From an uncultured Pseudomonadota bacterium (GTDB lineage: Bacteria; Pseudomonadota; Gammaproteobacteria; Steroidobacterales; Steroidobacteraceae), in the NCBI GenBank assembly GCA_903832085.1, contig CAIKZZ010000021.1:1-64000 (forward strand): 64,000 nucleotides of DNA. Reading direction: 5' to 3'. How positions within the stretch are numbered: the first letter of the stretch is position 1; the number at the start of each line of letters is the position of its first letter. Shown here one piece after another: positions 1 through 64,000 of this stretch. Under the pieces are notes generated by a model. That model searched no databases, was not told the DNA's origin, and saw only the letters and a program-made list of their open reading frames with translations. The translations under genes were made by a program, and so were the position numbers.

Positions 1-585
1 CGTCCCGGTGGCGAGGCGATTGCACAAATCCCACAACAGTTGTTTGCGCAACCCAGGACCAAAAGCGGAGAACACCCGCACAATGGCGGTGCGTAGACCA
101 AAATTCTGTCCATAGGAACGGCACAAGCCCTCCATCAAGCGCTTGTGATGGCCATATGGGGAATAAGGATTTAAAGGCGCATCCTCATCAATTGGTCGGT
201 GATGCCCCGCGCCATACACTGCGGCACTGGAGACCGCGACAATGCGCGCCTCGGGCGCATTGCGCCGTACCCAATCGAGCAATCGGGCAGAGCTAGCAAC
301 CGTCCGCTCAAAATCCTCTAAAGGATTGGCAAACGATGGTCCTACCACCGAACCCCCCGCCAAATGATAAATCGTGGTCGGCGTTCCTGCCTTAGCACAC
401 ACTAGATCCAAGTTCGCACTGTCAATCTCGCCATTGACCCATGCCACCACTCCGGCATCTGCCCACTCGGCTGTAGGCCATTGCCCGTGTCCCACACCGG
501 CAACCGACACACCGCGCCCTCGCAAGGCAGCCACCACGTGTCGACCTAAAAATCCGCGTGCCCCCGTAATCAAAGCCCGCGTCAT
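1..585 (-). CDS. NAD-dependent epimerase/dehydratase, C-terminus cut by window edge
   Basis: This is the N-terminal 195 codons of an extended short-chain dehydrogenase/reductase; the rest lies left of the window. The translation opens MTRALITGARGFLGRHV, a GxxGxxG Rossmann motif for NAD(P). It carries a YSPYGHHK segment fitting the YxxxK catalytic pair of nucleotide-sugar epimerases. ATG at 585 overlaps the stop of the upstream methyltransferase gene as ATGA, so the two are translationally coupled. By family and context it probably modifies a nucleotide sugar for the polysaccharide made by this operon. The exact substrate cannot be told. Confidence 0.85.
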   Translation of the reverse strand, partial: MTRALITGARGFLGRHVVAALRGRGVSVAGVGHGQWPTAEWADAGVVAWVNGEIDSANLDLVCAKAGTPTTIYHLAGGSVVGPSFANPLEDFERTVASSARLLDWVRRNAPEARIVAVSSAAVYGAGHHRPIDEDAPLNPYSPYGHHKRLMEGLCRSYGQNFGLRTAIVRVFSAFGPGLRKQLLWDLCNRLATGT

Positions 586-1460
586 TGCGCGCTCGCCGGC
601 TTATAACAGACAAAGGAGTACAGTCGACCAGGACGGGAATCCAGATGCGTCAGCACTTTCAAAAATACTCGCCAGCACCACGGACGTGCAAGCACAACGC
701 GCAGTAGCGCCCCGAACCCAAACTGCCCAGCACGTTCAATCAGTGCCGCACGCAAACTGTCCTGTGTGTGCGGCGCAAAGTTAATCACCGTATCAAAGGA
801 CCCGAGCGTGCGATCAATCGTAAGCCCCACCTCTGTGATCGCTGCTCGGTACACAGCTAGGGTGTAAGCATGCTCACCGCCATACAAGAAATGCAAAGGA
901 TGGCGTTGTAAAAACTCCGGCAAATCGGTTTCCTTCGACAGCACGTGTTCGCGTAACGCCAAAAACGTCCCGCCCGGGCGCAACACACGCGCGACCTCAG
1001 ACAGCAGTTTTTTTAAATCCCCCGCATGATGCAGCACTTGGCGCGCCACCACGCAATCCATTGATGCATCCGCGACCGGCAAGGCCTCACCCACCGCCTC
1101 GATCACCGTCACCTGCACACCACTCTCCGCGACCAAACTTCGAATCGCTCCGGCTCCAACGAGGTCGCTCGCATCAGGCTCCACAGCCGTCACACGCCAT
1201 CCTGCAGTAGCTAGTGCTGCTGTTAAGATTCCGTGCCCCGCGCCTACTTCAAGCAGAGCGCCTGCAGTGGCCGGTAATAAAGCCTGCACGGCCTGCCACT
1301 CCGCACTTGTAGCGTAACGCTGTGCCGCCGCGAGGCGCGGCGTATCGTAAAAACAATCGCGCACCAGCGCGGCTTGCGCGGGTTGCGTCAGCAGCCAACG
1401 CACCGCATCTTCCCAAGACTGTGCGCCGACAGATGCTGGTGTGGGGGTACTGTGATTCAC
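582..1460 (-). CDS. class I SAM-dependent methyltransferase
   Basis: A 292-residue protein of the UbiE/Methyltransf_11 type. Motif I is seen as LLEVGAGHGIL followed by the acidic VEPDASD, and the post-motif region VLRPGGTFLAL is typical of the fold. It starts with GTG at 1460, overlapping the preceding acyltransferase stop (GTGA), and ends overlapping the epimerase start. The N-terminal 60 residues and the C-terminal third (an FDTVINFAPHTQDSL region) are outside the SAM core and may bind the acceptor. Position in a sugar operon suggests O- or N-methylation of a sugar, but this is inference; other small-molecule targets are possible. Confidence 0.85.
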   Translation of the reverse strand: MNHSTPTPASVGAQSWEDAVRWLLTQPAQAALVRDCFYDTPRLAAAQRYATSAEWQAVQALLPATAGALLEVGAGHGILTAALATAGWRVTAVEPDASDLVGAGAIRSLVAESGVQVTVIEAVGEALPVADASMDCVVARQVLHHAGDLKKLLSEVARVLRPGGTFLALREHVLSKETDLPEFLQRHPLHFLYGGEHAYTLAVYRAAITEVGLTIDRTLGSFDTVINFAPHTQDSLRAALIERAGQFGFGALLRVVLARPWCWRVFLKVLTHLDSRPGRLYSFVCYKPASAQ

Positions 1461-2104
1461 GGCGGCATGCGCTCTACCACGCGATCACGCACATACACGC
1501 TGTGCGCAGGCACATCCTCGAGTACCAAACTGCCAGCGCCAATAATCGCGCCCTTGCCAATAGTGACGCCACGCAACACGGTCGTGTTAAAACCAATCCA
1601 CGCATCATCCTCAATATGGATTGGCGACGCCGGTACATTCGGCAGCGTCCGCGGATGGCCGTGGTTCAGAATGGCGACATACTGTGCGTGGCGCTCTGCT
1701 GCATCTTTTGGATGACTATTGGTATCGTGTATGTTGACGTTGTGCGAAATCAGTACGCGATTGCCAATGCGTACGCCAGCAGCCGACCAAATGCGCGCGT
1801 GCTCGCCCACATAACACCATTGTCCAATGTCAATCTCCCCACCGTGAGCAAAGGTTTGCAGTTGACCGGCGATGACGGTGTGAGCGCCGATGCGAATGGC
1901 ATCCCGATCACCTCTAATATTGGTCATTTCCGCGCCCCACACGAAGCGAGCGCTGGGGCTCACCCGTGCCGCCGCGCGGAACTGCGCACTGGCGAGTGCC
2001 ATGATCAAGGCGCGACCCGCACGCCGTGGCAATCCCAGTACTGTAGACCAACGCGTTGTGTTCATGCTCTTCTTTACTGCAAAAACTTCACTATCGGCAG
2101 CCAT
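1457..2104 (-). CDS. left-handed beta-helix (hexapeptide) acyltransferase, WcaF/LacA-like
   Basis: A 215-residue protein rich in hexapeptide repeats (IGQWCYVGEHARIW, IGNRVLISHNVNIH, IEDDAWIGFNTTVLRGVTIGKGAIIGAGSLV), the trimeric beta-helix acyltransferase fold. HDTNSHP matches the conserved HDxxH-like loop of galactoside/maltose acetyltransferases. It probably acetylates a sugar of the exopolysaccharide. ATG at 2104 is the longest start. An internal ATG at 2065, preceded by AAGAAGAG, gives 202 residues and is equally plausible. It overlaps the methyltransferase GTG by 4 bases. Acetyl as the donor group is inferred from the family. Confidence 0.85.
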   Translation of the reverse strand: MAADSEVFAVKKSMNTTRWSTVLGLPRRAGRALIMALASAQFRAAARVSPSARFVWGAEMTNIRGDRDAIRIGAHTVIAGQLQTFAHGGEIDIGQWCYVGEHARIWSAAGVRIGNRVLISHNVNIHDTNSHPKDAAERHAQYVAILNHGHPRTLPNVPASPIHIEDDAWIGFNTTVLRGVTIGKGAIIGAGSLVLEDVPAHSVYVRDRVVERMPP

Positions 2105-2138
2105 GACTCATATTTGATGGTACCAGTGGCCCCCAAAC

Positions 2139-3245
2139 TTAGGTAACCCGCCCTACCTCACAGAATAACCCCTCCAGCACCTCAGCACGCTGTAGAGTCG
2201 AGTGCATACTCAAGGTACGGCGTTGGCCAGCCGCTGCGATCGCGGCGGCCTCCGCGGGATGCGCCAGGTAGTGACGCACCTTGTCAATGAGATCATCTCG
2301 GCCCTGGTAGGTCACAAGCTCCGTGCCAGGGTTTAAAAACCCCGCTAAGTTCGGCATCTGTTCTGTCAGCAACAACGCCCCAGCCCCGGTAATTTCAAAC
2401 AACCGCATGTTCCCCGCGAGACCGCCCGCCACCTCCGCATGCACATTCAAGGATAACTGCGAACGAGCGAGCATTCGATACAAATCCATTCCGTATAGCT
2501 CCGGTTGCGTGCGCGCAAGCACGTGCCGCGCCTGCCACAAGGCCCGCCAAAATGCCGGCCGCGCTGCACTACGGGAAAAAATCTGTGGCTTAGCGGACCA
2601 CACGGCAAGCGAGGTGTGACGTACCAATGCGTCCACCATCGCAATACGCTCACGGTGCGCCCATGTCAGCCCCCCTAAGAAACTAACCGACACGTCACGC
2701 GAGAGCGCTCCTAAACGATCCAAGATGCGTGGCTCAAAGCAGGGCAGAATTTCCTCACAGCGCAGACCGCGACTGCGAAACGTCGCCGCAAAGTTCGCAT
2801 GCGAGGTCAACATGCAATCAATACCGCCAAGATCCAGTGTTAAGGGCAACGGTGCTGCGGTCCACGCGATCACTGCACGGCAGTGCCGCTTTAAGTCTCT
2901 TAAGTACGCACCGAAATACTGAAAGTTCGAGCCCGTCCACAAAACATCCGGCTGAAAACGTTGCACTTGAACCCGCGGGATGGCAAGCGCATAGTCATGC
3001 ATCGACCAAGCAACGTTATTTTCACGCGCAAACGCTTGCTGTAATGGTGCGGCATTGGCAATAATAATATCGACTGCATGACCGCGCTGTGCCAAGCGGC
3101 GTGCGACAGCCGGTGGCCATCCAAAATAATCATCCAATAGCGCATCACGCTGCTCGGCATACGGCAGCGCCGCAATGTCAGGATTTGCAGCATAAAACTT
3201 GCGCAGATACGCCGGATAAAAAACCCACAATAATTGCAAGCGCAT
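2139..3245 (-). CDS. glycosyltransferase (CgeB/GT group 1-like)
   Basis: A 368-residue protein. The C-terminal half reads NVHAEVAGGLAGNMRLFEITGAGALLLTEQ... as in the Glyco_trans_1_2/CgeB-type domain: a donor-binding lobe with an E-x-x-GxGA motif followed by a predicted nucleotide-sugar grip. The N-terminal lobe has alternating hydrophobic strands (AVDIIIAN, DVLWTGSNF). ATG at 3245 overlaps the asnB TAA by one base (TAATG). It likely transfers one sugar of the repeat unit on the cytoplasmic side. No second glycosyltransferase is seen in the window, so others must lie further left or elsewhere. Confidence 0.8.
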   Translation of the reverse strand: MRLQLLWVFYPAYLRKFYAANPDIAALPYAEQRDALLDDYFGWPPAVARRLAQRGHAVDIIIANAAPLQQAFARENNVAWSMHDYALAIPRVQVQRFQPDVLWTGSNFQYFGAYLRDLKRHCRAVIAWTAAPLPLTLDLGGIDCMLTSHANFAATFRSRGLRCEEILPCFEPRILDRLGALSRDVSVSFLGGLTWAHRERIAMVDALVRHTSLAVWSAKPQIFSRSAARPAFWRALWQARHVLARTQPELYGMDLYRMLARSQLSLNVHAEVAGGLAGNMRLFEITGAGALLLTEQMPNLAGFLNPGTELVTYQGRDDLIDKVRHYLAHPAEAAAIAAAGQRRTLSMHSTLQRAEVLEGLFCEVGRVT

Positions 3246-5203
3246 TAACGGCTCTCACTCGACCAGTCGACCGCCATGGTCTTCGACCACAACGCGCCAT
3301 TCACCAGACGCCAAATATGCGCAGGCCAACGGCCGGACGAATGCACGGCACGCGTCACTTCGCGTGTCACTTCAGCAGGAACGACAAAGGGTAGCGCCTC
3401 AAAGGGTGCATGCAGCGCCCAATCATGCAATGCGGCGAGCCACTCCCGCTCAGGTACGGCAAAGCCCACTTTCTCACGCTCCACAATGGCGCGGGGTAAG
3501 TGTGGTGCGACTGCATCGCGAAACACTCGTTTTGTCTGTCCTTGATCAGAAATTAAAAATTCCTCCGGCAAGCTCAACGCAAATTCGGCCAATGCCGGTG
3601 TACAAAACGGCACTCGGCTTTCAATGGAAAAATGCATGGCGTTGGCATCCTCATAGCGCAAGAGTGCCGGCAACGTCAGCTGTGCAATGCTCAGCTGCAA
3701 CTCCTCGCGCAGTGCATGACGTCCCCGGCCGTGCTGACGCAAGCGCGGCACAACCGAGTGTGCCCGTAACCAGTGTTTGTTTAACCACGGCGGATAGACA
3801 GGCTCCCCCAGAAGTCCTGCCGCAAGATGCTGCAATCCCACCGGCAGCAAGCGCCCCAGCGCGGTTGCAAGCATCCGCCGACGATGAGTTCGCATATTGG
3901 CAGGCCCTGCAGCCGCCAATCGCATGGCACCAGTTAAGTCACCGCAGGCAAGCCGCCCCGTAATACGTGCGCCCAAGAGCGTGTAATAGCCACCAAAGAT
4001 CTCATCACTGCCCTGCCCGTCCAACATCACCTTGATGCCGGCTGCATGGGCCTCTTTAAACACTCTGTACTGCGCGTAAATGCTCAAGCTATCAAAAGGC
4101 AATTCGTGGGCGTTCAGCAAATCCTCAAGATCCATCACGATCTCAGCCGCCGTGGGCTTGATTTTATGACTCCGGGTGCCGCGTATCATATCCACATAGC
4201 GCTCTTCACCAATAACCAAGTCGTCATTAATGAAAGAGAACGTGTTTACCGGATTTGTCGGTCCCAACAAAGTTTGCATGTGCTGGACGATGGCACTGGA
4301 ATCAAGCCCACCCGAGAGGCACGACCCCACTGGCACATCAGAGCGTAAATGCAAGGACACGCTATGCTGAAACAAACGTGACACTTCCGAGACCGCATCC
4401 GGATAACTGATCGCGTTGCGCGGCGCGACATTCAGACTCCAGTATGGCGTGGGCTGCCCCACCCGAAAGGGTGACAGTTCAATGCGCAGTGCGTGCGCTG
4501 CAGGCAAGCGTTCGACGTCGCGAAACAAGGTGGGTGCCAACGCATCGCGTTCTCCAAAGCGCAAATACTGATACATCGGACCTGGATTCCCGCGACGACT
4601 CACGCCAGGAATCTCTAATAGCGCTCGTATCTCAGAGGCAAAGGCAAAGCCCCATGCAGTACGCGCCAGATACAAGGGTTTAATACCAAAGTGATCGCGC
4701 GCCAGAAACACGGTATTTTGGTGTGTATCCAAAATGGCAAAGGCAAACATACCCACCAAGCGCGGCAGCATTGCCTCGCCCCAGACGCGATACGCCTCGA
4801 GTAACACTTCCGTGTCGGTGTGACTCTGAAACTGTGCGCCTAGTGCTTCGAGCTCCGCACGCAACTCCAGATAATTATAAATCTCGCCGTTGTAAGTCAC
4901 CCAATAGCGTCGATCGTAAGTCGCCATCGGCTGATGACCGCTTACACTTAAATCAATAATAGATAACCGCCGGTGTGCGAATGCACACCGCGCATGTTTC
5001 ACATCAGCCGTCGTAATAGATTCAAAATGCAGCCCCTCAGCGGTATCGCGTCCTGCACGCTCAACAATGAGCTGCCCTGGCGTATAAAACAGATACCCTT
5101 CGTCATCCGGTCCTCGATGCTGCAACGTCTGCAAGGCCGTTTGGAACTGCTCCCCTGTCAAAGGCAGCGTCTGCTGTGCGATCAACCCTAAGATGCCGCA
5201 CAT
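3245..5203 (-). CDS. asnB: asparagine synthase (glutamine-hydrolysing) family amidotransferase
   Basis: A 652-residue class II glutamine amidotransferase. It starts MCGILGL, with Cys2 as the N-terminal nucleophile. The glutaminase domain (about 1-220) contains AHRRLSIIDLS and NGEIYNY. The synthetase domain has the PP-loop SGGLDSS at about 297-303 and DGQGSDEIFGGYY. The usual family reaction is aspartate + glutamine + ATP to asparagine. AsnB-like genes inside polysaccharide clusters are often thought to amidate uronic-acid sugars, and that is a reasonable inference here given the WlbA/WlbB genes upstream. It is separated from the flippase stop by 4 bases. Confidence 0.9.
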   Translation of the reverse strand: MCGILGLIAQQTLPLTGEQFQTALQTLQHRGPDDEGYLFYTPGQLIVERAGRDTAEGLHFESITTADVKHARCAFAHRRLSIIDLSVSGHQPMATYDRRYWVTYNGEIYNYLELRAELEALGAQFQSHTDTEVLLEAYRVWGEAMLPRLVGMFAFAILDTHQNTVFLARDHFGIKPLYLARTAWGFAFASEIRALLEIPGVSRRGNPGPMYQYLRFGERDALAPTLFRDVERLPAAHALRIELSPFRVGQPTPYWSLNVAPRNAISYPDAVSEVSRLFQHSVSLHLRSDVPVGSCLSGGLDSSAIVQHMQTLLGPTNPVNTFSFINDDLVIGEERYVDMIRGTRSHKIKPTAAEIVMDLEDLLNAHELPFDSLSIYAQYRVFKEAHAAGIKVMLDGQGSDEIFGGYYTLLGARITGRLACGDLTGAMRLAAAGPANMRTHRRRMLATALGRLLPVGLQHLAAGLLGEPVYPPWLNKHWLRAHSVVPRLRQHGRGRHALREELQLSIAQLTLPALLRYEDANAMHFSIESRVPFCTPALAEFALSLPEEFLISDQGQTKRVFRDAVAPHLPRAIVEREKVGFAVPEREWLAALHDWALHAPFEALPFVVPAEVTREVTRAVHSSGRWPAHIWRLVNGALWSKTMAVDWSSESR

Positions 5204-5207
5204 AAAC

Positions 5208-6551
5208 TCAGCCAGCCTTCAAGGATATGGTCGCGGGCGATGTGGTTGCAGAAGATACGGCCGCATCCACGCTCAAAAGTGCCGCACGATCCGCACGACC
5301 ACTCACGTGCCACAACAAAACCGCAAAGACGAGGTAAGCAGCAGCCGCCGCAAGTCCGTAGCCCGCCACGGCAATCGTTAAGCCATATGCTCGCAAGCCA
5401 TACAGCACTGCCAAGGGACCGCTGATAAATAGCACATCAAAATACAGTTTCAGTGCCGGCTTTTGGATCACGATCAGCAAACGACTGACTGGACTGACCA
5501 CCGTCGAGGTCCACCACAAAGGCCCAAGCAACATCGTCAATACACCGGCATCGGTCCAGGTCGCTCCAAACACGATCCGAAATCCCACCGGCGCTAACAA
5601 ACACACCGGCACAAAGACCAGCGTCGCCACGACAGCCAAGCGCAGCAGTGTCTGCTGCACCAACTGCCGCATGCTACCGGGTTGAATCGACTGCGTTTGC
5701 GCGCTGTGGGCATGAAACACATCTGCCACACTCGCCGCCACCAGCCCCGAGGGGACCGTTGCAATCCGCCACGCAAGCGCGAACTGTCCCGCCGCTACGG
5801 GACTGAATACGGTAGCAATAATCGGTATAGGTAAGGCCGCGCCCAACGCATCAAGCAGACTTGATGGCAGCACAATCAGAGGATAACGCCACGCAACAGC
5901 AAGGCGCACATGCAGTGCCCGCAGCCCCCCTGCGCGCAGATCGTCTCGTACCGCAGAGGCAGCAGCCGTCCACAACCGATAGATGCCTAAACACCGCCCA
6001 ACGAGATCACCCATCACGAGCCCCAACCAACCTAGATGGCCAACGCCCGCCACCACCGAGACTCCCGCGCGCGCGCTGCCTTGTACAACAAGCGCACGGC
6101 TGATCAAGGAAAAGTCGCGTTGCCGTACATGCCAATATCGCAGCCCGCTGAACACGCCCGTTGCCGTCAACGCCGGCAGTAACAACCACACAGTCCACAC
6201 AGGCAGTAAATCAAAGGACAGGACGTGCCGAGACATGAGCAGCGCCAGACTCCCAGCCAACATCATGCTCATCAAGGGGCACAGCGCCATGCACAGCACC
6301 AGCAGCGCAACCGCCTCACGGGGTGTGCGTGCGCTGGCCACGCCTAAGTCTACGCGCAAGCACACAGCCACACTCGCGACGCTGACAAAACTAAAATACA
6401 GACCAAAAAGTCCCATGTCGGCCGGGCTGTACAAGCGTGTGAGCAAAGGGGTCACGAGTACTGTCGCTAGTTGACCCACGAGCGTACCGCCCGAGAGCAA
6501 CAACACTTCGCGTGTAAAGGCTCCCCCTTTGACTCGATCGCGCCACGTCAT
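5208..6551 (-). CDS. wzx: polysaccharide flippase (Wzx/MATE-MVF superfamily)
   Basis: A 447-residue integral membrane protein with about 12 hydrophobic segments. The start region VLLLSGGTLVGQLATVLVTPLLTRLYSPADMGLFGLYFSF is characteristic of oligosaccharide flippases (Polysacc_synt). It probably moves undecaprenyl-PP-linked repeat units across the inner membrane. The start is taken as ATG at 6551, which makes an ATGA overlap with the stop of the polymerase gene. The open frame extends another 54 codons upstream, but that extension lies inside the neighbouring gene and has unlike composition. Confidence 0.85.
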   Translation of the reverse strand: MTWRDRVKGGAFTREVLLLSGGTLVGQLATVLVTPLLTRLYSPADMGLFGLYFSFVSVASVAVCLRVDLGVASARTPREAVALLVLCMALCPLMSMMLAGSLALLMSRHVLSFDLLPVWTVWLLLPALTATGVFSGLRYWHVRQRDFSLISRALVVQGSARAGVSVVAGVGHLGWLGLVMGDLVGRCLGIYRLWTAAASAVRDDLRAGGLRALHVRLAVAWRYPLIVLPSSLLDALGAALPIPIIATVFSPVAAGQFALAWRIATVPSGLVAASVADVFHAHSAQTQSIQPGSMRQLVQQTLLRLAVVATLVFVPVCLLAPVGFRIVFGATWTDAGVLTMLLGPLWWTSTVVSPVSRLLIVIQKPALKLYFDVLFISGPLAVLYGLRAYGLTIAVAGYGLAAAAAYLVFAVLLWHVSGRADRAALLSVDAAVSSATTSPATISLKAG

Positions 6552-7786
6552 ACAGGTTGTGCCTGCTGCTCGGCAAGCGCCTGTGCCGCAAATCCAAACG
6601 ACCAGTAGCTTGCATCTAAAAACAACGAACCCGATGAGAGTCCATTCAAAACATATTGTATGAAAACAAGCCCAACCCACGAGTAGGGAGTCGCGCGACG
6701 CGCTAAGCCCCATGCTGCCCGCAGTCCGCTACTTGCGTTCACACACAACAGCGCGAAACCCACAATGCCGGTGGCCATCAAGCTTTCCACGATAATATTG
6801 TGTGGATAGGTCACCGAATGCACTTCCACAAAACTACTGCCCAGCCACGGGTGGTCTAAAAACCCGCGCCACGCACTCACAATCATCTGCGTCCGCTCTT
6901 GGGCAGAGACATCTTGTAGCGCATCAAAAAACCGCGCCGCGACATCAACGTACTCATTCTCTTGTAAGTACATGACGCCAAGAGTAATCGCGCCAATCAG
7001 CACTGACAGCAGGAGAACGCGTAGCAGCAATCGCATAGTGGATAACGCACCCGTTTGGCGACGCCGGAACGCCACCAACAACAGCACCAGCAACGCCGCT
7101 GCAATTGGCCCACGCGACACCGAGGCTACCACCACCACACTACTTAATAGCCCCAACAGCCCTCGACCCACTTTGACCGCAGCGCCACTATTGGGCGGAC
7201 CACTCAGCGCCAAAATCAGCATCGACACGCCCAAGTGACCAACAGAAATGGGATTAAACGCTGTGGTACCGAGCCTGCGAAAGATCGCCGCATTCGCCGA
7301 TCCGGTGAGACCGACATACAACACGGCCAACATCGCGAACAAGCCAAACAGCAAAGTCCAGCGCCGCGCAAGCGCGAGCGTTGCCGCACTCGGCGCCTCC
7401 AAAAACGCCAGCGCTGGCAAAAAACACGCCCCTAAACTTAACAAGACGACTTGCGATACGGGACTACCGAGATTACCCGGCAATGGATCGATGAGGGTCC
7501 CATGCACGAGACGCGCGATTAAACACAGCCACAGCAACAAACTCGCAATCACCGGAAAGGTAAAACAAATACGTGCGCGCCGAGTATGCCAACTCACCAG
7601 CGCACCGAGTGACACTACGGCCATCAAAACCCGAAATGGCACGGTCACCTGCTGCGAGTCCAGATGCAGCAGCATCGCGACCATTGCCACCACTGGAAAA
7701 CCAACCAGCAGCAGCACATACAATGCCGCAAGCCACGGCGTCACGTGCTCATCCTCTGGCCGCATCCCCTGCAGAGGCACGCTCAT
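6548..7786 (-). CDS. O-antigen polymerase/ligase-like membrane protein (Wzy/WaaL)
   Basis: A 412-residue polytopic membrane protein with about 11-12 hydrophobic helices and a large hydrophilic loop after AWRGFLDHPWLGSSFVEVHSVTYPHNIIVESL. That loop fits the Wzy_C (O-antigen ligase) domain: the WxGxG-like and H-N pattern (PHNxxxE) is the family hallmark. It would polymerise lipid-linked repeats in the periplasm or ligate the chain. Ligase and polymerase cannot be separated by sequence alone. Presence of Wzx and Wzz-like neighbours favours polymerase. ATG at 7786 is preceded by AGGAAT. Confidence 0.8.
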   Translation of the reverse strand: MSVPLQGMRPEDEHVTPWLAALYVLLLVGFPVVAMVAMLLHLDSQQVTVPFRVLMAVVSLGALVSWHTRRARICFTFPVIASLLLWLCLIARLVHGTLIDPLPGNLGSPVSQVVLLSLGACFLPALAFLEAPSAATLALARRWTLLFGLFAMLAVLYVGLTGSANAAIFRRLGTTAFNPISVGHLGVSMLILALSGPPNSGAAVKVGRGLLGLLSSVVVVASVSRGPIAAALLVLLLVAFRRRQTGALSTMRLLLRVLLLSVLIGAITLGVMYLQENEYVDVAARFFDALQDVSAQERTQMIVSAWRGFLDHPWLGSSFVEVHSVTYPHNIIVESLMATGIVGFALLCVNASSGLRAAWGLARRATPYSWVGLVFIQYVLNGLSSGSLFLDASYWSFGFAAQALAEQQAQPV

Positions 7787-7833
7787 AACTCTATATTCCT
7801 AGCTTTAGCGCGATGCGACCAGCGCATCGGCAA

Positions 7834-8700
7834 CTACCCGCGACGCAGCCGCAACGCAATGAGCAAGGTGCCTAACATCATGCCCAGCAGCATGCCGGCC
7901 GCAATTAGGGCGCCGCGTTTAGGACGTGCTCGGTCACTTAAATCAGGGGCTCGCGCGGCATCAATGACTTTGAGCGCGTACTGCTCGTGCACATTGGCAA
8001 GCATGGAGGTCTTAATCTCATTTTCCATGACCCGATAAATTGCCTGGCGCAATTCCACCTCGCTGGTTTTATTGAGCTCCTCACGCAAATAGCGCGTGCT
8101 GGCATCCGAGTCCTTAATCGCGCGCTCCCGCAAGTCATGGTTTGCTCGCGCGATCAACTGATTGGCCCAGTCAGCCGCGAGCTCTGGTGTCTTCCACACC
8201 ACCGACAAGGTCACGATCCCCGTGCGCCGCTCTTCCTGTACCGAGACCACATGCTCGTTAAAATACTTAATGCCTTCGGCAAGGCTTGGCACATCGGATG
8301 GATCTGCCCACTGTTTCGTCTGCTCATTCCATTTTTTATAAAACAATACAGGAAGCAGCTTATTTTCTTCAATAAAGTGTGCGGCCACAGTACGTGACTG
8401 CAAATACGTTATGTACTCATCTTTATAGTTACCTGAGCCTGAGCCCGCAATACCGGCGATGGACGATAAACTGCCTAACTGACCAAGACTACCGGACTGC
8501 GTACTCGTCGACCGAGCATCCTCGGGCTTCACCGGCACCACCACCACCTCAGCCCGGTAACGTGCGGGAATAATAAAGGCTGCGATCACCGCAAGCGCTG
8601 TCACCGAAATAAAACTCACAAGCAGCAGACGCCAGCCACGTGCCATGGCAGGTAGCAATTGCTCGAGCGTAATTTGCGTAGGAGGGCTTTGCGTGGTCAT
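7834..8700 (-). CDS. Wzz-type chain-length determinant
   Basis: A 288-residue inner-membrane protein. It has an N-terminal transmembrane segment (LLLVSFISVTALAVIAAFII), a periplasmic helical domain, and a C-terminal segment GALIAAGMLLGMMLGTLLIAL preceded by a basic/proline stretch (RARPKR), as in Wzz proteins. No tyrosine-kinase (Walker) domain is attached, so it is of the short O-antigen type rather than the BY-kinase type. It sets chain length together with the Wzy-like protein. Start chosen at ATG 8700 with GAAGG upstream. A longer frame to 8754 would overlap the wlbA-like gene. Confidence 0.85.
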   Translation of the reverse strand: MTTQSPPTQITLEQLLPAMARGWRLLLVSFISVTALAVIAAFIIPARYRAEVVVVPVKPEDARSTSTQSGSLGQLGSLSSIAGIAGSGSGNYKDEYITYLQSRTVAAHFIEENKLLPVLFYKKWNEQTKQWADPSDVPSLAEGIKYFNEHVVSVQEERRTGIVTLSVVWKTPELAADWANQLIARANHDLRERAIKDSDASTRYLREELNKTSEVELRQAIYRVMENEIKTSMLANVHEQYALKVIDAARAPDLSDRARPKRGALIAAGMLLGMMLGTLLIALRLRRG

Positions 8701-8719
8701 AGAATAGGCGCCTTCACAG

Positions 8720-9769
8720 TCAGTAATCGAGCGGCAGCGCGACGCGCTGACCATCGCGCGCTGATAAATAGCTCGCGATTAATATTTCCAACGATTTAAG
8801 TCCCTCACGACCATCGGTTTCAGCAAGCGCCTCACCACGCAAGGTGGCAATCACATTATCGTAGTAAAGAGCGTGGCCAAAGCCATACACAGAAGTCGTT
8901 TCATAACTCGCGCTGCGTATGCTGTCATCGTCCGCATGACTGTCCGCAAATTCCCAATGCTCTATTTGATTGACGGCAACACCGCCAATACGCACCGTGC
9001 CGTTTTCACCCAAAATCGTGATGGAGCCTTCAAAGTTGCGCGGATAGGCCAACATCGTGACATTCACCGACCCCAAGGTACCAGAACGCCAGCGCACACC
9101 CACGGTGGCGGTATCTTCCACTTGGATGTCCCGCGCGAGCGTACCGACATACGCCTGCACACTCTCGACAGGGCCAATGAGCCAATCCACCAAATCCACG
9201 TAGTGGCTTGCCTGATTCATCAACGCGCCACCATCGAATTCCCAGGTACCACGCCATGGCGCACTGTCAAAGTACTCCTGGGGCCGCTGCCAGAACACAT
9301 TGATCGTCACCATGTAAATCCGACCAAAGCGCTTGGCATCAATCGCGCGTTTTAATAGCTGTAATGTCGCATTGCGCCGGTTCTGCTTGACCACAAACAG
9401 CTTCACTGCCGCCGCATCACATGCTTTGACCATGGCAATGCCATCAGCCCAACGAGTGGCCATGGGTTTTTCTGTGATGACATGACGGCCTGCCGCTGCG
9501 ATGCGTATGGTCTGGGCAGAATGCAGACCACTTGGCGTGCAAAGCGCAACCGCATCGCAATCGGCCCCTTCCAGCAAACTATTGAGATCGGCAAATCCTG
9601 CGGCCCCTGTTTTCGCGACCGCGCGCGCAAGCGCCGCGGGGTCAGTATCACAGACCGCAACCAATTCAGCGGAACTCGCATGCTCAGCAATGGCATCCAT
9701 GTGACGCTCACCGATGCGTCCACAACCAACCAGCGCAAACCGCACACGACGGTAATCATGCGTACTCAT
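8720..9769 (-). CDS. wlbA: Gfo/Idh/MocA oxidoreductase, WlbA/WbpB-like UDP-GlcNAcA dehydrogenase
   Basis: A 349-residue NAD-dependent oxidoreductase. The N-terminal Rossmann motif FALVGCGRIGERHMDAI and the catalytic TEKPMATRW segment match UDP-N-acetyl-2-amino-2-deoxyglucuronate dehydrogenase (WlbA/WbpB). So do the C-terminal domain segments GGALMNQASHYVDLVDWL and EDTATVGVRW. The family oxidises C3 of UDP-GlcNAcA on the way to UDP-diacetamido uronic acids. The next gene encodes the matching N-acetyltransferase. The aminotransferase (WlbC/WbpE) and epimerase (WbpI) that complete the route are not in the window. Three bases separate the wlbB-like stop from this start region. Confidence 0.8.
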   Translation of the reverse strand: MSTHDYRRVRFALVGCGRIGERHMDAIAEHASSAELVAVCDTDPAALARAVAKTGAAGFADLNSLLEGADCDAVALCTPSGLHSAQTIRIAAAGRHVITEKPMATRWADGIAMVKACDAAAVKLFVVKQNRRNATLQLLKRAIDAKRFGRIYMVTINVFWQRPQEYFDSAPWRGTWEFDGGALMNQASHYVDLVDWLIGPVESVQAYVGTLARDIQVEDTATVGVRWRSGTLGSVNVTMLAYPRNFEGSITILGENGTVRIGGVAVNQIEHWEFADSHADDDSIRSASYETTSVYGFGHALYYDNVIATLRGEALAETDGREGLKSLEILIASYLSARDGQRVALPLDY

Positions 9770-9772
9770 GAA

Positions 9773-10384
9773 TCAACCACCCCCATGATCAGAGCGTTCA
9801 ACCAGTGCACTCGCCGAGGCGTGATAGCGCCGCGCACACGCCGGGCACTGTACATCCACGACCTGAGCGGGTAACTCGTGCGCCACGGTCGTGCCACACC
9901 AGCACACCCAGCCACGCAGGCGAGCAGGATTACCCATCACTAAGCCATAGTCCGGCACATCGCGGGTCACGACAGCACCCGCACCGATCATGGCATAGCG
10001 ACCAAGGTGCGTACCGCACACAATTGTCGCGTTCGCGCCCACGGTACAGCCCTGACCAACCACCGTCGGTCGGTACTCGGCTTTGCGCTCAATAAACGCT
10101 CGCGGATTGATCACATTGGTAAAAACCATCGACGGACCCAGAAACACGTCGTCCTCAATGGTGACGCCACTATAGACCGACACATTGTTCTGAATCTTCA
10201 CACCACGCCCGATCACACAGTTGGGCGAGATCACAACGTTTTGACCAATGTTGCAATCCTCACCGACAATACTGTTGGACATCACGTGGGAGTAATGCCA
10301 AATTCGCGTTCCTTTACCAATGCGACACGGCGCATCAATCACTGCGGTCGAATGCGCAAAAAAGTCCGTATCCGGCATCAGCAT
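9773..10384 (-). CDS. wlbB: WlbB/WbpD-like sugar N-acetyltransferase with C-terminal zinc-ribbon-like tail
   Basis: A 203-residue left-handed beta-helix acyltransferase. Repeats IGKGTRIWHYSHVMSNSIVGEDCNIG... through IGAGAVVTRDVPDYGLVMGNPAR are very close to the WbpD/WlbB family, which acetylates the C3 amine of UDP-2-acetamido-3-amino glucuronate. After the usual end (NPARLRGW) there is a tail with CWCG and CPACARRYH, four cysteines spaced like a zinc ribbon. ATG at 10384 is chosen because AGGA sits 5 bases upstream; an ATG at 10378 is alternative. It lies directly below the exporter gene, with 11 bases between. Confidence 0.82.
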   Translation of the reverse strand: MLMPDTDFFAHSTAVIDAPCRIGKGTRIWHYSHVMSNSIVGEDCNIGQNVVISPNCVIGRGVKIQNNVSVYSGVTIEDDVFLGPSMVFTNVINPRAFIERKAEYRPTVVGQGCTVGANATIVCGTHLGRYAMIGAGAVVTRDVPDYGLVMGNPARLRGWVCWCGTTVAHELPAQVVDVQCPACARRYHASASALVERSDHGGG

Positions 10385-10395
10385 GCAGGTCCTAC

Positions 10396-13389
10396 TTACA
10401 ACGCGTGCAGCGCGGCCGCCGCAATCGCAATGTTGTACAGAATCGTGGTTACCGCCGTCCATGTCGGCAAAGACAAGGAACGCTCGGTATCCAGTGGCAC
10501 GACCACCGTATCGCCCGGACGAATCACATCGGCATCGCTGCGTGACCAGCGACTACCGCGACCGCTGATGACACTACCGTTCGCACGCACAATGTAAATG
10601 CGACTCTTGTCAGCCTTGCGCGTCATACCGCCGCTCATACGAATGTAATCATCACGACGCAAGTTCGGATCCCACAAGTGAGAAGTGCCACTTTGCACCT
10701 CACCCAATACCGTCACTTCTTGCATTGCCGTTGGTACCACCAGGCGATCGCCATCTTTTAACACAACGTCTTCGTGCGAGCCTGCACGCGATGCCATCAC
10801 TTCATTGATGTTAATCACCAAACGTCCAACAGGCTCCAGTGAGCGCAGCCCATCGAGTAGCGAGTTGCCTACCGTGAGCGCCTGCTGCGCGGACGCGGCA
10901 CCACCTGCACCGGGTCCGGTTGGCTGAGTGGCTTGTAGCGCAAGTGCGCCTAAATCCCCTTGCATGCGATCGGCAAGATCGGCGATTTGCTTCGCTTCCC
11001 GTTGTCGCAAGGTTTCGCGCGTAAAGACGCTACCCTCGGCAAAAGCGTACTGTGTCAAACCACCGGCCCGATTCAGCAAGGAACTCAGTGTTTCACCGCG
11101 ATGGATCGGATATTTACCCGGAAAGCGCACCTCGCCACCCAAGGTGACAAATTCCTGCTCGGACCACTCGGGTAGCGACTTGATCACCAAGTAATCAAAC
11201 GGTTTGACAGACACGTTTGACGCACTGTGTCCGGTGAGAATACTGGCAAGGTCGACCTGCACCGTACCGAGCTGCTGAAACTCCCCATTACCAATCTCAC
11301 TGCGTGTCAGTTCCGCGCTGCCCTTAAAGGCGCCTTCCGCAAGACCGCCACCAGCACGAATCATGTCGGCCACGGTCATGCCGGCTTCGTACGGATATTG
11401 CCCCGGCGCTTTAACGCGCCCCCCCACCGTAATCAGCTCACTCAATTCGCCATTGAGGCCCGCTTGCCGCCGCAGATCGTCCAAAATGGGCTTTAAGATC
11501 AGTTCGCGGCCACCTTCGAGGTTAAACACAATCAGTTGATCGCGTGGACTCAAAGGGATGTTGGCATCCGATGTCCGATCCGCCCACGCTTTTAACAAAT
11601 CAGCCGACACGGCCGAGACTTTGCGATCCGACGACTCGCGTCGAACCAATACATAGTGCAGATCCGCGTTTTGCTTTAAATGCTCAACGCTCGGAATCAC
11701 ATCAGCCACGCGCAGACCGCTATGCCACGCAACCGAGATGGGCATCTGCACGTGTCCGGTCAGCGTAATTGAGTTTGCAACCACCGCAGGCACACGCCGC
11801 AGTCGCAACAGGTCGCCCGTCTGTAGTTTTGTGGCCTTCCCCACCGCGGTGGTCAGATCAATATCCACCATAACCCGCTCGTGTGCTTCATTCACACGCT
11901 CGATAGTCACGTAACGCGGATCGGCACTCGGCGTGTAGCCGCCAGACAGCGCCACCATGTCAGCGGCTGTCGTGTCGCCTTTGAGCTCATAAATTGCCGG
12001 GCGGCGAATTTCACCGGTCACACCAACCGTGGGTCCCACTGGCGGAATGAACACCACATCACCCGAATTTAAGCGCAGATCATCACGCGCATCGCCTTTC
12101 AGCAATAGCTCGTATAGGTCCAGTTTCGCGATCGTGCTGCCATTGCGCTTCACCTGAATGTTGCGCATCGAACCAATCTCTTTCACGCCACCTGACGCGA
12201 ACAACACATTCGTGACCGTTGAGAGCCCACCGACCGTGAATGAGCCGGGTTGCTCAGAATCCCCTGCCACAAACACCGTGATCGAGCGCAACTCGCCCAT
12301 GCTCACGATCACTTTATTACCCGCTAAATCGCGAGCAATGCGTTGCTCAACCGCTTCACGCGCCTGCTGGAACGTCAGTCCACCCACAGCCACAGGCCCA
12401 ATATCAGGCACCATGATGCGTCCATCGCGACCGATCACCAACGCATATTCACCCGACTTACCGCCCACCAACTGCAGCTGCAAGGTATCACCGGGACCTA
12501 AGGTGTACTCCGGTGGCACAGGCACATCGCTAGCCTGTGTAAAGGTTCTTGGTGTGGTACTAAACATGTCATAACCGAAGGGTTTGAGCGCATCTTGACC
12601 TTGTGGGTCGAGCGGCAGCAGGGTCAATTTCACCTTCAGATCCTTCAATGACGGGTCGAGCAACAAGCGCGACGTCGCCTGATCTTCCGTCAAGCCAGAC
12701 AATAAAATATCTTCAATGCCCGGTAGATGCAGCTGTCCATCACTGTCCAATTTGTAAGGATTCGCAGCGAGCAAGGCCTGACGCACACCATCAAGAGCAT
12801 TGCGACGGTCCTCCGTGCGCAACATTTTTTTCTTCTTGCGCTCATCCATCGCCTCGCGCGCTAATCGCTCCTTCGCGGATTGTGGCAGTGTGGTTGCAGG
12901 TACCGGTGCTTGCGCCTGCGCCGCGGCTTGAACCTGTGCCTGCAGTTGTGCAGCAATCTGTTGCTCGGCGATCTTTTCAGGGCTGGCCGGCAACACGACA
13001 TCTTCATCAATCGCCAAAACGGCGACTTCCAAAATCACGATATCATTGGGCTTTAATCGGGCAAGGCCGTCGTCGGGTTGGTTACTGTCGCTAGACTTCG
13101 ACGTCGAGGTCGACGGAAAGTCCAGCTTGCGATCGGGCTTTAACTTGCGCCCGCCCGACCCTTTACCACCCAACAGCTGCTTCAAGATTGCCTGCTGTTG
13201 GTCGGGAGACATGTTCTTAAACATATCGAGCTGACTGGACGACATACCGCCCATCCCTCCCAGCGACGGCATGGATGTGGTGTCAGCAGCCGTCGCCCCT
13301 TGCAATAATGCAAGCCCCAGCACCAGTGCACGCAGCCACGAGCGAGGGTTGCATCCGGTCCGCGTGAGCGACATCAATGAGTTGAGCAT
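10396..13389 (-). CDS. large SLBB-domain polysaccharide export protein (Wza-like)
   Basis: A 997-residue exporter, much longer than Wza (about 380). A signal peptide (RALVLGLALLQGATA) is followed by a low-complexity/charged region. The Poly_export domain begins at YTLGPGDTLQLQLVGG. At least six SLBB-type repeats follow, each with a GxVxxPGxY-like turn (for example GRVKAPGQYPYEAG, GEVRFPGKYPIHRG) and ending in a GG pair. The C-terminus has a hydrophobic helix (TILYNIAIAAAALHA). It should form or line the outer-membrane exit of the polysaccharide. ATG at 13389 puts the signal sequence near the start; the frame is open to 13488. First gene of the operon. Confidence 0.87.
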   Translation of the reverse strand: MLNSLMSLTRTGCNPRSWLRALVLGLALLQGATAADTTSMPSLGGMGGMSSSQLDMFKNMSPDQQQAILKQLLGGKGSGGRKLKPDRKLDFPSTSTSKSSDSNQPDDGLARLKPNDIVILEVAVLAIDEDVVLPASPEKIAEQQIAAQLQAQVQAAAQAQAPVPATTLPQSAKERLAREAMDERKKKKMLRTEDRRNALDGVRQALLAANPYKLDSDGQLHLPGIEDILLSGLTEDQATSRLLLDPSLKDLKVKLTLLPLDPQGQDALKPFGYDMFSTTPRTFTQASDVPVPPEYTLGPGDTLQLQLVGGKSGEYALVIGRDGRIMVPDIGPVAVGGLTFQQAREAVEQRIARDLAGNKVIVSMGELRSITVFVAGDSEQPGSFTVGGLSTVTNVLFASGGVKEIGSMRNIQVKRNGSTIAKLDLYELLLKGDARDDLRLNSGDVVFIPPVGPTVGVTGEIRRPAIYELKGDTTAADMVALSGGYTPSADPRYVTIERVNEAHERVMVDIDLTTAVGKATKLQTGDLLRLRRVPAVVANSITLTGHVQMPISVAWHSGLRVADVIPSVEHLKQNADLHYVLVRRESSDRKVSAVSADLLKAWADRTSDANIPLSPRDQLIVFNLEGGRELILKPILDDLRRQAGLNGELSELITVGGRVKAPGQYPYEAGMTVADMIRAGGGLAEGAFKGSAELTRSEIGNGEFQQLGTVQVDLASILTGHSASNVSVKPFDYLVIKSLPEWSEQEFVTLGGEVRFPGKYPIHRGETLSSLLNRAGGLTQYAFAEGSVFTRETLRQREAKQIADLADRMQGDLGALALQATQPTGPGAGGAASAQQALTVGNSLLDGLRSLEPVGRLVININEVMASRAGSHEDVVLKDGDRLVVPTAMQEVTVLGEVQSGTSHLWDPNLRRDDYIRMSGGMTRKADKSRIYIVRANGSVISGRGSRWSRSDADVIRPGDTVVVPLDTERSLSLPTWTAVTTILYNIAIAAAALHAL

Positions 13390-13435
13390 GAGCAGTAATC
13401 TCTCGTGTAGGGGCAACAGTCGCCTCGGCAGCCAA

Positions 13436-13470
13436 CCACCACAATGCACCATAATGGTGCAAACTGGTGG
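13436..13470. promoter_or_regulatory. nested inverted repeat upstream of the exopolysaccharide operon
   Basis: An inner perfect palindrome TGCACCAT-A-ATGGTGCA (13445-13461) lies inside outer arms CCACCA (13436-13441) and TGGTGG (13465-13470). It is 47-81 bases upstream of the exporter start and in a 225-base gap between divergent genes. Such symmetry is typical of an operator for a dimeric regulator, but the regulator is not in the window. No clear -10/-35 could be assigned. Confidence 0.45.
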
Positions 13471-13614
13471 GCTTAACCGTCGAATCATACCCCGACTGTG
13501 GCATCGCTGGCTTCAATTCCACCGGCATCACGGCCGTTTCTCTAGCGTAAAGCCGCCGCACCGACGCGTCGCACGGGTACACTTTCGCCATCCATGGCTC
13601 GGCGGGACGCCTGC

Positions 13615-14565
13615 GTGACCAAAGAACTGTTTCAGCCCTTGTCGGGCAACACCATGCCGCGCTTTGGTGGCCCAGCCACCTTTATGCGCCTGCCGGCCTG
13701 CACTCTTGAAGATGATCTCGATGTCGCCTTTGTCGGGGTGCCCTTTGATATAGGGACTTCGAACCGCCCGGGCGCCCGCCTCGCACCGCGTCAGATTCGG
13801 GATGAATCGCGCATGCTCAGGCCCTACAACATGGCCACGCGCGCCGCACCTTTTGATGCGCTGCGCGTCGCTGACGTGGGTGATGTGCCGATAAATACAT
13901 TTAACTTATTGAAAAGTATCGATATTATAGACTCTTACTTCGAGGCGTTATTGGCGCGCAACACCCTCCCACTCACCATGGGGGGTGATCACACGATCGT
14001 GCTACCCATTTTGCGCGCCCTGTGCCGCCGCCACGGACCCGTGGGCGTGGTGCATGTGGATGCCCATGCAGACGTCAATGACACCATGTTTGGCGAGAAA
14101 ATTGCCCACGGCACCCCCTTTCGCCGGGCCGTTGAGGAGGGACTCATTAACCCGCACCGAGTCGCACAAATCGGTCTGCGCGGGACCGGTTACGCGGCGG
14201 ATGATTTTGATTGGCCACGCAACCAAGGATTTCGGGTCGTCCCGGCCGAGGAGTGTTGGTATCAGTCCTTGACCCCTCTGATGCACACCATCCGCACCCA
14301 GTTTGGGCCAGGTCCTGTGTATATCAGCATCGACATCGATGGCATCGACCCGGCCTATGCGCCAGGCACCGGCACGGTGGAAATTGGTGGCCTCACCGTA
14401 CCGCAGGTGCTCGAAATTATTCGGGGGTGTCACGGGATGCACATCGTGGGCGGTGATCTCGTCGAAGTCAGCCCACCCTATGACACCAGCGGCAACACCG
14501 CCTTACTCGCCGCGAGTTTACTGTTTGAAATGCTCTGTGTACTACCCGGCGTCCCACGCCGCTAG
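13615..14565 (+). CDS. gbuA: guanidinobutyrase/agmatinase family ureohydrolase
   Basis: A 316-residue ureohydrolase of the arginase superfamily that cleaves urea from a guanidino compound using two Mn ions. Metal-binding motifs are visible: GGDHT (about 123-127), DAHAD (about 149-153) and DIDGIDPAYAPGTG (from about 240). The N-terminus (QPLSGNTMPRFGG) and the end (EMLCVLPGVPRR) closely match what I recall of Pseudomonas GbuA, 4-guanidinobutyrase, rather than SpeB. GTG at 13615 is preferred because GGCGGGA lies 7 bases upstream and it matches the family start; an in-frame ATG at 13594 is alternative. It is followed after 9 bases by a DauA-like gene, suggesting joint arginine/guanidino catabolism. 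Confidence 0.85.
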   Translation: MTKELFQPLSGNTMPRFGGPATFMRLPACTLEDDLDVAFVGVPFDIGTSNRPGARLAPRQIRDESRMLRPYNMATRAAPFDALRVADVGDVPINTFNLLKSIDIIDSYFEALLARNTLPLTMGGDHTIVLPILRALCRRHGPVGVVHVDAHADVNDTMFGEKIAHGTPFRRAVEEGLINPHRVAQIGLRGTGYAADDFDWPRNQGFRVVPAEECWYQSLTPLMHTIRTQFGPGPVYISIDIDGIDPAYAPGTGTVEIGGLTVPQVLEIIRGCHGMHIVGGDLVEVSPPYDTSGNTALLAASLLFEMLCVLPGVPRR

Positions 14566-14574
14566 GCTCTCACA

Positions 14575-15696
14575 ATGACGTCAACGCAATGTGATGTGTG
14601 CATCGTGGGTGGCGGCATGGCCGGTGCCTCGGTGGCATGGCACTTAAGCGCGCATCGCCACGTCGTGCTGCTTGAGCGCGAATCCCACGTGGGCTATCAC
14701 AGCACCGGGCGCTCCGCAGCCTTGTATCACCCGCAATACGGCAGCCCCGTGATTCGTGCGCTGACCCATGCATCGAGTGGCTTTTTTCACGCGCCTCCCG
14801 ACGGATTTGGACGCATTTTAAGTCCCCGCGGCGCACTCGTGATTGGCCGCATCGGCAGTGAGGCGCTCTATGCGCGCTATGCCGCCACCGCCAAGGCCAG
14901 CGGCCAAACCATCACCGCACTCACACCTGCACAAACGCAATCCATAGTCCCCGTGCTGCGCCAAGAGACTCTCGCGTGGGGGCTTTATGATCCCAACGCG
15001 ATGGACATGGATGTGGAGGCGTTATTACAAGGCTACTTGCGCGGTGCACGCGGCAATGGCGCACAAGTCCATACCGGCCACGACATCACTGCAATCCGTC
15101 GCGACGGGGCTGATTGGCGTGTCACGGGGCCACAGATCGAGGTCTCAGCACCAATCATCGTCAATGCTGCCGGCGCTTGGGCCGATACGATTGCGCAACT
15201 CGCCGGCATCAAGCCCTTGCAACTGATCCCACACCGGCGCACCGCGTTCACCTTTGCACTACCGCACTTCAGTGACTGCCACACCTGGCCGATGGTGGCA
15301 GACGCCGCGGAGCAGTTTTATTTTAAACCCGATGCAGGCCAGTTACTGGGCTCCTTGTGCGAGGAAACTCCGCTCGCGCCGTGTGATGCCATGCCAGAGG
15401 ATCTTGATGTAGCGCTCGCGGTGGATCGGATCGAACAAGCGGTCAGCTTTACCATCCCACGCGTCACGCACAGCTGGGCGGGCCTGCGCACCTTTGGCCC
15501 GGATCGCAATCCGGTGTCGGGCTTTGAGCCCACGGCACCTGGCTTTTATTGGCACGCGGGACTTGGCGGCTATGGCATACAAACCGCTGCGGGCATCAGT
15601 GCGTATGCTGCGGCGCACATACTAAAGATCGAGCCACCAGCCGCACTCGCCGCCGCATCATTGCACACGGCTTTATCCCCGGCACGTTTGCGCTAA
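14575..15696 (+). CDS. FAD-dependent D-arginine dehydrogenase-like oxidoreductase (DAO family)
   Basis: A 373-residue flavoprotein. The dinucleotide motif CIVGGGMAGASVAWHLS sits at the N-terminus, and REs-HVGYHSTGRSAA contacts FAD. Segments LQGYLRG, VNAAGAWADTIA, DAGQLLGS and GGYGIQTAAG follow the order seen in Pseudomonas DauA, which oxidises D-arginine and other D-amino acids to 2-imino acids. It lies 9 bases after the guanidinobutyrase gene, so both are probably co-transcribed and handle arginine-derived compounds. Substrate specificity cannot be settled by sequence. A second member of the same family is at 28756-29895. Confidence 0.82.
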   Translation: MTSTQCDVCIVGGGMAGASVAWHLSAHRHVVLLERESHVGYHSTGRSAALYHPQYGSPVIRALTHASSGFFHAPPDGFGRILSPRGALVIGRIGSEALYARYAATAKASGQTITALTPAQTQSIVPVLRQETLAWGLYDPNAMDMDVEALLQGYLRGARGNGAQVHTGHDITAIRRDGADWRVTGPQIEVSAPIIVNAAGAWADTIAQLAGIKPLQLIPHRRTAFTFALPHFSDCHTWPMVADAAEQFYFKPDAGQLLGSLCEETPLAPCDAMPEDLDVALAVDRIEQAVSFTIPRVTHSWAGLRTFGPDRNPVSGFEPTAPGFYWHAGLGGYGIQTAAGISAYAAAHILKIEPPAALAAASLHTALSPARLR

Positions 15697-15711
15697 CACA
15701 AACGACTCCTG

Positions 15712-16983
15712 TTAGCCGTTCGGCAACAACTGATGCAAGATCGCGATGATGGCATCCACCTCGCCAAGCGTGTTGTAGTGGGCAAACCCGATGCGCACGA
15801 CCCCTGTCTCGCGCACTCCTAAGACACCAGCAATTTCATAGGCATAAAACGAGCCGCTCCACACAAAGATGTTGTGTGCCGCAAAATGCTGAGCTACCTC
15901 CACCGCCGCAAGCCCGCCGACTTGCATACTGAACGTGGGCACACGTCCGGCAACCGCTAAAGGATCACTGATGCCAAAGAGTTTGATGGACGGCAATGCC
16001 GCGAGTGCCGTCAAAAACCGCACCGACAACGCGGTTTCGTGCGCGATTGCCGCTGTATACCCACATGCGAGCCTCTGACGCAGCGAGTCTTGCGCCAGCG
16101 CACCACCAAATCGCTCCCCTAACCACGCCATGTGTTCGATCGCACCCACCGTGCCCAGCTGCGCCTCAAACGAGGGCGTACCGGGCGAGTGCTTATAAGG
16201 CATCGTATTCGCGCAGGGCCTTACTTTCAGTGGCGTGAGACGATCCGCCAGTTCACGGCGTATGAATGCCAATCCCGCGTGGGGCCCAAAATATTTATAC
16301 GGGGAGGTCCATAAGATATCGCAGCCAATCGCTTCGACATCCATCAGAAAGTGCGGGGAGGATTGCACAGCATCCACTACTGTCACGGCGCCCACCGCTT
16401 TTGCAGCAGCGACGATGCGTGCGACATCGTTAATGGTGCCTAAAAAATTACTGGCATGATTGCAGCTTACCAAGCGCGTCCGCGGTGTAATTAAAGAGCT
16501 CAGCGTGTCATAGCGGTACTGGTAGGTTTGACTGTCAAAGTCCAGCCAACGCACGGTCACGCCACGCTCTTCGGCCGCGATCAACCACGGCGCAACATTC
16601 GCATCGTGATCCATGCGCGAGACAAGGATTTCATCGCCCGCCTGCCACTCCCGCGCAAGCATGCGCGAAAAATGAAACGCCAAGGTCGTGGTATTTAAGC
16701 CATACACCACTTCGTGGGAGGACTTGGCTCCCAAGAAAGTCGCGCCCACCGCGTGCGCGTGCTGCAACTTCTCGTCGGTCAGCTGCGAGGTCCGAAACTG
16801 ACCGCCGTCATTCGCACAGTGTTCGATGAGTGACTCGCGCATCCGCTCGAGCACCCGTCCTGCGACCTGCGTCCCGCCGGGCGCATCCGCATACAGACGC
16901 ACGACACCATGATCACGCTGCGCAAGGGCCGGAAATGCACCCCGTACTTCCACCTCATCCCACACATTTTCGCGCGTTGCCAT
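15712..16983 (-). CDS. class V aminotransferase / cysteine desulfurase-like PLP enzyme
   Basis: A 423-residue fold-type I PLP enzyme. The Schiff-base lysine is Lys230 in TSPYKYFGPHAG. DAVQSSPH carries the PLP-binding Asp/His region. The sequence fits the cysteine-desulfurase-like SufS-related subfamily (VARVS-type, about 400-425 residues), with an N-terminal R-AFPAL motif and ADAPGGTQ. The catalytic Cys loop of true SufS is not obvious, so activity on cysteine is doubtful. ATG at 16983 is supported by AGGAGG 6 bases upstream. The gene is convergent with the preceding flavoenzyme and divergent from the amidohydrolase; it probably has its own promoter in 16984-17083. Confidence 0.8.
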   Translation of the reverse strand: MATRENVWDEVEVRGAFPALAQRDHGVVRLYADAPGGTQVAGRVLERMRESLIEHCANDGGQFRTSQLTDEKLQHAHAVGATFLGAKSSHEVVYGLNTTTLAFHFSRMLAREWQAGDEILVSRMDHDANVAPWLIAAEERGVTVRWLDFDSQTYQYRYDTLSSLITPRTRLVSCNHASNFLGTINDVARIVAAAKAVGAVTVVDAVQSSPHFLMDVEAIGCDILWTSPYKYFGPHAGLAFIRRELADRLTPLKVRPCANTMPYKHSPGTPSFEAQLGTVGAIEHMAWLGERFGGALAQDSLRQRLACGYTAAIAHETALSVRFLTALAALPSIKLFGISDPLAVAGRVPTFSMQVGGLAAVEVAQHFAAHNIFVWSGSFYAYEIAGVLGVRETGVVRIGFAHYNTLGEVDAIIAILHQLLPNG

Positions 16984-17083
16984 TTCAGCCTCCTCTCAGT
17001 ACTGCCATAATCCATCACTTACCTGTGTAATGCCAGTACAGTGCCGTTGTACGCTCGGCGTTCATGACATCCCGGGAGCTGCT

Positions 17084-18442
17084 ATGCCATCTGTGACCAC
17101 ACCGTCTCAACCACGCCGCTTATCAACCAGGCTAAACCTCCTTGCGCGTCACGTGGCGTGCATCGCGCTCGCACTGTGTCCCCTCGGTACCGCACATGCC
17201 GTGGAGCGCATCGTGCAGGCGGGGACACTCATTGATGGAGTGGGAGGAGCCGCCCGTCAAAAAGTCTCTATCATTATTAAAGATGAGCGCATTGTGGCGA
17301 TCGAGCCGGGGTTTGTGACCCACTCAGGCGCTGACATCATTGACCTGAAAAATGCCACCGTCCTGCCAGGCTTTATTGATTGCCATGTGCATATCGCGGG
17401 CAAACTGCCGAGTCGGACCAATGCGACTGAGGAACGCTTCACACACTCGGATCTGGATCGGGCTTTTGATGCCACGGTGTTTATGCGCGAGATGTTGCAG
17501 CAAGGATTCACAAGCGCCCGCGATGTCGGCGGCGGTGATGACACCGTTGCGGTGCGCCGCGCCATTGATGCGGGCAAAATTGCCGGCCCCCGTCTGTGGG
17601 TATCACTCGAGCCCTTAGGTCCCACCGCGGGCCACGGCGATCCACTCAGCGGATTGGATAGCGCACTCTCGCATGCGGGCTGGGAGTATGGTCGAGTGGA
17701 TTCGGCCACCGAGGCGCGGCTGCGGGTGCGTGAACACAAGCGTCGTGGCGCCGATCTCATTAAACTCATGCCCTCAGGTGGCATTGCCTCCACAGGCGAT
17801 GATCCGCGTCAGCAACTGATGACAGAAGATGAAATGCGCGCGGCCATCGACACCGCGCACTCACTTGGCATGAAAGTCGCCGCTCACATTTACCCTGCCA
17901 TAGCCATTGAAAACGCGGTCCTTGCCGGCGTGGATTCTGTCGAGCACGGATCGTTCGCCACCGCCGATACCTTTGCGCTCATGAGGGACCACGGCACATA
18001 CCTCGTGCCCACATTGACAGTATTTGAAGTCTATTACGTGGCCGCCCGCGATCGCCCTGACTTGCTCGCACCAGGGACGGCCAAAAAAGAACTGGAAAAT
18101 GACTTGTTACCGAAGAAGAACCTACCGCTCGCCATAAAGTCCGGCGTCAAAATCGCCTACGGCACCGATATTGGTGAAGGCGATCACACGCAGGAGTTTC
18201 AGCTGCTAATCAACAACGGCATGAGCCCCGCCGATGCAATTGAAAGCGCCACCCACAACGCCGCAGATCTATTGGGAGCCGCTGATCGCGTGGGATCCGT
18301 GCAAGTGGGTCGCTATGCTGATATCGTGGCGGTCGCTGGAGACCCCTTAAAAGATCCAGCCGTACTTAGCCATGTCACCTTTGTCATGAAAGGTGGCGCC
18401 GTCTACCGCCGCGATGGCAAACCCACGCTGAGCGCACAGTAA
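17084..18442 (+). CDS. secreted metal-dependent amidohydrolase (Xaa-Pro/Xaa-Arg dipeptidase-like)
   Basis: A 452-residue amidohydrolase-superfamily enzyme with an N-terminal signal peptide (HVACIALALCPLGTAHA). Metal ligands: HVH at about 101-103, a KLMPSGG lysine segment, then HIY and VEHGS histidines and YGTDIGEGD aspartate. This arrangement resembles prolidase-like or imidazolonepropionase-like amidohydrolases (Amidohydro_1), some of which hydrolyse N-acyl or Xaa-Arg/Lys dipeptides. ATG at 17084 is chosen because GGGAG lies 6 bases upstream and because it places the signal peptide near the start. Export to the periplasm is predicted. Substrate unknown. Confidence 0.82.
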   Translation: MPSVTTPSQPRRLSTRLNLLARHVACIALALCPLGTAHAVERIVQAGTLIDGVGGAARQKVSIIIKDERIVAIEPGFVTHSGADIIDLKNATVLPGFIDCHVHIAGKLPSRTNATEERFTHSDLDRAFDATVFMREMLQQGFTSARDVGGGDDTVAVRRAIDAGKIAGPRLWVSLEPLGPTAGHGDPLSGLDSALSHAGWEYGRVDSATEARLRVREHKRRGADLIKLMPSGGIASTGDDPRQQLMTEDEMRAAIDTAHSLGMKVAAHIYPAIAIENAVLAGVDSVEHGSFATADTFALMRDHGTYLVPTLTVFEVYYVAARDRPDLLAPGTAKKELENDLLPKKNLPLAIKSGVKIAYGTDIGEGDHTQEFQLLINNGMSPADAIESATHNAADLLGAADRVGSVQVGRYADIVAVAGDPLKDPAVLSHVTFVMKGGAVYRRDGKPTLSAQ

Positions 18443-18452
18443 AGGAATCCCT

Positions 18453-18476
18453 CGACAGGCCTTAATCGGCCTGTCG
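18453..18476 (+). promoter_or_regulatory. stem-loop between amidohydrolase and ABC-F gene
   Basis: Perfect 9-base arms CGACAGGCC and GGCCTGTCG enclose a TTAATC loop, 10 bases after the amidohydrolase stop and 8 bases before the ATG of the ABC-F gene. Only two Ts follow the stem, so it is a weak candidate for an intrinsic terminator. A leader hairpin or attenuator for the ABC-F gene is possible, and no Shine-Dalgarno is seen between stem and start. Confidence 0.5.
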
Positions 18477-18484
18477 TTCCCCGC

Positions 18485-20287
18485 ATGACACTCGCAAGCC
18501 TGATTGATGGCCAACTGGCCTATGGACTAACGCCACTACTCGATCGCGCGAGCTTTACGCTGATCGCGGGTGAGCGCATTGGTCTTATTGGTCGCAATGG
18601 CACCGGCAAATCCTCTCTCATGGGCGTACTCACCGGTCGTGTGCCCTTAGAGGCTGGAGAGATGCATATACGCAGTGGACTGCGTATCGCTTTAGTCGAG
18701 CAAGAGCCCATCTTGCCACCCGCCGAGGGCTTGCTTGAAAGTCTGCGTCTGCGCGGTGGACTCGAGGATTTTACAGACGATCGCATGCGTTGGCGCGTTG
18801 AAGCGCGCCTGATTGAATACATGGAGCGCTTTAAGCTCGCCACCGATGTGGCTCCCGAACGCGCCTCGGGCGGTGAGAAAAAACGCGGTGCACTCGCGCT
18901 CGCACTCAGCTTGGATCCTGAGTTGTTACTGCTCGATGAGCCCACCAACCATTTGGATGTGGATGGCATTCAGCTACTCGAAGAACTGCTCGTTCGTGGC
19001 CCCACTGCGATTTTCGTCACCCACGATCGATTCTTTCTGAACCGTGTCGCGACCCGTATCGTTGAACTGGATCGCGGTTATCTGCGCTCATACCCCGGCA
19101 ACTTCGCCGCCTACGAGACCCGTAAAAGCGAGCAACTGTCGGCTGAAGCCGTGGCGAATCGCAAGTTCGATAAGTTTTGGGCGCAAGAAGAAGCTTGGAT
19201 ACGCCGTGGCGTGGAAGCGCGGCGGACCCGCGACGAGGGTCGCGTCAAACGGCTGGAGTCACTGCGCGTCGAGCGTGCTGAGCGGCGTGAGCGCTTAGGC
19301 AACGTGAAGCTCGCGATCGACGCCAGAGAACGCTCCGGTAAGCTTGTTGCCGAACTTAAAAATGTGTCGAAACGCTTCGATACAAAGATCATCGCGAATG
19401 ACATCTCACTGACCGTGATGCGTGGCGATCGCATCGGCATCTTAGGCCCCAATGGCGTGGGCAAATCGACCTTGATCCGCTTGTTGCTCGGGCAAATGAC
19501 ACCCGATAGCGGCTCGGTACGACTCGGAACGAACGTGCAAGTGGCGTATTTCGATCAGATGCGAGATCAGCTGGATCTGTCCCGTTCGGTGGGCGAGACC
19601 ATCAGTCCGGGATCCGACTGGGTAGAAGTTAATGGTGAACGCAAACACGTCACCAGTTATCTTGCGGATTTTTTATTCTCACCACAACGCGCAGGCACTC
19701 CGGTTGCAGCCCTCTCAGGCGGCGAGCGCAATCGCCTGCTGCTCGCACGCTTGTTCGCGCGCCCCGCCAATGTCTTAGTGCTCGATGAGCCGACCAATGA
19801 TTTGGATATCGAATCCCTCGATTTACTCGAGACCGCTATCCAAACCTTCCCCGGCACCTTACTGCTCGTGAGTCACGATCGCGCGTTTGTCGACAATGTC
19901 GTCACTCAAACACTCGCCCCACTCGGGGATGGTCGCTGGAAAGAATATGTCGGCGGCTACACCGATTGGCTGGCACAACGACCGCAGTCCACCACCGCTG
20001 CCGATGGGTCTGCCCAAAAACAGGCACTCATTGCACAAGCACCGAAGCCCTCGCAAAAAGTGCGGCTGTCCTACAAAGAACAGCGCGAACTCGACATATT
20101 ACCCGCGGACATCGAAACACTGGAGGCAGAACAGAAAGCCATCAGTGAGCGCTTAAGTCAGCGACACCAGCAGACAGTGGATCCGCAGACCATCGCGGTC
20201 GATGGCAAACGGTTGACCGAACTGGAGTCCATCATCCAGCAGAAACTGGAACGCTGGAGCGTGCTTGAGGCCAAAGTCGCCAAGTAA
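18485..20287 (+). CDS. uup: ABC-F family ATPase, Uup-like
   Basis: A 600-residue soluble protein with two ABC ATPase domains and no membrane segments. The first Walker A is GRNGTGKS (36-43) with signature ASGGEKKRG and Walker B LLLLDEPTNHLD. The second is GPNGVGKS (from about 321) with LSGGERNRLLLARL and VLVLDEPTNDLD. A linker rich in Arg/Glu between the domains and a C-terminal coiled coil (EQRELDILPADIETLEAEQ...) are typical of Uup, which acts at ribosomes and on branched DNA. Start ATG 18485 lacks a clear Shine-Dalgarno and sits just after a hairpin. Confidence 0.9.
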   Translation: MTLASLIDGQLAYGLTPLLDRASFTLIAGERIGLIGRNGTGKSSLMGVLTGRVPLEAGEMHIRSGLRIALVEQEPILPPAEGLLESLRLRGGLEDFTDDRMRWRVEARLIEYMERFKLATDVAPERASGGEKKRGALALALSLDPELLLLDEPTNHLDVDGIQLLEELLVRGPTAIFVTHDRFFLNRVATRIVELDRGYLRSYPGNFAAYETRKSEQLSAEAVANRKFDKFWAQEEAWIRRGVEARRTRDEGRVKRLESLRVERAERRERLGNVKLAIDARERSGKLVAELKNVSKRFDTKIIANDISLTVMRGDRIGILGPNGVGKSTLIRLLLGQMTPDSGSVRLGTNVQVAYFDQMRDQLDLSRSVGETISPGSDWVEVNGERKHVTSYLADFLFSPQRAGTPVAALSGGERNRLLLARLFARPANVLVLDEPTNDLDIESLDLLETAIQTFPGTLLLVSHDRAFVDNVVTQTLAPLGDGRWKEYVGGYTDWLAQRPQSTTAADGSAQKQALIAQAPKPSQKVRLSYKEQRELDILPADIETLEAEQKAISERLSQRHQQTVDPQTIAVDGKRLTELESIIQQKLERWSVLEAKVAK

Positions 20288-20360
20288 GTGCGGCGTACCG
20301 AGCGCGTACCGCGCTTGCCTGGGCGCTTATTAAACCGGCGCTTGTTAACATCCGTCTTAG

Positions 20361-20978
20361 TTAAAACCAACCATAGTTAAAACTAATGCTGATGCGCGTG
20401 CTGTGTGTTTGATTCATCGGCACTTCGTGGCGTAGCCAGCTCTCAAACAGAATCAACGCGCCGGTTTTAGCTGGCAATTCAATCCACGGCCCCTGTGTGC
20501 GGCGTGCACGCGCGGTGCGTGGTGGCGATGCCATCAACTGCGAGAGTCGCGGATCCTCGACTTTTAAGCCCGGCGCACCACTAGGCGTTGCGACATAGTA
20601 CGTGCCACTAATGGTCGACAACGGGTGCAAATGCAAACCATGCACCACGCCGGGCGGCATGATGTTCACCCAGCAATCGGTCATCACCAACTTGCGATCC
20701 CGCAAATCAAAGGCAAGTGTGCGGGTAAAGCGTTTGACGTGGCCATTTAAGAGCGCTTCCAAACGTGCGAAGGTGGGCGAGATCGTGTGCATCCGTGCGG
20801 CTGTCCCATAGGATGTATAGCCACCCGGATAGTTGCGCTTTGACCAGCGCTGACCTGCCACATCATCCACCGCTAACTGCCGACACTCCTGCTGCAGGCG
20901 CGTATTCAGTACCGCATCACGCCGTGCTTGTAACGAGGCTGTGTACACCAGCGTTGGAAATAAACTGCGAACTGTCAT
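20361..20978 (-). CDS. putative 2OG-Fe(II) oxygenase (TIGR02466/2OG-FeII_Oxy_5 type)
   Basis: A 205-residue protein whose start (TVRSLFPTLVYTASL) and core match the small 2OG-FeII_Oxy_5 family. Candidate iron ligands are the histidines of HGLHLHPLSTISGTYYV and WLRHEVPMN, with the 2-oxoglutarate-binding Arg in STRISISFNYGW. Natural substrates of the family are poorly known; several members are encoded by phages and marine bacteria. It lies 30 bases below cysQ on the same strand and is probably the last gene of the cysD-cysNC-cysQ operon. A link to sulfur metabolism is inference from position only. Confidence 0.78.
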   Translation of the reverse strand: MTVRSLFPTLVYTASLQARRDAVLNTRLQQECRQLAVDDVAGQRWSKRNYPGGYTSYGTAARMHTISPTFARLEALLNGHVKRFTRTLAFDLRDRKLVMTDCWVNIMPPGVVHGLHLHPLSTISGTYYVATPSGAPGLKVEDPRLSQLMASPPRTARARRTQGPWIELPAKTGALILFESWLRHEVPMNQTHSTRISISFNYGWF

Positions 20979-21008
20979 GTGCTTGGATTTTTTCGTATCA
21001 GCGAGCGA

Positions 21009-21827
21009 TCAACGCGACACTGGCACGTGCTGCAAAAATCCGGCAGCGTCGTCTGCATACACAAAAAAATAGGGATTGAGCAAAGACTCTTTCGTGTTGT
21101 ACCGAAGCGGCTGCCCATCCAGGGTCACAACGTGGCCGCCGGCTGCCGTGACCACCGCCTGGGCTGCCGCCGTGTCCCATTCAGAGGTCAGGCCTAGGCG
21201 TGGGTACACGTCGGCCCCACCCTCCGCCACGATGCAGAACTTCAATGCGCTCCCCACGGGCACCAAGGTGTGCGCCCCAAGCGCTGCTAAATACGCATCC
21301 AGCGTATCGCCACGATGCGAGCGGCTGCCCACCACGCGTACCGGCTTTGAGGCAGTCGTCTGCACATGAATAGCCACTGGCGCATCCGCACCACTGCGTC
21401 GATCAGCGCCCACGCCAGGAATGCCGGTGTACACAGCCCCCAGCGCCGGCACACCGACCACACCTAAAACAGCGGTGTGCTCATGTATGAGCGCAATGTT
21501 GACGGTGAATTCACCGTTACGCGCTAAAAACTCGCGCGTGCCATCAAGCGGATCTACCAACCAATGTGTTTTCCAGCCACTGCGTACCGCAAAGGGGATA
21601 TCAGCCGATTCCTCGGACAGTACTGGGATACCCGGCGTGAGCTCAGCGAGTGAGTTAACAATCAACTCGTGCGCCGCGAGATCCGCACTCGTCAGTGGCG
21701 AATCGTCGTCCTTGTAGGTGACCCCTGGGTCCATAGAGCGATAAATTTCAAGGATCGCATCCCCCGCACGACGCGCAATCATCGTCACAGGCTCACGTAA
21801 TTTTTTTATGTCCGCCCGTAACGTCAT
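21009..21827 (-). CDS. cysQ: 3'(2'),5'-bisphosphate nucleotidase
   Basis: A 272-residue inositol-monophosphatase-superfamily enzyme that removes the 3'-phosphate of PAP (and PAPS), relieving product inhibition of sulfate assimilation. Metal-binding motifs are seen: LSEES (first Glu site), [12 protein letters not shown] (from about Asp92), and [12 protein letters not shown] near the C-terminus. The start is taken as ATG 21827, which forms an ATGA overlap with the cysNC stop. The open frame runs 15 codons further but inside cysNC. Its place directly after cysNC confirms the role in the sulfate pathway. Confidence 0.9.
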
Positions 21828-23743
21828 GACTTGAGCGACTCCGGCGCCAACATCCCCGCAGCGGTCAAGCACGCAACGATCTCCAGTGCGGCCTCGGCAG
21901 GCGTCAATCGCGTCGTGTCAATATGGATCTCCGGCTGCTCAGGCGCCTCATAGGGTGAGTCGATGCCTGTGAAATTTTGCAATTGGCCCGCGCGCGCTTT
22001 TTTGTATAAGCCCTTCACGTCGCGCTGCTCGGCCACGGCAAGCGGCGTATCCACGTACACCTCAAAGAATTCACCCGCCCCCACCAGTGTCCGCGCCATC
22101 TGCCGCTCCGAGCGAAACGGCGAGATAAACGAGACCAAGGTGATGAGTCCCGCATCGGCTATCAAGCGCGCCACTTCCGCCACCCGCCGAATGTTCTCCA
22201 CCCGATCCTGGGCCGAAAAGCCTAAGTCTTTATTGAGCCCATGGCGCACGTTGTCGCCATCCAGCACATAGCTGTGTTTGCCGAGTGCTAATAAGTGCTT
22301 ATCCACCAAATTCGCGATAGTCGATTTACCAGAGCCAGATAAGCCTGTGAGCCACAGCACGCACCCTGTCTGTCCCTTCTGAGCGCCGCGCACGGCGCGG
22401 TTCACATCCAGCGCCTGCCAGTGAATGTTTTGCGACCGCCGCAGGGCAAAATGAATCAGTGCAGCCCCCACAGTCTGGTTCGTCAGGCGATCAATCAGGA
22501 TGCAGCCACCCAGCGCCCGATTGCTGGCGTAGGAGTCAAACGGAACCGGTCTGTCAAAGACTAACTCACAGGTGCCTATTTCATTGAGCTCTAACTTTTC
22601 AGCAGACAGCTGCTCTAAAGTGTTTACATTGATCTTGTGCTTGATCGGTGCGATGGTCGCCGCAGCCAGTTGCGTGCCAATTTTCACAAGATACTGTCGC
22701 CCCTGTAACAACGGCTCCTCGTGCATCCAAATGACGCTCGCCTCAAACTGCGCCGCACATTCAACCGGCGCACTCGCCGCCGCAATCACATCGCCTCGAC
22801 TCACATCGACTTCATCGCTTAAGGTCACCATGACCGAACGCCCCTCGCGCGCGGACTCAACGTCGCCCTCGGGCGTCACGATACGCGCGATGTGGGTTTC
22901 AAATCCGCTGGGCGCCATGCGCACCCGCGCACCACGCGCAAGCAAGCCACTCGCAATACGTCCTGCAAAGCCACGAAAATCTGCATCGGGCCGACTGACA
23001 TACTGCACCGGCAACCGTAAGGGCTGTGCTGTCACCGTCCCCGTCACATCCACGGTTTCCAAAAACGTCAGTACGGTAGGTCCACGGTACCAGTCCATCC
23101 GCTGACTCGGCTGCACCACGTTGTCCCCATCCACTGCACACACCGGGATCACCGTGACATCTGTCACACCGACTTTGGCAGCAAACGCGCGGTACTCCGC
23201 GGCGATCGTGCTAAAGACCGTCTGATCAAAAGCCACCAAATCCATTTTGTTGACTGCCAAGATGACATGCCGAACGCCGAGCAACCCAACGAGATAACTA
23301 TGCCGGCGCGTTTGCGTCAGTAACCCTTTGCGCGCATCCACAAGCAAAATAGCCAAATCCGCGGTCGAGGCGCCCGTCACCATGTTGCGCGTATATTGTT
23401 CGTGCCCGGGTGTGTCAGCCACAATAAACTTGCGCCGATCGGTACGGAAAAATCGGTATGCCACGTCAATGGTGATGCCCTGCTCGCGCTCGGCGGCGAG
23501 CCCATCCACCAATAACGCAAAATCAAGCTCTCCATCGCGTGTACCAACCGCTTTTGAGTCTTTGGCGAGCGTTGCCAACTGATCGCTGAACACCTGCTGC
23601 GACTCGTACAGCAACCGGCCGATGAGCGTTGATTTGCCATCATCCACCGAACCACACGTCATAAAGCGCAGCAGATCGCGCTTGGCATAGGAGTCCAAGA
23701 ACGTTTCAATGTCGGTTTCAATGGTGTGTAAATCAGATGCCAT
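21824..23743 (-). CDS. cysNC: bifunctional sulfate adenylyltransferase subunit 1 / APS kinase
   Basis: A 639-residue fusion. Residues 1 to about 430 are CysN, an EF-Tu-like GTPase with G1 GSVDDGKST (31-39), G3 [11 protein letters not shown] and G4 NKMD; GTP hydrolysis drives APS formation by CysD. Residues from about 445 are APS kinase CysC with P-loop GLSGSGKST (467-475) and [11 protein letters not shown], phosphorylating APS to PAPS. All key motifs look intact in both halves. The gene follows cysD by 8 bases and overlaps cysQ by 4. This fused form is common in Xanthomonas-like and other proteobacteria. Confidence 0.95.
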
Positions 23744-23751
23744 GGAAGCGC

Positions 23752-24678
23752 CTAGAAATAGCCTTCTTGTTTCTTTTTTTCCATCGACGCACTCGCATCA
23801 TGATCAATGAGACGCCCTTGCCGCTCGGAGGTCGAGGCGAGCAACATTTCCTGAATGATTGCCGGCAGCGTACTCGCCGTACTTTCCACCGCCCCCGTTA
23901 GCGGATAACAGCCGAGCGTGCGAAAGCGCACCGAGCGCTCGATCGGCCGCTCCCCCTCCCGCAGTGGCAACCTATCATCATCGACCATGATCAGTTGTCC
24001 GTTTCGCTCAACGACAGGCCGTGGCGCCGAAAGATACAGCGGCACGATCGGAATCTGCTCGCGATAAATGTATTGCCAGACATCAAGCTCCGTCCAATTC
24101 GATAACGGAAACACACGCAGGCTCTCACCGCGATGAACCCGGGTGTTATACAGCGACCACAGTTCAGGGCGCTGCTGCTTCGGATCCCACCGATGACTTG
24201 CGGAGCGAAACGACACAATGCGCTCCTTCGCGCGACTTTTTTCCTCGTCGCGCCGTGCACCACCGAAGGCCGCATCAAAACCATGCAAATCGAGCGCCTG
24301 ACGCAAGCCTTGTGTCTTCATGATGTCCGTGTGCACGCCCGAGCCATGAGTAATCGGGTTAATCCCCTGCCGTAGCCCCTCTTGGTTGATGTGCACGATC
24401 AAATCCATACCGCTGCGCTTAACCACCTCGTCCCGAAAGGCATACATGGCCTGAAACTTCCAAGTGGTATCGACATGCAACAACGGAAAGGGCGGCAAGC
24501 CTGGATAAAACGCTTTCTTCGCGAGGTGCAACAGCACTGCACTGTCTTTGCCTATGGAATAGAGCATCACGGGCTTCGCACACTCGCTGGTGATCTCACG
24601 CAGGATGTGGATGCTCTCGGCCTCCAGACGATCGAGCTGCGTCAGGGGCGCCGGTGTGGATGAAGAAGCCGCAGACAT
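23752..24678 (-). CDS. cysD: sulfate adenylyltransferase subunit 2
   Basis: A 308-residue PP-loop ATPase superfamily protein, the catalytic subunit forming APS from ATP and sulfate. The PP-loop [13 protein letters not shown] is at about 40-52. Conserved [14 protein letters not shown] and the C-terminal [16 protein letters not shown] match CysD. ATG at 24678 is preferred; a TTG two codons upstream is open but unneeded. First gene of the operon cysD-cysNC-cysQ-(2OG oxygenase). A 130-base gap to the divergent ornithine-cyclodeaminase-like gene must hold its promoter, but no regulator site (for example a CysB box) could be assigned. Confidence 0.95.
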
Positions 24679-24808
24679 ACTCAAGTCCTCTCACAGGCGC
24701 TACCGCGGGCCTTTAAGGCTACATGGACGTAGTGTGGCATGCATAGTAAACGATGCATACATTCATTTGAGACCTGAAGACTGGCTCTACCAGTGCCATA
24801 ATGCCGTG

Positions 24809-25789
24809 ATGCAGGTCATTGATGCCACCACGGTTCGTCAGCGGCTCAGCGCCGCCGCGCTGGTGGCAGCACTCGAACGAGTCTTTCGCGACGGTTGCAG
24901 TACGCCACTACGTCACCACCACACCCTGCCCGTCTCGGGCGAACCGGATGCAAGCCTACTGCTGATGCCTGCCTGGCAGGTGGGTGGCCATTTAGGTATC
25001 AAATTAGCGGCCGTGTTCCCCGGCAATACCGCGCGCGGTCTGCCGACCGTGTCGGCCACGTACGTGCTCATGGATGCACGCACCGGCGCTGTGCACGCAT
25101 TCATCGACGGCAATGAACTCACCGCACAGCGCACGGCTGCGGTCTCCGCGCTCGCCGCACGTTATTTGGCGCGCGCCGATGCCACGCAGTTACTGATCGT
25201 CGGCACTGGCCGTATCGCCACCCAACTCGCCCTCACCCACGCGGCCGTCCGCCCGACCCTCGAACGCATCTGTATTTGGGGGCGCACCCCTGCGCATGCT
25301 GAGCACCTAGCGCATACCCTGCGAGCGCACGGCCTGCCAGCGCAGCGGGCCCCCGATCTTGCCGCGGCAGTCGCTAATGCCGATATCGTCTCTTGTGCCA
25401 CACTGAGTACAGACCCCTTGCTGCACGGCACGTGGGTACGTCCCGGCACGCACGTTGATCTCGTGGGCGGTTACACCCCCGCCATGCGCGAGGCGGACGA
25501 TGCACTCATTCGCCGTAGCACCGTGTTTGTCGATACGCTTGCAGGTGCCCTGCACGAAGCCGGCGATATCGTCGAGCCGCTACGCACTGGCGTGTTAAAG
25601 GCAACTGCAATTCATGATTTGCATGCGCTGTGTCAGGGTCGGCACCCTGGACGATCAACTCAAAGTGAAATTACCGTGTTTAAGTCCGTGGGCGCTGCAC
25701 TGGAAGATCTCGCAGCGGCTATGCTAGTCGCGGGCACTGATGCCACAGCACGTCAACCCGCCACCTCAATGCAACGCACGCTTGCGTAG
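24809..25789 (+). CDS. ornithine cyclodeaminase / mu-crystallin family protein (DauB or P2C reductase-like)
   Basis: A 326-residue NAD(P)-binding enzyme. [13 protein letters not shown] carries the conserved Lys of the family. [23 protein letters not shown] and the Rossmann motif [13 protein letters not shown] are typical. Members include ornithine cyclodeaminase, delta-1-pyrroline-2-carboxylate reductase and DauB, the NAD(P)H-dependent partner of DauA in D- to L-arginine conversion. With two DauA-like genes in the window DauB is attractive, but sequence alone cannot decide. Start ATG 24809 gives the family length; the frame is open to 24590, inside cysD. The last 24 bases overlap convergent cobT. 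Confidence 0.83.
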
Positions 25790-27628
25790 TCGCTGCTTAC
25801 GCCGATCTTCCGTAAAGAGCGTCGCCAACTGCTCAGTCATTGCCCCGCCGAGCTGCTCGGCCGTATCAATCGCCACCGCACGCTGATAAAAGTCCGTGAC
25901 GTCGTGCCCTATACCAATCGCGATGAGCTCAACCGGGGACATTTGCTCAATCCATGTCACCACGTTGCGCAAATGCTGCTCAAGAAAACTTCCAGGATTC
26001 GCCGACAGCGTCGCCTCATCGAGCGGCACACCGTCGGAAATCACCATCAAAATACGGCGGCGTTCGTGCCGCGCCATTAAGCGCTCGTGCGCCCACATCA
26101 ATGCCTCGCCATCAATGTTCTCTTTCAGTAAATCCTCACGCAGCATGAGCCCAAGATTTAGTCTCGCCCGTCGCCACGGCGCATCTGCTGATTTGTAAAT
26201 AAAGTAGCGCACATCACTTAAGCGCCCGGGCTGCGAAGGACTCCCCGCAGCGAGCCACGCCGCACGCGACTGTCCCCCATTCCATTCTTGCGTCGTAAAG
26301 CCAAGGATCTCCACCTTCACACCACAACGCTCCAGCGTGCGTGCGAGCACATCCGCACACAAGGCCGCCACCATAATGGGCTTGCCGCGCATGGAGCCTG
26401 AGTTATCAATCAGTATCGTGACGACCGTGTCTTTGAAATCGGTCTCGTCTTCCTCTTTAAAGGACAAAGCCGCCAATGGATCCACGATCACTCGTGTGAG
26501 TCGAGCCGCATCCAAGACCCCTTCCTCCAAATCAAAGCTCCAACGCCTTTTTTGTTTGGCGAGTAGCAATCGCTCCAACCGGTTCGCGAGTCGCGCCACG
26601 GTGTTTTGCAAGCCTTGCGACTGCTCATCGAGTACCGCACGCAGGCGAGTGAGTTCCGCGCTATCACACACCGCTTCCGCCGAAACCACCTCATCGAAGG
26701 CACGAGTGTATAAACGGTAATAGCGATTGGGGTTTGTTAAGTCTTCCACAAACGGCAACCGTGTGAGTCGCTCGCCTTTGGAGTCCGCTTCCTCTTTGCG
26801 CTCCTCCTCGGGGGTCTGTTGCGGCAACTCCGTTAACACATCCTCATCGTTAACCAGTGGTCCGTCTTGCTCCATTTCGCCTTGGCCGGACTTAATGCGT
26901 AAATCCCCCGGCAGTGGCTCGGCATCGCTCGCCGACAGCACGGCAGGCTGATCAGCGGACGTTGGCGGCGCAAGACTCAGCTCCCCCGCAGCACCGAGCT
27001 CAAACCCCAAATCCAGATCCCGCACGAGTGCGTGACTTAACCGCGCGAAGGCCGCCTGATCTGCGGCAGCAGTTGCAAGGCGCTTTAGCGTCGCACCTGC
27101 GCGCGTCTTAAGTTCAGAACCCCAGCGGGCCATCAACGCATCGGCTGCGGCTGGTGGTGGTGTACCGGTGAGTTCCTCACGAACCAAGAGCGCCAGCGCT
27201 TCGAGCATGGTCGCGAGCGGATTGCCCTCGGCAAAGCGTGGCCCCTTACGCAGCAGTGCCGCGTTCAGTTCCGCATCCAAATTGGCAGCCACTCCGGCAA
27301 GCACGCGTGCCCCTAAAGCCTGGCAGCGCACGTCTTCCACCAGTTCATATAACTCGCGCGCTCGATGGCCACTCGGCCGAAAGCGCGCATGCTCAACCGC
27401 ATCGTGATACGCGAGGCGTAGTGCCAACCGATCCGCCTGACCCCGTAAACGCCGCGCATCCTCAGCGGTAAACGGCTCCGCCAGCGATGGTAAAATGATT
27501 TTGTTTTTTTCTAAGCGTGGTCCGCGCGAACCAAACTCAATGACGAGTTCTGGAACGCCCGCTAACGCCCGCGTTGATTGTGCGAGTGCTTTTTTAAAGC
27601 GCATCCCCGCGGACAGCACATCTGACAT
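25766..27628 (-). CDS. cobT: CobT-like cobaltochelatase subunit (VWA domain)
   Basis: A 620-residue protein with the N-terminal CobT domain, an acidic middle ([26 protein letters not shown]) and a C-terminal von Willebrand A domain whose MIDAS motif is DNSGSMRG (from about Asp408). With CobS and CobN it inserts cobalt into hydrogenobyrinate in the aerobic B12 route. cobS follows the usual order, 11 bases upstream. No cobN or other cob genes are in the window, so this may be an orphan AAA+/VWA pair acting on another target. Confidence 0.88.
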
Positions 27629-27639
27629 GCGCCGCGGCC

Positions 27640-28623
27640 TCAGACTACGCGTAGACGCGTTGCTGCCTCTGGCAAATCCTGACCAAATGCGCGTTGAAAA
27701 AATTCAGCCACCGTTGCGCGCTCCAGTTCATCGCATTTATTTAAAAACGTGACTCGAAAACTTAAGCCCACATCCGCAAAGATTTCGGCATTCTGTGCCC
27801 AAGTAATCACCGTGCGCGGACTCATGACAGTGGAAATATCCCCGTTCATAAACGCATTACGCGTCATGTCGGCCACCCGCACCATGGCCATGATAGTCCG
27901 CTTGCCCTCAACAGTGTCATAGGATGGGACTTTCGCCACCACAATGGCGGCTTCCGCATCGTGCTCCAAATAATTCAAGGTCGTGACGATCGACCAGCGG
28001 TCCATCTGACCTTGATTGATTTGCTGAGTGCCGTGATAAAGCCCCGTTGCATCCCCAAGACCAATCGTGTTGGTGGTGGAGAACAAGCGAAAATACGCAT
28101 TCGGACTAATGACACGGTTTTGATCCAGCAACGTGAGCTTGCCGCTGGCCTCCAACACCCGCTGAATGACGAACATCACGTCGGGCCGCCCCGCATCGTA
28201 TTCATCAAACAGTAAAGCGATTGAGCGCTGCACCGCCCACGGCAGAAGTCCTTCCTTGAACTCTGTGATCTGCAGCCCGTCTTTTAAAACGATGGCATCT
28301 TTACCCACCAAATCAATACGGCTCACGTGACCATCAAGGTTGATACGAATGAGTGGCCAATTCAGGTGCGCCGCTACCTGTTCGATGTGGGTGGATTTAC
28401 CTGTGCCATGGTAACCCTGCACCATCACCCGTCGGTTGAACGCAAAGCCTGCCAAAATCGCGAGTGTGGTATCCGGATCAAAGCGATACGCGCTATCCAC
28501 CTCGGGCACGTATTCGGTGCGTGCGGTAAATGCCGGGATCTGCATATCGCTCGCAATCCCAAACTCTCGCGCGCTCACGTATCGATCCGGAACGAATGTC
28601 AATAAATCGTCAGATGTACTCAT
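27640..28623 (-). CDS. cobS: CobS-like AAA+ ATPase of cobaltochelatase
   Basis: A 327-residue MoxR-type AAA+ ATPase. Walker A is GYHGTGKST (70-78), Walker [13 protein letters not shown], and sensor-like [11 protein letters not shown]. The N-terminal [13 protein letters not shown] region is characteristic of CobS. It forms a chaperone-like ring with CobT, powered by ATP. Co-transcribed with cobT 11 bases downstream. Upstream (28624-28755) is a 132-base gap, the likely promoter region, in which no clear -10/-35 is assigned. Cobalt chelation as its real function depends on a CobN elsewhere. Confidence 0.9.
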
Positions 28624-28755
28624 GTTTGCTTACAACTTATCAGTGTACGGTGCCAGCTCTTGGCAACAATGCAGGCCAGCGCTGCAGTATAAAGCCCCCG
28701 CCGCCAGTCGCGATGGCTTTTAACGCAAACGACGGTGACTTTATTGCTTGTGCCT

Positions 28756-29895
28756 TTATTGGCTATCGCGGTGTAACAGCAGCCGCGCGGGTGACAGCAC
28801 TGCGGCAGAAAGACCCAGTTCCTGTGCGCGCGTGGGCAACTCAGCCCCGTCCACGAGCACAGCGGTGAGTGCACCTAAGGCCGGCGACGTCATAATGCCA
28901 GCACCCCCTTGGCCCGCGATCCAAAAAAAGTGCGGCTCATCGAGTGCAAAACCGGCAACCGGATGCTCATCAGCCACAAAGGTGCGCAGCCCCGCCCAGC
29001 GACCGATAATTTTTTTAATCTCAAGCGTTGTATAGCGCTCAAAAAAATCCGCCGCTGTGGCGATATCGATTTCCTCTGGCTGCGCATCGCAGGGTGGCGA
29101 CGGCGTCGCATCGCCCGAACACACCATGAGCGCTGCCGCATCGCCTTTGAAGTAAAATCCGGAGGCGATGTCATCCACCGGCGGCACCAAACGCACATCG
29201 ATGCCCGGATCGAAGCGCAGAGCGGTACGACGCCGCGGCTGCACCCCCAAGGGCGCAACGCCACAACGCTCAGCAATCACATCCGCCCACGCACCACTCG
29301 CGTTCACAATCAGGCGCGCCTCGATCGATTGCTCCCCTACTCGAACGCGCCAGTGGTCTCCCACCCGCTCGGCACCCAAGAGCTCCTGCCCACTCAACGT
29401 GGTCCCACCACGCTGACGAAAGCCGCGCAAATACCCCTGATGCAATAGATCCACATCGATATCGCCGTTATCCGGATCATAATAGCAGCGCGCGAGCACC
29501 TCGCGCCGCAAAAAAGGCACCCGCGCCAGCGCCTCATCCACGCTCATTTCGCGCACCTGCGGCGATAACCGTGTCACCTCGCGATAAAACGCCTCACCAC
29601 TCTCTTCTTGTCCGGGGATGCTGAACATGATGTTGCCGCGCCGACGCATGAGTGCGTGCGCCGCAAATCCATCCGGGGGGCTCACAAAAAACGGTTCGCC
29701 AAAGCGCACCACGCTGTGCATCAGTCCATCAAAATGAGCCGCCGTCCATTCCGCGGCCGACCGCCCCGTACTGTGATAGCCGTAGCCAGTTTCGCGTTCG
29801 ATCAACACCACACGGTGTCGCTGTGCCAAAAAATAAGCCGCCGAGGCGCCCGCGATGCCGCCTCCCACGACCAACACGTCTGTCTGTGTGCCCAC
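28756..29895 (-). CDS. FAD-dependent DAO-family oxidoreductase, second DauA-like paralogue
   Basis: A 379-residue flavoprotein homologous to the one at 14575. It has LVVGGGIAGASAAYFLA, ERETGYGYHSTGRSAAEW, DIDVDLLHQGYLRG, VNASGAWADVIA and GGAGIMTSPALG. The middle region is full length with no break. It starts with GTG at 29895. It is the last gene of a minus-strand operon behind AKR, FAH-family and DapA-family genes, so its likely task is oxidation of an amine or D-amino acid to a 2-oxo acid used by those enzymes. Close DauA relatedness is seen; the substrate is inferred only in broad terms. Confidence 0.82.
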   Translation of the reverse strand: MGTQTDVLVVGGGIAGASAAYFLAQRHRVVLIERETGYGYHSTGRSAAEWTAAHFDGLMHSVVRFGEPFFVSPPDGFAAHALMRRRGNIMFSIPGQEESGEAFYREVTRLSPQVREMSVDEALARVPFLRREVLARCYYDPDNGDIDVDLLHQGYLRGFRQRGGTTLSGQELLGAERVGDHWRVRVGEQSIEARLIVNASGAWADVIAERCGVAPLGVQPRRRTALRFDPGIDVRLVPPVDDIASGFYFKGDAAALMVCSGDATPSPPCDAQPEEIDIATAADFFERYTTLEIKKIIGRWAGLRTFVADEHPVAGFALDEPHFFWIAGQGGAGIMTSPALGALTAVLVDGAELPTRAQELGLSAAVLSPARLLLHRDSQ

Positions 29896-29931
29896 GGCTG
29901 AGTGCGCCTTCGGTGCTCGGCAAGCTATCGG

Positions 29932-30828
29932 TCAGCGCGGCAAGGGCGGCGGATTTTTTAAGGCCTCAGCAACCACCCGCATCACATGCGCGCGCGCCTC
30001 GCCCTGCAACAGCCCACGTGGCGCACGCGTCTGCTCAGAACCGCGACCAACCAAAGCCGAGGCAAGCTTAATGCATTGCACGAGCGTTGGGATCGTGTCC
30101 AAGTGCAGCAACGGCATAAACCAGCGATAAATCACCAGCGCCTCAGCGTAGCGCCCCGCGCGCGCTAAGCGATACATGGCCACGGCTTCACGCGGAAATG
30201 CACTCGTCAGCCCCGACACCCAACCCACTGCACCTAACATGATCGATTCCAAGACGAGATCATCAACCCCTGCAAAAATGATGTAGCGATCACCCAGCGC
30301 ATTCACAATGTCAGTGATCCGCCGCACGTTCTCGGACGCTTCTTTCACTGAAATAATATTAGGAATCGCGGCAAGCTCTTGTAGCATGTCGACCGTGATA
30401 TCGACCGGATACGCCACGGGGTTGTTGTAAACCATCACCGGTAGCGCCGTGGCGCTCGCAATTGTGCGGATGTGATGCAAAGTCTCGTGACGCTGTGCCT
30501 TGTAACTCAAGGCCGGCAAAACCATCAGGCCGTCCACGCCGATGCGCTCAGCGCCTTGGGCATAGCGGCAGGCTTCGGCTGTGCTCGTTTCGGCAACGCC
30601 TGCCAGCAATGGCGCGCGCGGACCAATCGCTTCGCGCAAGGCCGCGAGGACCTGTTGTTTTTCATGTGGTGTGAGCGTGGAGTTCTCGCCGCACGTACCG
30701 AGTGCGATGATTCCATCCACGCCATCATCCAGCTGCTGCAACACGAGTCGCTGTGTCGCTTCCAGATCCAGCGACTCATCCGCCTTGAACTGCGTCGTGA
30801 CTGCAGGATAGACACCGGACCAACTCAT
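29932..30828 (-). CDS. DapA/NanA-family class I lyase/synthase
   Basis: A 298-residue (beta/alpha)8 protein. Family motifs: GTCGENSTL (44-52), MVYNNP with Tyr134, and the Schiff-base lysine Lys162 in IISVKEAS. The enzymes condense or cleave 2-oxo acids such as pyruvate. The neighbouring FAH-family and flavin oxidoreductase genes argue for catabolism rather than lysine synthesis. It may be a keto-deoxy sugar acid aldolase/dehydratase, a hydroxyproline-type deaminase or similar. ATG at 30828 is preferred over 30834 because AAGGGG then lies 6 bases upstream. The unannotated 30829-30883 gap is short. Confidence 0.82.
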   Translation of the reverse strand: MSWSGVYPAVTTQFKADESLDLEATQRLVLQQLDDGVDGIIALGTCGENSTLTPHEKQQVLAALREAIGPRAPLLAGVAETSTAEACRYAQGAERIGVDGLMVLPALSYKAQRHETLHHIRTIASATALPVMVYNNPVAYPVDITVDMLQELAAIPNIISVKEASENVRRITDIVNALGDRYIIFAGVDDLVLESIMLGAVGWVSGLTSAFPREAVAMYRLARAGRYAEALVIYRWFMPLLHLDTIPTLVQCIKLASALVGRGSEQTRAPRGLLQGEARAHVMRVVAEALKNPPPLPR

Positions 30829-30883
30829 AGTCATCCCCTTACAACGGTCTTAAAAAAAATAACATCCGCTCTTTGCCATGCGA

Positions 30884-31576
30884 TTAACCACTCACAATGG
30901 TATGCGTCAGTGTCCCGAGCCCATCGATGCCGGCACTCACCACATCCCCCACAAGCAGAGGACCAACACCGGCGGGCGTTCCAGTAAAAATCACATCCCC
31001 AGGCAAGAGCGCAAAGTAGCTCGATAACAACGAGACGATGCCCGCGACATCCCAGATCATATCGGCAATGGCCGCTCGCTGTCGCGTCTGGCCATTCACC
31101 GTCAACCACAGCGACGCACGCTCCACCGGCCCTGCCGCCGCCACAGGATACAGCGTGCCCACCCCCGCTGAATGGTCAAAGCCCTTGCTGATGTCCCAGG
31201 GCCGCCCGTTGGTGCGCGCCGCTGTCTGCAAATCCCGACGCGTGTAATCATTCCCGACGGCATAACCATACACATGCGTTAACGCATCCGCGACCGCAAT
31301 GTCCTGGCCCGGCCTGCCAATTGCCGCCACCAACTCAACCTCGTGATGAAAATTAGTGGTACGTGAGGGATACGGTACGAGGGCGCCATCCGCCACGAGC
31401 GCACTTGCCGGCTTCATGAAAAAAAACGGCGGCTCCCGTTGCGGATCCCCGCCCATCTCCCGCGCATGTGCCGCATAGTTTTGGCCCACACAAAAAATGC
31501 GCTGCACTGCATAGCGCGCGGCAGTGCCATGCACGACCACCGACGGTAACGTCACTGGAAACACGTACTCGCCCAC
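30884..31576 (-). CDS. fumarylacetoacetate hydrolase (FAH) family protein
   Basis: A 230-residue FAH-fold protein. The family core is seen as IFCVGQNYAAHAREMG, FFFMKPASALV, the metal-binding E-x-E of HHEVELVAAIG, GNDYTRRDLQ, SKGFDHSAG and FTGTPAGVGPLLVGD. Such enzymes cleave or decarboxylate acylpyruvates (FAHD1-like) or act as hydratases of 2-oxo-enoates. GTG at 31576 is chosen because AAGGAGG lies 4 bases before it and because it matches the usual N-terminus; the frame is open to 31618. It sits between the AKR and DapA-family genes of one operon. Confidence 0.85.
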   Translation of the reverse strand: MGEYVFPVTLPSVVVHGTAARYAVQRIFCVGQNYAAHAREMGGDPQREPPFFFMKPASALVADGALVPYPSRTTNFHHEVELVAAIGRPGQDIAVADALTHVYGYAVGNDYTRRDLQTAARTNGRPWDISKGFDHSAGVGTLYPVAAAGPVERASLWLTVNGQTRQRAAIADMIWDVAGIVSLLSSYFALLPGDVIFTGTPAGVGPLLVGDVVSAGIDGLGTLTHTIVSG

Positions 31577-31618
31577 GAAACCTCCTTCGCCATCAACCTG
31601 CAGCCATAAGCCCGCCAC

Positions 31619-32605
31619 TCAATGATTGAGGGACTTCATCCCTTCCGCTGCATACCGCTCGCCACTCGCCGCGCCCAATGGAAACGCTGCCGATAGTGCG
31701 GCCCGCGTCGATTCACTTAATTGCAGCGTCGTCGCCGCCACATTCTCTTCCAATCGCGCTACCCGCCGCGTACCCGGAATCGGAACGACCTCCGATCCAT
31801 TGCCGAGCAACCACGCCAAGGCCAATTGCGCTGGCGTGCAGCCTTGCGCCTTGGCAAGTGCTGCTAAGTGCGCGACCAAGCGGCTGTTGTGGGCAGCAGC
31901 ATCGGCACTAAAGCGCGGATGCAGGCGCCGAAAATCCCCTTCCGCCAAACTTGCCGCCGATGTAATAGCACCTGTCAAAAAACCACGGCCCAACGGGGAG
32001 TACGCCACAAACCGCGTCCCTAATTCCTTGCAAGTCGCAAGAAGTTCAGTCTCCGGCTCACGGCTCCACAACGAATATTCGGTTTGCAACGCAGCGATCG
32101 GATGCACGAGTGCCGCGCGACGCAACGTCGTCGCCGACACTTCCGACAGTCCAATGGCACGCACCTTACCCGTGCGCACCAACTCCGCCATTGCCCCTAC
32201 CGTGTCTTCAATGGGCGTGGCCGGATTAATGCGATGCGCATAATACAAATCGATCACGTCCACGCCCAAGCGCTTCAGTGACGCCTCACATGCCGCGCGC
32301 ACATACCCAGGACTCGTATCAATGCGCCGTGCGGCAGGATCGTCGCTGCGCACAATCCCAAATTTAGTGGCTAACACCACCGATTGGCGGCGTGTGGCTA
32401 AGAAGCGACCGAGCAACTCCTCGTTTTTAAACGGCCCATACATATCCGCCGTATCCAAAAAATTAATGCCTAGCTCCAGCGCCCGCGACAAGGTCGCCAG
32501 ATTCGTCGCTTCATCGCTAGGCCCGTAAAACTCACTCATCCCCATGCAGCCAAGTCCAATGGCCGAGACCTGCAAACCGCTGGTTCCTAGTGTCATTTGC
32601 TTCAT
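31619..32605 (-). CDS. aldo/keto reductase
   Basis: A 328-residue NADPH-dependent AKR. The tetrad is visible: Asp51, Tyr56 (DTADMYGPF), Lys81 (VVLATKFG) and His124 (YYAHRI). [12 protein letters not shown] at the N-terminus and a C-terminal [18 protein letters not shown] cofactor-binding segment are typical of the YajO/AKR13-like group. First gene of the four-gene catabolic operon. ATG 32605 gives the family start ([19 protein letters not shown]); the longer frame to 32644 has no family match. Substrate (aldehyde or sugar) unknown. Confidence 0.87.
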
Positions 32606-32653
32606 GTGTACTACTCTTGAGCCGTTATCGATTGAAATCACCACACGCGCCGT

Positions 32654-33022
32654 TTAAGTCGACTGCCGAGGAGCCTTAGCGCTACTCCCGCGGGCGCGTT
32701 CCACCGGATACTTCGCTGCATTGATCACGATCTTGTCTTGCGCAGCCATGCGCAAGTCCACCTTCAGCTGATCAGCCAAGCGCACCAGATATAACAACAC
32801 ATCGGCGAGTTCCTCACGCACGAACGCCTGTGTATCAGGCGGTAGCGCAGCGGACGCCTCCGGCGTCAGCCACTGAAAGTGCTCGGTAAGTTCCGCCACT
32901 TCCACACTCAACGCCATCACCAAATTTTTGGGTGTGTGAAACTGCTCCCACGCACGCTCCGCCGCAAAGACCCGCAATTGATCACGTAGTGCCAGAAGCG
33001 AGTCTGGTGTCGCTGTACTCAT
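32654..33022 (-). CDS. MazG-like nucleotide pyrophosphohydrolase (dCTPase/RS21-C6 type)
   Basis: A 122-residue all-alpha NTP pyrophosphatase. The Mg-binding helices are seen as EVAELTEHFQW and EELADVLLYLVRLAD. Length and FHTPKNLVMAL match the RS21-C6/iMazG group that hydrolyses dCTP or noncanonical dNTPs, protecting the nucleotide pool. ATG 33022. It lies between the AKR operon and the yaiI-like gene, on the same strand, and may be read from the same transcript. Confidence 0.85.
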   Translation of the reverse strand: MSTATPDSLLALRDQLRVFAAERAWEQFHTPKNLVMALSVEVAELTEHFQWLTPEASAALPPDTQAFVREELADVLLYLVRLADQLKVDLRMAAQDKIVINAAKYPVERARGSSAKAPRQST

Positions 33023-33074
33023 CGATCCAATCCTTCTAGTGCGTCGTCAGGCCACATCCCATCAACGCGCTGGC

Positions 33075-33536
33075 TTACACCGGCGTCCGGCGCACCAGCC
33101 ACGCATCCAATCGCCCGGCAAAGGCTTTGCGATCCGCCTGTGACAAAGGCGGCGGGCCACCACCCACCACACCACTAGCGCGCATTGTGTCCATAAAATC
33201 ACGCATCGTTAAAATGCCGCGAATGGTGTTGGCCGTGTAGAGCTCGCCGCGCGGATTAAGTGCCACGGCCCCTTTCTCCAGCACCTCCGCCGCCAAGGGA
33301 ATGTCGGCTGTAATCACCAGATCTCCCGCGGCCACCCGTTTGACGATCTCGTTATCCGCCACATCAAAGCCTTGCGCGACTTGCACACAGCTTAGGCCCG
33401 AAACGCGTGGGATCGACAGCGGCTGGTTCGCGACCAAGGTCACAGCGACCCCCGTACGCTCACACGCCCGATACAACATCTCTTTAATGACGTTCGGGCA
33501 CGCATCGGCATCCACCCAGATTGCCACCGCCCTCAT
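33075..33536 (-). CDS. yaiI: YaiI/YqxD family protein (DUF188, PIN-like)
   Basis: A 153-residue protein with [19 protein letters not shown] at the N-terminus, followed by [17 protein letters not shown] and [15 protein letters not shown]. These acidic motifs mark the UPF0178/DUF188 family, predicted NYN/PIN-like nucleases of unknown role. Its ATG at 33536 overlaps the stop of the KfrA-like gene (ATGA), so the two are translationally coupled although one looks chromosomal and the other plasmid-like. Confidence 0.88.
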
Positions 33537-33988
33537 GGCGGGACATCCGCAAGCAAGGCTTCGAGTCGGCTGATGCGCGCATGCGCGCTCGCCAGTGCCC
33601 GCGCCAGATCCGTCACCCGTTGTTGCGCGATCTCAAGGTCACGGGCGGCTGACTCCAAACCAGCCAGTCGCGTGCGCAATGCATCCGTTTCCCGTGCCCA
33701 GCGCTCTTGGTGCACGCGCTCGCGCGCTTCGGCCCGCTCTGCGCGCAACGTCGCCTGCACATCAGGGCCATCCGATCCTACCTCCGCCCGTAGACCCGGA
33801 CGCAGCAGCGCGGCACGCTCACGCCGAAACGCCTGCAGCACGCGATAAATGCGCGCCACGCCGCCTCGCACCCCGTGGCGCTTGGAGAGCTCGTCGCGCA
33901 CCGCCACCCCCGTGACGCGCGCGCCAGTCGCGGCCAGGTCGCGAATCACGGCGTGAATGGCAGGTTCGGTCACTCGGACAGGGCGCAT
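33533..33988 (-). CDS. KfrA-like DNA-binding protein with C-terminal coiled coil
   Basis: A 151-residue protein. The N-terminal region ([29 protein letters not shown]...[13 protein letters not shown]) matches the KfrA_N helix-turn-helix domain of plasmid proteins. The rest is Arg/Glu/Ala-rich heptads (about residues 75-150), a coiled coil. KfrA of IncP plasmids represses its own gene and aids segregation, working beside ParAB-type proteins. Here it lies 276 bases from parB on the same strand, with a 22-base palindrome 17 bases upstream of its ATG. KfrA-like genes also exist on chromosomes. Confidence 0.75.
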
Positions 33989-34005
33989 ACGGACAGTGTA
34001 CCTTT

Positions 34006-34027
34006 GTTACGGAAAGTTTTCCGTAAC
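34006..34027. promoter_or_regulatory. perfect palindrome before the KfrA-like gene, candidate operator
   Basis: Arms GTTACGGAAA and TTTCCGTAAC flank a GT centre. The site lies 17 bases upstream of the kfrA-like ATG (33988), where a repressor would block transcription. KfrA proteins are known to autoregulate through repeats in their promoter, so this is a likely KfrA site. The function is inferred. Confidence 0.6.
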
Positions 34028-34112
34028 TAACGTCGCTCGCAACATACACCCGCCTTACGGGCAGCGTATTTAAAGAAGAAGGCTCATCTATTCAATGAGT
34101 TATTCGCATTAA

Positions 34113-34133
34113 TGTTTCACGACATGTTTCACG
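34113..34133 (+). repeat. two direct copies of TGTTTCACG, parS-like half-sites
   Basis: TGTTTCACG occurs at 34113-34121 and 34125-34133, 12 bases apart. This nine-mer equals the left half of the chromosomal parS consensus (TGTTTCACGTGAAACA). They lie between parB and the kfrA-like gene and may be ParB binding half-sites. No matching right half is present. Confidence 0.45.
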
Positions 34134-34235
34134 TCCACCCAGCGCTCGGCGACTGTGCGGCACTGGGTGTGGTCGCCGCGTGAGTTTCCGTGTACCAAAA
34201 TGTCAATTTCTTTTTATTAATCAATATGTTACTGA

Positions 34236-34252
34236 TGTTTCGTCACGAAACA
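34236..34252. promoter_or_regulatory. parS-like 17-base palindrome below parB
   Basis: TGTTTCGT-C-ACGAAACA is a perfect inverted repeat 13 bases after the parB stop. It resembles the parS consensus in its TGTTTC...GAAACA ends but has an odd centre. A centromere just downstream of parAB is a common plasmid arrangement. It could also be a weak terminator, though no T-run follows. Confidence 0.55.
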
Positions 34253-34264
34253 TTGGGTGTACGC

Positions 34265-35242
34265 CTACCCGAGGTCCTTGAGAATCTGTTCCATCGCTTG
34301 CACCACCGCCTCGCGATCCTGTGGGCCTAGCCCTTTGGGAAAGGCAACGGTCACCTTGCCGCGCGCATTGCGGACCAAGATCGCGCGGCCCACCTTGCCC
34401 ACGTTGTACTCGCGGCGGATCGGCGGCAACTTGCGGGATTGATCCAAGCTCGACAGCAACGCTTTGAGGATGGACCGTGGATCTCGAGCGCCCTCCTCCT
34501 CGCGCCGCGCGAGATTCTTGGCCGCCTGCAGCACCACATCTTTGGCACCAGGCCGCTCCATCAAGGACGCCAGCTTATAGGCCTGATCCACCGGGATGGC
34601 CGATCGATCCAACATGAGCCCCGCGATCGCACCGTGGTTGAGTAGCTGGGTGGCTTTGAGCATCTTTGCCACCTGCCCTTTCGAGACATTGAGCGCAGTG
34701 GCCAATGCATCCTGAGTGGCAAAAACCCGCGCATCCAGCTGTGTTTGAAACGACAGCGCCCGCTCCATCGGGGTGATGTCCTGCCGGTCGGCGTTCTCCA
34801 AATGCATCAGCACCGCCGCCTGACTGTCGTCAATATCAACCACCCGCACCTTCAATTTGGTGTTGGTGGCCTCACACGCATAGCGCCGGCGCATGCCATA
34901 AATCAGCTCATAATCAAACTCCGGATCGCCCACGAGGCGCCGTGCCAACGCCGGCTCCTGCTGGCCATCTTTGGGGATCGATCGAATCAAATCCTCGCAC
35001 CTCTCCGGCGTATACCAAGCCGCCGTGCGGTTATGGTATTTCCAGCCACGGCAGCGCTTAGGCTCCACGCTTAAAACCGTTTCCCGCGTCAGTCCCGGGC
35101 TCGTGCGCCCCTGCAAAGCCAGTTCCGCCGTCGGTAAAACCGCCCGATTTCCGGGTCGCTCGATGACCGTTTCACTGCGCTCGCGCACGGAATTGGCGAT
35201 ATCTCCCAATCGCGCACCCCCGAATAATCCTTTCTTCGTCAT
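34265..35242 (-). CDS. parB: ParB-family partition protein (plasmid type)
   Basis: A 325-residue ParB/RepB-like protein. The N-terminal ParB CTPase/nuclease-like domain has LIYGMRRRYAC (box II-like GxRRxxA) and LMHLENADRQDITPMERA. The HTH follows as ALATALNVSKGQVAKMLKATQLL. It binds parS and loads onto DNA to be moved by ParA. ATG 35242. It lies 21 bases below parA, forming a parAB operon. The plasmid-type (type Ia) character is supported by the HTH-bearing ParA. Confidence 0.88.
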   Translation of the reverse strand: MTKKGLFGGARLGDIANSVRERSETVIERPGNRAVLPTAELALQGRTSPGLTRETVLSVEPKRCRGWKYHNRTAAWYTPERCEDLIRSIPKDGQQEPALARRLVGDPEFDYELIYGMRRRYACEATNTKLKVRVVDIDDSQAAVLMHLENADRQDITPMERALSFQTQLDARVFATQDALATALNVSKGQVAKMLKATQLLNHGAIAGLMLDRSAIPVDQAYKLASLMERPGAKDVVLQAAKNLARREEEGARDPRSILKALLSSLDQSRKLPPIRREYNVGKVGRAILVRNARGKVTVAFPKGLGPQDREAVVQAMEQILKDLG

Positions 35243-35263
35243 ACCCTGCCCCCCAAATCCGGT

Positions 35264-36466
35264 TTAGATAATCCCTTTTGCATTGAGCGCGGCTTGCTTC
35301 GACGGCCACTCCCGCAGAATGGCCAACTCAATCTCGCCAAAGACCCCATCCATCATTTCCAGTACTTTGCGGTTGGGTTTGATTTGCTCGTACGGACCGA
35401 TGAACTGGGCCGATGCATTAATCACCTCGGCTGCATGGAAGAACACGCGCTGAAAGACCGACTCACCAAAGCAGGCCCGCATCACGTCCACAAACTGCCG
35501 CTGACTGTCGTAGCGTTGGTCAAATAACGTGGTCAACACCGAAATCCATCGGTAGTTTTTCTCAGGCGCCAACTGCGCCACATAGGTGCGAATCATGCGA
35601 AAGAATTGCACCGTGGAGGAAAAGTCGAACATCTTGGCCGCTGTCGGCACCACCAGCGCATCGGCCGCCACCAACACATTCAGTGAAATCACCCCAAGCG
35701 CCGGTGGCGAATCGAGCAACACCACATCGTAATTGCCCGCCACCGACTGAATGCCGTAACTCAATTCGGCAAACACCGCCCGGCGCGCCTCCGGGGTCGT
35801 CTGCTCGGCAATGTGCAGGACCAGCGCAATCTCTGCCTCGTACAGCGCCAAACACGCCGGAATCAAGTCAATCCCTTCAAAGTACGTCTTGCGAATGACT
35901 GTTTCGAGCGTGGGCTGCCCACCCCCAAGATAGGCCAAAATTGTGTCTTCTTGGGTGATTTCCGCATCCGGTACATATCCAAACATCGATGTGGTGGTCG
36001 CCTGACTATCGGTATCGATCACCAGCACCCGATAGCCCTTCAGCGCCAGGTAATGGGCCAGATTGATGCAGCTAGTCGACTTCCCCACCCCGCCTTTGAA
36101 GTTCTGACAGGCAATGACCATCGGCTGATCGCGCTCGGGATCCCGGTGTGGCGATGTCCCAAAATGCTGCCGAAAGGCCTCGATTTGGCTGAGCGTGTAC
36201 CCGACCCGCCGGTTGTTCTCGGGGTTACGGGCCGGCAACTCAATCCCTAACTCCGCTTCGGCACGCGCAAGCGTCGTGCGATCCCTCCCGACCATCGCAG
36301 CGGCTTCCGATGGGCTGAACAAGCGCTGCAGGGATTTGCGCGCATGCGGGGATTGGCCCATCTCGTGCATCTTGTCGAGAAAGTTTTCGCTGTAAGCGAG
36401 TATTGCATCAAGCTTGTCAATAGCGGGCGTCGCTGGCACACTGCTCTCCCGGAATGGTTGGTCCAC
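35264..36466 (-). CDS. parA: ParA-family partition ATPase, type Ia
   Basis: A 400-residue protein. The N-terminal about 105 residues contain a MerR-like HTH (FSPSEAAAMVGRDRTTLARAEAELG) as in P1 ParA-type proteins that repress their own promoter. The deviant Walker A is KGGVGKST (124-131), Walker A' VIDTDSQATTT and Walker B VVLLDSPPALG. It starts with GTG at 36466 in a 64-base gap shared with the divergent repA. Its HTH probably acts on that gap. Confidence 0.9.
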   Translation of the reverse strand: MDQPFRESSVPATPAIDKLDAILAYSENFLDKMHEMGQSPHARKSLQRLFSPSEAAAMVGRDRTTLARAEAELGIELPARNPENNRRVGYTLSQIEAFRQHFGTSPHRDPERDQPMVIACQNFKGGVGKSTSCINLAHYLALKGYRVLVIDTDSQATTTSMFGYVPDAEITQEDTILAYLGGGQPTLETVIRKTYFEGIDLIPACLALYEAEIALVLHIAEQTTPEARRAVFAELSYGIQSVAGNYDVVLLDSPPALGVISLNVLVAADALVVPTAAKMFDFSSTVQFFRMIRTYVAQLAPEKNYRWISVLTTLFDQRYDSQRQFVDVMRACFGESVFQRVFFHAAEVINASAQFIGPYEQIKPNRKVLEMMDGVFGEIELAILREWPSKQAALNAKGII

Positions 36467-36528
36467 GGATTTCAGGCAAAACTTACCAGAACTCCGTGCA
36501 TTTTACTCGACTTAAAGGCGCTGAATCC
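36467..36528. promoter_or_regulatory. divergent parA-repA promoter region with imperfect inverted repeat
   Basis: The 64-base gap between parA GTG and repA GTG must contain both promoters. Near its ends are GGATTTCAG (36467-36475) and CTGAATCC (36521-36528), complementary apart from one extra T. It is a candidate site for autorepression by ParA or RepA. No -10/-35 pair is clear. Confidence 0.4.
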
Positions 36529-36530
36529 AC

Positions 36531-37634
36531 GTGAGCCCTGCTCCGCCACCGGAAACCGACCTCATCGCACGAATGCAGCGATACAGTGCCGCAGGATACT
36601 CGCGCGCGCGCATGTTGGCTCAACTTGTTAGTGACGGAGTATCGCCCCTATTACTCGCGCCACATTTTCCTGACTTCCCCACAGCGGCCTTTCAAAAAGT
36701 CCAGCTACCCGGTCCCCGAGGAATCACGCCACGCGCGCTCGTCCCCAAAGCGCCCGCAACGCTCGCCGCATCAACTGCGCGCCTGGTGCCATCGGCGGTA
36801 TCCGCAGCATCCGTCGTGGCGCCGGTGGAAGAGGGCATCTCATTTCATTACGTGCCCTTGATTCAATGTTCGTTCCCGCACGCGGACCCAGCGACACTCA
36901 CCAGTTTTACCCGTAAAAATGGCTGGCTCGAACTGACTCTAGGCACCACACGTCCGGAAACCGGCTTGCCCTACGGTGTGCCCGCACGACTGCTAACCAT
37001 TTATTGCGCCAGTGAAGCGGTGCGCACGCGCTCACCAGAGATTTATCTCGGCCGGTCTGTACATGAATTCTTGCGGATTCTGGACGTGCCCATTACCCGT
37101 GGCGATCGCGGCAGTCTGCGCGTCTATGCCAATCAGTTATTGCGGCTGATTCACTGCACGCTGTCGATCGACGAGAACATCCGTGACGACAGCGGCCGCA
37201 CGGGATTGCACATCCGCCAAGCCTTGTTCGCCGAAGAAGCGCGTTTGTGGTGGGACGAAGCACAAGGGATAGGGCAGGGCAGTTCCTTGCAACTATCGAG
37301 CGTCTTGTTTCACTCGATCCTCGAACGCGCAGCGCCCCTTGCCACCCACGCGATCAAGCAGCTGCGCAAAAGCCCAATGGACTTGGATGTCTATGCATGG
37401 CTAGTGCATCGCTTGTTTCATTTAAGTCGCCCAAGCAATGTCAGCTGGCAACAACTGTCCGAGCAGTTTGGCCACGCGTATGCAGAGCTAAGACAGTTCA
37501 AACGCTTTTTCCTCGACTCCTTACAGCGCGTGCGGGCGGTGTATCCCGCGGCTAACCTGACCGTGACGGAATCAGGACTGCTGTTGCTACCCTCACGACC
37601 GCACCTCGCACGCCGGCTGACGGCGAAGCGCTGA
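36531..37634 (+). CDS. repA: plasmid RepA-family replication initiator
   Basis: A 367-residue protein of the Plasmid_RepA (RPA, PF04796) type. The family core LPYGVPARLLTIYCASEAVRTRSPEIYLGRSVHEFLRILDVP is followed by LLRLIHCTLSI and SPMDLDVYAWLVHRLFHL, then the WQQLSEQFG region with predicted winged-helix. It would bind an origin and start replication. The N-terminal about 110 residues are Ala/Pro-rich and not conserved. GTG start at 36531, divergent from parA. A replication gene in a chromosomal setting is the strongest sign of plasmid ancestry here. Confidence 0.85.
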   Translation: MSPAPPPETDLIARMQRYSAAGYSRARMLAQLVSDGVSPLLLAPHFPDFPTAAFQKVQLPGPRGITPRALVPKAPATLAASTARLVPSAVSAASVVAPVEEGISFHYVPLIQCSFPHADPATLTSFTRKNGWLELTLGTTRPETGLPYGVPARLLTIYCASEAVRTRSPEIYLGRSVHEFLRILDVPITRGDRGSLRVYANQLLRLIHCTLSIDENIRDDSGRTGLHIRQALFAEEARLWWDEAQGIGQGSSLQLSSVLFHSILERAAPLATHAIKQLRKSPMDLDVYAWLVHRLFHLSRPSNVSWQQLSEQFGHAYAELRQFKRFFLDSLQRVRAVYPAANLTVTESGLLLLPSRPHLARRLTAKR

Positions 37635-38046
37635 GACGCACAACGGTCCGCGCGTTACAACTCTCACGCTTTTTCGCATGGAGGGCGGCCATAAATAGCA
37701 AAAACCTGCGTAAATTCAGTGCCTTTGCGCGTGACCCTATGGGGGCGTCGCATCTCTCACGCCAATCTTTTATGTCATTGTATTTATTGGGTTTATTCGC
37801 CGTGCGATCGTGCTTCATGCCACACACAGCCGTCACATCACTCACGCTTGAGCGTCGCAACACTGGCGAAAAAGCGCCGCAACTCGCGCACAAGAGCGTG
37901 GCATCACTCCGCGAAAAGTCTTTTTCTTCATTACAATCAGTAGGTTAAAAGAACCCCCTGTATCTCCTGTATTACCTATAAAACTCCTTATAGGCTTTAG
38001 GAGTGGTACAACCACAGCCAGCCCCCCGAGAGAGCCTAAACCCTCC
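37635..38046. other. 412-base non-coding region after repA, candidate origin or regulatory region
   Basis: No convincing gene. Degenerate related 14-mers recur at 37657 (acaactctcacgct), 37750 (gcatctctcacgcc), 37835 (acatcactcacgct) and 37901 (gcatcactccgcga). CGCTTTTTCGC at 37667-37677 has its exact inverse complement at 37866-37876. A/T-rich runs lie between. Before paiB a stem-loop CCTATAA-AACTCC-TTATAGG spans 37975-37994. Repeats plus A/T stretches next to repA suggest an origin (oriV), though spacing is not that of tandem iterons. Confidence 0.4.
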
Positions 38047-38670
38047 ATGTACAGACCTGCCCATTTTGCTGCCGATGAACAAGACCAACTCCATGCGTTT
38101 ATAGAGGCGCATCCTTTAGGAAGCCTCGTGGTGCAGACCAGCGCAGGGCTCATCGCAAACCATCTCCCCATGTTGTGGGAGCCCAGTGGCACACACGGAC
38201 TTTTGCATGGCCACATCGCGCGCGCCAACACACTGTGGCGTGCGGTTACCGCAGCAAGTCCAGTGCTTGTCCTGTTTGGCGGGGCGAGCGCCTATATCAC
38301 TCCCTCGTGGTATCCGAGCAAACAAGCCACCGGCCAAGTGGTGCCGACCTGGAACTATTCAGTGGTGCACGCACACGGCACGATCGAGTTTTTCGATGCC
38401 CCTGATCGGTTACTGCCATTAGTGACACGACTCACCAACCAGCACGAATCCCGCCGCGCAGACCCATGGGCAGTCAGTGATGCACCGAGCGATTACATCG
38501 ACACAATGCTGCGCGCCATTGTTGGTTTTGAGATTCGTGTGGAACGACTCGAGGGCAAGTTTAAGGCAAGTCAGAATCGAGACCAGGCAGATCGGCAGGG
38601 CGTCGTGCGCGGGTTAGCCGCGGCGGGGATGACTGATGCGGATTGCGCTGAACTCGTCCGCGATCCGTAA
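38047..38670 (+). CDS. paiB: PaiB-family FMN-binding regulator-like protein
   Basis: A 207-residue protein matching the FMN_bind_2/PaiB family: MYRPAHFAADEQDQLHAFIEAHPLGSLV, NHLPMLWE, LHGHIARANTLWR, YITPSWYPSKQATGQVVPTWNYSVVHAHG. PaiB was described in Bacillus as a negative regulator paired with PaiA; the fold is a split-barrel flavin binder. A hairpin lies 53 bases upstream. It is followed after 19 bases by a GNAT acetyltransferase, reproducing the paiAB pair. It lies between plasmid replication and mobilisation genes, so it is probably cargo. Confidence 0.88.
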   Translation: MYRPAHFAADEQDQLHAFIEAHPLGSLVVQTSAGLIANHLPMLWEPSGTHGLLHGHIARANTLWRAVTAASPVLVLFGGASAYITPSWYPSKQATGQVVPTWNYSVVHAHGTIEFFDAPDRLLPLVTRLTNQHESRRADPWAVSDAPSDYIDTMLRAIVGFEIRVERLEGKFKASQNRDQADRQGVVRGLAAAGMTDADCAELVRDP

Positions 38671-38689
38671 AGATCCATGTGAGGGCATC

Positions 38690-39217
38690 ATGGCACTTAC
38701 GTTTCTGACGTGCGCACTCACGGATGTTGATCAGCTACGCGCTGTCGCCATGCGCTGTTATACGCCGTACTACGCACATCTTTGGGAAGAGGGGGGCCTC
38801 GAACAGTATCTAGCGAGCACCTATAGTACGGAACGGCTAGTGGCAGAACTCAGTGATCCAAATGTCTATTACGAGCTCGCACTACACCACGGGGTCGCGG
38901 TAGCCTTTTCCAAATCCGTGCGCCACTGTGATCAAGCACCAATTATGAACGCCGCCTATCTTGAGCGTGTGTACGTGGTGCCCGATATGTTGGGACACCG
39001 AGTCGGGCAGGCGCTGATCGAGCGCGTCATTAAACGCGCGCACCGCGATGGCCGTACGAGGGTGTGGTTACAAGCCATGGCAGAGGCGAGCGCACCGCTG
39101 CGGCGGTATCGCGAACTTGGTTTTACAGTGTGTGGCAGCACGACTCTGGTACAGCCATCCGTGCGTGCAGATCTCACCGCGATGCATATCCTTGTGAAAG
39201 ACCTCTCGCATCCTTAA
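38690..39217 (+). CDS. paiA: GNAT acetyltransferase, PaiA-like polyamine N-acetyltransferase
   Basis: A 175-residue GNAT protein. The acetyl-CoA-binding motif A is LERVYVVPDMLGHRVGQALIERVI. The N-terminus (LTFLTCALTDVDQLRAVAMRCYTPYYAHLWEEGGLEQYL) and the RYRELGF end match PaiA-like spermidine/spermine acetyltransferases. ATG at 38690 is preferred because GAGGG lies 4-5 bases upstream; a longer frame begins at 38636 inside paiB. Pairing with paiB supports the call; activity on polyamines is inferred from the family. Confidence 0.8.
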   Translation: MALTFLTCALTDVDQLRAVAMRCYTPYYAHLWEEGGLEQYLASTYSTERLVAELSDPNVYYELALHHGVAVAFSKSVRHCDQAPIMNAAYLERVYVVPDMLGHRVGQALIERVIKRAHRDGRTRVWLQAMAEASAPLRRYRELGFTVCGSTTLVQPSVRADLTAMHILVKDLSHP

Positions 39218-39333
39218 AAAACATTCGCAGTCGCCACGCCGAAATATAGTGAATCGGTGCCTTAAGCGACTCACCATGTAATCAGCATGGCAGCGACCAT
39301 CTGCGCGCCGTTTCTTGCGCGCGGGCTGCCACC
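39218..39333. other. candidate oriT region before the relaxase
   Basis: A nested inverted repeat precedes the relaxase start. Outer arms are TGGCAGC (39288-39294) and GCTGCCA (39325-39331); inner arms GCGCGC (39303-39308) and GCGCGC (39317-39322) with loop CGTTTCTT. MobQ relaxases nick near an inverted repeat beside their own gene, so this is the natural oriT candidate. No nic site is assigned with certainty. It may instead control translation, since it ends 2 bases before the GTG. Confidence 0.45.
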
Positions 39334-40263
39334 GTGGCTATCTTGCACCTTCAGGTAAAGTCGCTCTCACGAGCGAAAGGGCACAACGCAGTGCAGCGTT
39401 CTGCCTACATCACGCGCGGCCGGTTGCGCGACGAGCACACGCACAAACTGCACAACTACCAAAAACGCGGCGGTTTGGAACACACGGAGATTATTCTGCC
39501 AACGGTGGCACGTGCCGCAGGGGTTACCTGGGCACAGGATCGCGCCATGTTGTGGAATACGGCCGAAGCCGTCGAGTCACGTAAAAACGCACGCGTCGGG
39601 CGTGAGTATGTCATTGCACTCCCGCACGAACTCGGAACGAAGCCGCAATTGGTGTTAGCACAAACCTTTGCTGCCGCGCTGGCGAATCGTTACGGCGTGG
39701 TCGCAGAACTTGCGATTCATCGCGCCCCAGCCTTGGGGGATCGTCGTAATACGCATGCGCATATTTTGAGTACCACGCGAACCGTGAGCGCGACCGGACT
39801 CGGCGCTAAAAGTGTGATGGAGTGGAATGATTCCGCGCGTCGCGGCGTAGGCCTCCCCAGCAGCCGTGAAGAAATTCGACTGCTGCGACACGCGTGGGCA
39901 GGATACGTGAATCACGCACTCGAGTTGGCTGAGCTCAATGTGCGAGTGGATGCCAGATCCTTGTGGGAGCAGGGTAGTGCCCGAGTGCCGACACCAGCAC
40001 TGACACCTGCCATCATTGCACTCGAGCGCGCCGGGAAGACATCGTATGTCGCTGAGCACTTACGTGCCCAGCATGCCGAGCAGCAGCAGATCATGGATGC
40101 GTATGTCGCACAACGCAGTCTTGCGACCCAAATAGTCACTACGCAAGGGGTCAGTACGCAGGCGCAGGCGCGATGGCTCGCATACCGGTCTGCCGGTCGT
40201 GTACCAACGACTGTCCGCAGCAAGACCGCAGAGGCGGATTACACCTTGGATATGGATCTGTGA
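39334..40263 (+). CDS. mobA: MobA/MobL-type (MobQ) relaxase
   Basis: A 309-residue relaxase domain. Tyr25 in RSAYITRGR fits the nucleophile position of R1162/RSF1010 MobA. HTHKLHNYQKRGGLEHTEIILP is the family signature. The His cluster His129 with NTHAHIL (His141, His143) forms the metal site. It would nick oriT and lead the strand into the T4SS. The protein has no primase or helicase domain and is shorter than many relatives. GTG start at 39334. Its last 25 bases overlap the convergent gene 40239-40889. The coupling protein it needs is not seen. Confidence 0.85.
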   Translation: MAILHLQVKSLSRAKGHNAVQRSAYITRGRLRDEHTHKLHNYQKRGGLEHTEIILPTVARAAGVTWAQDRAMLWNTAEAVESRKNARVGREYVIALPHELGTKPQLVLAQTFAAALANRYGVVAELAIHRAPALGDRRNTHAHILSTTRTVSATGLGAKSVMEWNDSARRGVGLPSSREEIRLLRHAWAGYVNHALELAELNVRVDARSLWEQGSARVPTPALTPAIIALERAGKTSYVAEHLRAQHAEQQQIMDAYVAQRSLATQIVTTQGVSTQAQARWLAYRSAGRVPTTVRSKTAEADYTLDMDL

Positions 40264-40889
40264 GGCAGCGCAAACGTCATGCTGTCAAATAGCTGACTCC
40301 CGAGCCACCAGCCACCGGCGCTAGCCGTAAATGGCGCATCGACGTAGCACAAGGTGATATGCTTTGCTTGCTCGGGGGTGAGCGGCATGAAGCCGTAGCC
40401 CAATTCGCTGAATACAGCGGTGTCGTTCAGTTGCAGGCCGCAGTAGTGGCACACGTTCAGCCAGTGATATGCATCCAATCCGCGGTCATAACACAATCGA
40501 TACGTGTCAGTGACCGACCGCATTCGCTCCATAGGCTCGAGACTGAGGCAGTCAATGTGGTACACGAACGTGGGGGAATCGTCCGCTTCCTCCCAGTAGT
40601 CCTCACCACTTTCATCGTCGGTATTCAGAGCTTCATAACCTGCCGGTAGAGCAAAGCCATGTACGTGGGTTATCCCACGACACCGCCAGCAACAAAACGG
40701 AGTGGTGGCGACAAAGTATCCAGGGGCGCGAATATTGCACTCTAGCCCTGCAACGAGCCAGGCCGCGAAGGGCATCGGGTCACTGCCCGCCGGCACCTGC
40801 CACAGTTGACGTTCGGTATTCCACAGCGCGCCGAGCGCGCGTGCGCGATCAACCTCATCAGGGGGCACACACAGATCGAGTACCAGCAT
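40239..40889 (-). CDS. DUF5710-like protein with cysteine clusters, function unknown
   Basis: A 216-residue protein. The N-terminal about 35 residues (VDRARALGALWNTERQLWQVP) fit the short DUF5710 motif found in plasmid-borne enzymes. Then come CCWRC and CHYC cysteine pairs about 90 residues apart, a possible zinc site, with an acidic stretch NTDDESGEDYWEEADD between. I do not know a function for the whole protein. It is convergent with the relaxase gene and last of a four-gene minus-strand block. A nucleic-acid-related role is guessed from the shared motif with the neighbouring exonuclease. Confidence 0.65.
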   Translation of the reverse strand: MLVLDLCVPPDEVDRARALGALWNTERQLWQVPAGSDPMPFAAWLVAGLECNIRAPGYFVATTPFCCWRCRGITHVHGFALPAGYEALNTDDESGEDYWEEADDSPTFVYHIDCLSLEPMERMRSVTDTYRLCYDRGLDAYHWLNVCHYCGLQLNDTAVFSELGYGFMPLTPEQAKHITLCYVDAPFTASAGGWWLGSQLFDSMTFALPHRSISKV

Positions 40890-41001
40890 GGACGTGCTCG
40901 TGTATCGGACGGCAGGCGAGTGTTTGCCAGCATCAGTCCGTTGTCACGCCGCAAATTTCACGAAAACCACACGATTCTCAGCGCTCGAATGCGGTGCGTG
41001 A

Positions 41002-41919
41002 CTACAAGACCCGTGTTTTTGTGGGGCCTGGCCGGTGCGAGTACAACACTTTGGCGTCGAGTACCTCGACCTCAATTTGCGCAGGCTTGCCGCCGTAGAC
41101 CGCGGCCTTGAGCCACTCGCTTTCTTCCACCGCTGCCGAGCGGGAAACCGTGCGGTACCAGCAGCGTCGCTCCCCTTGCCAGCGCCATCCACGTTCCCGC
41201 AGCACATCTTTGGTTTCAAACGGCGAACGGATTGCCCATAGGCGCAACGTCGGCTCGGCGCTGGTATCGAGCAAGTGCTTAAAGGCGATCACGCCAGAGC
41301 GGGGCAGGGGACGACGAATGAGTTCCAACAGCGCCCGGCAATCCGTCTCACTGCGATGCGCATCAAAGAAAAACCCCGAGGTTGTGCACAGGTACTCGAG
41401 CTTACTGCCCGAAAAACCCTCAGCCTCCCAGGGAATCTGCGCCCAGGTACAGCCCCAGCGCAAAGACGCAAACACCGGCAACCGTGTTTCTAAAAACGGC
41501 CGATCGAATCCCGAATTGTGTGCAACCACTATGGTAACGCCATCGAGGATTTGTAGAATTCGTGCCTCGTCTAAGCGCTGACCTGCAACCATGAGATCGG
41601 TAATGCCATGGATGGCCGTGGACTGCGGAGGAATCGGGCGGCCTGGATCTTCAAGACCGGAGTACACATCGCTCACACGAACAATCTGTCCGGTTTCGAC
41701 GATGTAGTCAAAGCGCACGATCCCTAGCTCGATAATCTGGTCGGCAGTGTGCACGGTACCAGTGGTTTCTGTATCGACAACGACTGCTGAGGCGATCGTA
41801 CCTGAGTGTTCCGTCACAAACGTGTCGGTGTACTGAAGTCGCGTTAGGACCCGATAGTCTGGGCTTGATTGCAGCAATGCTGCGGCTGCAGCAAGTTCCG
41901 ACGGTGCAGGGCTGGACAT
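41002..41919 (-). CDS. DEDD 3'-5' exonuclease (DnaQ-like) with C-terminal W-rich motif
   Basis: A 305-residue DnaQ-fold nuclease. ExoI motif VVVDTETTG, ExoII VVAHNSGFDRPF and ExoIII region FDAHRSETDCRALLEL supply the four acidic residues and a His, as in DEDDh enzymes. The C-terminal about 80 residues contain DVLRERGWRWQGERRCW, resembling DUF5710. It probably trims DNA or RNA ends; involvement in plasmid DNA processing or repair is possible. ATG 41919 is the likely start; the frame is open to 41979. Confidence 0.82.
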   Translation of the reverse strand: MSSPAPSELAAAAALLQSSPDYRVLTRLQYTDTFVTEHSGTIASAVVVDTETTGTVHTADQIIELGIVRFDYIVETGQIVRVSDVYSGLEDPGRPIPPQSTAIHGITDLMVAGQRLDEARILQILDGVTIVVAHNSGFDRPFLETRLPVFASLRWGCTWAQIPWEAEGFSGSKLEYLCTTSGFFFDAHRSETDCRALLELIRRPLPRSGVIAFKHLLDTSAEPTLRLWAIRSPFETKDVLRERGWRWQGERRCWYRTVSRSAAVEESEWLKAAVYGGKPAQIEVEVLDAKVLYSHRPGPTKTRVL

Positions 41920-41991
41920 GCTGAATGACTCTGATGAGACAAGGCTACCGAGACTACGTGGCGTTGGTGTTAGGTGCAATAGGGAGACGCA

Positions 41992-42729
41992 TCAGCGGCC
42001 ACGTGCGCGTCGCGCAATGCCGATCCATTCCGCTTGTGCGCGCTTCACATGAGATGGTGCAATGTCCGCCCCCCGCACAACCTCATCAAAGAGCGCGTTG
42101 GCCTCGGCGCTGTCACCAAGGCGCAGCAGTAGCTGCGCATAACGTACCGTCGCCTCAAGCCCCGGATAACGACCTTGCAAGCTCACATATTCGCGTTTTG
42201 CAAAGGCGAGCTGGTCGGAGGCCTCCAATGCACGCGCGTACAACAGCCGACCCTCGGGCGAGGTGAACTCAGGATTTTTGTCAAACAAAGTGGTTAAGGT
42301 GGTGCTTGCCGCCAGCGCATCATCGGATTTGAACTGTGCCTCGGCAAGCGCCAATAACAGCGTTGCATCAAATTCGTATAAGCCACGTAAGCCTGCGCGG
42401 CAGGTGGCTATTGCCTCGGCGTAACTCCCGCGGGCAGTTTGTGCAGCCGCAAGCTTCGCTTTGGCCTCCACCGTGTCCGTCACCGCGGCCACAGAAGCCG
42501 CTTGTCGCAGCGCACGTCCAGGGCTGACCAGACGTGTTGTTTGCTGCACCACCTGACGGGCCGTGCGTGATTGCAGCACTGCGGGCGCAATCTCCACAAC
42601 AAAATAGGCGATGGAGCCTGCGACCGGCAACAACAAGACCACCCAAATCCACAGCGTATTGCTGCCTGTCTTGATGACGTGAATCACCAGCGCAATCTGT
42701 ATAAGTAATGAAAGAGCGAAAAGACTCAT
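41992..42729 (-). CDS. membrane-anchored tetratricopeptide-repeat protein
   Basis: A 245-residue protein. Two N-terminal hydrophobic segments (LFALSLLIQIALVIHVI and LWIWVVLLLPVAGSIAYFVVE) resemble the PLDc_N transmembrane module. They are followed by at least three TPR-like helical pairs (AKLAAAQTARGSYAEAIATCRAGL, LLLALAEAQFKSDDALAASTTL, RYAQLLLRLGDSAEANALFDEVV). It probably works as an inner-membrane scaffold with cytoplasmic TPRs. No catalytic motif. ATG 42729 is chosen since the frame's extra 37 residues upstream overlap the next gene. Confidence 0.75.
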   Translation of the reverse strand: MSLFALSLLIQIALVIHVIKTGSNTLWIWVVLLLPVAGSIAYFVVEIAPAVLQSRTARQVVQQTTRLVSPGRALRQAASVAAVTDTVEAKAKLAAAQTARGSYAEAIATCRAGLRGLYEFDATLLLALAEAQFKSDDALAASTTLTTLFDKNPEFTSPEGRLLYARALEASDQLAFAKREYVSLQGRYPGLEATVRYAQLLLRLGDSAEANALFDEVVRGADIAPSHVKRAQAEWIGIARRARGR

Positions 42730-42772
42730 GCTATACACAATCCTATACGACGAGACATTGACGGCATCGGTA

Positions 42773-43036
42773 TCAGCGATCGTCTGGGCGACTTTTGGCG
42801 CGCCGATTGCGTAACTGTCCGATGAGCGCAAGGATCGCAATCAGTGACCAAAAGATATTGAGCAAGGCAGGCGGTAAGGCGCCATGTTTCAGTGCATTGA
42901 TGCCTAAAAAAATAGCCCCTGCTAAGTTCATTGACGGTCCTAACACACTTGACAGGGCGATGCGTCCAGTCGTTTGGCCGAAGTAACTTGCCAGCAGCAG
43001 GATTGCGCCAAGGACACCTAATACTTCTATCAGCAC
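42773..43036 (-). CDS. CBU_0592-family small membrane protein
   Basis: An 87-residue protein with three hydrophobic segments: EVLGVLGAILLLASYFG, LNLAGAIFLGINAL-like and LLNIFWSLIAILALIGQL. The pattern GxxGAxLLLxSYxxxxxGR, then a N-W pair, matches the CBU_0592 family of unknown function, common in proteobacterial chromosomes. GTG start at 43036 with GGGAGAG upstream. First gene of the minus-strand block. It could mark chromosomal DNA interleaved with plasmid genes. Confidence 0.72.
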   Translation of the reverse strand: MLIEVLGVLGAILLLASYFGQTTGRIALSSVLGPSMNLAGAIFLGINALKHGALPPALLNIFWSLIAILALIGQLRNRRAKSRPDDR

Positions 43037-43212
43037 ACATCTCTCCCGAGAGCTAACGAGACACTATAGGCGATTATTATTATCTATTAAGTGCAGCTTG
43101 CGCGCTTGCCAGAGCACATCCTGCGATGAACCATGGCGAGGGCATGACATGGGAAAATTGGCGAATCACAGGATATATTCGTCTTAGCGTCTGACATGGC
43201 AGGGGCCAAGCT

Positions 43213-43234
43213 TGTTCTCCTTTCAAGGAGAACA
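43213..43234 (+). promoter_or_regulatory. perfect palindrome covering the virB2 Shine-Dalgarno
   Basis: Arms TGTTCTCCTT and AAGGAGAACA flank TC. The right arm contains the AAGGAG ribosome binding site of virB2, whose ATG (43237) follows 2 bases later. As RNA the hairpin would hide the site; as DNA it could bind a dimeric repressor of the T4SS operon. Upstream, 43037-43212 is non-coding and holds a possible -10 (TATATT, near 43174). Confidence 0.6.
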
Positions 43235-43236
43235 CC

Positions 43237-43521
43237 ATGCACTCACGCAGCACTGTTTTATCTATGTCGACTTTGTGGTTTGCGGCGACATCTGTGGCAG
43301 TGGCGCAGACCAGTCCATTCGCGACCGGCGCGACAGCACTACAGTCAAACTTCCTCGCCATTTTGACGCCCATAGCGGTGATTGCGGTTATGGCCTTAGG
43401 GGTAGCCGCTTGGTTTAATCGCATCAGTTGGGGCTGGGCCGCCGGTGGTGCGGTCGGCATCCTTTTGGTCTTCGGTGCGCCGCAGGTGGTGAGTTGGATT
43501 CGGGCGATGGCGGGAGTCTGA
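43237..43521 (+). CDS. virB2: TrbC/VirB2-family pilin
   Basis: A 94-residue pilin precursor with a signal peptide (VLSMSTLWFAATSVAVAQ, cleavage likely after AQ or nearby). Two hydrophobic helices (FLAILTPIAVIAVMALGVAAW and WGWAAGGAVGILLVFGAPQVV) are separated by a short basic loop, the VirB2/TrbC layout. It is the major subunit of the T4SS pilus. Strong AAGGAG lies 6-7 bases before ATG 43237, inside a palindrome. First gene of the virB operon. Confidence 0.85.
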   Translation: MHSRSTVLSMSTLWFAATSVAVAQTSPFATGATALQSNFLAILTPIAVIAVMALGVAAWFNRISWGWAAGGAVGILLVFGAPQVVSWIRAMAGV

Positions 43522-43522
43522 G

Positions 43523-43906
43523 ATGCGCCCAGGGTACCGTCCACCGCTAATATGCGATGTCCTCTTTGTGGGGCTGACGCGACCGGCGCTCGCATTTGGC
43601 GTGCCGTATGCCGCCTTGCTCTTAAACGCAATGCTGACGCTGGAACTGTTCTTGCTGACGCGTAACTTGCTGTGCGTCCTCTTTTGTCTGCCTCTGCATG
43701 GCTTGACGTGGCTTGCCTGTCTTTCTGACCCGCGGTTTTTTGAATTGATTGCACTGTGGGGGCAGGTACGTGTGGGCACACGCCACGGCCGTCGCGTATG
43801 GGGGACTTTAAGCTACTCAGGGCTATCCGTTGCGCGCAAGACCACAGTGGGCATGGCGCCGCGGCTCGTGGTTGAGCACGCGTTGGAGGCTCTATGTCCA
43901 GCCTAG
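43523..43906 (+). CDS. virB3: VirB3-family T4SS inner-membrane protein
   Basis: A 127-residue protein. LFVGLTRPALAFGVPYAALLLNAMLTLELFLLT gives the conserved N-terminal TRPA motif and membrane region of VirB3, with a second hydrophobic stretch LLCVLFCLPLHGLTWLACL. The region DPRFFELIALW is also typical. Longer than many VirB3 (about 100) by a basic tail. It starts one base after the virB2 stop and overlaps virB4 by 13 bases. Confidence 0.87.
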   Translation: MRPGYRPPLICDVLFVGLTRPALAFGVPYAALLLNAMLTLELFLLTRNLLCVLFCLPLHGLTWLACLSDPRFFELIALWGQVRVGTRHGRRVWGTLSYSGLSVARKTTVGMAPRLVVEHALEALCPA

Positions 43907-46344
43907 CGTCCCGCTTGTTAGCAAAAGAGCCTGGCCCGGCCTCACACACACCGTATCGCGCTTTGCTGTCTGAGCATGTCGCGGTCACTAGTGCTGGGGA
44001 TTATCTGGTGACGTGGCGTTTGCGGGGCACCCATTTTGAATGTGTGGATGACGCTGCGCTGAACAGTACGCACGAACGCTTGAACGTATGGTTACGCAAT
44101 TTAGCGAGCCCTGATCTTGCACTCTGGACGCACATTGTTCGCCGGCAAGTCAACGTGCCAATTCCTAGTCGTGACGGAAGTGGTTTTGCGGATCAGCTAC
44201 ACACTCACTACACCGAGTCCCTTGCGCGGGAGGCCTTATGGACTAATGAGCTGTATCTGACACTGGTCTATCGGCCGGCGGGCATGCGAGTCACGACCAA
44301 CTTGCTTAGCCTGATTACGAGACGTCATGATTTAGAGAAGCCGCTGGATTCGCAAGAGCATTTGAGCACGATCGCTAAACTCACCACCCAAGTGGAAGCT
44401 GCACTTGCTGAGTGTGAACCGCGGTTGCTCGGCGTTTACAAACACGAAGGGCGGCTCTATTCGGAGTTGCTGGAGTTCCTAGCCACGCTTATCAACGGCG
44501 AGTGGCAACGGATGCCGATTCCGCGCGCAGACCTGTGTGAGGCGTTGCAAACAAGTCGTGTGTTGGTCGGATGGGAAACCATTGAATATCGCACCCCAAC
44601 GCAGACTCGGTTTGGAGCCTGTTTAGGGATCAAGGAATACCCCAATCCAACAGCACCGGGGGCACTCGACAGATTGCTTAAAGTGCCTTTTGCGTTTGTC
44701 TTAACGCAGAGCTTCACCTTTATCCCGAAGGCGACAGCGATGGGGATGCTCTCGCGTCAGTTGCACCGCCTAAGTAATGCCGCGGACCCCGCCGTGTCGC
44801 AGGCGCGTGCCCTGCAAGTTGCCGCGGATCAGCTCGCGAGTAACGAGTTTGTGATGGGGGACCATCACATGACTCTGCAAGTACTGACGGCTCCCGCAAG
44901 TGCGGTCGCTGACACGTCTGGCATGTTGCTTGCGCAACTTGAGCAGCATATTAGCGCAGTACGCAGCATTTTAAGTGATAGCGGTATGGTAGTTGCCCGC
45001 GAGGATCTTGCGCTTGGTGCGGCCTTTTGGGCGCAGCTACCCGCGCAGTTCACGCTACGCCCACGACGAGCGCCCATCACGTCCAGAAATTTCTGTGGGC
45101 TCAATTCGTTTCATCACTATCCACAAGGGCGTCCCATTGGCAACTATTGGGGCGATGCCCTAGCCACACTGCGCACGCGCGCAGAGTCGCCGTATTTCTT
45201 CTCCTTGCATGCTAGTGACCCAACCGACACAACCGGCAGCTCTAGACGCGATACGGGACACACACTTATCTGTGGGCCGACTGGGTCCGGCAAAACCGTG
45301 TTCATGGCATTTTGTATTGCGATGCTGCGGCGCGCCGGGGCGACACAGGTTGTGTTTGACAAAGACCGAGGCCTTGAAATCCTCGTACGAGCGCTGAACG
45401 GTACGTATCTGGCCTTTCCGCGCGGGATGAGCACGGGCTGCAACCCGCTGCAGTTGGATGACACGCACAGCAATCGGGCGTTTTTGCGTTCGTGGCTACG
45501 CGAGCTGGTCGGAAGCACCGTAAGACCACTCACAAGCAAAGAGGAGCAGGACGTCGATCGCGCACTCGCTGGTGTCATGGCCTTGGATAAACCCTACAGA
45601 CGACTGTCGCGACTGATTGAGTTTTTAGACCCGACCGAACAGGGGGGTCTGTACCAACGACTCGGGCGCTGGAGCGCTCATTGTGAAGGGGAGTTGGCGT
45701 ACATATTTGATAACCCGGTGGATACCATTGCCGCACATTGCTCGCTGACACCGCTCCTGGCATTTGATATGACACATATCCTCCCTGATGCCACGATCCG
45801 GCGACCCCTGACCCAGTACCTCTTCTACCTAGTCGAGCAGTTGCTCGATGGCCGGCGCTTAGTGACGTGGTTGGATGAGTTCTCAAAGCTGATTGAGGAT
45901 CCGGCATTTCAGTCACTCACAGTGGATGGTCTTAAAACCTGGCGTAAGCGCAACGGCGTCCTTGCTTTTGCGACACAAAGTCCTAGTGATGTCACGGCAA
46001 GTCCGCTCGCCCGTACGATCATTGAGCAAACTCCGACGAAAATCTTTTTCCCAAATAAAGAGGTAGGCCGGGAGGACTGCATCAGTGCGTTTGGCTTAAG
46101 TGTGCGTGAGTTTGCGCTTCTGTCTACACACCTTGCCGCGTCCCCTCGGAGTTTTTTAATCAAGCAAACCCATGCAAGCGTCGTTGCAAGTTTAGATCTC
46201 AGTGCATTGCCGGCAGCACTGCGCGTGCTATCGGCGCGCACCCAAACACTCAGTGAGCTCAGCGCACTACTGCGCGCCCATGGAGATGAATCAGCCGCGT
46301 GGCTCCCGTATTTTTTGGCAGCTAACGCTGGAGCACAGTCATGA
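43894..46344 (+). CDS. virB4: VirB4-family T4SS ATPase
   Basis: An 816-residue ATPase of the VirB4/TrbE/CagE type. The N-terminal CagE domain contains GTHFECVDD, and the C-terminal AAA-like domain has Walker A GPTGSGKT (461-468) and Walker B LVTWLDEFSKL, then AFATQSPSD and EQTPTKIFFPNKEV. It powers pilus assembly and substrate transfer at the inner membrane. It is full length with all motifs intact. It overlaps virB3 upstream and virB5 downstream (ATGA). Confidence 0.94.
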   Translation: MSSLASRLLAKEPGPASHTPYRALLSEHVAVTSAGDYLVTWRLRGTHFECVDDAALNSTHERLNVWLRNLASPDLALWTHIVRRQVNVPIPSRDGSGFADQLHTHYTESLAREALWTNELYLTLVYRPAGMRVTTNLLSLITRRHDLEKPLDSQEHLSTIAKLTTQVEAALAECEPRLLGVYKHEGRLYSELLEFLATLINGEWQRMPIPRADLCEALQTSRVLVGWETIEYRTPTQTRFGACLGIKEYPNPTAPGALDRLLKVPFAFVLTQSFTFIPKATAMGMLSRQLHRLSNAADPAVSQARALQVAADQLASNEFVMGDHHMTLQVLTAPASAVADTSGMLLAQLEQHISAVRSILSDSGMVVAREDLALGAAFWAQLPAQFTLRPRRAPITSRNFCGLNSFHHYPQGRPIGNYWGDALATLRTRAESPYFFSLHASDPTDTTGSSRRDTGHTLICGPTGSGKTVFMAFCIAMLRRAGATQVVFDKDRGLEILVRALNGTYLAFPRGMSTGCNPLQLDDTHSNRAFLRSWLRELVGSTVRPLTSKEEQDVDRALAGVMALDKPYRRLSRLIEFLDPTEQGGLYQRLGRWSAHCEGELAYIFDNPVDTIAAHCSLTPLLAFDMTHILPDATIRRPLTQYLFYLVEQLLDGRRLVTWLDEFSKLIEDPAFQSLTVDGLKTWRKRNGVLAFATQSPSDVTASPLARTIIEQTPTKIFFPNKEVGREDCISAFGLSVREFALLSTHLAASPRSFLIKQTHASVVASLDLSALPAALRVLSARTQTLSELSALLRAHGDESAAWLPYFLAANAGAQS

Positions 46345-47078
46345 GACAACGCATGCGGCGCTACTCGCTACGCCTTGCACTCGGATGCCTTTTGCTGATC
46401 GGCGCTACGATTCCTGCGTTCGCTACGATTCCCGTCATTGATTTTGCAGCACTTGCACAGCTTGCAAAACAGGTTAGTGCATGGCAACAGCAGTTAGCTG
46501 CGATGCAGCAGCAGCTGGACCAGTTGCATACAACGAGTGCTGCGATCACTGGCAATCGGGGTCTTGGCGAGCTGCTGCCAATCTCCGTTGTGGCCCGTAA
46601 TTATTTACCGCCCGATTGGACAACGCTTGCAACGTTGTATGACGGCACCAATACAAGTTATCAGAGCCTGCAGTCCATGGCCACGGGTATCAAACAAACG
46701 AATAGGATCTTACAGTCCAACGATCTTGCGCGACTGCCACAGACAGTGCAGAGCGTACTGGCCGCAGAGCGTGGCACGGTTGCGGGCAATCAAGCGCTCA
46801 TGCGCCAAGCGTACGCGAATCAGAGTGCCCGCTTCGCAGATTTGCAGACCTTGATCGCAGCCATTGGTACCACCACGGATATCAAAGCAATCAATGAATT
46901 AAACACGCGTATCGGTGCTGAGCGTGCAATGCTTCTCAATGAGAGTGTAAAGATTGCAAGTCTTGCGCAAATCGCATCGACCGACAGCGCCGCGCGAGAG
47001 CTACAACGGCGTGAGCTGGTGATGGCCGGACACGGCTCATTCGTCACCCGCTTCCAACCCGTTGCGCCGACACCCTGA
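46341..47078 (+). CDS. virB5: VirB5-family T4SS minor pilin
   Basis: A 245-residue protein with a signal peptide (LALGCLLLIGATIPAFA). The mature part starts TIPVIDFAALAQLAKQVSAWQQQLAAMQQQLDQL, the long helical start typical of VirB5 proteins, and continues mainly alpha-helical to FQPVAPTP. It sits at the pilus tip. Its start overlaps the virB4 stop by 4 bases, and its stop shares one base with virB6 (TGATG). Confidence 0.83.
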   Translation: MRQRMRRYSLRLALGCLLLIGATIPAFATIPVIDFAALAQLAKQVSAWQQQLAAMQQQLDQLHTTSAAITGNRGLGELLPISVVARNYLPPDWTTLATLYDGTNTSYQSLQSMATGIKQTNRILQSNDLARLPQTVQSVLAAERGTVAGNQALMRQAYANQSARFADLQTLIAAIGTTTDIKAINELNTRIGAERAMLLNESVKIASLAQIASTDSAARELQRRELVMAGHGSFVTRFQPVAPTP

Positions 47079-48031
47079 TGTTGTTCGCCACCTTTTGGGC
47101 ATGGCTCAGTGATCGGCTGACCACCTACATCAGTACGCAGGCCGCCAATACCGCGCAGGCGCTCGAGCCCGCGGCCGTCACCTTTGGCGCCGTTTACGTC
47201 ATGTTGTGGGGTTTTCTACATCTGCGTGGCCAAATCGAGGAGCCGATCACCCAAGGACTGGTGCGAATTCTCACCTTGATTGCTGTGTTTGGCATTGGGC
47301 TGCACTTGTGGCTCTATCACGACTTGCTTGTCGATACCTTCTTTACTGCCCCCGCACAGTTTGCTGCGCAACTCATTGGCGGGGCCGAGCCAGTCAGGAT
47401 GATTGACCAAATTTGGGATCACGGTGGACGCGTGGCCGCTGCCTTGTGGGATCGTGCGGGCCTCCTCTCTGGCGATCCTGGTTTTTATCTCGCCGCCCTT
47501 GGTGTTTATCTGACCGTGGGCCTTATGTGCGTCTACACGATGTTTTTAATTTCACTGTCGCGTATCGCGCTTGCGGTGCTGCTAGCTTTGGGCCCGCTAT
47601 TTATTGTCATGACATTGTTCCAGCCTACACGGCGCTACTTTGATAGCTGGATCAGTGAGCTTACCAATTATGCACTGGTAACAATCCTGACAATTATGCT
47701 CTGCAGCTTGATGCTCAGTTTTGTCGATGCGTTTGCAGCTCAGACGGCAGCGCGAGGTGCTGAGATGGCAAGCGTCGATGCCATTAATCTGGTGCTCGTG
47801 ACAGCCTTAGTCTCGCTGGTGATGCGCCAGGTGCTGCCTATCAGTGCCCGACTTGCTGGAGGCAGTGCGTTATCGACACTTGGCGCATGGAGCGCCGTCA
47901 CGCAAGGCGCGCGGACCGCTGCGCGCACCACGAGAGCGTATGTGGCAAGCGTCTTTGACTCAGGCGATGACGAATTGGCTGCGCCACTCAGTGAACCCGC
48001 AACGACACACTATGTTGGAGAACGCGAATGA
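47078..48031 (+). CDS. virB6: VirB6-family T4SS polytopic membrane protein
   Basis: A 317-residue inner-membrane protein with about five to six hydrophobic segments, for example FGAVYVMLWGFLHL, LIAVFGIGLHLWLY, YLTVGLMCVYTMFLISLSRIALAVLLALGPLFIVMTLF and YALVTILTIMLCSLML. The central region SRIALAVLLALGPLFI...PTRRYFDSWISEL is the conserved TrbL/VirB6 signature. It forms the inner-membrane channel. It overlaps the small lipoprotein gene by 4 bases at its end. Confidence 0.87.
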   Translation: MLFATFWAWLSDRLTTYISTQAANTAQALEPAAVTFGAVYVMLWGFLHLRGQIEEPITQGLVRILTLIAVFGIGLHLWLYHDLLVDTFFTAPAQFAAQLIGGAEPVRMIDQIWDHGGRVAAALWDRAGLLSGDPGFYLAALGVYLTVGLMCVYTMFLISLSRIALAVLLALGPLFIVMTLFQPTRRYFDSWISELTNYALVTILTIMLCSLMLSFVDAFAAQTAARGAEMASVDAINLVLVTALVSLVMRQVLPISARLAGGSALSTLGAWSAVTQGARTAARTTRAYVASVFDSGDDELAAPLSEPATTHYVGERE

Positions 48032-48165
48032 AGTCGATGGCAATAACACTGCTTGGCTGCTTTGGACTGATGTTTGGCGGCTGCGCCCATGTCACCCCAT
48101 TGCCAGTCTGTCATGGTCCGGCGAGCCCAATAAATGCGCCACTGACGGTGCCGGCCCATGACTGA
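48028..48165 (+). CDS. virB7: VirB7-like small lipoprotein
   Basis: A 45-residue peptide: a signal sequence (SMAITLLGCFGLMFGGC) ends in a lipobox-like FGGC with the lipidated Cys at 19, followed by a short mature part holding a second Cys (VCHGP). This is the usual make-up of VirB7, which links to VirB9 by a disulfide and anchors the outer-membrane ring. Its ATG overlaps the virB6 stop (ATGA) and its end overlaps virB8 by 8 bases. The lipobox lacks the usual Leu at -3, so the call is moderately certain. Confidence 0.75.
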   Translation: MKSMAITLLGCFGLMFGGCAHVTPLPVCHGPASPINAPLTVPAHD

Positions 48166-48889
48166 GTCAATCGAGGACTATTTTTCAGAAGCAAATCGTT
48201 GGCAACGCGATCGCACGACACAGTTACTACGCGATGCGCGCCGCGCCTGGCAGGTCGCACTCAGTGGCGTGACCGTGGCCGCGTTATCACTGGGGGCACT
48301 GCTTGTATTGCTGCCGTTAAAGCGCACAGAGCCATACCTCATTCGCGTTGATGCCGCTGATGGGACGGTAGACGTGGTGCCACGGTATGTGCCGACGATG
48401 GAGCTTCCAGAAGCTGTCACTCGGCATCTGGTGACAGAGTATGTCATGGCGCGTGAGCGCTACGTGGCCGCCTTCGCAGAAAGCGACTATCGGCAGGTGA
48501 GCGCTTATCACTCGGCAGCCATGAATCAATCCTGGTCCACGTTGTGGGCGCGTGGCAATCCTGACTCACCCCTCAATCGTTACTCGGAGAGTACAAGACT
48601 ACGGGTACGCGTGAATGCGGTGTCTTTTCTAAAACGCGTGACTGGTGAGCCCATGACAGTGCAAGTGCGCTTTGAGACGGGCCTGACCAATATGATAGGT
48701 GCGGCCGAGGATCGGCATCAGTTCGTGGCGACCTTGCAGGCAAGTTATATCGAGCCTGCATCGGATGCGGAAACGCGTGCGTTAAATCCATTGGGGTTTC
48801 GGGTACTCGAGTATCGTCGAGAACCGGAAACGCTAAATCCCCCGAGTCAATTACAGACGTCGAATAACACCACGTGGATTGGGAAGTAA
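48158..48889 (+). CDS. virB8: VirB8-family T4SS assembly factor
   Basis: A 243-residue bitopic protein. The cytoplasmic start ESIEDYFSEANRWQRDRT, the membrane helix WQVALSGVTVAALSLGALLVLLPL and the periplasmic NTF2-like domain (EPYLIRVDAADGTVDVVPR, YVMARERYVAAF, VRFETGL) match VirB8. It nucleates assembly between inner- and outer-membrane parts. Position right after virB7 follows the Agrobacterium order. Confidence 0.9.
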   Translation: MTESIEDYFSEANRWQRDRTTQLLRDARRAWQVALSGVTVAALSLGALLVLLPLKRTEPYLIRVDAADGTVDVVPRYVPTMELPEAVTRHLVTEYVMARERYVAAFAESDYRQVSAYHSAAMNQSWSTLWARGNPDSPLNRYSESTRLRVRVNAVSFLKRVTGEPMTVQVRFETGLTNMIGAAEDRHQFVATLQASYIEPASDAETRALNPLGFRVLEYRREPETLNPPSQLQTSNNTTWIGK

Positions 48890-48894
48890 GCAGC

Positions 48895-49704
48895 ATGCGT
48901 CACATGACTAGAGAACCACGACATCACATCCTCTCATTGTGCTGCATGTGGGCATGCATCATCGGCTGGCTACCCACAATGGTTTGTGCCGAGACGGACA
49001 GTAGGGTACGTCTTGTACAGTATGACGCCAACGCTGTTGTGCCGATTGTCGCTTTTATGGGCTACCACATTCACTTTGCGTTTGCGCCGGATGAGTATTT
49101 TACGACGCTGGGCGCTGGCAATACCGCGGCACTGGATGTGGCATCCGAAGGCAATCACTTGTTGCTAAAACCAAAGCAAGCAATGAATGGCACCAATCTG
49201 ACATTGATTACGACGAAGCATGTTTATTATCTGGACTTTAAAGTCCTAGCGCGGGCACCCAAGCCCTCTGAGGCCGTGTACTCCGTCGTGTTTCAGTACC
49301 CGTCGGCCCCAATTGCGCTCGGTGAGGACCACTCGCGCGATGCCTCCATCACCTTGAATACCTTGCCGGCGATTTCTAATCGCGATTACTGGTATTGCGG
49401 CAGCCCAGAGCTGCGCCCGGTATCGGCGGTGGACGATGGGACCCAGATGCGCCTGACTTTCGCGCCCCAAGCTGAGATACCGGCTCTGTATATCCACAAC
49501 CCAGACGGAAGTGAGTCACTAGTGAATAGCCATGTAGAGGAAGACACCGTGATTATTCATCACTTAGCAGCGCAATTGGTGCTACGTCGCGGGCCATTGG
49601 TAGGCTGTGTTGTTAATAAGGCTGACACACCCCCACAACAGCGCGCAGTGAGCGGCACATTATTGCACGCGATCAAGCGCGTTGTTATAGGGGCATCCAC
49701 ATGA
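48895..49704 (+). CDS. virB9: VirB9-family T4SS outer-membrane complex protein
   Basis: A 269-residue protein with a signal peptide (CCMWACIIGWLPTMVCAE). The N-terminal beta domain SRVRLVQYDANAVVPIVAFMGYHIHFAFAPDE and the VFQYP segment are typical of VirB9/TrbG, as is the C-terminal RLTFAPQAEIPALYIHNPDGSE. It forms the outer-membrane core ring with VirB7 and VirB10. ATG at 48895 follows the virB8 stop; an earlier in-frame start would overlap virB8. It overlaps virB10 by 4 bases. Confidence 0.88.
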   Translation: MRHMTREPRHHILSLCCMWACIIGWLPTMVCAETDSRVRLVQYDANAVVPIVAFMGYHIHFAFAPDEYFTTLGAGNTAALDVASEGNHLLLKPKQAMNGTNLTLITTKHVYYLDFKVLARAPKPSEAVYSVVFQYPSAPIALGEDHSRDASITLNTLPAISNRDYWYCGSPELRPVSAVDDGTQMRLTFAPQAEIPALYIHNPDGSESLVNSHVEEDTVIIHHLAAQLVLRRGPLVGCVVNKADTPPQQRAVSGTLLHAIKRVVIGAST

Positions 49705-50846
49705 GCGACACTCAAGCTGTTTCAGGCGAGCGCACGGTGGCCGCGGTGACACGGCGTGTGTCACTTGCGATGCGCATCCAGCAACGTTTGTGGATTGTGT
49801 TTTTAATGCTCTCAGCACTTGCGACACTCGGTTTATATTACGTGAGCGCGAGTCATCGAACGCATTCCCCAAGGAGTGCGCGTGCGCACCCGTCGACGAA
49901 TGGCGCTGAGTCAGCTCTACCGGCATTTCCGTTGGACAGCGCACCAGATGTGCTGCTTGGGCTGGTGCGCACCGCGCGAGCGGACGAGGGCCCCCGTGCC
50001 ACAGCCGCGCACCGTGAGGACCTCGGTGCACTGGATGTCCCCACGACGATTCCGACGCCGCCCACGCAAACCCGTGCTGCGGCAGAGTCTCCCGTTGCTA
50101 TTCGGACGACAGCGCGACCACTGCAAACTCAACCATCTAGCACAGCGAATGAACCGGAAGCAGAAGGTGAGCGCGGTGAGGGCGTGATGAACAACGCGCT
50201 ACCCGTATCAGGTGGGCTCAAGAGCATAAATACCACCAGTGGGTTGTTCGCTGTCCAGGCACAGCATCGACCGGGCCTGCGCTTCATACTGCCGAAGGGG
50301 TCCTCCCTTGATTGCACCCTGGAAACAGCCATTGATTCGACACTGGTGGGGATGACGACCTGTGTGCTTGCGGCAGATGTCTTTGGAGCAGATGGTCGCA
50401 TCGTTTTACTTGAGCGGGGGACACAGCTCATTGGCGAGATGAGTGGTGAATTACGGGTAGGTCAAGCGCGTGTCGCGATTCTTTGGAATGAGGCGCGCAC
50501 ACCCACAGGCGTGTTGGTGCCACTGGTGTCGCCAGGCACCGATGCCCTCGGTCGCAGCGGGGTCTCTGGGGATATCGATACGCATACGAAGGACCGGTTC
50601 GGGGCAGCCGTGATGTTGAGTCTGCTCGATGGCACCATGCAAGCGGTTGCCAGACGCCAGCAGGGTGTGGGGGCGCTGATCTACGCTGCACCGGCCTCAC
50701 GCGACATTGCGACGGAGGTTCTGCATAACACGTTGCGCATCCCGCCCACGCTACGCGTGAATCCAGGGACGCGCATTCAGGTACTCGTCGCGCGGGATAT
50801 CGATTTTCAGACAGTGTATCGGTTGGTTGCTCGTGACCCGTCTTGA
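49701..50846 (+). CDS. virB10: VirB10-family T4SS channel protein
   Basis: A 381-residue protein. An N-terminal cytoplasmic basic part and membrane helix (LWIVFLMLSALATLGLYYVS) precede a Pro/Ala/Thr-rich linker (about 55-160). The beta-barrel TrbI domain has LPKGSSLDCTLETAIDSTLVGMTTCVL, DGRIVLLERGTQLIGE, GALGRSGVSG-like and RIPPTLRVNPGTRIQVLVARDIDF. It spans from inner to outer membrane. Start overlaps virB9 stop (ATGA). Confidence 0.92.
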   Translation: MSDTQAVSGERTVAAVTRRVSLAMRIQQRLWIVFLMLSALATLGLYYVSASHRTHSPRSARAHPSTNGAESALPAFPLDSAPDVLLGLVRTARADEGPRATAAHREDLGALDVPTTIPTPPTQTRAAAESPVAIRTTARPLQTQPSSTANEPEAEGERGEGVMNNALPVSGGLKSINTTSGLFAVQAQHRPGLRFILPKGSSLDCTLETAIDSTLVGMTTCVLAADVFGADGRIVLLERGTQLIGEMSGELRVGQARVAILWNEARTPTGVLVPLVSPGTDALGRSGVSGDIDTHTKDRFGAAVMLSLLDGTMQAVARRQQGVGALIYAAPASRDIATEVLHNTLRIPPTLRVNPGTRIQVLVARDIDFQTVYRLVARDPS

Positions 50847-51843
50847 GTCTCTCGGCGATCAGCCGTCGTCGCTGGCGCATTATAGCCGTGAGCTGCTACA
50901 GATCTTATCGGATGCCACTGTCACGGAAGTGTGTTTGCAGCGTAGTGGCGAGTTATTAATAGAGCGCACGGGCGGCTGGACCCGCGAGCTTGCCGTTTGG
51001 GCGAGTGTTAGTTGGGCGCGTCAGTTCGCACAATTACTCGCAACCGCCTCGGAGCAGCGGGTCAGTGCGCCACAACCCTTGCTATCGGCCGCACTACCCA
51101 CGGGTGAGCGAGTCCAGATTGTGTTGCCTCCAGCGACTTGGCCTGATCAGGTGGTTATGGCGATACGGCGTGCGAGTAGTAGTCAGTGGTCGTTGGATGA
51201 CTTGGCGCGGACGGGCGTTTTTGGAACTGCGGGAGTGGAGCGTGACGTGGTTGCTGAAAGCTGCCGACTGGCTGATTATTATGCGAGTGCGAACTGGCGC
51301 GAGTTCTTAAGCCTAGCAGTCAAGCGGCGGTTGAACATCATTGTGTCTGGGGCGACGGGGTCTGGAAAAACAACGCTCACGAAAGCGTTGATCCGCGAAA
51401 TCCCCCTTGATGAGCGCCTCATTAGTATTGAGGATGCGGCCGAACTGGTGTTCGATCGCCACATCAATGTGGCACGGCTCTTCTATTCGAAGAATGGACA
51501 AGGTGTGGCGCAAGTGACCCCAAAGCAACTGCTAGAGGCAAGTCTACGGTTACGCCCAGACCGCGTGCTGTTGGCCGAGCTGCGTGGTGAGGAGGCCTAT
51601 TATTTTCTGCGTAACGTCAGCTCCGGACACCCAGGGTCTATTACCAGTGTGCACGCCGGCTCGCCAGAACTGGCCTTTGCGCAGCTGGCACTACTCATTA
51701 AAGAAAGTCAGCCCGGTGCGGAACTGGGGATAGCAGACATTGATCGACTGTTAAAAAAGACCATCGATGTGATCGTGCAGTGTGAACGCGCCGCTGGCAT
51801 CCGTCGCGTGGCAAGGGTCTGGTGGCGGGATGCAAACTGCTGA
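50833..51843 (+). CDS. virB11: VirB11-family T4SS ATPase
   Basis: A 336-residue hexameric ATPase. Walker A GATGSGKTT is at about 173-181, the Asp box SIEDAAELVF, Walker B LRPDRVLLAELRGEEAY and the His box SGHPGSITSVHAG follow. The N-terminal domain (LLIERTGGW...) is typical. GTG 50833 is preferred; a TTG two codons upstream is also open. Both lie inside the end of virB10. It is the last T4SS gene; virD4, expected nearby, is absent. Confidence 0.92.
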   Translation: MTRLESLGDQPSSLAHYSRELLQILSDATVTEVCLQRSGELLIERTGGWTRELAVWASVSWARQFAQLLATASEQRVSAPQPLLSAALPTGERVQIVLPPATWPDQVVMAIRRASSSQWSLDDLARTGVFGTAGVERDVVAESCRLADYYASANWREFLSLAVKRRLNIIVSGATGSGKTTLTKALIREIPLDERLISIEDAAELVFDRHINVARLFYSKNGQGVAQVTPKQLLEASLRLRPDRVLLAELRGEEAYYFLRNVSSGHPGSITSVHAGSPELAFAQLALLIKESQPGAELGIADIDRLLKKTIDVIVQCERAAGIRRVARVWWRDANC

Positions 51844-51896
51844 ACGCCTCGACAGGCTTGCAGTAGAATGCTTAAGTCACAGTTCGTCCACCTGCT

Positions 51897-52817
51897 ATGG
51901 CGGGTTCGTTTTTTCACACTTGGATGTCGATCATTTCCCAGAAACCCCCCGTGCTGTCGCCTCTGATCATCGCGTGTCTTGCAGCGACTTGGCTGATTTG
52001 GGGATCGACGTATCTTGCGATTCGTTTTGCGCTTGACGGCTTCACGCCCTTTGTCTTGATGGGCACGCGTTTTTCTATCGCGGGGGCGCTTTTATTTGTG
52101 TGGATGCGACGACGGGGCGCGGCCTTACCGACCCGACCACAGTGGCGCAATGCCTTCATCGTTGGCAGTTTGATGCTCGTTGGTGGCATGGGCGGTACGG
52201 CGACCGCGGAGCTCACTGTGGGTTCCGGGTTAGTTGTCGCATTTATTGCGGTGTCGCCGTTATTGTTGGTGTTATTGCATGTCACAGTCGGTATCTATCC
52301 GCCGCGTGGCGAGTTGCTCGGCGTGCTGGTTGGTTTGTGCGGTGTTGTGCTCCTGACGCACGGTGCCGGGTTTCAGCACTCACCCAATGGCATCTGGCTA
52401 CTGGTGATAGCCACCAGTTGTTGGTCCTTGGGCAGTTTTTTAAGCCAACGCCAGTGTCCATTGGCTCCGGGGGCTATGGGATTCGCCACACAGATGCTCT
52501 GTGGTGGTGTCGTTCTGCTGGTGCTCGCTTTGTTGCATGGTGAGTCGTTTCGTCTGACAGCCGCATCAACCGCGTGGTTTGCGTGGTTGTATCTGACGGT
52601 TTTCGGTTCGTTGATCGGATTTAATGCGTACATGGTGCTGTTAAGTCGCGCCTCGCCCGGCATCGCGACGAGCTATAGCTACGTCAACCCAATCATTGCG
52701 ATGTTGTTGGGTGTGAGTTTGGGGCATGAGACGATCACCCTGCGGGAGTGGTCGGCCGCGGGCATTACACTTGCGGGCGTAGCCATTGTGCTGATCAGTC
52801 GGAGGCGCAAAACATGA
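51897..52817 (+). CDS. EamA-family (DMT) transporter, YedA-like
   Basis: A 306-residue membrane protein with ten hydrophobic segments in two EamA repeats. AATWLIWGSTYLAIRFALDGFTPFVLMGTRFSIAG is the first-repeat signature and ASPGIATSYSYVNPIIAMLLG the second, close to YedA-type metabolite exporters. It probably exports an amino acid or similar metabolite. First chromosomal-type gene right of the T4SS, 53 bases after virB11. Its stop overlaps the HutD-like start by 4 bases (ATGA). An internal ATG at 51924 is a possible start. Confidence 0.87.
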   Translation: MAGSFFHTWMSIISQKPPVLSPLIIACLAATWLIWGSTYLAIRFALDGFTPFVLMGTRFSIAGALLFVWMRRRGAALPTRPQWRNAFIVGSLMLVGGMGGTATAELTVGSGLVVAFIAVSPLLLVLLHVTVGIYPPRGELLGVLVGLCGVVLLTHGAGFQHSPNGIWLLVIATSCWSLGSFLSQRQCPLAPGAMGFATQMLCGGVVLLVLALLHGESFRLTAASTAWFAWLYLTVFGSLIGFNAYMVLLSRASPGIATSYSYVNPIIAMLLGVSLGHETITLREWSAAGITLAGVAIVLISRRRKT

Positions 52818-53413
52818 AGCTGCTACGCAGTGATCAGTACCAGCGTATGCCATGGAAAAATGGTGGTGGCGAGACCGCACAGATTGTGGTGTCACCCGAA
52901 GATGCAACTCTCACAGCGTTTGATTGGCGCATCAGTATGGCGCGGGTGGCCATCGATGGGCCGTTCTCGCTGTTTCCTGAGGTGGATCGCACGTTGGTGG
53001 TCTTGGACGGTGTGGGTTTAACCCTGCATGGCGCAGATGCATCTGTGATGGAGGTGGCTGCCGGGACTGCCGGGGTGTCGTTTTCAGGCGATACACCACT
53101 GAGTGCCCGTTTGTTAGACGGTGCGATCACGGATCTCAACATCATGACGCGGCGCCGAGCCTATCGCCATCGAGTGCAGTATTTGCCTCAGGTGTTAACT
53201 GGTGCCATCGCGGTCCAACCCTATACGCAGCTACTCGTCCTTGCGGTAGGGCAGTTGACGGTGGACAGTGGCACCCGCGTGCAGATGAGTGTGCACGACA
53301 CTGTCGTGATTGAGCCACTCGAGCAAGTGACGCTGCATCCCGCAGGCAATACCGAGGCGTATCTCATCGAGATCATGCCCGTCACTGCACATCGGCCCAT
53401 TTTAAGCCGATGA
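52814..53413 (+). CDS. HutD/Ves family protein
   Basis: A 199-residue bicupin. QYQRMPWKNGGGETAQIVVSPED and DWRISMARVAIDGPFSLFPEVDRTLVVLDG are the hallmark of HutD/Ves (DUF886). HutD in Pseudomonas is thought to tune histidine utilisation, perhaps by binding a pathway product. Ves of E. coli is of unknown role. ATG 52814 overlaps the EamA gene, so it is translationally coupled to a transporter; no hut genes are near. The last 12 bases overlap the convergent permease gene. Confidence 0.87.
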   Translation: MKLLRSDQYQRMPWKNGGGETAQIVVSPEDATLTAFDWRISMARVAIDGPFSLFPEVDRTLVVLDGVGLTLHGADASVMEVAAGTAGVSFSGDTPLSARLLDGAITDLNIMTRRRAYRHRVQYLPQVLTGAIAVQPYTQLLVLAVGQLTVDSGTRVQMSVHDTVVIEPLEQVTLHPAGNTEAYLIEIMPVTAHRPILSR

Positions 53414-54751
53414 GGTCACGCTGCGCGTGCGCCGCCAAAGATACAGCGGGACGCACAAGACCATCAAAATGCCTGCGATGAGCCCCGATCGTGGATCATC
53501 GATGACCGCGGCGAATAAAAACAGTATGGATCCAAGCAACACAATGGCAGTCGTGTAGGGAAACCCGACAGCGCGGTATGGGCGCGGATGCAAAGGCTCG
53601 CGCCAGCGCAGGATAAAGACTGCAACATATGCAGAGATATAGTTCAGCAAGAAAAGAACTGCCGCGAGTGCCACAATTTGTTCAAAGCTACCCGAGAGGA
53701 TGAGGACGATGACCATGGCGCTTGATAGCGCCAGCGCCACACGTGGCGTGCCGCTGGCACTGACGAGCGTGGCTTTACGCGTAAATAAGCCATCACGACC
53801 AATGGCGTACAAAATACGTGGCGTCATGAGTAGCACGGCATTTAATAAACTTAACACGGTAAACAACGAGATTAACGTAACAAGCTCAGCCCCACCGTGT
53901 GGAAGCACGACCCGTGCCGCATCAGCGGCAGGTAATGAGGAGTTAGCGAGTAGTTGCAAGGGAAGCACGCGCAGGAAGGCAAGATTAATAATCAAATAGA
54001 GCCCGCCCACGAGGAGCGAGCCGCCAATGATGGCGCGTGGCAGCGAGCGGGTGGGGTTTGTACTTTCCTCGGCAAAGTAGATGGGCGAATACCATCCGTC
54101 AAAAGTGACCAGCACCGAGCGCAAAGCAGTGACTATCGCGCTCAGAAAACCGAGCGATAGTAGTGGCAATGCGAGTGGTGAGGTGGGCAGCGGTAGTAAT
54201 GGATCGGCCTGGACGGGGGGCGTGATAAAGCAGCCCACGACCAGGACGAGTAACATCACGCCAACGCTAATCGTAATGACGCCAGCCAGTGTGCGACCGA
54301 TACGCAGCCCCGCCCAGTGCAGAGCCGTGAAGGCGACTAAAATGGTGATGGCAACCGTTTTAGAATGTCCATTGGCGGGAGACCACAGCGCGCCTAAAAA
54401 TGTGGCGGCCGTTACAGAGCCATAAGCGAGCGAGGCGACATTGTTCAGCCAGTCACTCCAACCGATCGCAAAGCCAACGCCCCGCCCCATCGAGCGGCGC
54501 GCATACACCAAAAAACCGCCCGCTTCGGGGAACATGACGGCGAGTTCGGTGACGGCGCAGGCCCCTAAAAATGCATAGAGCCCACCAAGCAGCCAAGCCA
54601 GTGTGATCAGTCGCGTATCGCCGAGCGCCGCTGCCACAGAACCTGGCAGACGTAAGATGCCAACGCCCACAGTGCCACCGAAGGCCATCGCCAGTCCAAA
54701 GCCGATGCCGAGTATTTTCAGTAACGGCCGGCTAGGCGTGTCTTCGACCAT
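53402..54751 (-). CDS. APC-family amino acid permease
   Basis: A 449-residue transporter with about 12 hydrophobic helices. The start GLAMAFGGTVGVGILRLPGSVAAALG holds the GxG-(I/V)LR substrate-binding motif of APC members. EAGGFLVYARRSMGRGVGFAIGW and FDGWYSPIYFAEE are also typical. Amino-acid or related solute uptake is inferred from the family; specificity unknown. ATG 54751. It lies 34 bases below the cfa stop and may be read with it. Convergent with the HutD-like gene. Confidence 0.87.
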   Translation of the reverse strand: MVEDTPSRPLLKILGIGFGLAMAFGGTVGVGILRLPGSVAAALGDTRLITLAWLLGGLYAFLGACAVTELAVMFPEAGGFLVYARRSMGRGVGFAIGWSDWLNNVASLAYGSVTAATFLGALWSPANGHSKTVAITILVAFTALHWAGLRIGRTLAGVITISVGVMLLVLVVGCFITPPVQADPLLPLPTSPLALPLLSLGFLSAIVTALRSVLVTFDGWYSPIYFAEESTNPTRSLPRAIIGGSLLVGGLYLIINLAFLRVLPLQLLANSSLPAADAARVVLPHGGAELVTLISLFTVLSLLNAVLLMTPRILYAIGRDGLFTRKATLVSASGTPRVALALSSAMVIVLILSGSFEQIVALAAVLFLLNYISAYVAVFILRWREPLHPRPYRAVGFPYTTAIVLLGSILFLFAAVIDDPRSGLIAGILMVLCVPLYLWRRTRSVTSSA

Positions 54752-54784
54752 GCACTGCCCCTTTGGCCGACCCGAAGAGTGGGG

Positions 54785-55975
54785 TCAGCGCACTGCAGTG
54801 TACCCGCCGGGGACTCCGTTGGGGGATAAGATGATTTGCCATAGCTGCAAGTTGCGGCTGCGAAAGGAAGCAGCAGAGGCCATGAGCCAGTAATGCCACA
54901 TGCGGTGAAAGCGCTCGCCGTACGTCGTTTGGAGTTCTGGCCACGCACGTTCGACATTCTCCGACCACGCCATGAGCGTTCGATCGTAGTCAGTACCAAA
55001 GTCATGCCAATCTTCCACAACCATGAGTCCTTCGGCGGCAGTATCGACCTGCAGACGGGACGGAATCAGTGAGTTTGGGAAGATGTAGCGCTCAATCCAC
55101 GGATCGTTCGCCCGTTGCGTGAGGCGATGACCAATGGTGTGCAATAAGAAAAGCCCGTCCGGTGTGAGGAGCTCGCGTACTTTTTGTATATAGCCGCGGT
55201 AATTGCGCGCACCCACGTGTTCAAACATACCAAGTGAATAAATGCGGTCAAATGTGCCGTGTATAGCGCGGTAATCATCAAACACAATCGTGACTGGCAA
55301 TCCCTCACAGCGGACTTGCGCAGCCGCGGCTTGGTGTTTGGAAACAGTCACTCCCGTGACTTCAACGCCGTAACGCTGAGCTGCAAACTGTGCAGCACCT
55401 CCCCAACCACAACCGATGTCGAGCACACGCATGCCAGGTTGTAGGCCGAGCTTGCGGCAGACCAAATCCAGCTTCGCTTCCTGTGCCGTATTTAAGTTCT
55501 GAGACTCCGGCCAATACGCGCAGGTGTAGATCATGCGCGGGTCTAGCATGCGCGCATACAGATCATCGCCCACATCGTAATGCCGTTCACCGACTTCAAA
55601 CGAACGGTGTGGTGCTTGTAAATTAATCAGACGCGCCTTGATAGCCAGCCACACTTCGCGCAAGGAGGGGAGACGTTTATCGATTGACGCGCGTAAGGCA
55701 CGCGTGAGGAATTCGTCAATGCGTGTGCAGTCCCACCAGCCATCCATATAGCTCTCGCCCACTCCAAGCGAACCGTCGGCGAGGACGCGATTGTAAAAGC
55801 GAGGATCATGTACGGTGATGTCCCACGGTCGATGACCGTTCACCTGAATATCCGCAGAGGCGAGCCAATCTGTGATGAGCGACTCGGCAGTGACGCGTCG
55901 TGTCGGCCGCCTAATCAGCGGCTGTGTGTGCTCAAATCGTGGCGTGTGGTCTTGTGGCTGTTCCATGGCAGGCAT
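54785..55975 (-). CDS. cfa: cyclopropane-fatty-acyl-phospholipid synthase
   Basis: A 396-residue SAM-dependent enzyme. GESYMDGWWDC near residue 65 is the family motif. MIYTCAYWPE, VLDIGCGWGGAAQFAAQRYGVEVTGVTVS (SAM motif I) and SLGMFEHVGARNYRGYI follow. It methylenates unsaturated acyl chains of membrane phospholipids, often in stationary phase. ATG 55975 or 55966 (three codons apart). The two ends of the gene are intact. Confidence 0.93.
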   Translation of the reverse strand: MPAMEQPQDHTPRFEHTQPLIRRPTRRVTAESLITDWLASADIQVNGHRPWDITVHDPRFYNRVLADGSLGVGESYMDGWWDCTRIDEFLTRALRASIDKRLPSLREVWLAIKARLINLQAPHRSFEVGERHYDVGDDLYARMLDPRMIYTCAYWPESQNLNTAQEAKLDLVCRKLGLQPGMRVLDIGCGWGGAAQFAAQRYGVEVTGVTVSKHQAAAAQVRCEGLPVTIVFDDYRAIHGTFDRIYSLGMFEHVGARNYRGYIQKVRELLTPDGLFLLHTIGHRLTQRANDPWIERYIFPNSLIPSRLQVDTAAEGLMVVEDWHDFGTDYDRTLMAWSENVERAWPELQTTYGERFHRMWHYWLMASAASFRSRNLQLWQIILSPNGVPGGYTAVR

Positions 55976-56029
55976 GCAGATTTTATCGTCGATGCGACCG
56001 ACCCTCAGTAGCCCTATAGTAAAACGGTT

Positions 56030-57802
56030 TTATCCGATTGGTAACAGGGGCACCATGCTGGGCAATACGTATGCTTGGCACAGAGCAATCAGGCCGATGA
56101 GGGTGGCGCCGGCGAGCGAATGCCAGAACATGGTCCGAAAGATGGGGCCCACTGAATGGACCCGCTCGCTTGGGTCCTCATAACAGGCGGTCCCGGCCAC
56201 CATAATGGATTGCGCATCAATCATTTTGCCCATGACGCCGCCCGTGGAGTTGGTGGCAACCGTCAGGACGGGATTTAGGTGTAATTGCTGCGCCGTCAGG
56301 TGTTGCAGGTTACCAAATAGGGCGTTTGATGCCGTATCAGAGCCGGTCAGAAAAACCCCTAACCAGCCCAAAATGGCGGCAAAAAATGGATAAAACACCC
56401 CTGCTGCGGTGCAGGCGAGGCCCAACACCGCATCGGTTCCCGCATAGCGGGTGAGGTAACTGAGGCCTAATACTTGTGCGATCACAAGGACTGGGGCGGC
56501 CAAGCGTGCGCACGTCATCCCAATGGCACGCCGCCACTGCGTGGGGGTCAAGCGCAGATGCAATCCGGTGAGCACCGCGGCAACAAACACGCCGGTGCCG
56601 GCGGCCGAGAGCCAATTGAGCGTGAAGCGAGCCGCCTCCGGCGCACTCGTGACAGTCGCCACAGGCGGCATGCGTTGTACGAGTTGATGCAGTGCCGGCA
56701 TGTCCCACACGAGTAAAGAGAGGGTGCCATGGAGCGGCGCACCGAAGAGTGTTGCGGACACAGCGTAGTGACTGAGTGCGCCGTTAAGGTATGACTTAAA
56801 TGTGGGGGTCCCCCACAGAGCACAACACGCAATCAGCAAACACCAAGGCAGCCATGCACTGAGTGATTGTTGCCAACGGTAATGGCCCGCGATCGGCAGT
56901 TCCACCGGCGCGCGCTCGCCTGCAAGTAAAAACCGCGTCTTGGGTGACCACACAAAGCGCAAGAAAAACATCGTGCATAGCAACGAAAATCCGCCGGCAA
57001 TGATGTCTGTTAATAAGTGTAGTTCCGGAATGTGAGAGGCGAACCATTGCATGCAGCCAAAGCTCAAGCCCGCACACAGCGTTGCCGGCCACACTTCGAT
57101 TACCTGCTTCCACGAGCCACCTTCCATTTTGACAAAAAGAGCAACTAGCCAAAAAGGGATCAGCACAGATAGCAGTGGCAGTTGTCGTCCTGCCATGGTT
57201 GAGAGTGTGAGTTGATCCAGTCCACTGGCTTGAGCCAACGTCACGATGGGAGTGCCAATCGCACCCCAGGCGACAGGCGCTGTGTTGGCAAGTAAATTGA
57301 GTACCGCCGATTGGAACGGTCGAAAGCCGAGGCCCACCATGATCGCGCCTGCAATGGCCACCGGAGTCCCGAAGCCAGACGTTCCTTCCAAAATCGCACC
57401 AAAGCAAAACGCGATGAGCACGCACTGCAGGCGACGATCGCAGGAGATCTGGGTGATAGAAGCTTTGACGATTTCGAAGCGGCCACTATGTACGGTGATG
57501 GTGTACAGCAGCATCGCCGCAAACACGATCCAAACGACGCCCACGAATCCCGACAGCGCCCCGAGTGTAAATGCAGATAGTGCTGCGGTGATGGGCATAT
57601 GAAACACAAGGCAGGAAATGGCAAACGCGCTAAGTACCCCGGCAAGAGCCGCGCGTGGTGCGGAAATCCCGCGATGCCATGTCCCTGCGGCATCGCGATG
57701 GGGGTGCAGGGCAATACAATACAACAAGACCACGATGGGTAATGCAGCGAGGACTGTGGATAACAGCACGTTGCCGACTGGGTTATACACCTGTTGATAC
57801 AT
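56030..57802 (-). CDS. L-lactate/glycolate permease (LctP family)
   Basis: A 590-residue membrane protein with about 12-14 helices. GAILEGTSGFGTPVAIAGAIMVGLGF and NLLANTAPVAWGAIGTPIVTLAQ are signatures of the lactate permease family. NSTGGVMGKMIDAQSIMVA near the C-terminus belongs to the same signature. LldP and GlcA are close relatives and both take up glycolate. With glcDEF 0.7 kb away GlcA-type use is likely (inference). ATG 57802 with GGGAGG upstream. It is divergent from neither glc gene directly: yaeQ lies between. Confidence 0.9.
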   Translation of the reverse strand: MYQQVYNPVGNVLLSTVLAALPIVVLLYCIALHPHRDAAGTWHRGISAPRAALAGVLSAFAISCLVFHMPITAALSAFTLGALSGFVGVVWIVFAAMLLYTITVHSGRFEIVKASITQISCDRRLQCVLIAFCFGAILEGTSGFGTPVAIAGAIMVGLGFRPFQSAVLNLLANTAPVAWGAIGTPIVTLAQASGLDQLTLSTMAGRQLPLLSVLIPFWLVALFVKMEGGSWKQVIEVWPATLCAGLSFGCMQWFASHIPELHLLTDIIAGGFSLLCTMFFLRFVWSPKTRFLLAGERAPVELPIAGHYRWQQSLSAWLPWCLLIACCALWGTPTFKSYLNGALSHYAVSATLFGAPLHGTLSLLVWDMPALHQLVQRMPPVATVTSAPEAARFTLNWLSAAGTGVFVAAVLTGLHLRLTPTQWRRAIGMTCARLAAPVLVIAQVLGLSYLTRYAGTDAVLGLACTAAGVFYPFFAAILGWLGVFLTGSDTASNALFGNLQHLTAQQLHLNPVLTVATNSTGGVMGKMIDAQSIMVAGTACYEDPSERVHSVGPIFRTMFWHSLAGATLIGLIALCQAYVLPSMVPLLPIG

Positions 57803-57884
57803 GTGGCCTCCCGTGTAAGAAAAGCTATGCTGCCGTTCGATCGTTTATAGGCGATCCTGTGGCTTAAAATTCAGGTCGTCGCAC

Positions 57885-58427
57885 TTATGCTGTCAATGAA
57901 AAGAGTTCGACCGGACCCGTCAACGTGGTCTCTCCCACCGATAGATACAAAGTGTGATCTGCAACCGCGAGGTTAAACACCATACGCCGCTCGAGCATGG
58001 CGACCAAACCGCTCAAGAAAACCCGATCAATCGCCTGCACGCGCAAGGCCTCTTTGCGATGTAGCGGCTCCGCTTGCAGCCGATCAAGGAATAGACGCAC
58101 ATCGCGATGGGCATACACGACCACGCGTCGTGCGAGTTTGCTCGCCTTGTGCAACCGCGTCGCTTCCGGTGTGCCGATATCAATCCATGTGCTGAGTAAC
58201 CCAGTAAGATCACGCACCGCGATGGCCGGCGCATCGGGCTCCGATAAGCCCTTGGAGAACTCGATTCCTTCGGTGTACTCGAGGCAGTACGCCAGCACAC
58301 GCGTTAACAGAAACTCCTCGGTTTCTGACGGATGCCGTGCAATGCGGAACGAGACGGTCTCATAGACGCCACGGTCGGTGTCATTCAGGGTGATATCAAA
58401 GGTATAAATCGTCGCGTTCAGACTCAA
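57885..58427 (-). CDS. yaeQ: YaeQ family protein
   Basis: A 180-residue PD-(D/E)XK-fold protein of unknown cellular role. It begins NATIYTFDITLNDTDRGVYETVSFRIARHPSETEEFLLTRVLAYCLEY, the YaeQ hallmark, and continues with WIDIGTPEATRLHKASKLARRVVVYAHR. TTG at 58427 is taken as start: GGGGAG lies 8 bases upstream and it matches the family start. A further TTG at 58445 is open. Divergent from glcD. Confidence 0.87.
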   Translation of the reverse strand: MSLNATIYTFDITLNDTDRGVYETVSFRIARHPSETEEFLLTRVLAYCLEYTEGIEFSKGLSEPDAPAIAVRDLTGLLSTWIDIGTPEATRLHKASKLARRVVVYAHRDVRLFLDRLQAEPLHRKEALRVQAIDRVFLSGLVAMLERRMVFNLAVADHTLYLSVGETTLTGPVELFSLTA

Positions 58428-58549
58428 GGCGGTTTCTCCCCACAAACGTCACGATACCGTAGTTTGGGATCATGATAGGGGGCTATCGGTGTCGACGTGG
58501 GGCCTTTCGCGCGGCACACTAACCGTCTTTGTATGAAACGGTACGCGTG

Positions 58550-60043
58550 ATGCAGCCAGTTCTGGAGGGTATGGGGGCGATAGACCTCCCGTTACAGCAG
58601 CGCGTGGTGGCGGCATTACGGACGTATTTGCCTGCTGACGCTGTGTTATTTGAGGCCGAACAGACGCGGCCTTACGAGTGCGACGGACTCACGTTGTACC
58701 GGCAGGTGCCCATGATTGTGGTGCTACCCGCGACAGAGGCCGATGTGCGCGAGATTTTACGGATTGCGAGCGCGCTTGGTGTCCCGGTGGTGCCGCGTGG
58801 CGCCGGCACCGGCTTGTCGGGGGGCGCGCTGCCCCATGCGGCGGGCATCTTGCTGTCGTTGGCAAAACTCAACCGAGTGTTGGAACTGGATCCCGAGGCA
58901 CGTACAGCGCGGGTGGAGCCTGGGGTGCGCAATTTGGCCATCTCGCAGGCAGCCGAGCCCTTTGGTCTTTACTATGCGCCCGATCCATCGAGTCAGGTGG
59001 CATGCACCATCGGCGGCAATGTTGCGGAAAATTCAGGTGGGGTGCATTGCCTGAAGTATGGGTTAACCGTGAACAACGTGCTCGCTGTGCGTGGTTACAC
59101 GGTTCTTGGTGAGCCCGTTGAATTTGGATCTGCAGCCCTCGACGGACCTGGGCTTGATCTTTTAAGTCTGATCGTGGGTAGCGAAGGCACCTTGATTGTA
59201 GTGACCGAAGTGCTGGTGCGTTTGGTGCCAAAGCCTGTGCTTGCACGCTGCATCATGGCCAGTTTTGCCGAAGTCGATGCCGCTGGTGATGCGGTAGCCG
59301 CCGTCATTGCTGCTGGCATTATTCCGGCGGGACTCGAGATGATGGATCAAGCCGCGACTCGCATGGTTGAGCCGTTTGTGAAAGCAGGCTACGACCTTGA
59401 GGCAGCAGCAATCCTTTTATGCGAGTCCGACGGCACTGTCGATGAAGTTGCCGAGGAGATCGAGCGTATGTCGACAGTCTTGCGTGCCCATGGCGCGACG
59501 CGACTCGCGGTCTCGGCCAATGAGGCTGAGCGCCTCAGGTTTTGGGCTGGGCGGAAAAACGCATTCCCCGCAGCGGGACGCGTGTCACCAGATTATTACT
59601 GCATGGATGGCACCATTCCGCGACATCAGCTTGGGCGAGTCCTCGGCGCGATTCGGGACATGGAAGTTAAATACAATTTGCGTTGCCCCAATGTGTTTCA
59701 TGCCGGGGATGGCAACTTGCATCCATTAATTTTATTCGATGCCAACGATGCGGATTCGGTGGCGCGAGCTGATGCATTTGGTGTGGCGATTTTAGAACTC
59801 AGCATTGCGGTGGGAGGCACCGTGACTGGTGAGCACGGTGTGGGGGTGGAAAAGATCAATCAGCTGTGCCTACAGTTTGATGAGGTGACGCGCGCGGCAT
59901 TTATCAATATCCGCCTCGCATTTGATCCAACGCAGCGCCTAAATCCCGGCAAAGCGATTCCTACGTTGCACCGCTGCGCCGAGTACGGGCGCGCGCATGT
60001 GCATCACGGCGCGGTCGCGTTCCCTGAGCTGGAGCGCTTTTAA
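58550..60043 (+). CDS. glcD: glycolate oxidase subunit GlcD (FAD-linked)
   Basis: A 497-residue FAD-binding oxidase. PRGAGTGLSGGALP and ENSGGVHCLKYGLTVNNVL bind FAD. GSEGTLIVVTEVLVRLVP follows, and the C-terminal FAD-oxidase domain has FHAGDGNLHPLILFD and GTVTGEHGVGVEKINQL, ending LNPGKAIP. It oxidises glycolate (or D-lactate) to glyoxylate. ATG 58550; GTG or TTG codons upstream are possible. Its TAA shares a base with the glcE ATG. First gene of glcDEF. Confidence 0.94.
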   Translation: MQPVLEGMGAIDLPLQQRVVAALRTYLPADAVLFEAEQTRPYECDGLTLYRQVPMIVVLPATEADVREILRIASALGVPVVPRGAGTGLSGGALPHAAGILLSLAKLNRVLELDPEARTARVEPGVRNLAISQAAEPFGLYYAPDPSSQVACTIGGNVAENSGGVHCLKYGLTVNNVLAVRGYTVLGEPVEFGSAALDGPGLDLLSLIVGSEGTLIVVTEVLVRLVPKPVLARCIMASFAEVDAAGDAVAAVIAAGIIPAGLEMMDQAATRMVEPFVKAGYDLEAAAILLCESDGTVDEVAEEIERMSTVLRAHGATRLAVSANEAERLRFWAGRKNAFPAAGRVSPDYYCMDGTIPRHQLGRVLGAIRDMEVKYNLRCPNVFHAGDGNLHPLILFDANDADSVARADAFGVAILELSIAVGGTVTGEHGVGVEKINQLCLQFDEVTRAAFINIRLAFDPTQRLNPGKAIPTLHRCAEYGRAHVHHGAVAFPELERF

Positions 60044-61158
60044 TGCCTACCACCCCACAGCATCTGCCTGAGCTCGCTCGTCTTGTGGATCAGGTATGCA
60101 TGGCCGCTGCGCAGCGTCAGCCACTCACGATTCGTGCAGGTGGTACCAAAGACTTTTATGGCAATGCAGTGGACGGCAATACAGGGGTAGCAGAGCAACT
60201 CGACCCGCGCAGTTATAGCGGCGTCATTGCCTATCAGCCAACGGAGTTGGTCATCACCGCGCGCGCAGGTACGCCGCTGCGAGAGATCGAGACGCTCATC
60301 GCAGCGCAGGGCCAAATGTTCGGGTTTGAGCCACCGCATTTTGGCGTAGGCGCGACGTTTGGGGGCTGTATTGCGGCGGGACTTGCAGGGCCGCGACGGG
60401 CTGGCATGGGCCCCGCGGCGGGGGCAATTCGGGATTTTATGTTGGGGGCACGCGTACTCAATGGCACAGGGCAGATACAGCAGTTTGGCGGCACGGTCAT
60501 GAAGAATGTTGCCGGCTACGATGTGTCGCGTCTGTTAGCCGGTTCTATGGGGACGCTCGGTGTGTTGCTCGAGGCCTCCGTCAAGCTTGTTCCTCGGCCA
60601 TTCAGTGAAGACACGCGCCGTCTTGCGTGTGATGAAGTACAGGCGCGTGCACTCCTAAGCCGTTGGGCGCGCGCGAGTCTCGCCGTGTCTGCAAGCTGTT
60701 GGTGTGAAGGCCAACTTGTGGTCCGCCTATCTGGGGCACACTCTGCGGTGATGCATGGCATCGCTGTGGTGGGAGGCGAGGACCTGAGTGCTGCTGAGGC
60801 GACGGCGTTTTGGTCTGGCGTACGTGAGCAAACAGTCGATTTTTTTGCACAGTCCTTCCCCTTGTGGCGCGTGAGCGTCCCGGCAACGGCTGACTCACTC
60901 GCACTCGGCGCACCTGAATTACAGGAGTGGGGAGGGGCCTTACGTTGGGTCGCAACGACGCTCCCGGCGGCGACTGTGCGTGCGCGAGCCGCCACACTCG
61001 GTGGTCATGCCACCTTGTTTCGCAATAATCCGGGCGGGGTAGTGGCGTTGACTCCGTTGTCTGCGATACAGCAGTCACTGGAGAGTCGTGTGCGTGCAGC
61101 CTTTGATCCGCACGGTATTTTTAATTCGGGGCGGATGCATGCAAACGCAGCTTGCTAG
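60043..61158 (+). CDS. glcE: glycolate oxidase subunit GlcE
   Basis: A 371-residue FAD-binding subunit. LTIRAGGTKDFYG, GATFGGCIAAGLAGPRRAGMGPAAGAIRDFMLGARVLNG and GGTVMKNVAGYDVSRLLAGSMGTLGVL match GlcE, and the end reads DPHGIFNSGRM. It works with GlcD and GlcF in electron transfer from glycolate. It overlaps glcD by one base and glcF by about 20 bases, implying coupled translation. Confidence 0.93.
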   Translation: MPTTPQHLPELARLVDQVCMAAAQRQPLTIRAGGTKDFYGNAVDGNTGVAEQLDPRSYSGVIAYQPTELVITARAGTPLREIETLIAAQGQMFGFEPPHFGVGATFGGCIAAGLAGPRRAGMGPAAGAIRDFMLGARVLNGTGQIQQFGGTVMKNVAGYDVSRLLAGSMGTLGVLLEASVKLVPRPFSEDTRRLACDEVQARALLSRWARASLAVSASCWCEGQLVVRLSGAHSAVMHGIAVVGGEDLSAAEATAFWSGVREQTVDFFAQSFPLWRVSVPATADSLALGAPELQEWGGALRWVATTLPAATVRARAATLGGHATLFRNNPGGVVALTPLSAIQQSLESRVRAAFDPHGIFNSGRMHANAAC

Positions 61159-62359
61159 TTTTATACAGGGTACAGCCCAAGGCCTAGAGGCTGAGGCCAT
61201 CTTACGCACCTGTGTGCACTGTGGGTTTTGTACCGCGGTGTGTCCGACCTATCTACTCACGGGAAATGAGTTGGAAGGTCCTCGAGGGCGCATCTACTTG
61301 ATCAAGCAGCTGCTCGAGGGTGCAGCGGTCACAGATAAAACGCAAACGCATTTGGATCACTGCTTGACGTGCCGTGCGTGTGAAACTGCATGTCCTTCGG
61401 GAGTGCGTTACGGACACTTACTCGACATTGGGCGCGCCGTACTCACCGAGCGTGCACCACGCCCTGTCGGTTCGCGTTGGATCCGTCGCTTGCTGAGTGC
61501 GTTTCTGACGAGCGCTGCAGTGATACCACTGTATCGTGTGGCGCAGTGGCTGCGCGTACTACTTCCATTACAGTTGCGTCGTCTCGTGCGGCCACGTGAG
61601 CACTTGCCTGCGTGGCCTCAGGCGCGCCACGCACGACGTGTCTTGATGCCAGAGGGCTGTGTGCAGCGCGCGATGGCGCCGCAGATTAATGTGGCTACTG
61701 CGCAGGTGCTCGATGCATTGCAATTTTCTGTACTGCGTACGCCGGTGTCGGGCTGCTGTGGTGCGATCCGCCAGCATCTGGATGAGAGTGAGGGCGCGCG
61801 CACACAGGCACGTCGCAATATTGATGCCTGGTGGCCAGCAATCGTTGCGGGTTGCAGCGCGATTGTGAGTAACGCCAGTGGCTGTGGACTCATGCTTAAA
61901 GACTATGGACGTTTGCTGAAAGACGATCCTTTGTATGCCACCAAAGCGGCGAAGGTCAGCACACTCGTCTGTGATATTGCAGAGCTCGTGTATGCAGAGC
62001 GCGCGAACTGGTTATCACGTATCAGAGCAGTGCAGGCGCAGCGGATCGTGTTTCATGCGCCGTGCACTTTGCAACACGGGCAGCAGCGCACAGGACTTGT
62101 TGAAAGCTTACTGACCGAGGCGGGAGTCACGTTGTTGCCAGTGAGTGAGGGGCATGTGTGTTGCGGTTCTGCCGGAACCTACTCGCTATTGCAGCCCACA
62201 ACGGCAAGAGCATTGCGCGAGCGCAAACTTCAAGGGCTGACCATAGCAAGTCCTGAGCTTATTTTGTCAGCCAATGTCGGCTGTATCAGCCATTTAGCCG
62301 CTGGTACCACCATTCGGGTCCGGCACTGGATTGAGTGGTTGGCAGAAGCGCTCGCCTAA
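61139..62359 (+). CDS. glcF: glycolate oxidase iron-sulfur subunit GlcF
   Basis: A 406-residue protein with two [4Fe-4S] motifs, CVHCGFCTAVCP and CLTCRACETACP, followed by two CCG-type domains (SGCCGAIRQHL, HVCCGSAGTYS). It passes electrons from GlcDE to the quinone pool. ATG 61139 is preferred, giving the usual GlcF start (MQTQLASF); the frame is open to 61088 within glcE. The last gene of the operon. Confidence 0.94.
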   Translation: MQTQLASFIQGTAQGLEAEAILRTCVHCGFCTAVCPTYLLTGNELEGPRGRIYLIKQLLEGAAVTDKTQTHLDHCLTCRACETACPSGVRYGHLLDIGRAVLTERAPRPVGSRWIRRLLSAFLTSAAVIPLYRVAQWLRVLLPLQLRRLVRPREHLPAWPQARHARRVLMPEGCVQRAMAPQINVATAQVLDALQFSVLRTPVSGCCGAIRQHLDESEGARTQARRNIDAWWPAIVAGCSAIVSNASGCGLMLKDYGRLLKDDPLYATKAAKVSTLVCDIAELVYAERANWLSRIRAVQAQRIVFHAPCTLQHGQQRTGLVESLLTEAGVTLLPVSEGHVCCGSAGTYSLLQPTTARALRERKLQGLTIASPELILSANVGCISHLAAGTTIRVRHWIEWLAEALA

Positions 62360-62413
62360 GACGCACACGCATCCCGCAGACGTGTAAACTCACCGTTTTC
62401 TGGGCGAGCCCTT

Positions 62414-63631
62414 GTGAACAACACTCCAGTCACGGCAACACCGAAGCGCCCTTTAAATTATGGCGAGTTTGTGACCATGATGGCGGCCGCGATGGCTCTG
62501 CATGCGGCTGCGATCGACACCATGCTGCCGGCGTTGCCGACTATAGGCCGTGCCTTTACTGTGACAAGTCAGAACCAGCTGCAGTGGCTTGTGACCATTT
62601 TTATGGTCGGCTCCGGGCTCGGCCAAATCATCTACGGGCCATTAACGGACCGCTACGGCCGGCGACCCGTCTTACTGGCCGGCATGAGCGTCTTTGTGCT
62701 GATTTCGCTAGTGGCTGGGAGCGCGCCGTCGCTTAGGTGGTTGTTATTAGCGCGCGTATTACAAGGCTTTGCAGCAGCAGCCACGAGTGTAGTGTGCAGA
62801 GCGATCGTGCGAGACCGATTCGTGGGTGCGAGCATGGCGCGGGTTATGTCGGTGATTTTCATTGTGTTCCTGACAGCTCCCATTCTTGCGCCCTCTATCG
62901 GACAGCTGTTGCTACTGGTGATGCCGTGGCGTGGGTTGTTTGTGGCACTCGCGGTCTTTGGCGGTAGCGTGACCCTGTGGGTGTACTTGCGTTTACCTGA
63001 GTCATTAGCCGTAGAGACTCGCCGTGGTTTGAGTGTGAGTGATTTGACGCAAGCTGCATGGTTTGTGATTAGCGAGCCGGTCTCCATGTTGTATACGATC
63101 GCGATGACCGTGATGTTTGGGGCATTGTTGTCCTACGTCAGCACGGTGTCGCAGATTTTCAATGAGGGATTCCATGCGCCGCACTTAATGGCGGCAGCGT
63201 TCGCCTTTTGTGCCTCGGCCATGGGTCTTGCCGCATTTACCAATTCGCGCCTCGTGGAACGGCTCGGTATGCGGCGCATCTCGCACACTTCATTGCTACT
63301 GTTTATTGCGATCACTGGTGTGCATGTGCTCGTGTCGCTATCCATACACGAAGGGGTGGTGCTGTTTTCCATCCTACAGGCCGGTGCGATGGCATGTTTT
63401 GGTCTGTGCGTCTCAAATTTTGGAGCGATCGCCATGCAGCCGATGGGGGCGATTGCCGGTAGCGCAGCCTCTGTGCAGGGCGTGATTTACACTATTGGGG
63501 GAGCGTTACTGGCTTCACTCATCGGTCAGCAATGGCATGGTGCGATTACCTTCTTGCCGCTTGGAGCCTTTTGTTGCGGCTGCGTGGCACTGGCGTGCGT
63601 CCTCACGGCCGAGCGAGGACGCTTGTTTTAG
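62414..63631 (+). CDS. Bcr/CflA family MFS multidrug exporter
   Basis: A 405-residue major facilitator with 12 hydrophobic helices. AIDTMLPALPTIGRAF and GSGLGQIIYGPLTDRYGRRPVLLAG (motif A) are the Bcr/CflA signature, with RAIVRDRF between. It probably exports drugs or small metabolites using the proton gradient. GTG start at 62414, 54 bases after glcF. No regulator is adjacent. Confidence 0.88.
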   Translation: MNNTPVTATPKRPLNYGEFVTMMAAAMALHAAAIDTMLPALPTIGRAFTVTSQNQLQWLVTIFMVGSGLGQIIYGPLTDRYGRRPVLLAGMSVFVLISLVAGSAPSLRWLLLARVLQGFAAAATSVVCRAIVRDRFVGASMARVMSVIFIVFLTAPILAPSIGQLLLLVMPWRGLFVALAVFGGSVTLWVYLRLPESLAVETRRGLSVSDLTQAAWFVISEPVSMLYTIAMTVMFGALLSYVSTVSQIFNEGFHAPHLMAAAFAFCASAMGLAAFTNSRLVERLGMRRISHTSLLLFIAITGVHVLVSLSIHEGVVLFSILQAGAMACFGLCVSNFGAIAMQPMGAIAGSAASVQGVIYTIGGALLASLIGQQWHGAITFLPLGAFCCGCVALACVLTAERGRLF

Positions 63632-63663
63632 TGTGTGCTCATGCGACTAATGCAGAGCTATAT

Positions 63664-64000
63664 TCATTCTAACTCCGGATAGGGGCCTTTACCGCCTTCG
63701 GCAATAAAGCGCTCGATGCGCGCTTCAAGCAATGGTAGGGGAACTGATCCTAGGGCGAGTACCGTGTCATTAAACGCACGGATATTAAATTTAGCACCCA
63801 GCACATTTTCGGCTTTGGCGCGTGCTTTGAGAATCGCTGTTTCGCCTAAGTAATAAGACAGCGCCTGTCCAGGCCAGCCGATGTAGCGATCGATCTCTGT
63901 TTCGATCTCATGTTCCGGTAAAGCGGTGTACTCGCGAAAATACTGAATAGCCCGTTCGCGTGTCCACCCTTGCGAGTGAATGCCGGTATCGACGACTAAA
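63664..64000 (-). CDS. DUF885 family protein, C-terminal fragment cut by window edge
   Basis: The last 112 codons of a longer protein. The translation includes LVVDTGIHSQGWTRERAIQYF, then EIDRYIGWPGQALSYYLGE and FNIRAFNDTVLALGSVPLPLLEARIERFI. This is the conserved C-terminal end of DUF885 proteins, which are metallopeptidase-like (HExxH lies outside the window). Stop TGA is at 63664-63666. It is convergent with the MFS gene, 32 bases apart. Confidence 0.85.
   Translation of the reverse strand, partial: LVVDTGIHSQGWTRERAIQYFREYTALPEHEIETEIDRYIGWPGQALSYYLGETAILKARAKAENVLGAKFNIRAFNDTVLALGSVPLPLLEARIERFIAEGGKGPYPELE

Follow-up and report, generated by a model that had tools for sequence, protein, structure and literature searches.

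The window analysed here, a 64,000-nucleotide stretch of DNA, belongs to a 139,834-bp contig (C21) within the 2.65-Mb, 48-contig draft genome of an uncultured Steroidobacteraceae bacterium (G000). Contigs and related genomes are cited below by C and G numbers, and all genomes compared are drafts, either metagenome-assembled or of a similar draft kind. The window contains a replication and partition cassette, here called type B, that encodes a RepA_C-family initiator together with ParA and ParB, followed by a relaxase gene and a virB cluster (Table 1). The first-pass annotation had described contiguous repA, parA, parB, KfrA-like, MobQ relaxase and virB2-B11 genes. Pfam and NCBIfam matches bore this out for the most part, except that the scanned ORFs included no recognisable VirB7 or VirB1 and that the KfrA_N and MobQ scores stayed below their cut-offs. 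A coupling protein of the TrwB/VirD4 type (316 bits) was found outside the window (G000:C26:8464-10020), so that the relaxase and VirB genes lie on C21 and the coupling protein on C26, a contig of similar composition.

Table 1 Features of the window, in order of position.
Feature	Position	Strand	Evidence or remark
ABC-F-type ATPase, 2OG oxygenase, cysNC, cysD and ornithine cyclodeaminase-like (OCD) genes, left backbone	18485..25789		Pfam
cobT + cobS cobaltochelatase	25766..28623	-	Pfam CobT_C 306 bits, CobS_N 36 bits
DAO oxidoreductase, FAA hydrolase, MazG-like and YaiI-family genes, left backbone	28756..33536	-	Profile matches; partly collinear in several congeners
kfrA-like gene, left edge of cassette	33533..33988	-	Pfam KfrA_N 23.7 bits, just under cut-off 26.1
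20-bp palindrome TTACGGAAANNTTTCCGTAA	34007..34026		Possible KfrA operator (putative)
parB, type B	34265..35242	-	TIGR00180 89.9 bits
parA, type B	35264..36466	-	Pfam AAA_31 129 bits
repA, RepA_C-family replication initiator	36531..37634	+	PF04796 68.6 bits, cut-off 26
Iteron-like repeats at 37652, 37745, 37830 and 37852	37652..37869	+	Probable oriV, 3' of repA
GNAT acetyltransferase, usual right edge of cassette site	38636..39217	+	PF00583
MobQ-type (MobA/MobL) relaxase	39334..40263	+	PF03389 163.7 bits; NF041496 (MobQ) 182.5 bits, cut-off 200
DUF5710 protein, backbone	40239..40889	-	PF18974 37.8 bits; order conserved in congeners
RNase_T-type exonuclease, backbone	41002..41979	-	PF00929 55.2 bits; order conserved in congeners
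virB2-virB3-virB4-virB5-virB6-virB8-virB9-virB10-virB11 cluster	43237..51843	+	Pfam TrbC, VirB3, CagE_TrbE_VirB, T4SS, TrbL, VirB8, CagX, TrbI, T2SSE
EamA transporter + HutD-like genes, right of virB	51897..53413	+	Same place in G008, G010, G011 and G013

The repA of this cassette was the sole RepA_C match in the G000 genome, and RepA had no relative in viral contigs. With up to three mismatches allowed, the consensus of the iteron-like repeats, which was derived from these copies, matched six places in the window, four of them within the repeat region (expected, 0.75). A scan allowing up to four mismatches located three to six repeats 3' of repA in 14 of 16 relatives and none in L050 and L051 (the latter being G013). 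Their spacing was 93/83-86 in eight relatives, 104/72-73 in four and different in two. By its initiator gene and the adjoining direct repeats, which are predicted binding sites, the type B cassette fits an iteron-type plasmid replicon.

Metabolic genes flank the plasmid genes, as the first-pass annotation had noted, and CysNC, CysD, CobT, CobS and GlcD/E/F-like proteins were all matched. The near flanks coincide with the backbone of congeners, namely cysNC-cysD-OCD-DAO-FAA-kfrA on the left and virB-EamA-HutD on the right. The leftmost block of Table 1 is collinear in G006, G008, G010 and G011, and partly so in G013 and G014. That annotation had also asked whether relatives carry the same genes in the same place; many do, in the same order, but among the contigs compared cobST shares its place in G011 only, being absent from six other congener contigs, and glcDEF was found in none. 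cysD is a single-copy gene in G000 and occurs in 13 of the 15 genomes of the genus, in six of which it shares the contig of the cassette. No cysD was found in G003, and the G002 bin is devoid of all the markers.

The cumulative GC-skew minimum of C21 was located at 38465, 831 bp off repA. Across the seven RepA-bearing contigs the minima lay 0.8-19.3 kb off repA (combined P 2e-7 against block shuffles), the position being significant individually (P < 0.05) in four and non-significant singly in G014C32, G011C82 and G006C22. In the G000 draft, dnaA and gyrB are both on C40 and rpoB is on C46. On a tetranucleotide axis running from three chromosomal stretches (0) to C21 (1), 20-kb pieces of C21 ranged from 0.78 to 1.17, and five of 39 other contigs sampled (C3, C9, C26, C27 and C43) scored at least 1.0; C21-like composition covers ~0.36 Mb of the draft. 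The GC content of C21 is 57.2% vs 55.6% for the pooled other contigs, a pool that includes C3, C9 and C26. This gap falls within the 2.5% rule for chromids given in the accessible text of PMC9025767 and beyond the 1% rule in that of PMC12456017. The outer 2 kb of the two C21 ends had no common 16-mer in the same orientation, ARAGORN detected no tRNA in the window or the remainder of C21, and Rfam gave no match in the window at gathering scores. A recombinase-like ORF was spotted by eye at C21:134773-135912.

Comparison within the genus revealed that one site beside kfrA holds one of two unrelated cassettes in 14 of the 15 genomes: type B (RepA_C initiator with parAB) in nine and a second type, A (parA-parB-X), in five. 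The site is bounded by kfrA on one side and by the GNAT, relaxase, DUF5710 and exonuclease genes on the other. Orthologs of kfrA and of the GNAT gene adjoin both cassette types, the latter not being seen in G003, G009 and G013; a relaxase beside the cassette was not seen in G006, G009 and G014. In all 14 genomes having a cassette at the site it shares a contig with at least one backbone flank, and in nine with both; VirB4 is likewise present in 14 of 15. Four genomes (G004, G007, G008 and G011) have both types, each on a contig of its own, and none of the contigs compared carried the two together. Type B ParA is 83-89% identical to that of G000 in ten congeners, and type B ParB identity is 78-83% among the genus copies compared and 64% in a member of another genus (G027), where type B is also paired with virB.

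The palindrome TTACGGAAANNTTTCCGTAA defines a pattern derived from its own site, and its rarity in the window is therefore no test. Similar palindromes (up to four mismatches) were present in 15 of 18 sequences scanned, two of which are the same contig; they occupy the homologous spot in replicons of either type and also lie 3' of parB on separate type B replicons. There, the palindrome beside parB resembles that on the kfrA side. Gene content nevertheless did not support an origin of such a replicon from the chromid: of the 142 ORFs of G011C82, those of the cassette counted, only 4 matched C21 with identity of at least 50%.

The type A cassette has a repABC-like gene order, and its third gene encodes X, a protein of ~330 aa that had no convincing database match and is a candidate initiator. 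X gave no NCBIfam match (one copy scanned), no RP-C Pfam match (two copies), nothing credible in solved structures, no relative in viral contigs and no match among 72,556 plasmids (one copy sent). Its identification as RepC was rejected by hhalign of eight X against two RepC sequences (probability 1%), as was a distant RepA_C homology (0.1%). The RepC-family third gene that defines a repABC operon was not recognised in the copies compared, and the type A partition proteins score under the repABC equivalog level (TIGR03453, 285 of 348 bits; TIGR03454, 101 of 201.5 bits; one cassette, from G010). Chromid-borne type A copies are 89-95% (ParA) and 83-89% (ParB) identical to those of G011, and copies elsewhere show identities of 41-49% (three copies) and 40-46% (six copies). 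Between the X of G008:C33 and that of G011 the identity is 64%, as high as for the chromid-borne X of G001, yet the ParAB of G008:C33 are only 41-44% identical, indicating a mosaic make-up of the type A unit itself.

All 11 type A spacers examined contain a five-codon leader ORF ahead of a hairpin, accompanied by palindromes and antisense-RNA-like features; the palindrome cores exist in five versions, not one per cassette. The conserved antisense hairpin had z scores of -4.2 to -5.5 (four folded) with almost no covariation, and it was not flagged by promoter and terminator scans. RF00489 (ctRNA_p42d) matched at the expected place and strand with 21.6 of 50 bits (E 0.3), one of six sub-threshold matches with like scores. 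In samples of G010:C14 the skew was positive past 660 kb but negative once more at 900 kb and 1 Mb, and G011:C57, over an 80-kb stretch, had no skew minimum at the type A cassette.

Phylogenetic tests rejected the type A hosts as a single clade on both GyrB (AU, p 0.001) and nine concatenated backbone proteins (p 0.00014), and at least two cassette changes are therefore needed. The starred branches of the GyrB tree do not by themselves require two changes, its deeper branches were unresolved, and the AU groups were put to the test with a first tree already at hand. In the backbone tree, G000 (type B) joins G007 and G011 (type A) with support of 100/100, and this grouping recurs on GyrB along with (G007,G011), (G008,(G004,G005)), (G009,(G006,G014)) and (G003,G013). 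The pairing of type B with virB in G027 suggests that type B came first.

Taken together, C21 is likely part of a secondary replicon, a chromid or chromid-like megaplasmid, whose body is old and mostly vertically inherited within the genus and whose rep/par cassette is exchangeable at one site between type B and the unrelated type A. The plasmid-type replication and partition genes by which chromids are recognised are present (RepA_C, ParA and ParB), and composition suggests a size of roughly 0.36 Mb in G000. Replication would probably start by RepA binding to the iterons that directly follow repA, with segregation by ParAB, and the relaxase and VirB system, with the coupling protein on C26, could mobilise the replicon. 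We infer its circularity and copy number, as we do oriV function, the initiator role of X and the direction of exchange. The chances are about even that the whole initiator and partition cassette was exchanged more than once at a fixed site of an ancient chromid. Such exchange would have alternated an iteron RepA with a new replicon class that has a new-family X, several versions of parS-like palindromes and control by an antisense RNA and five-codon leader. Co-resident replicons would be the source of spare cassettes, and exchange may have proceeded via their cointegrates.

It is doubtful, if conceivable, that there was no swap and that an ancestor held both cassettes, whether on a single replicon or on two, of which lineages kept either at the site. 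The ParA identities of type A (G011 vs the other chromid-borne copies) and of type B (to G000) are alike, so both cassettes may date back to the origin of the genus, and their coexistence in four assemblies agrees with this. Nevertheless, each cassette occupies the same interval, no contig was seen with both, and the pairing in G027 points to type B as the earlier. An ordinary megaplasmid instead of a chromid, a question of label that overlaps with the preferred explanation, is rather unlikely. It is consistent with the GC content 1.6 points above the pool, the retained T4SS and relaxase and the absence from the G002 bin; against it speak the breadth of VirB4 and cysD across the genus and the recurrence of the backbone groups on GyrB, as vertical descent predicts.

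A plasmid integrated in the main chromosome with rep, par, mob and virB kept, one option of the first-pass annotation, is very improbable. The metabolic flanking genes and the single cysD of G000 would suit it, but the skew minimum lies close to repA in several species, the near flanks are backbone together with the cassette in congeners, C21 is unlike the dnaA contig in composition, and none of the contigs compared showed the proposed empty site, at which yaiI would adjoin EamA. Placing a replication initiator inside a chromosome was interpretation rather than observation; skew, collinear backbone and composition favour the large secondary replicon that was also among its options. The joining of contigs of different organisms by binning or assembly is just as improbable: only drafts are at hand, G002 lacks the replicon and G003 lacks cysD, but the arrangement is repeated in independent assemblies from several projects, and the replicon and GyrB trees concur on species groups. 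An ICE keeping a replicon is scarcely credible, since its relaxase, VirB system and coupling protein exist but C21 has no tRNA, no integrase appeared among the ORFs scanned at 33-53 kb, different species have virB, EamA and the left flank in collinear order with no boundary to be seen, and the skew, backbone and empty-site results oppose it as they do integration.

Chromids are often typed or traced via their replication genes. If the cassette of a secondary replicon swaps as proposed while the rest descends vertically, rep-typing would misread chromid ancestry, and how a large replicon gains a new origin without being lost would become open to study. Should type A prove functional, it would represent a repABC-like replicon beyond Alphaproteobacteria with an undescribed initiator family. 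Among the matches listed from the open-licence PMC literature, there was no prior report of such a cassette swap.

As far as the accessible text of the sources goes, the chromids of Pseudoalteromonas and Vibrio similarly have a plasmid-type initiator and ParAB by the origin, genus-wide conservation and a replicon tree in step with that of the chromosome (PMC7858055, PMC6090056), but one initiator is described for each, whereas here the cassette at the same site differs between species. The RepABC-8 chromids of Sulfitobacter, as excerpted in PMC9025767, are likewise syntenic (201-268 kb) and common to related species; in contrast, they have one replication type and the strains studied lack transfer genes, whereas the replicon described here has a relaxase and VirB and changes its replication type. 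The type A cassette recalls alphaproteobacterial repABC in its parA-parB-third gene order, its palindromes and the antisense-RNA-like element in the spacer between parB and the third gene (available portions of PMC3155836 and PMC6090056). It differs in its probably gammaproteobacterial host, in an X without RepC match, in the sub-threshold ctRNA_p42d score and in the five-codon leader ORF ahead of the hairpin; repABC chromids occur only in Alphaproteobacteria according to the part of the review PMC6090056 that was available. Replication modules are also exchanged in the REx-C/REx-R system of Pseudomonas plasmids, which features a putative antisense RNA and leader peptide (PMC5304414, in excerpt). 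There, plasmid control and initiator modules recombine, whereas here it is the entire initiator and partition cassette that differs, and the replicon bearing it is large and conserved. Finally, the composite plasmid pMM259 of Martelella, a fusion, similarly brought two replication systems together on one replicon (PMC5613091, in the text at hand) and kept both, whereas each replicon seen in this genus bears one of the two at a fixed site.

The window spans positions 1 to 64,000 of the contig under study (C21, 139,834 bp, in an assembly of 48 contigs and 2,649,145 bp). The plasmid-type genes reported there by the first-pass annotation were borne out by Pfam and NCBIfam for repA, parA, parB, the kfrA-like gene and the MobQ-type relaxase. 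Its virB2-B11 run was recovered as virB2-B6 and virB8-B11, but neither VirB7 nor VirB1 was recognised among the scanned ORFs; a TrwB/VirD4-type coupling protein (316 bits) was encoded on a different contig, C26. The metabolic genes cysNC, cysD, cobT, cobS and glcDEF-like genes adjoined the plasmid-type genes, as it had described.

To place this arrangement among relatives, 60 genomes were searched, including the 15 available for the genus (G000, the genome under study, to G014). RepA occurred in 13 genomes with G000 counted: 11 of the 15 congeners, G027 from another genus, and G040, where the match was distant (31%). ParA of the same cassette (type B: repA, parA, parB and iteron-like repeats) was present at no less than 83% identity in 11 of 15 congeners, VirB4 in 14, and CysD in 13 with one copy each. 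The flanks of the cassette are backbone. As far as their contigs extend, congeners kept the order cysNC-cysD-OCD-DAO-FAA hydrolase-kfrA to the left and, to the right, GNAT-relaxase-DUF5710-exonuclease-virB, except that next to the cassette no GNAT gene was observed in G003, G009 and G013 and no relaxase in G006, G009 and G014. CysD and the cassette shared a contig in 6 of 13 genomes. The cobST genes were found at the equivalent place in G011 only, and glcDEF did not turn up on any of the six contigs compared. The G002 bin had GyrB and neither cassette type, lacking RepA, type B ParA, X (the candidate initiator of the type A cassette), CysD and VirB4; the replicon was either lost or is missing from the bin.

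The first-pass annotation had offered plasmid integration as one explanation; that idea does not stand, although its observation of the plasmid-type genes does. C21 more probably belongs to a separate replicon. In G000, dnaA and gyrB were carried by C40 and rpoB by C46. On a tetranucleotide axis set at 0 by stretches of C40, C28 and C12 and at 1 by C21, five of the 39 other contigs sampled (20 of them by only ~5 kb) scored 1.0-1.24 (C3, C9, C26, C27 and C43) and six were intermediate at 0.48-0.65 (C4, C36, C32, C41, C2 and C16). C21 and the five C21-like contigs amount to ~360 kb, a rough figure because C21 itself helped to set the axis and eight contigs lay outside the sample. On six further RepA-family contigs (G008C20, G014C32, G027C33, G011C82, G013C28 and G006C22; 55-69% GC), repA and the minimum of cumulative GC skew were 0.8 to 19.3 kb apart. 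In comparison with shuffles of 2-kb blocks, four of the seven contigs including C21 were individually below 0.05 (combined P 2e-7), and skew position alone was not significant in G014C32 (0.42), G011C82 (0.054) and G006C22 (0.11).

Repeats directly 3' of repA showed the anatomy of an iteron origin. With up to 3 mismatches allowed, the consensus derived from these same copies matched the window six times (0.75 expected); four of the matches are the repeats themselves and two lie elsewhere. Three to six repeats followed repA in 14 of 16 relatives at up to 4 mismatches (locus-wide background 0.15 per kb), and none was detected at that tolerance in L050 and L051 (G013). The initial spacings were 93 then 83-86 bp in eight loci, 104 then 72-73 bp in four and other in two, with later steps of 22 or 44 bp in most loci. 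In the most likely scheme, RepA would bind the iterons and open the origin, ParAB would segregate the replicon, and KfrA may bind a palindrome beside kfrA.

Coordinates of features on C21 and of two congener gyrB loci
Feature	Contig	Position	Remark
End of repA	C21	37634	
Repeats 3' of repA	C21	37652, 37745, 37830, 37852	
Minimum of whole-contig cumulative GC skew	C21	38465	Skew rises thereafter
Sarcosine-oxidase-like gene set (L003)	C21	65469-70618	Named by eye; kept on RepA contigs G008C20, G013C28 and G014C32
ORF resembling a site-specific recombinase (L006)	C21	134773-135912	By eye; possible dimer-resolution or integration gene
Contig terminus, start of a transposase-like ORF (L006)	C21	139780-139834	By eye; perhaps the reason assembly halted there
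GyrB locus L236	G010:C2	746742-750896	Match broken near residue 496-500
GyrB locus L237	G011:C67	122649-126572	Match broken near residue 496-500

The main surprise is twofold: a single site holds different cassettes in different species, and one of the alternatives is an undescribed replicon. Type B occupied the site in G000, G003, G004, G005, G006, G008, G009, G013 and G014, whereas G001, G007, G010, G011 and G012 carried type A, in which parA, parB and X lie on the same strand and ParA is just 32-35% identical to that of type B. Both flanks were included on the cassette contig in 9 of 14 genomes (G000, G006, G007, G008, G010, G011, G012, G013 and G014); the remaining five were interrupted by contig ends that left one flank or, in G009, put the two halves on two contigs. 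A GyrB tree split the type A hosts into {G001, G010, G012} and {G007, G011}, and a single clade was rejected for type A hosts (AU p 0.001) and for type B hosts (p 0.007), with groups set after the first tree had been viewed, G012 GyrB 39% filled, deep branches poorly supported and starred branches that alone need not mean two changes. Nine concatenated backbone proteins also rejected a single type A clade (p 0.00014), and here the starred branches force two changes. The grouping of G000 with G007 plus G011 received 100/100 on the backbone proteins and 91/86 on GyrB. Separately, GyrB in L236 and L237 lay in a single open frame of >1,300 aa, suggesting an intein-like insert, and GyrB matches were partial in G012 and G019.

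X, 319-331 aa long, had no Pfam match above 12.4 bits (two copies), no NCBIfam match (one copy), no PHROG match (two copies), no credible PDB match and no match among 72,556 plasmids. Kinship with RepA or RepC was considered and discarded, as no profile relation to either was found. Of 396 genomes sampled from the order, 11 contained X, two of these being short matches, and X was not found in G000. The ParA and ParB of the one type A cassette scanned were nearest to RepABC RepA and RepB, below cut-offs.

Eleven parB-X spacers were compared, five chromid-borne (at this site on the conserved, putative secondary replicon) and six elsewhere, three more X copies lying outside the set. All 11 contained GGAG, an ATG within 15 bases, four codons and a stop, followed 21-22 bases past the leader ATG by a GGCCCC-type hairpin; the G012 spacer had an additional overlapping ATG frame. 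The antisense strand showed 90% mean identity across five spacers, and its fold beat shuffles in four of the five chromid copies (z -4.2 to -5.5). A ctRNA_p42d match in the right place and strand reached 21.6 of 50 bits (E 0.3), as one of six sub-threshold matches. Counting against an antisense RNA, covariation was seen in 1 of 59 pairs, with an unfavourable covariation term, and the promoter/terminator scan flagged neither a promoter nor the antisense hairpin as a terminator; inspection by eye picked out a TTGACC-17-TAACCT pair. Antisense control of X, coupled to translation of the leader, is the likely scheme. Perfect palindromes of 14-24 bp preceded the leader in 8 of 11 spacers, with five cores (the chromid form, with near-perfect copies in G007, G012 and G001; G008:C33 and G011:C16; G004; G016 and G236; G276), on which ParB probably acts in partition. 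Non-chromid loci (L239, L240, L241, L229, L230 and L232) shared the spacer layout with several cores, forming a natural series for studying partition specificity.

Relative to G011, chromid-borne copies were 89-95% identical in ParA and 83-89% in ParB, versus 41-49% for three ParA and 40-46% for six ParB on other contigs. X was less sharply separated (64-72% versus 48-64%), and the X of G008:C33 (L239) was as near to the G011 chromid copy as that of G001 (64%), its ParA and ParB reaching just 41-44%. Type A units are therefore themselves mosaic, with recombination apparently occurring between X and parAB as well.

The opposite type was carried on a separate contig in 4 of 14 genomes: type A on G008:C33 and G004:C109 (the genome draw for the X search did not include G007), and type B on G007:C204 and G011:C82, whose RepA was 82-83% identical to that of the window, the closest among the copies compared. 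In G011, type A was additionally present on C16 and on C2. G007:C204 (L145, L146) and G011:C82 (L090-L098) represent one collinear large second replicon, with 21 of 23 C204 ORFs matching C82. No kfrA match was found within the 20-kb loci around its cassette, and a copy of the kfrA-side palindrome (2-3 mismatches) lay ~220-250 bp 3' of parB. On one reading, this replicon received the type B cassette, edge included, when it was displaced from the chromid; on another, the palindrome is a partition site. Type B is weakly favoured as the older state, since it adjoins virB in G027. The exchange would most likely proceed through a cointegrate: the chromid and a co-resident plasmid, compatible by virtue of their unrelated rep and par genes, would fuse, and one of the two cassettes would then be lost. 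Sorting of two ancestral cassettes between lineages, instead of a swap, is a live rival.

Among the matches listed in the open-licence PMC literature, none described the swap of a chromid cassette. According to a review (PMC6090056), the chromids known at its date are of iteron or repABC type, with repABC limited to Alphaproteobacteria; chromid criteria were taken from PMC12456017. Sulfitobacter RepABC-8 chromids, according to PMC9025767, have a single replication type, and those of the studied strains are without transfer genes. In Pseudomonas plasmids, according to PMC5304414, control and initiator modules are exchanged.
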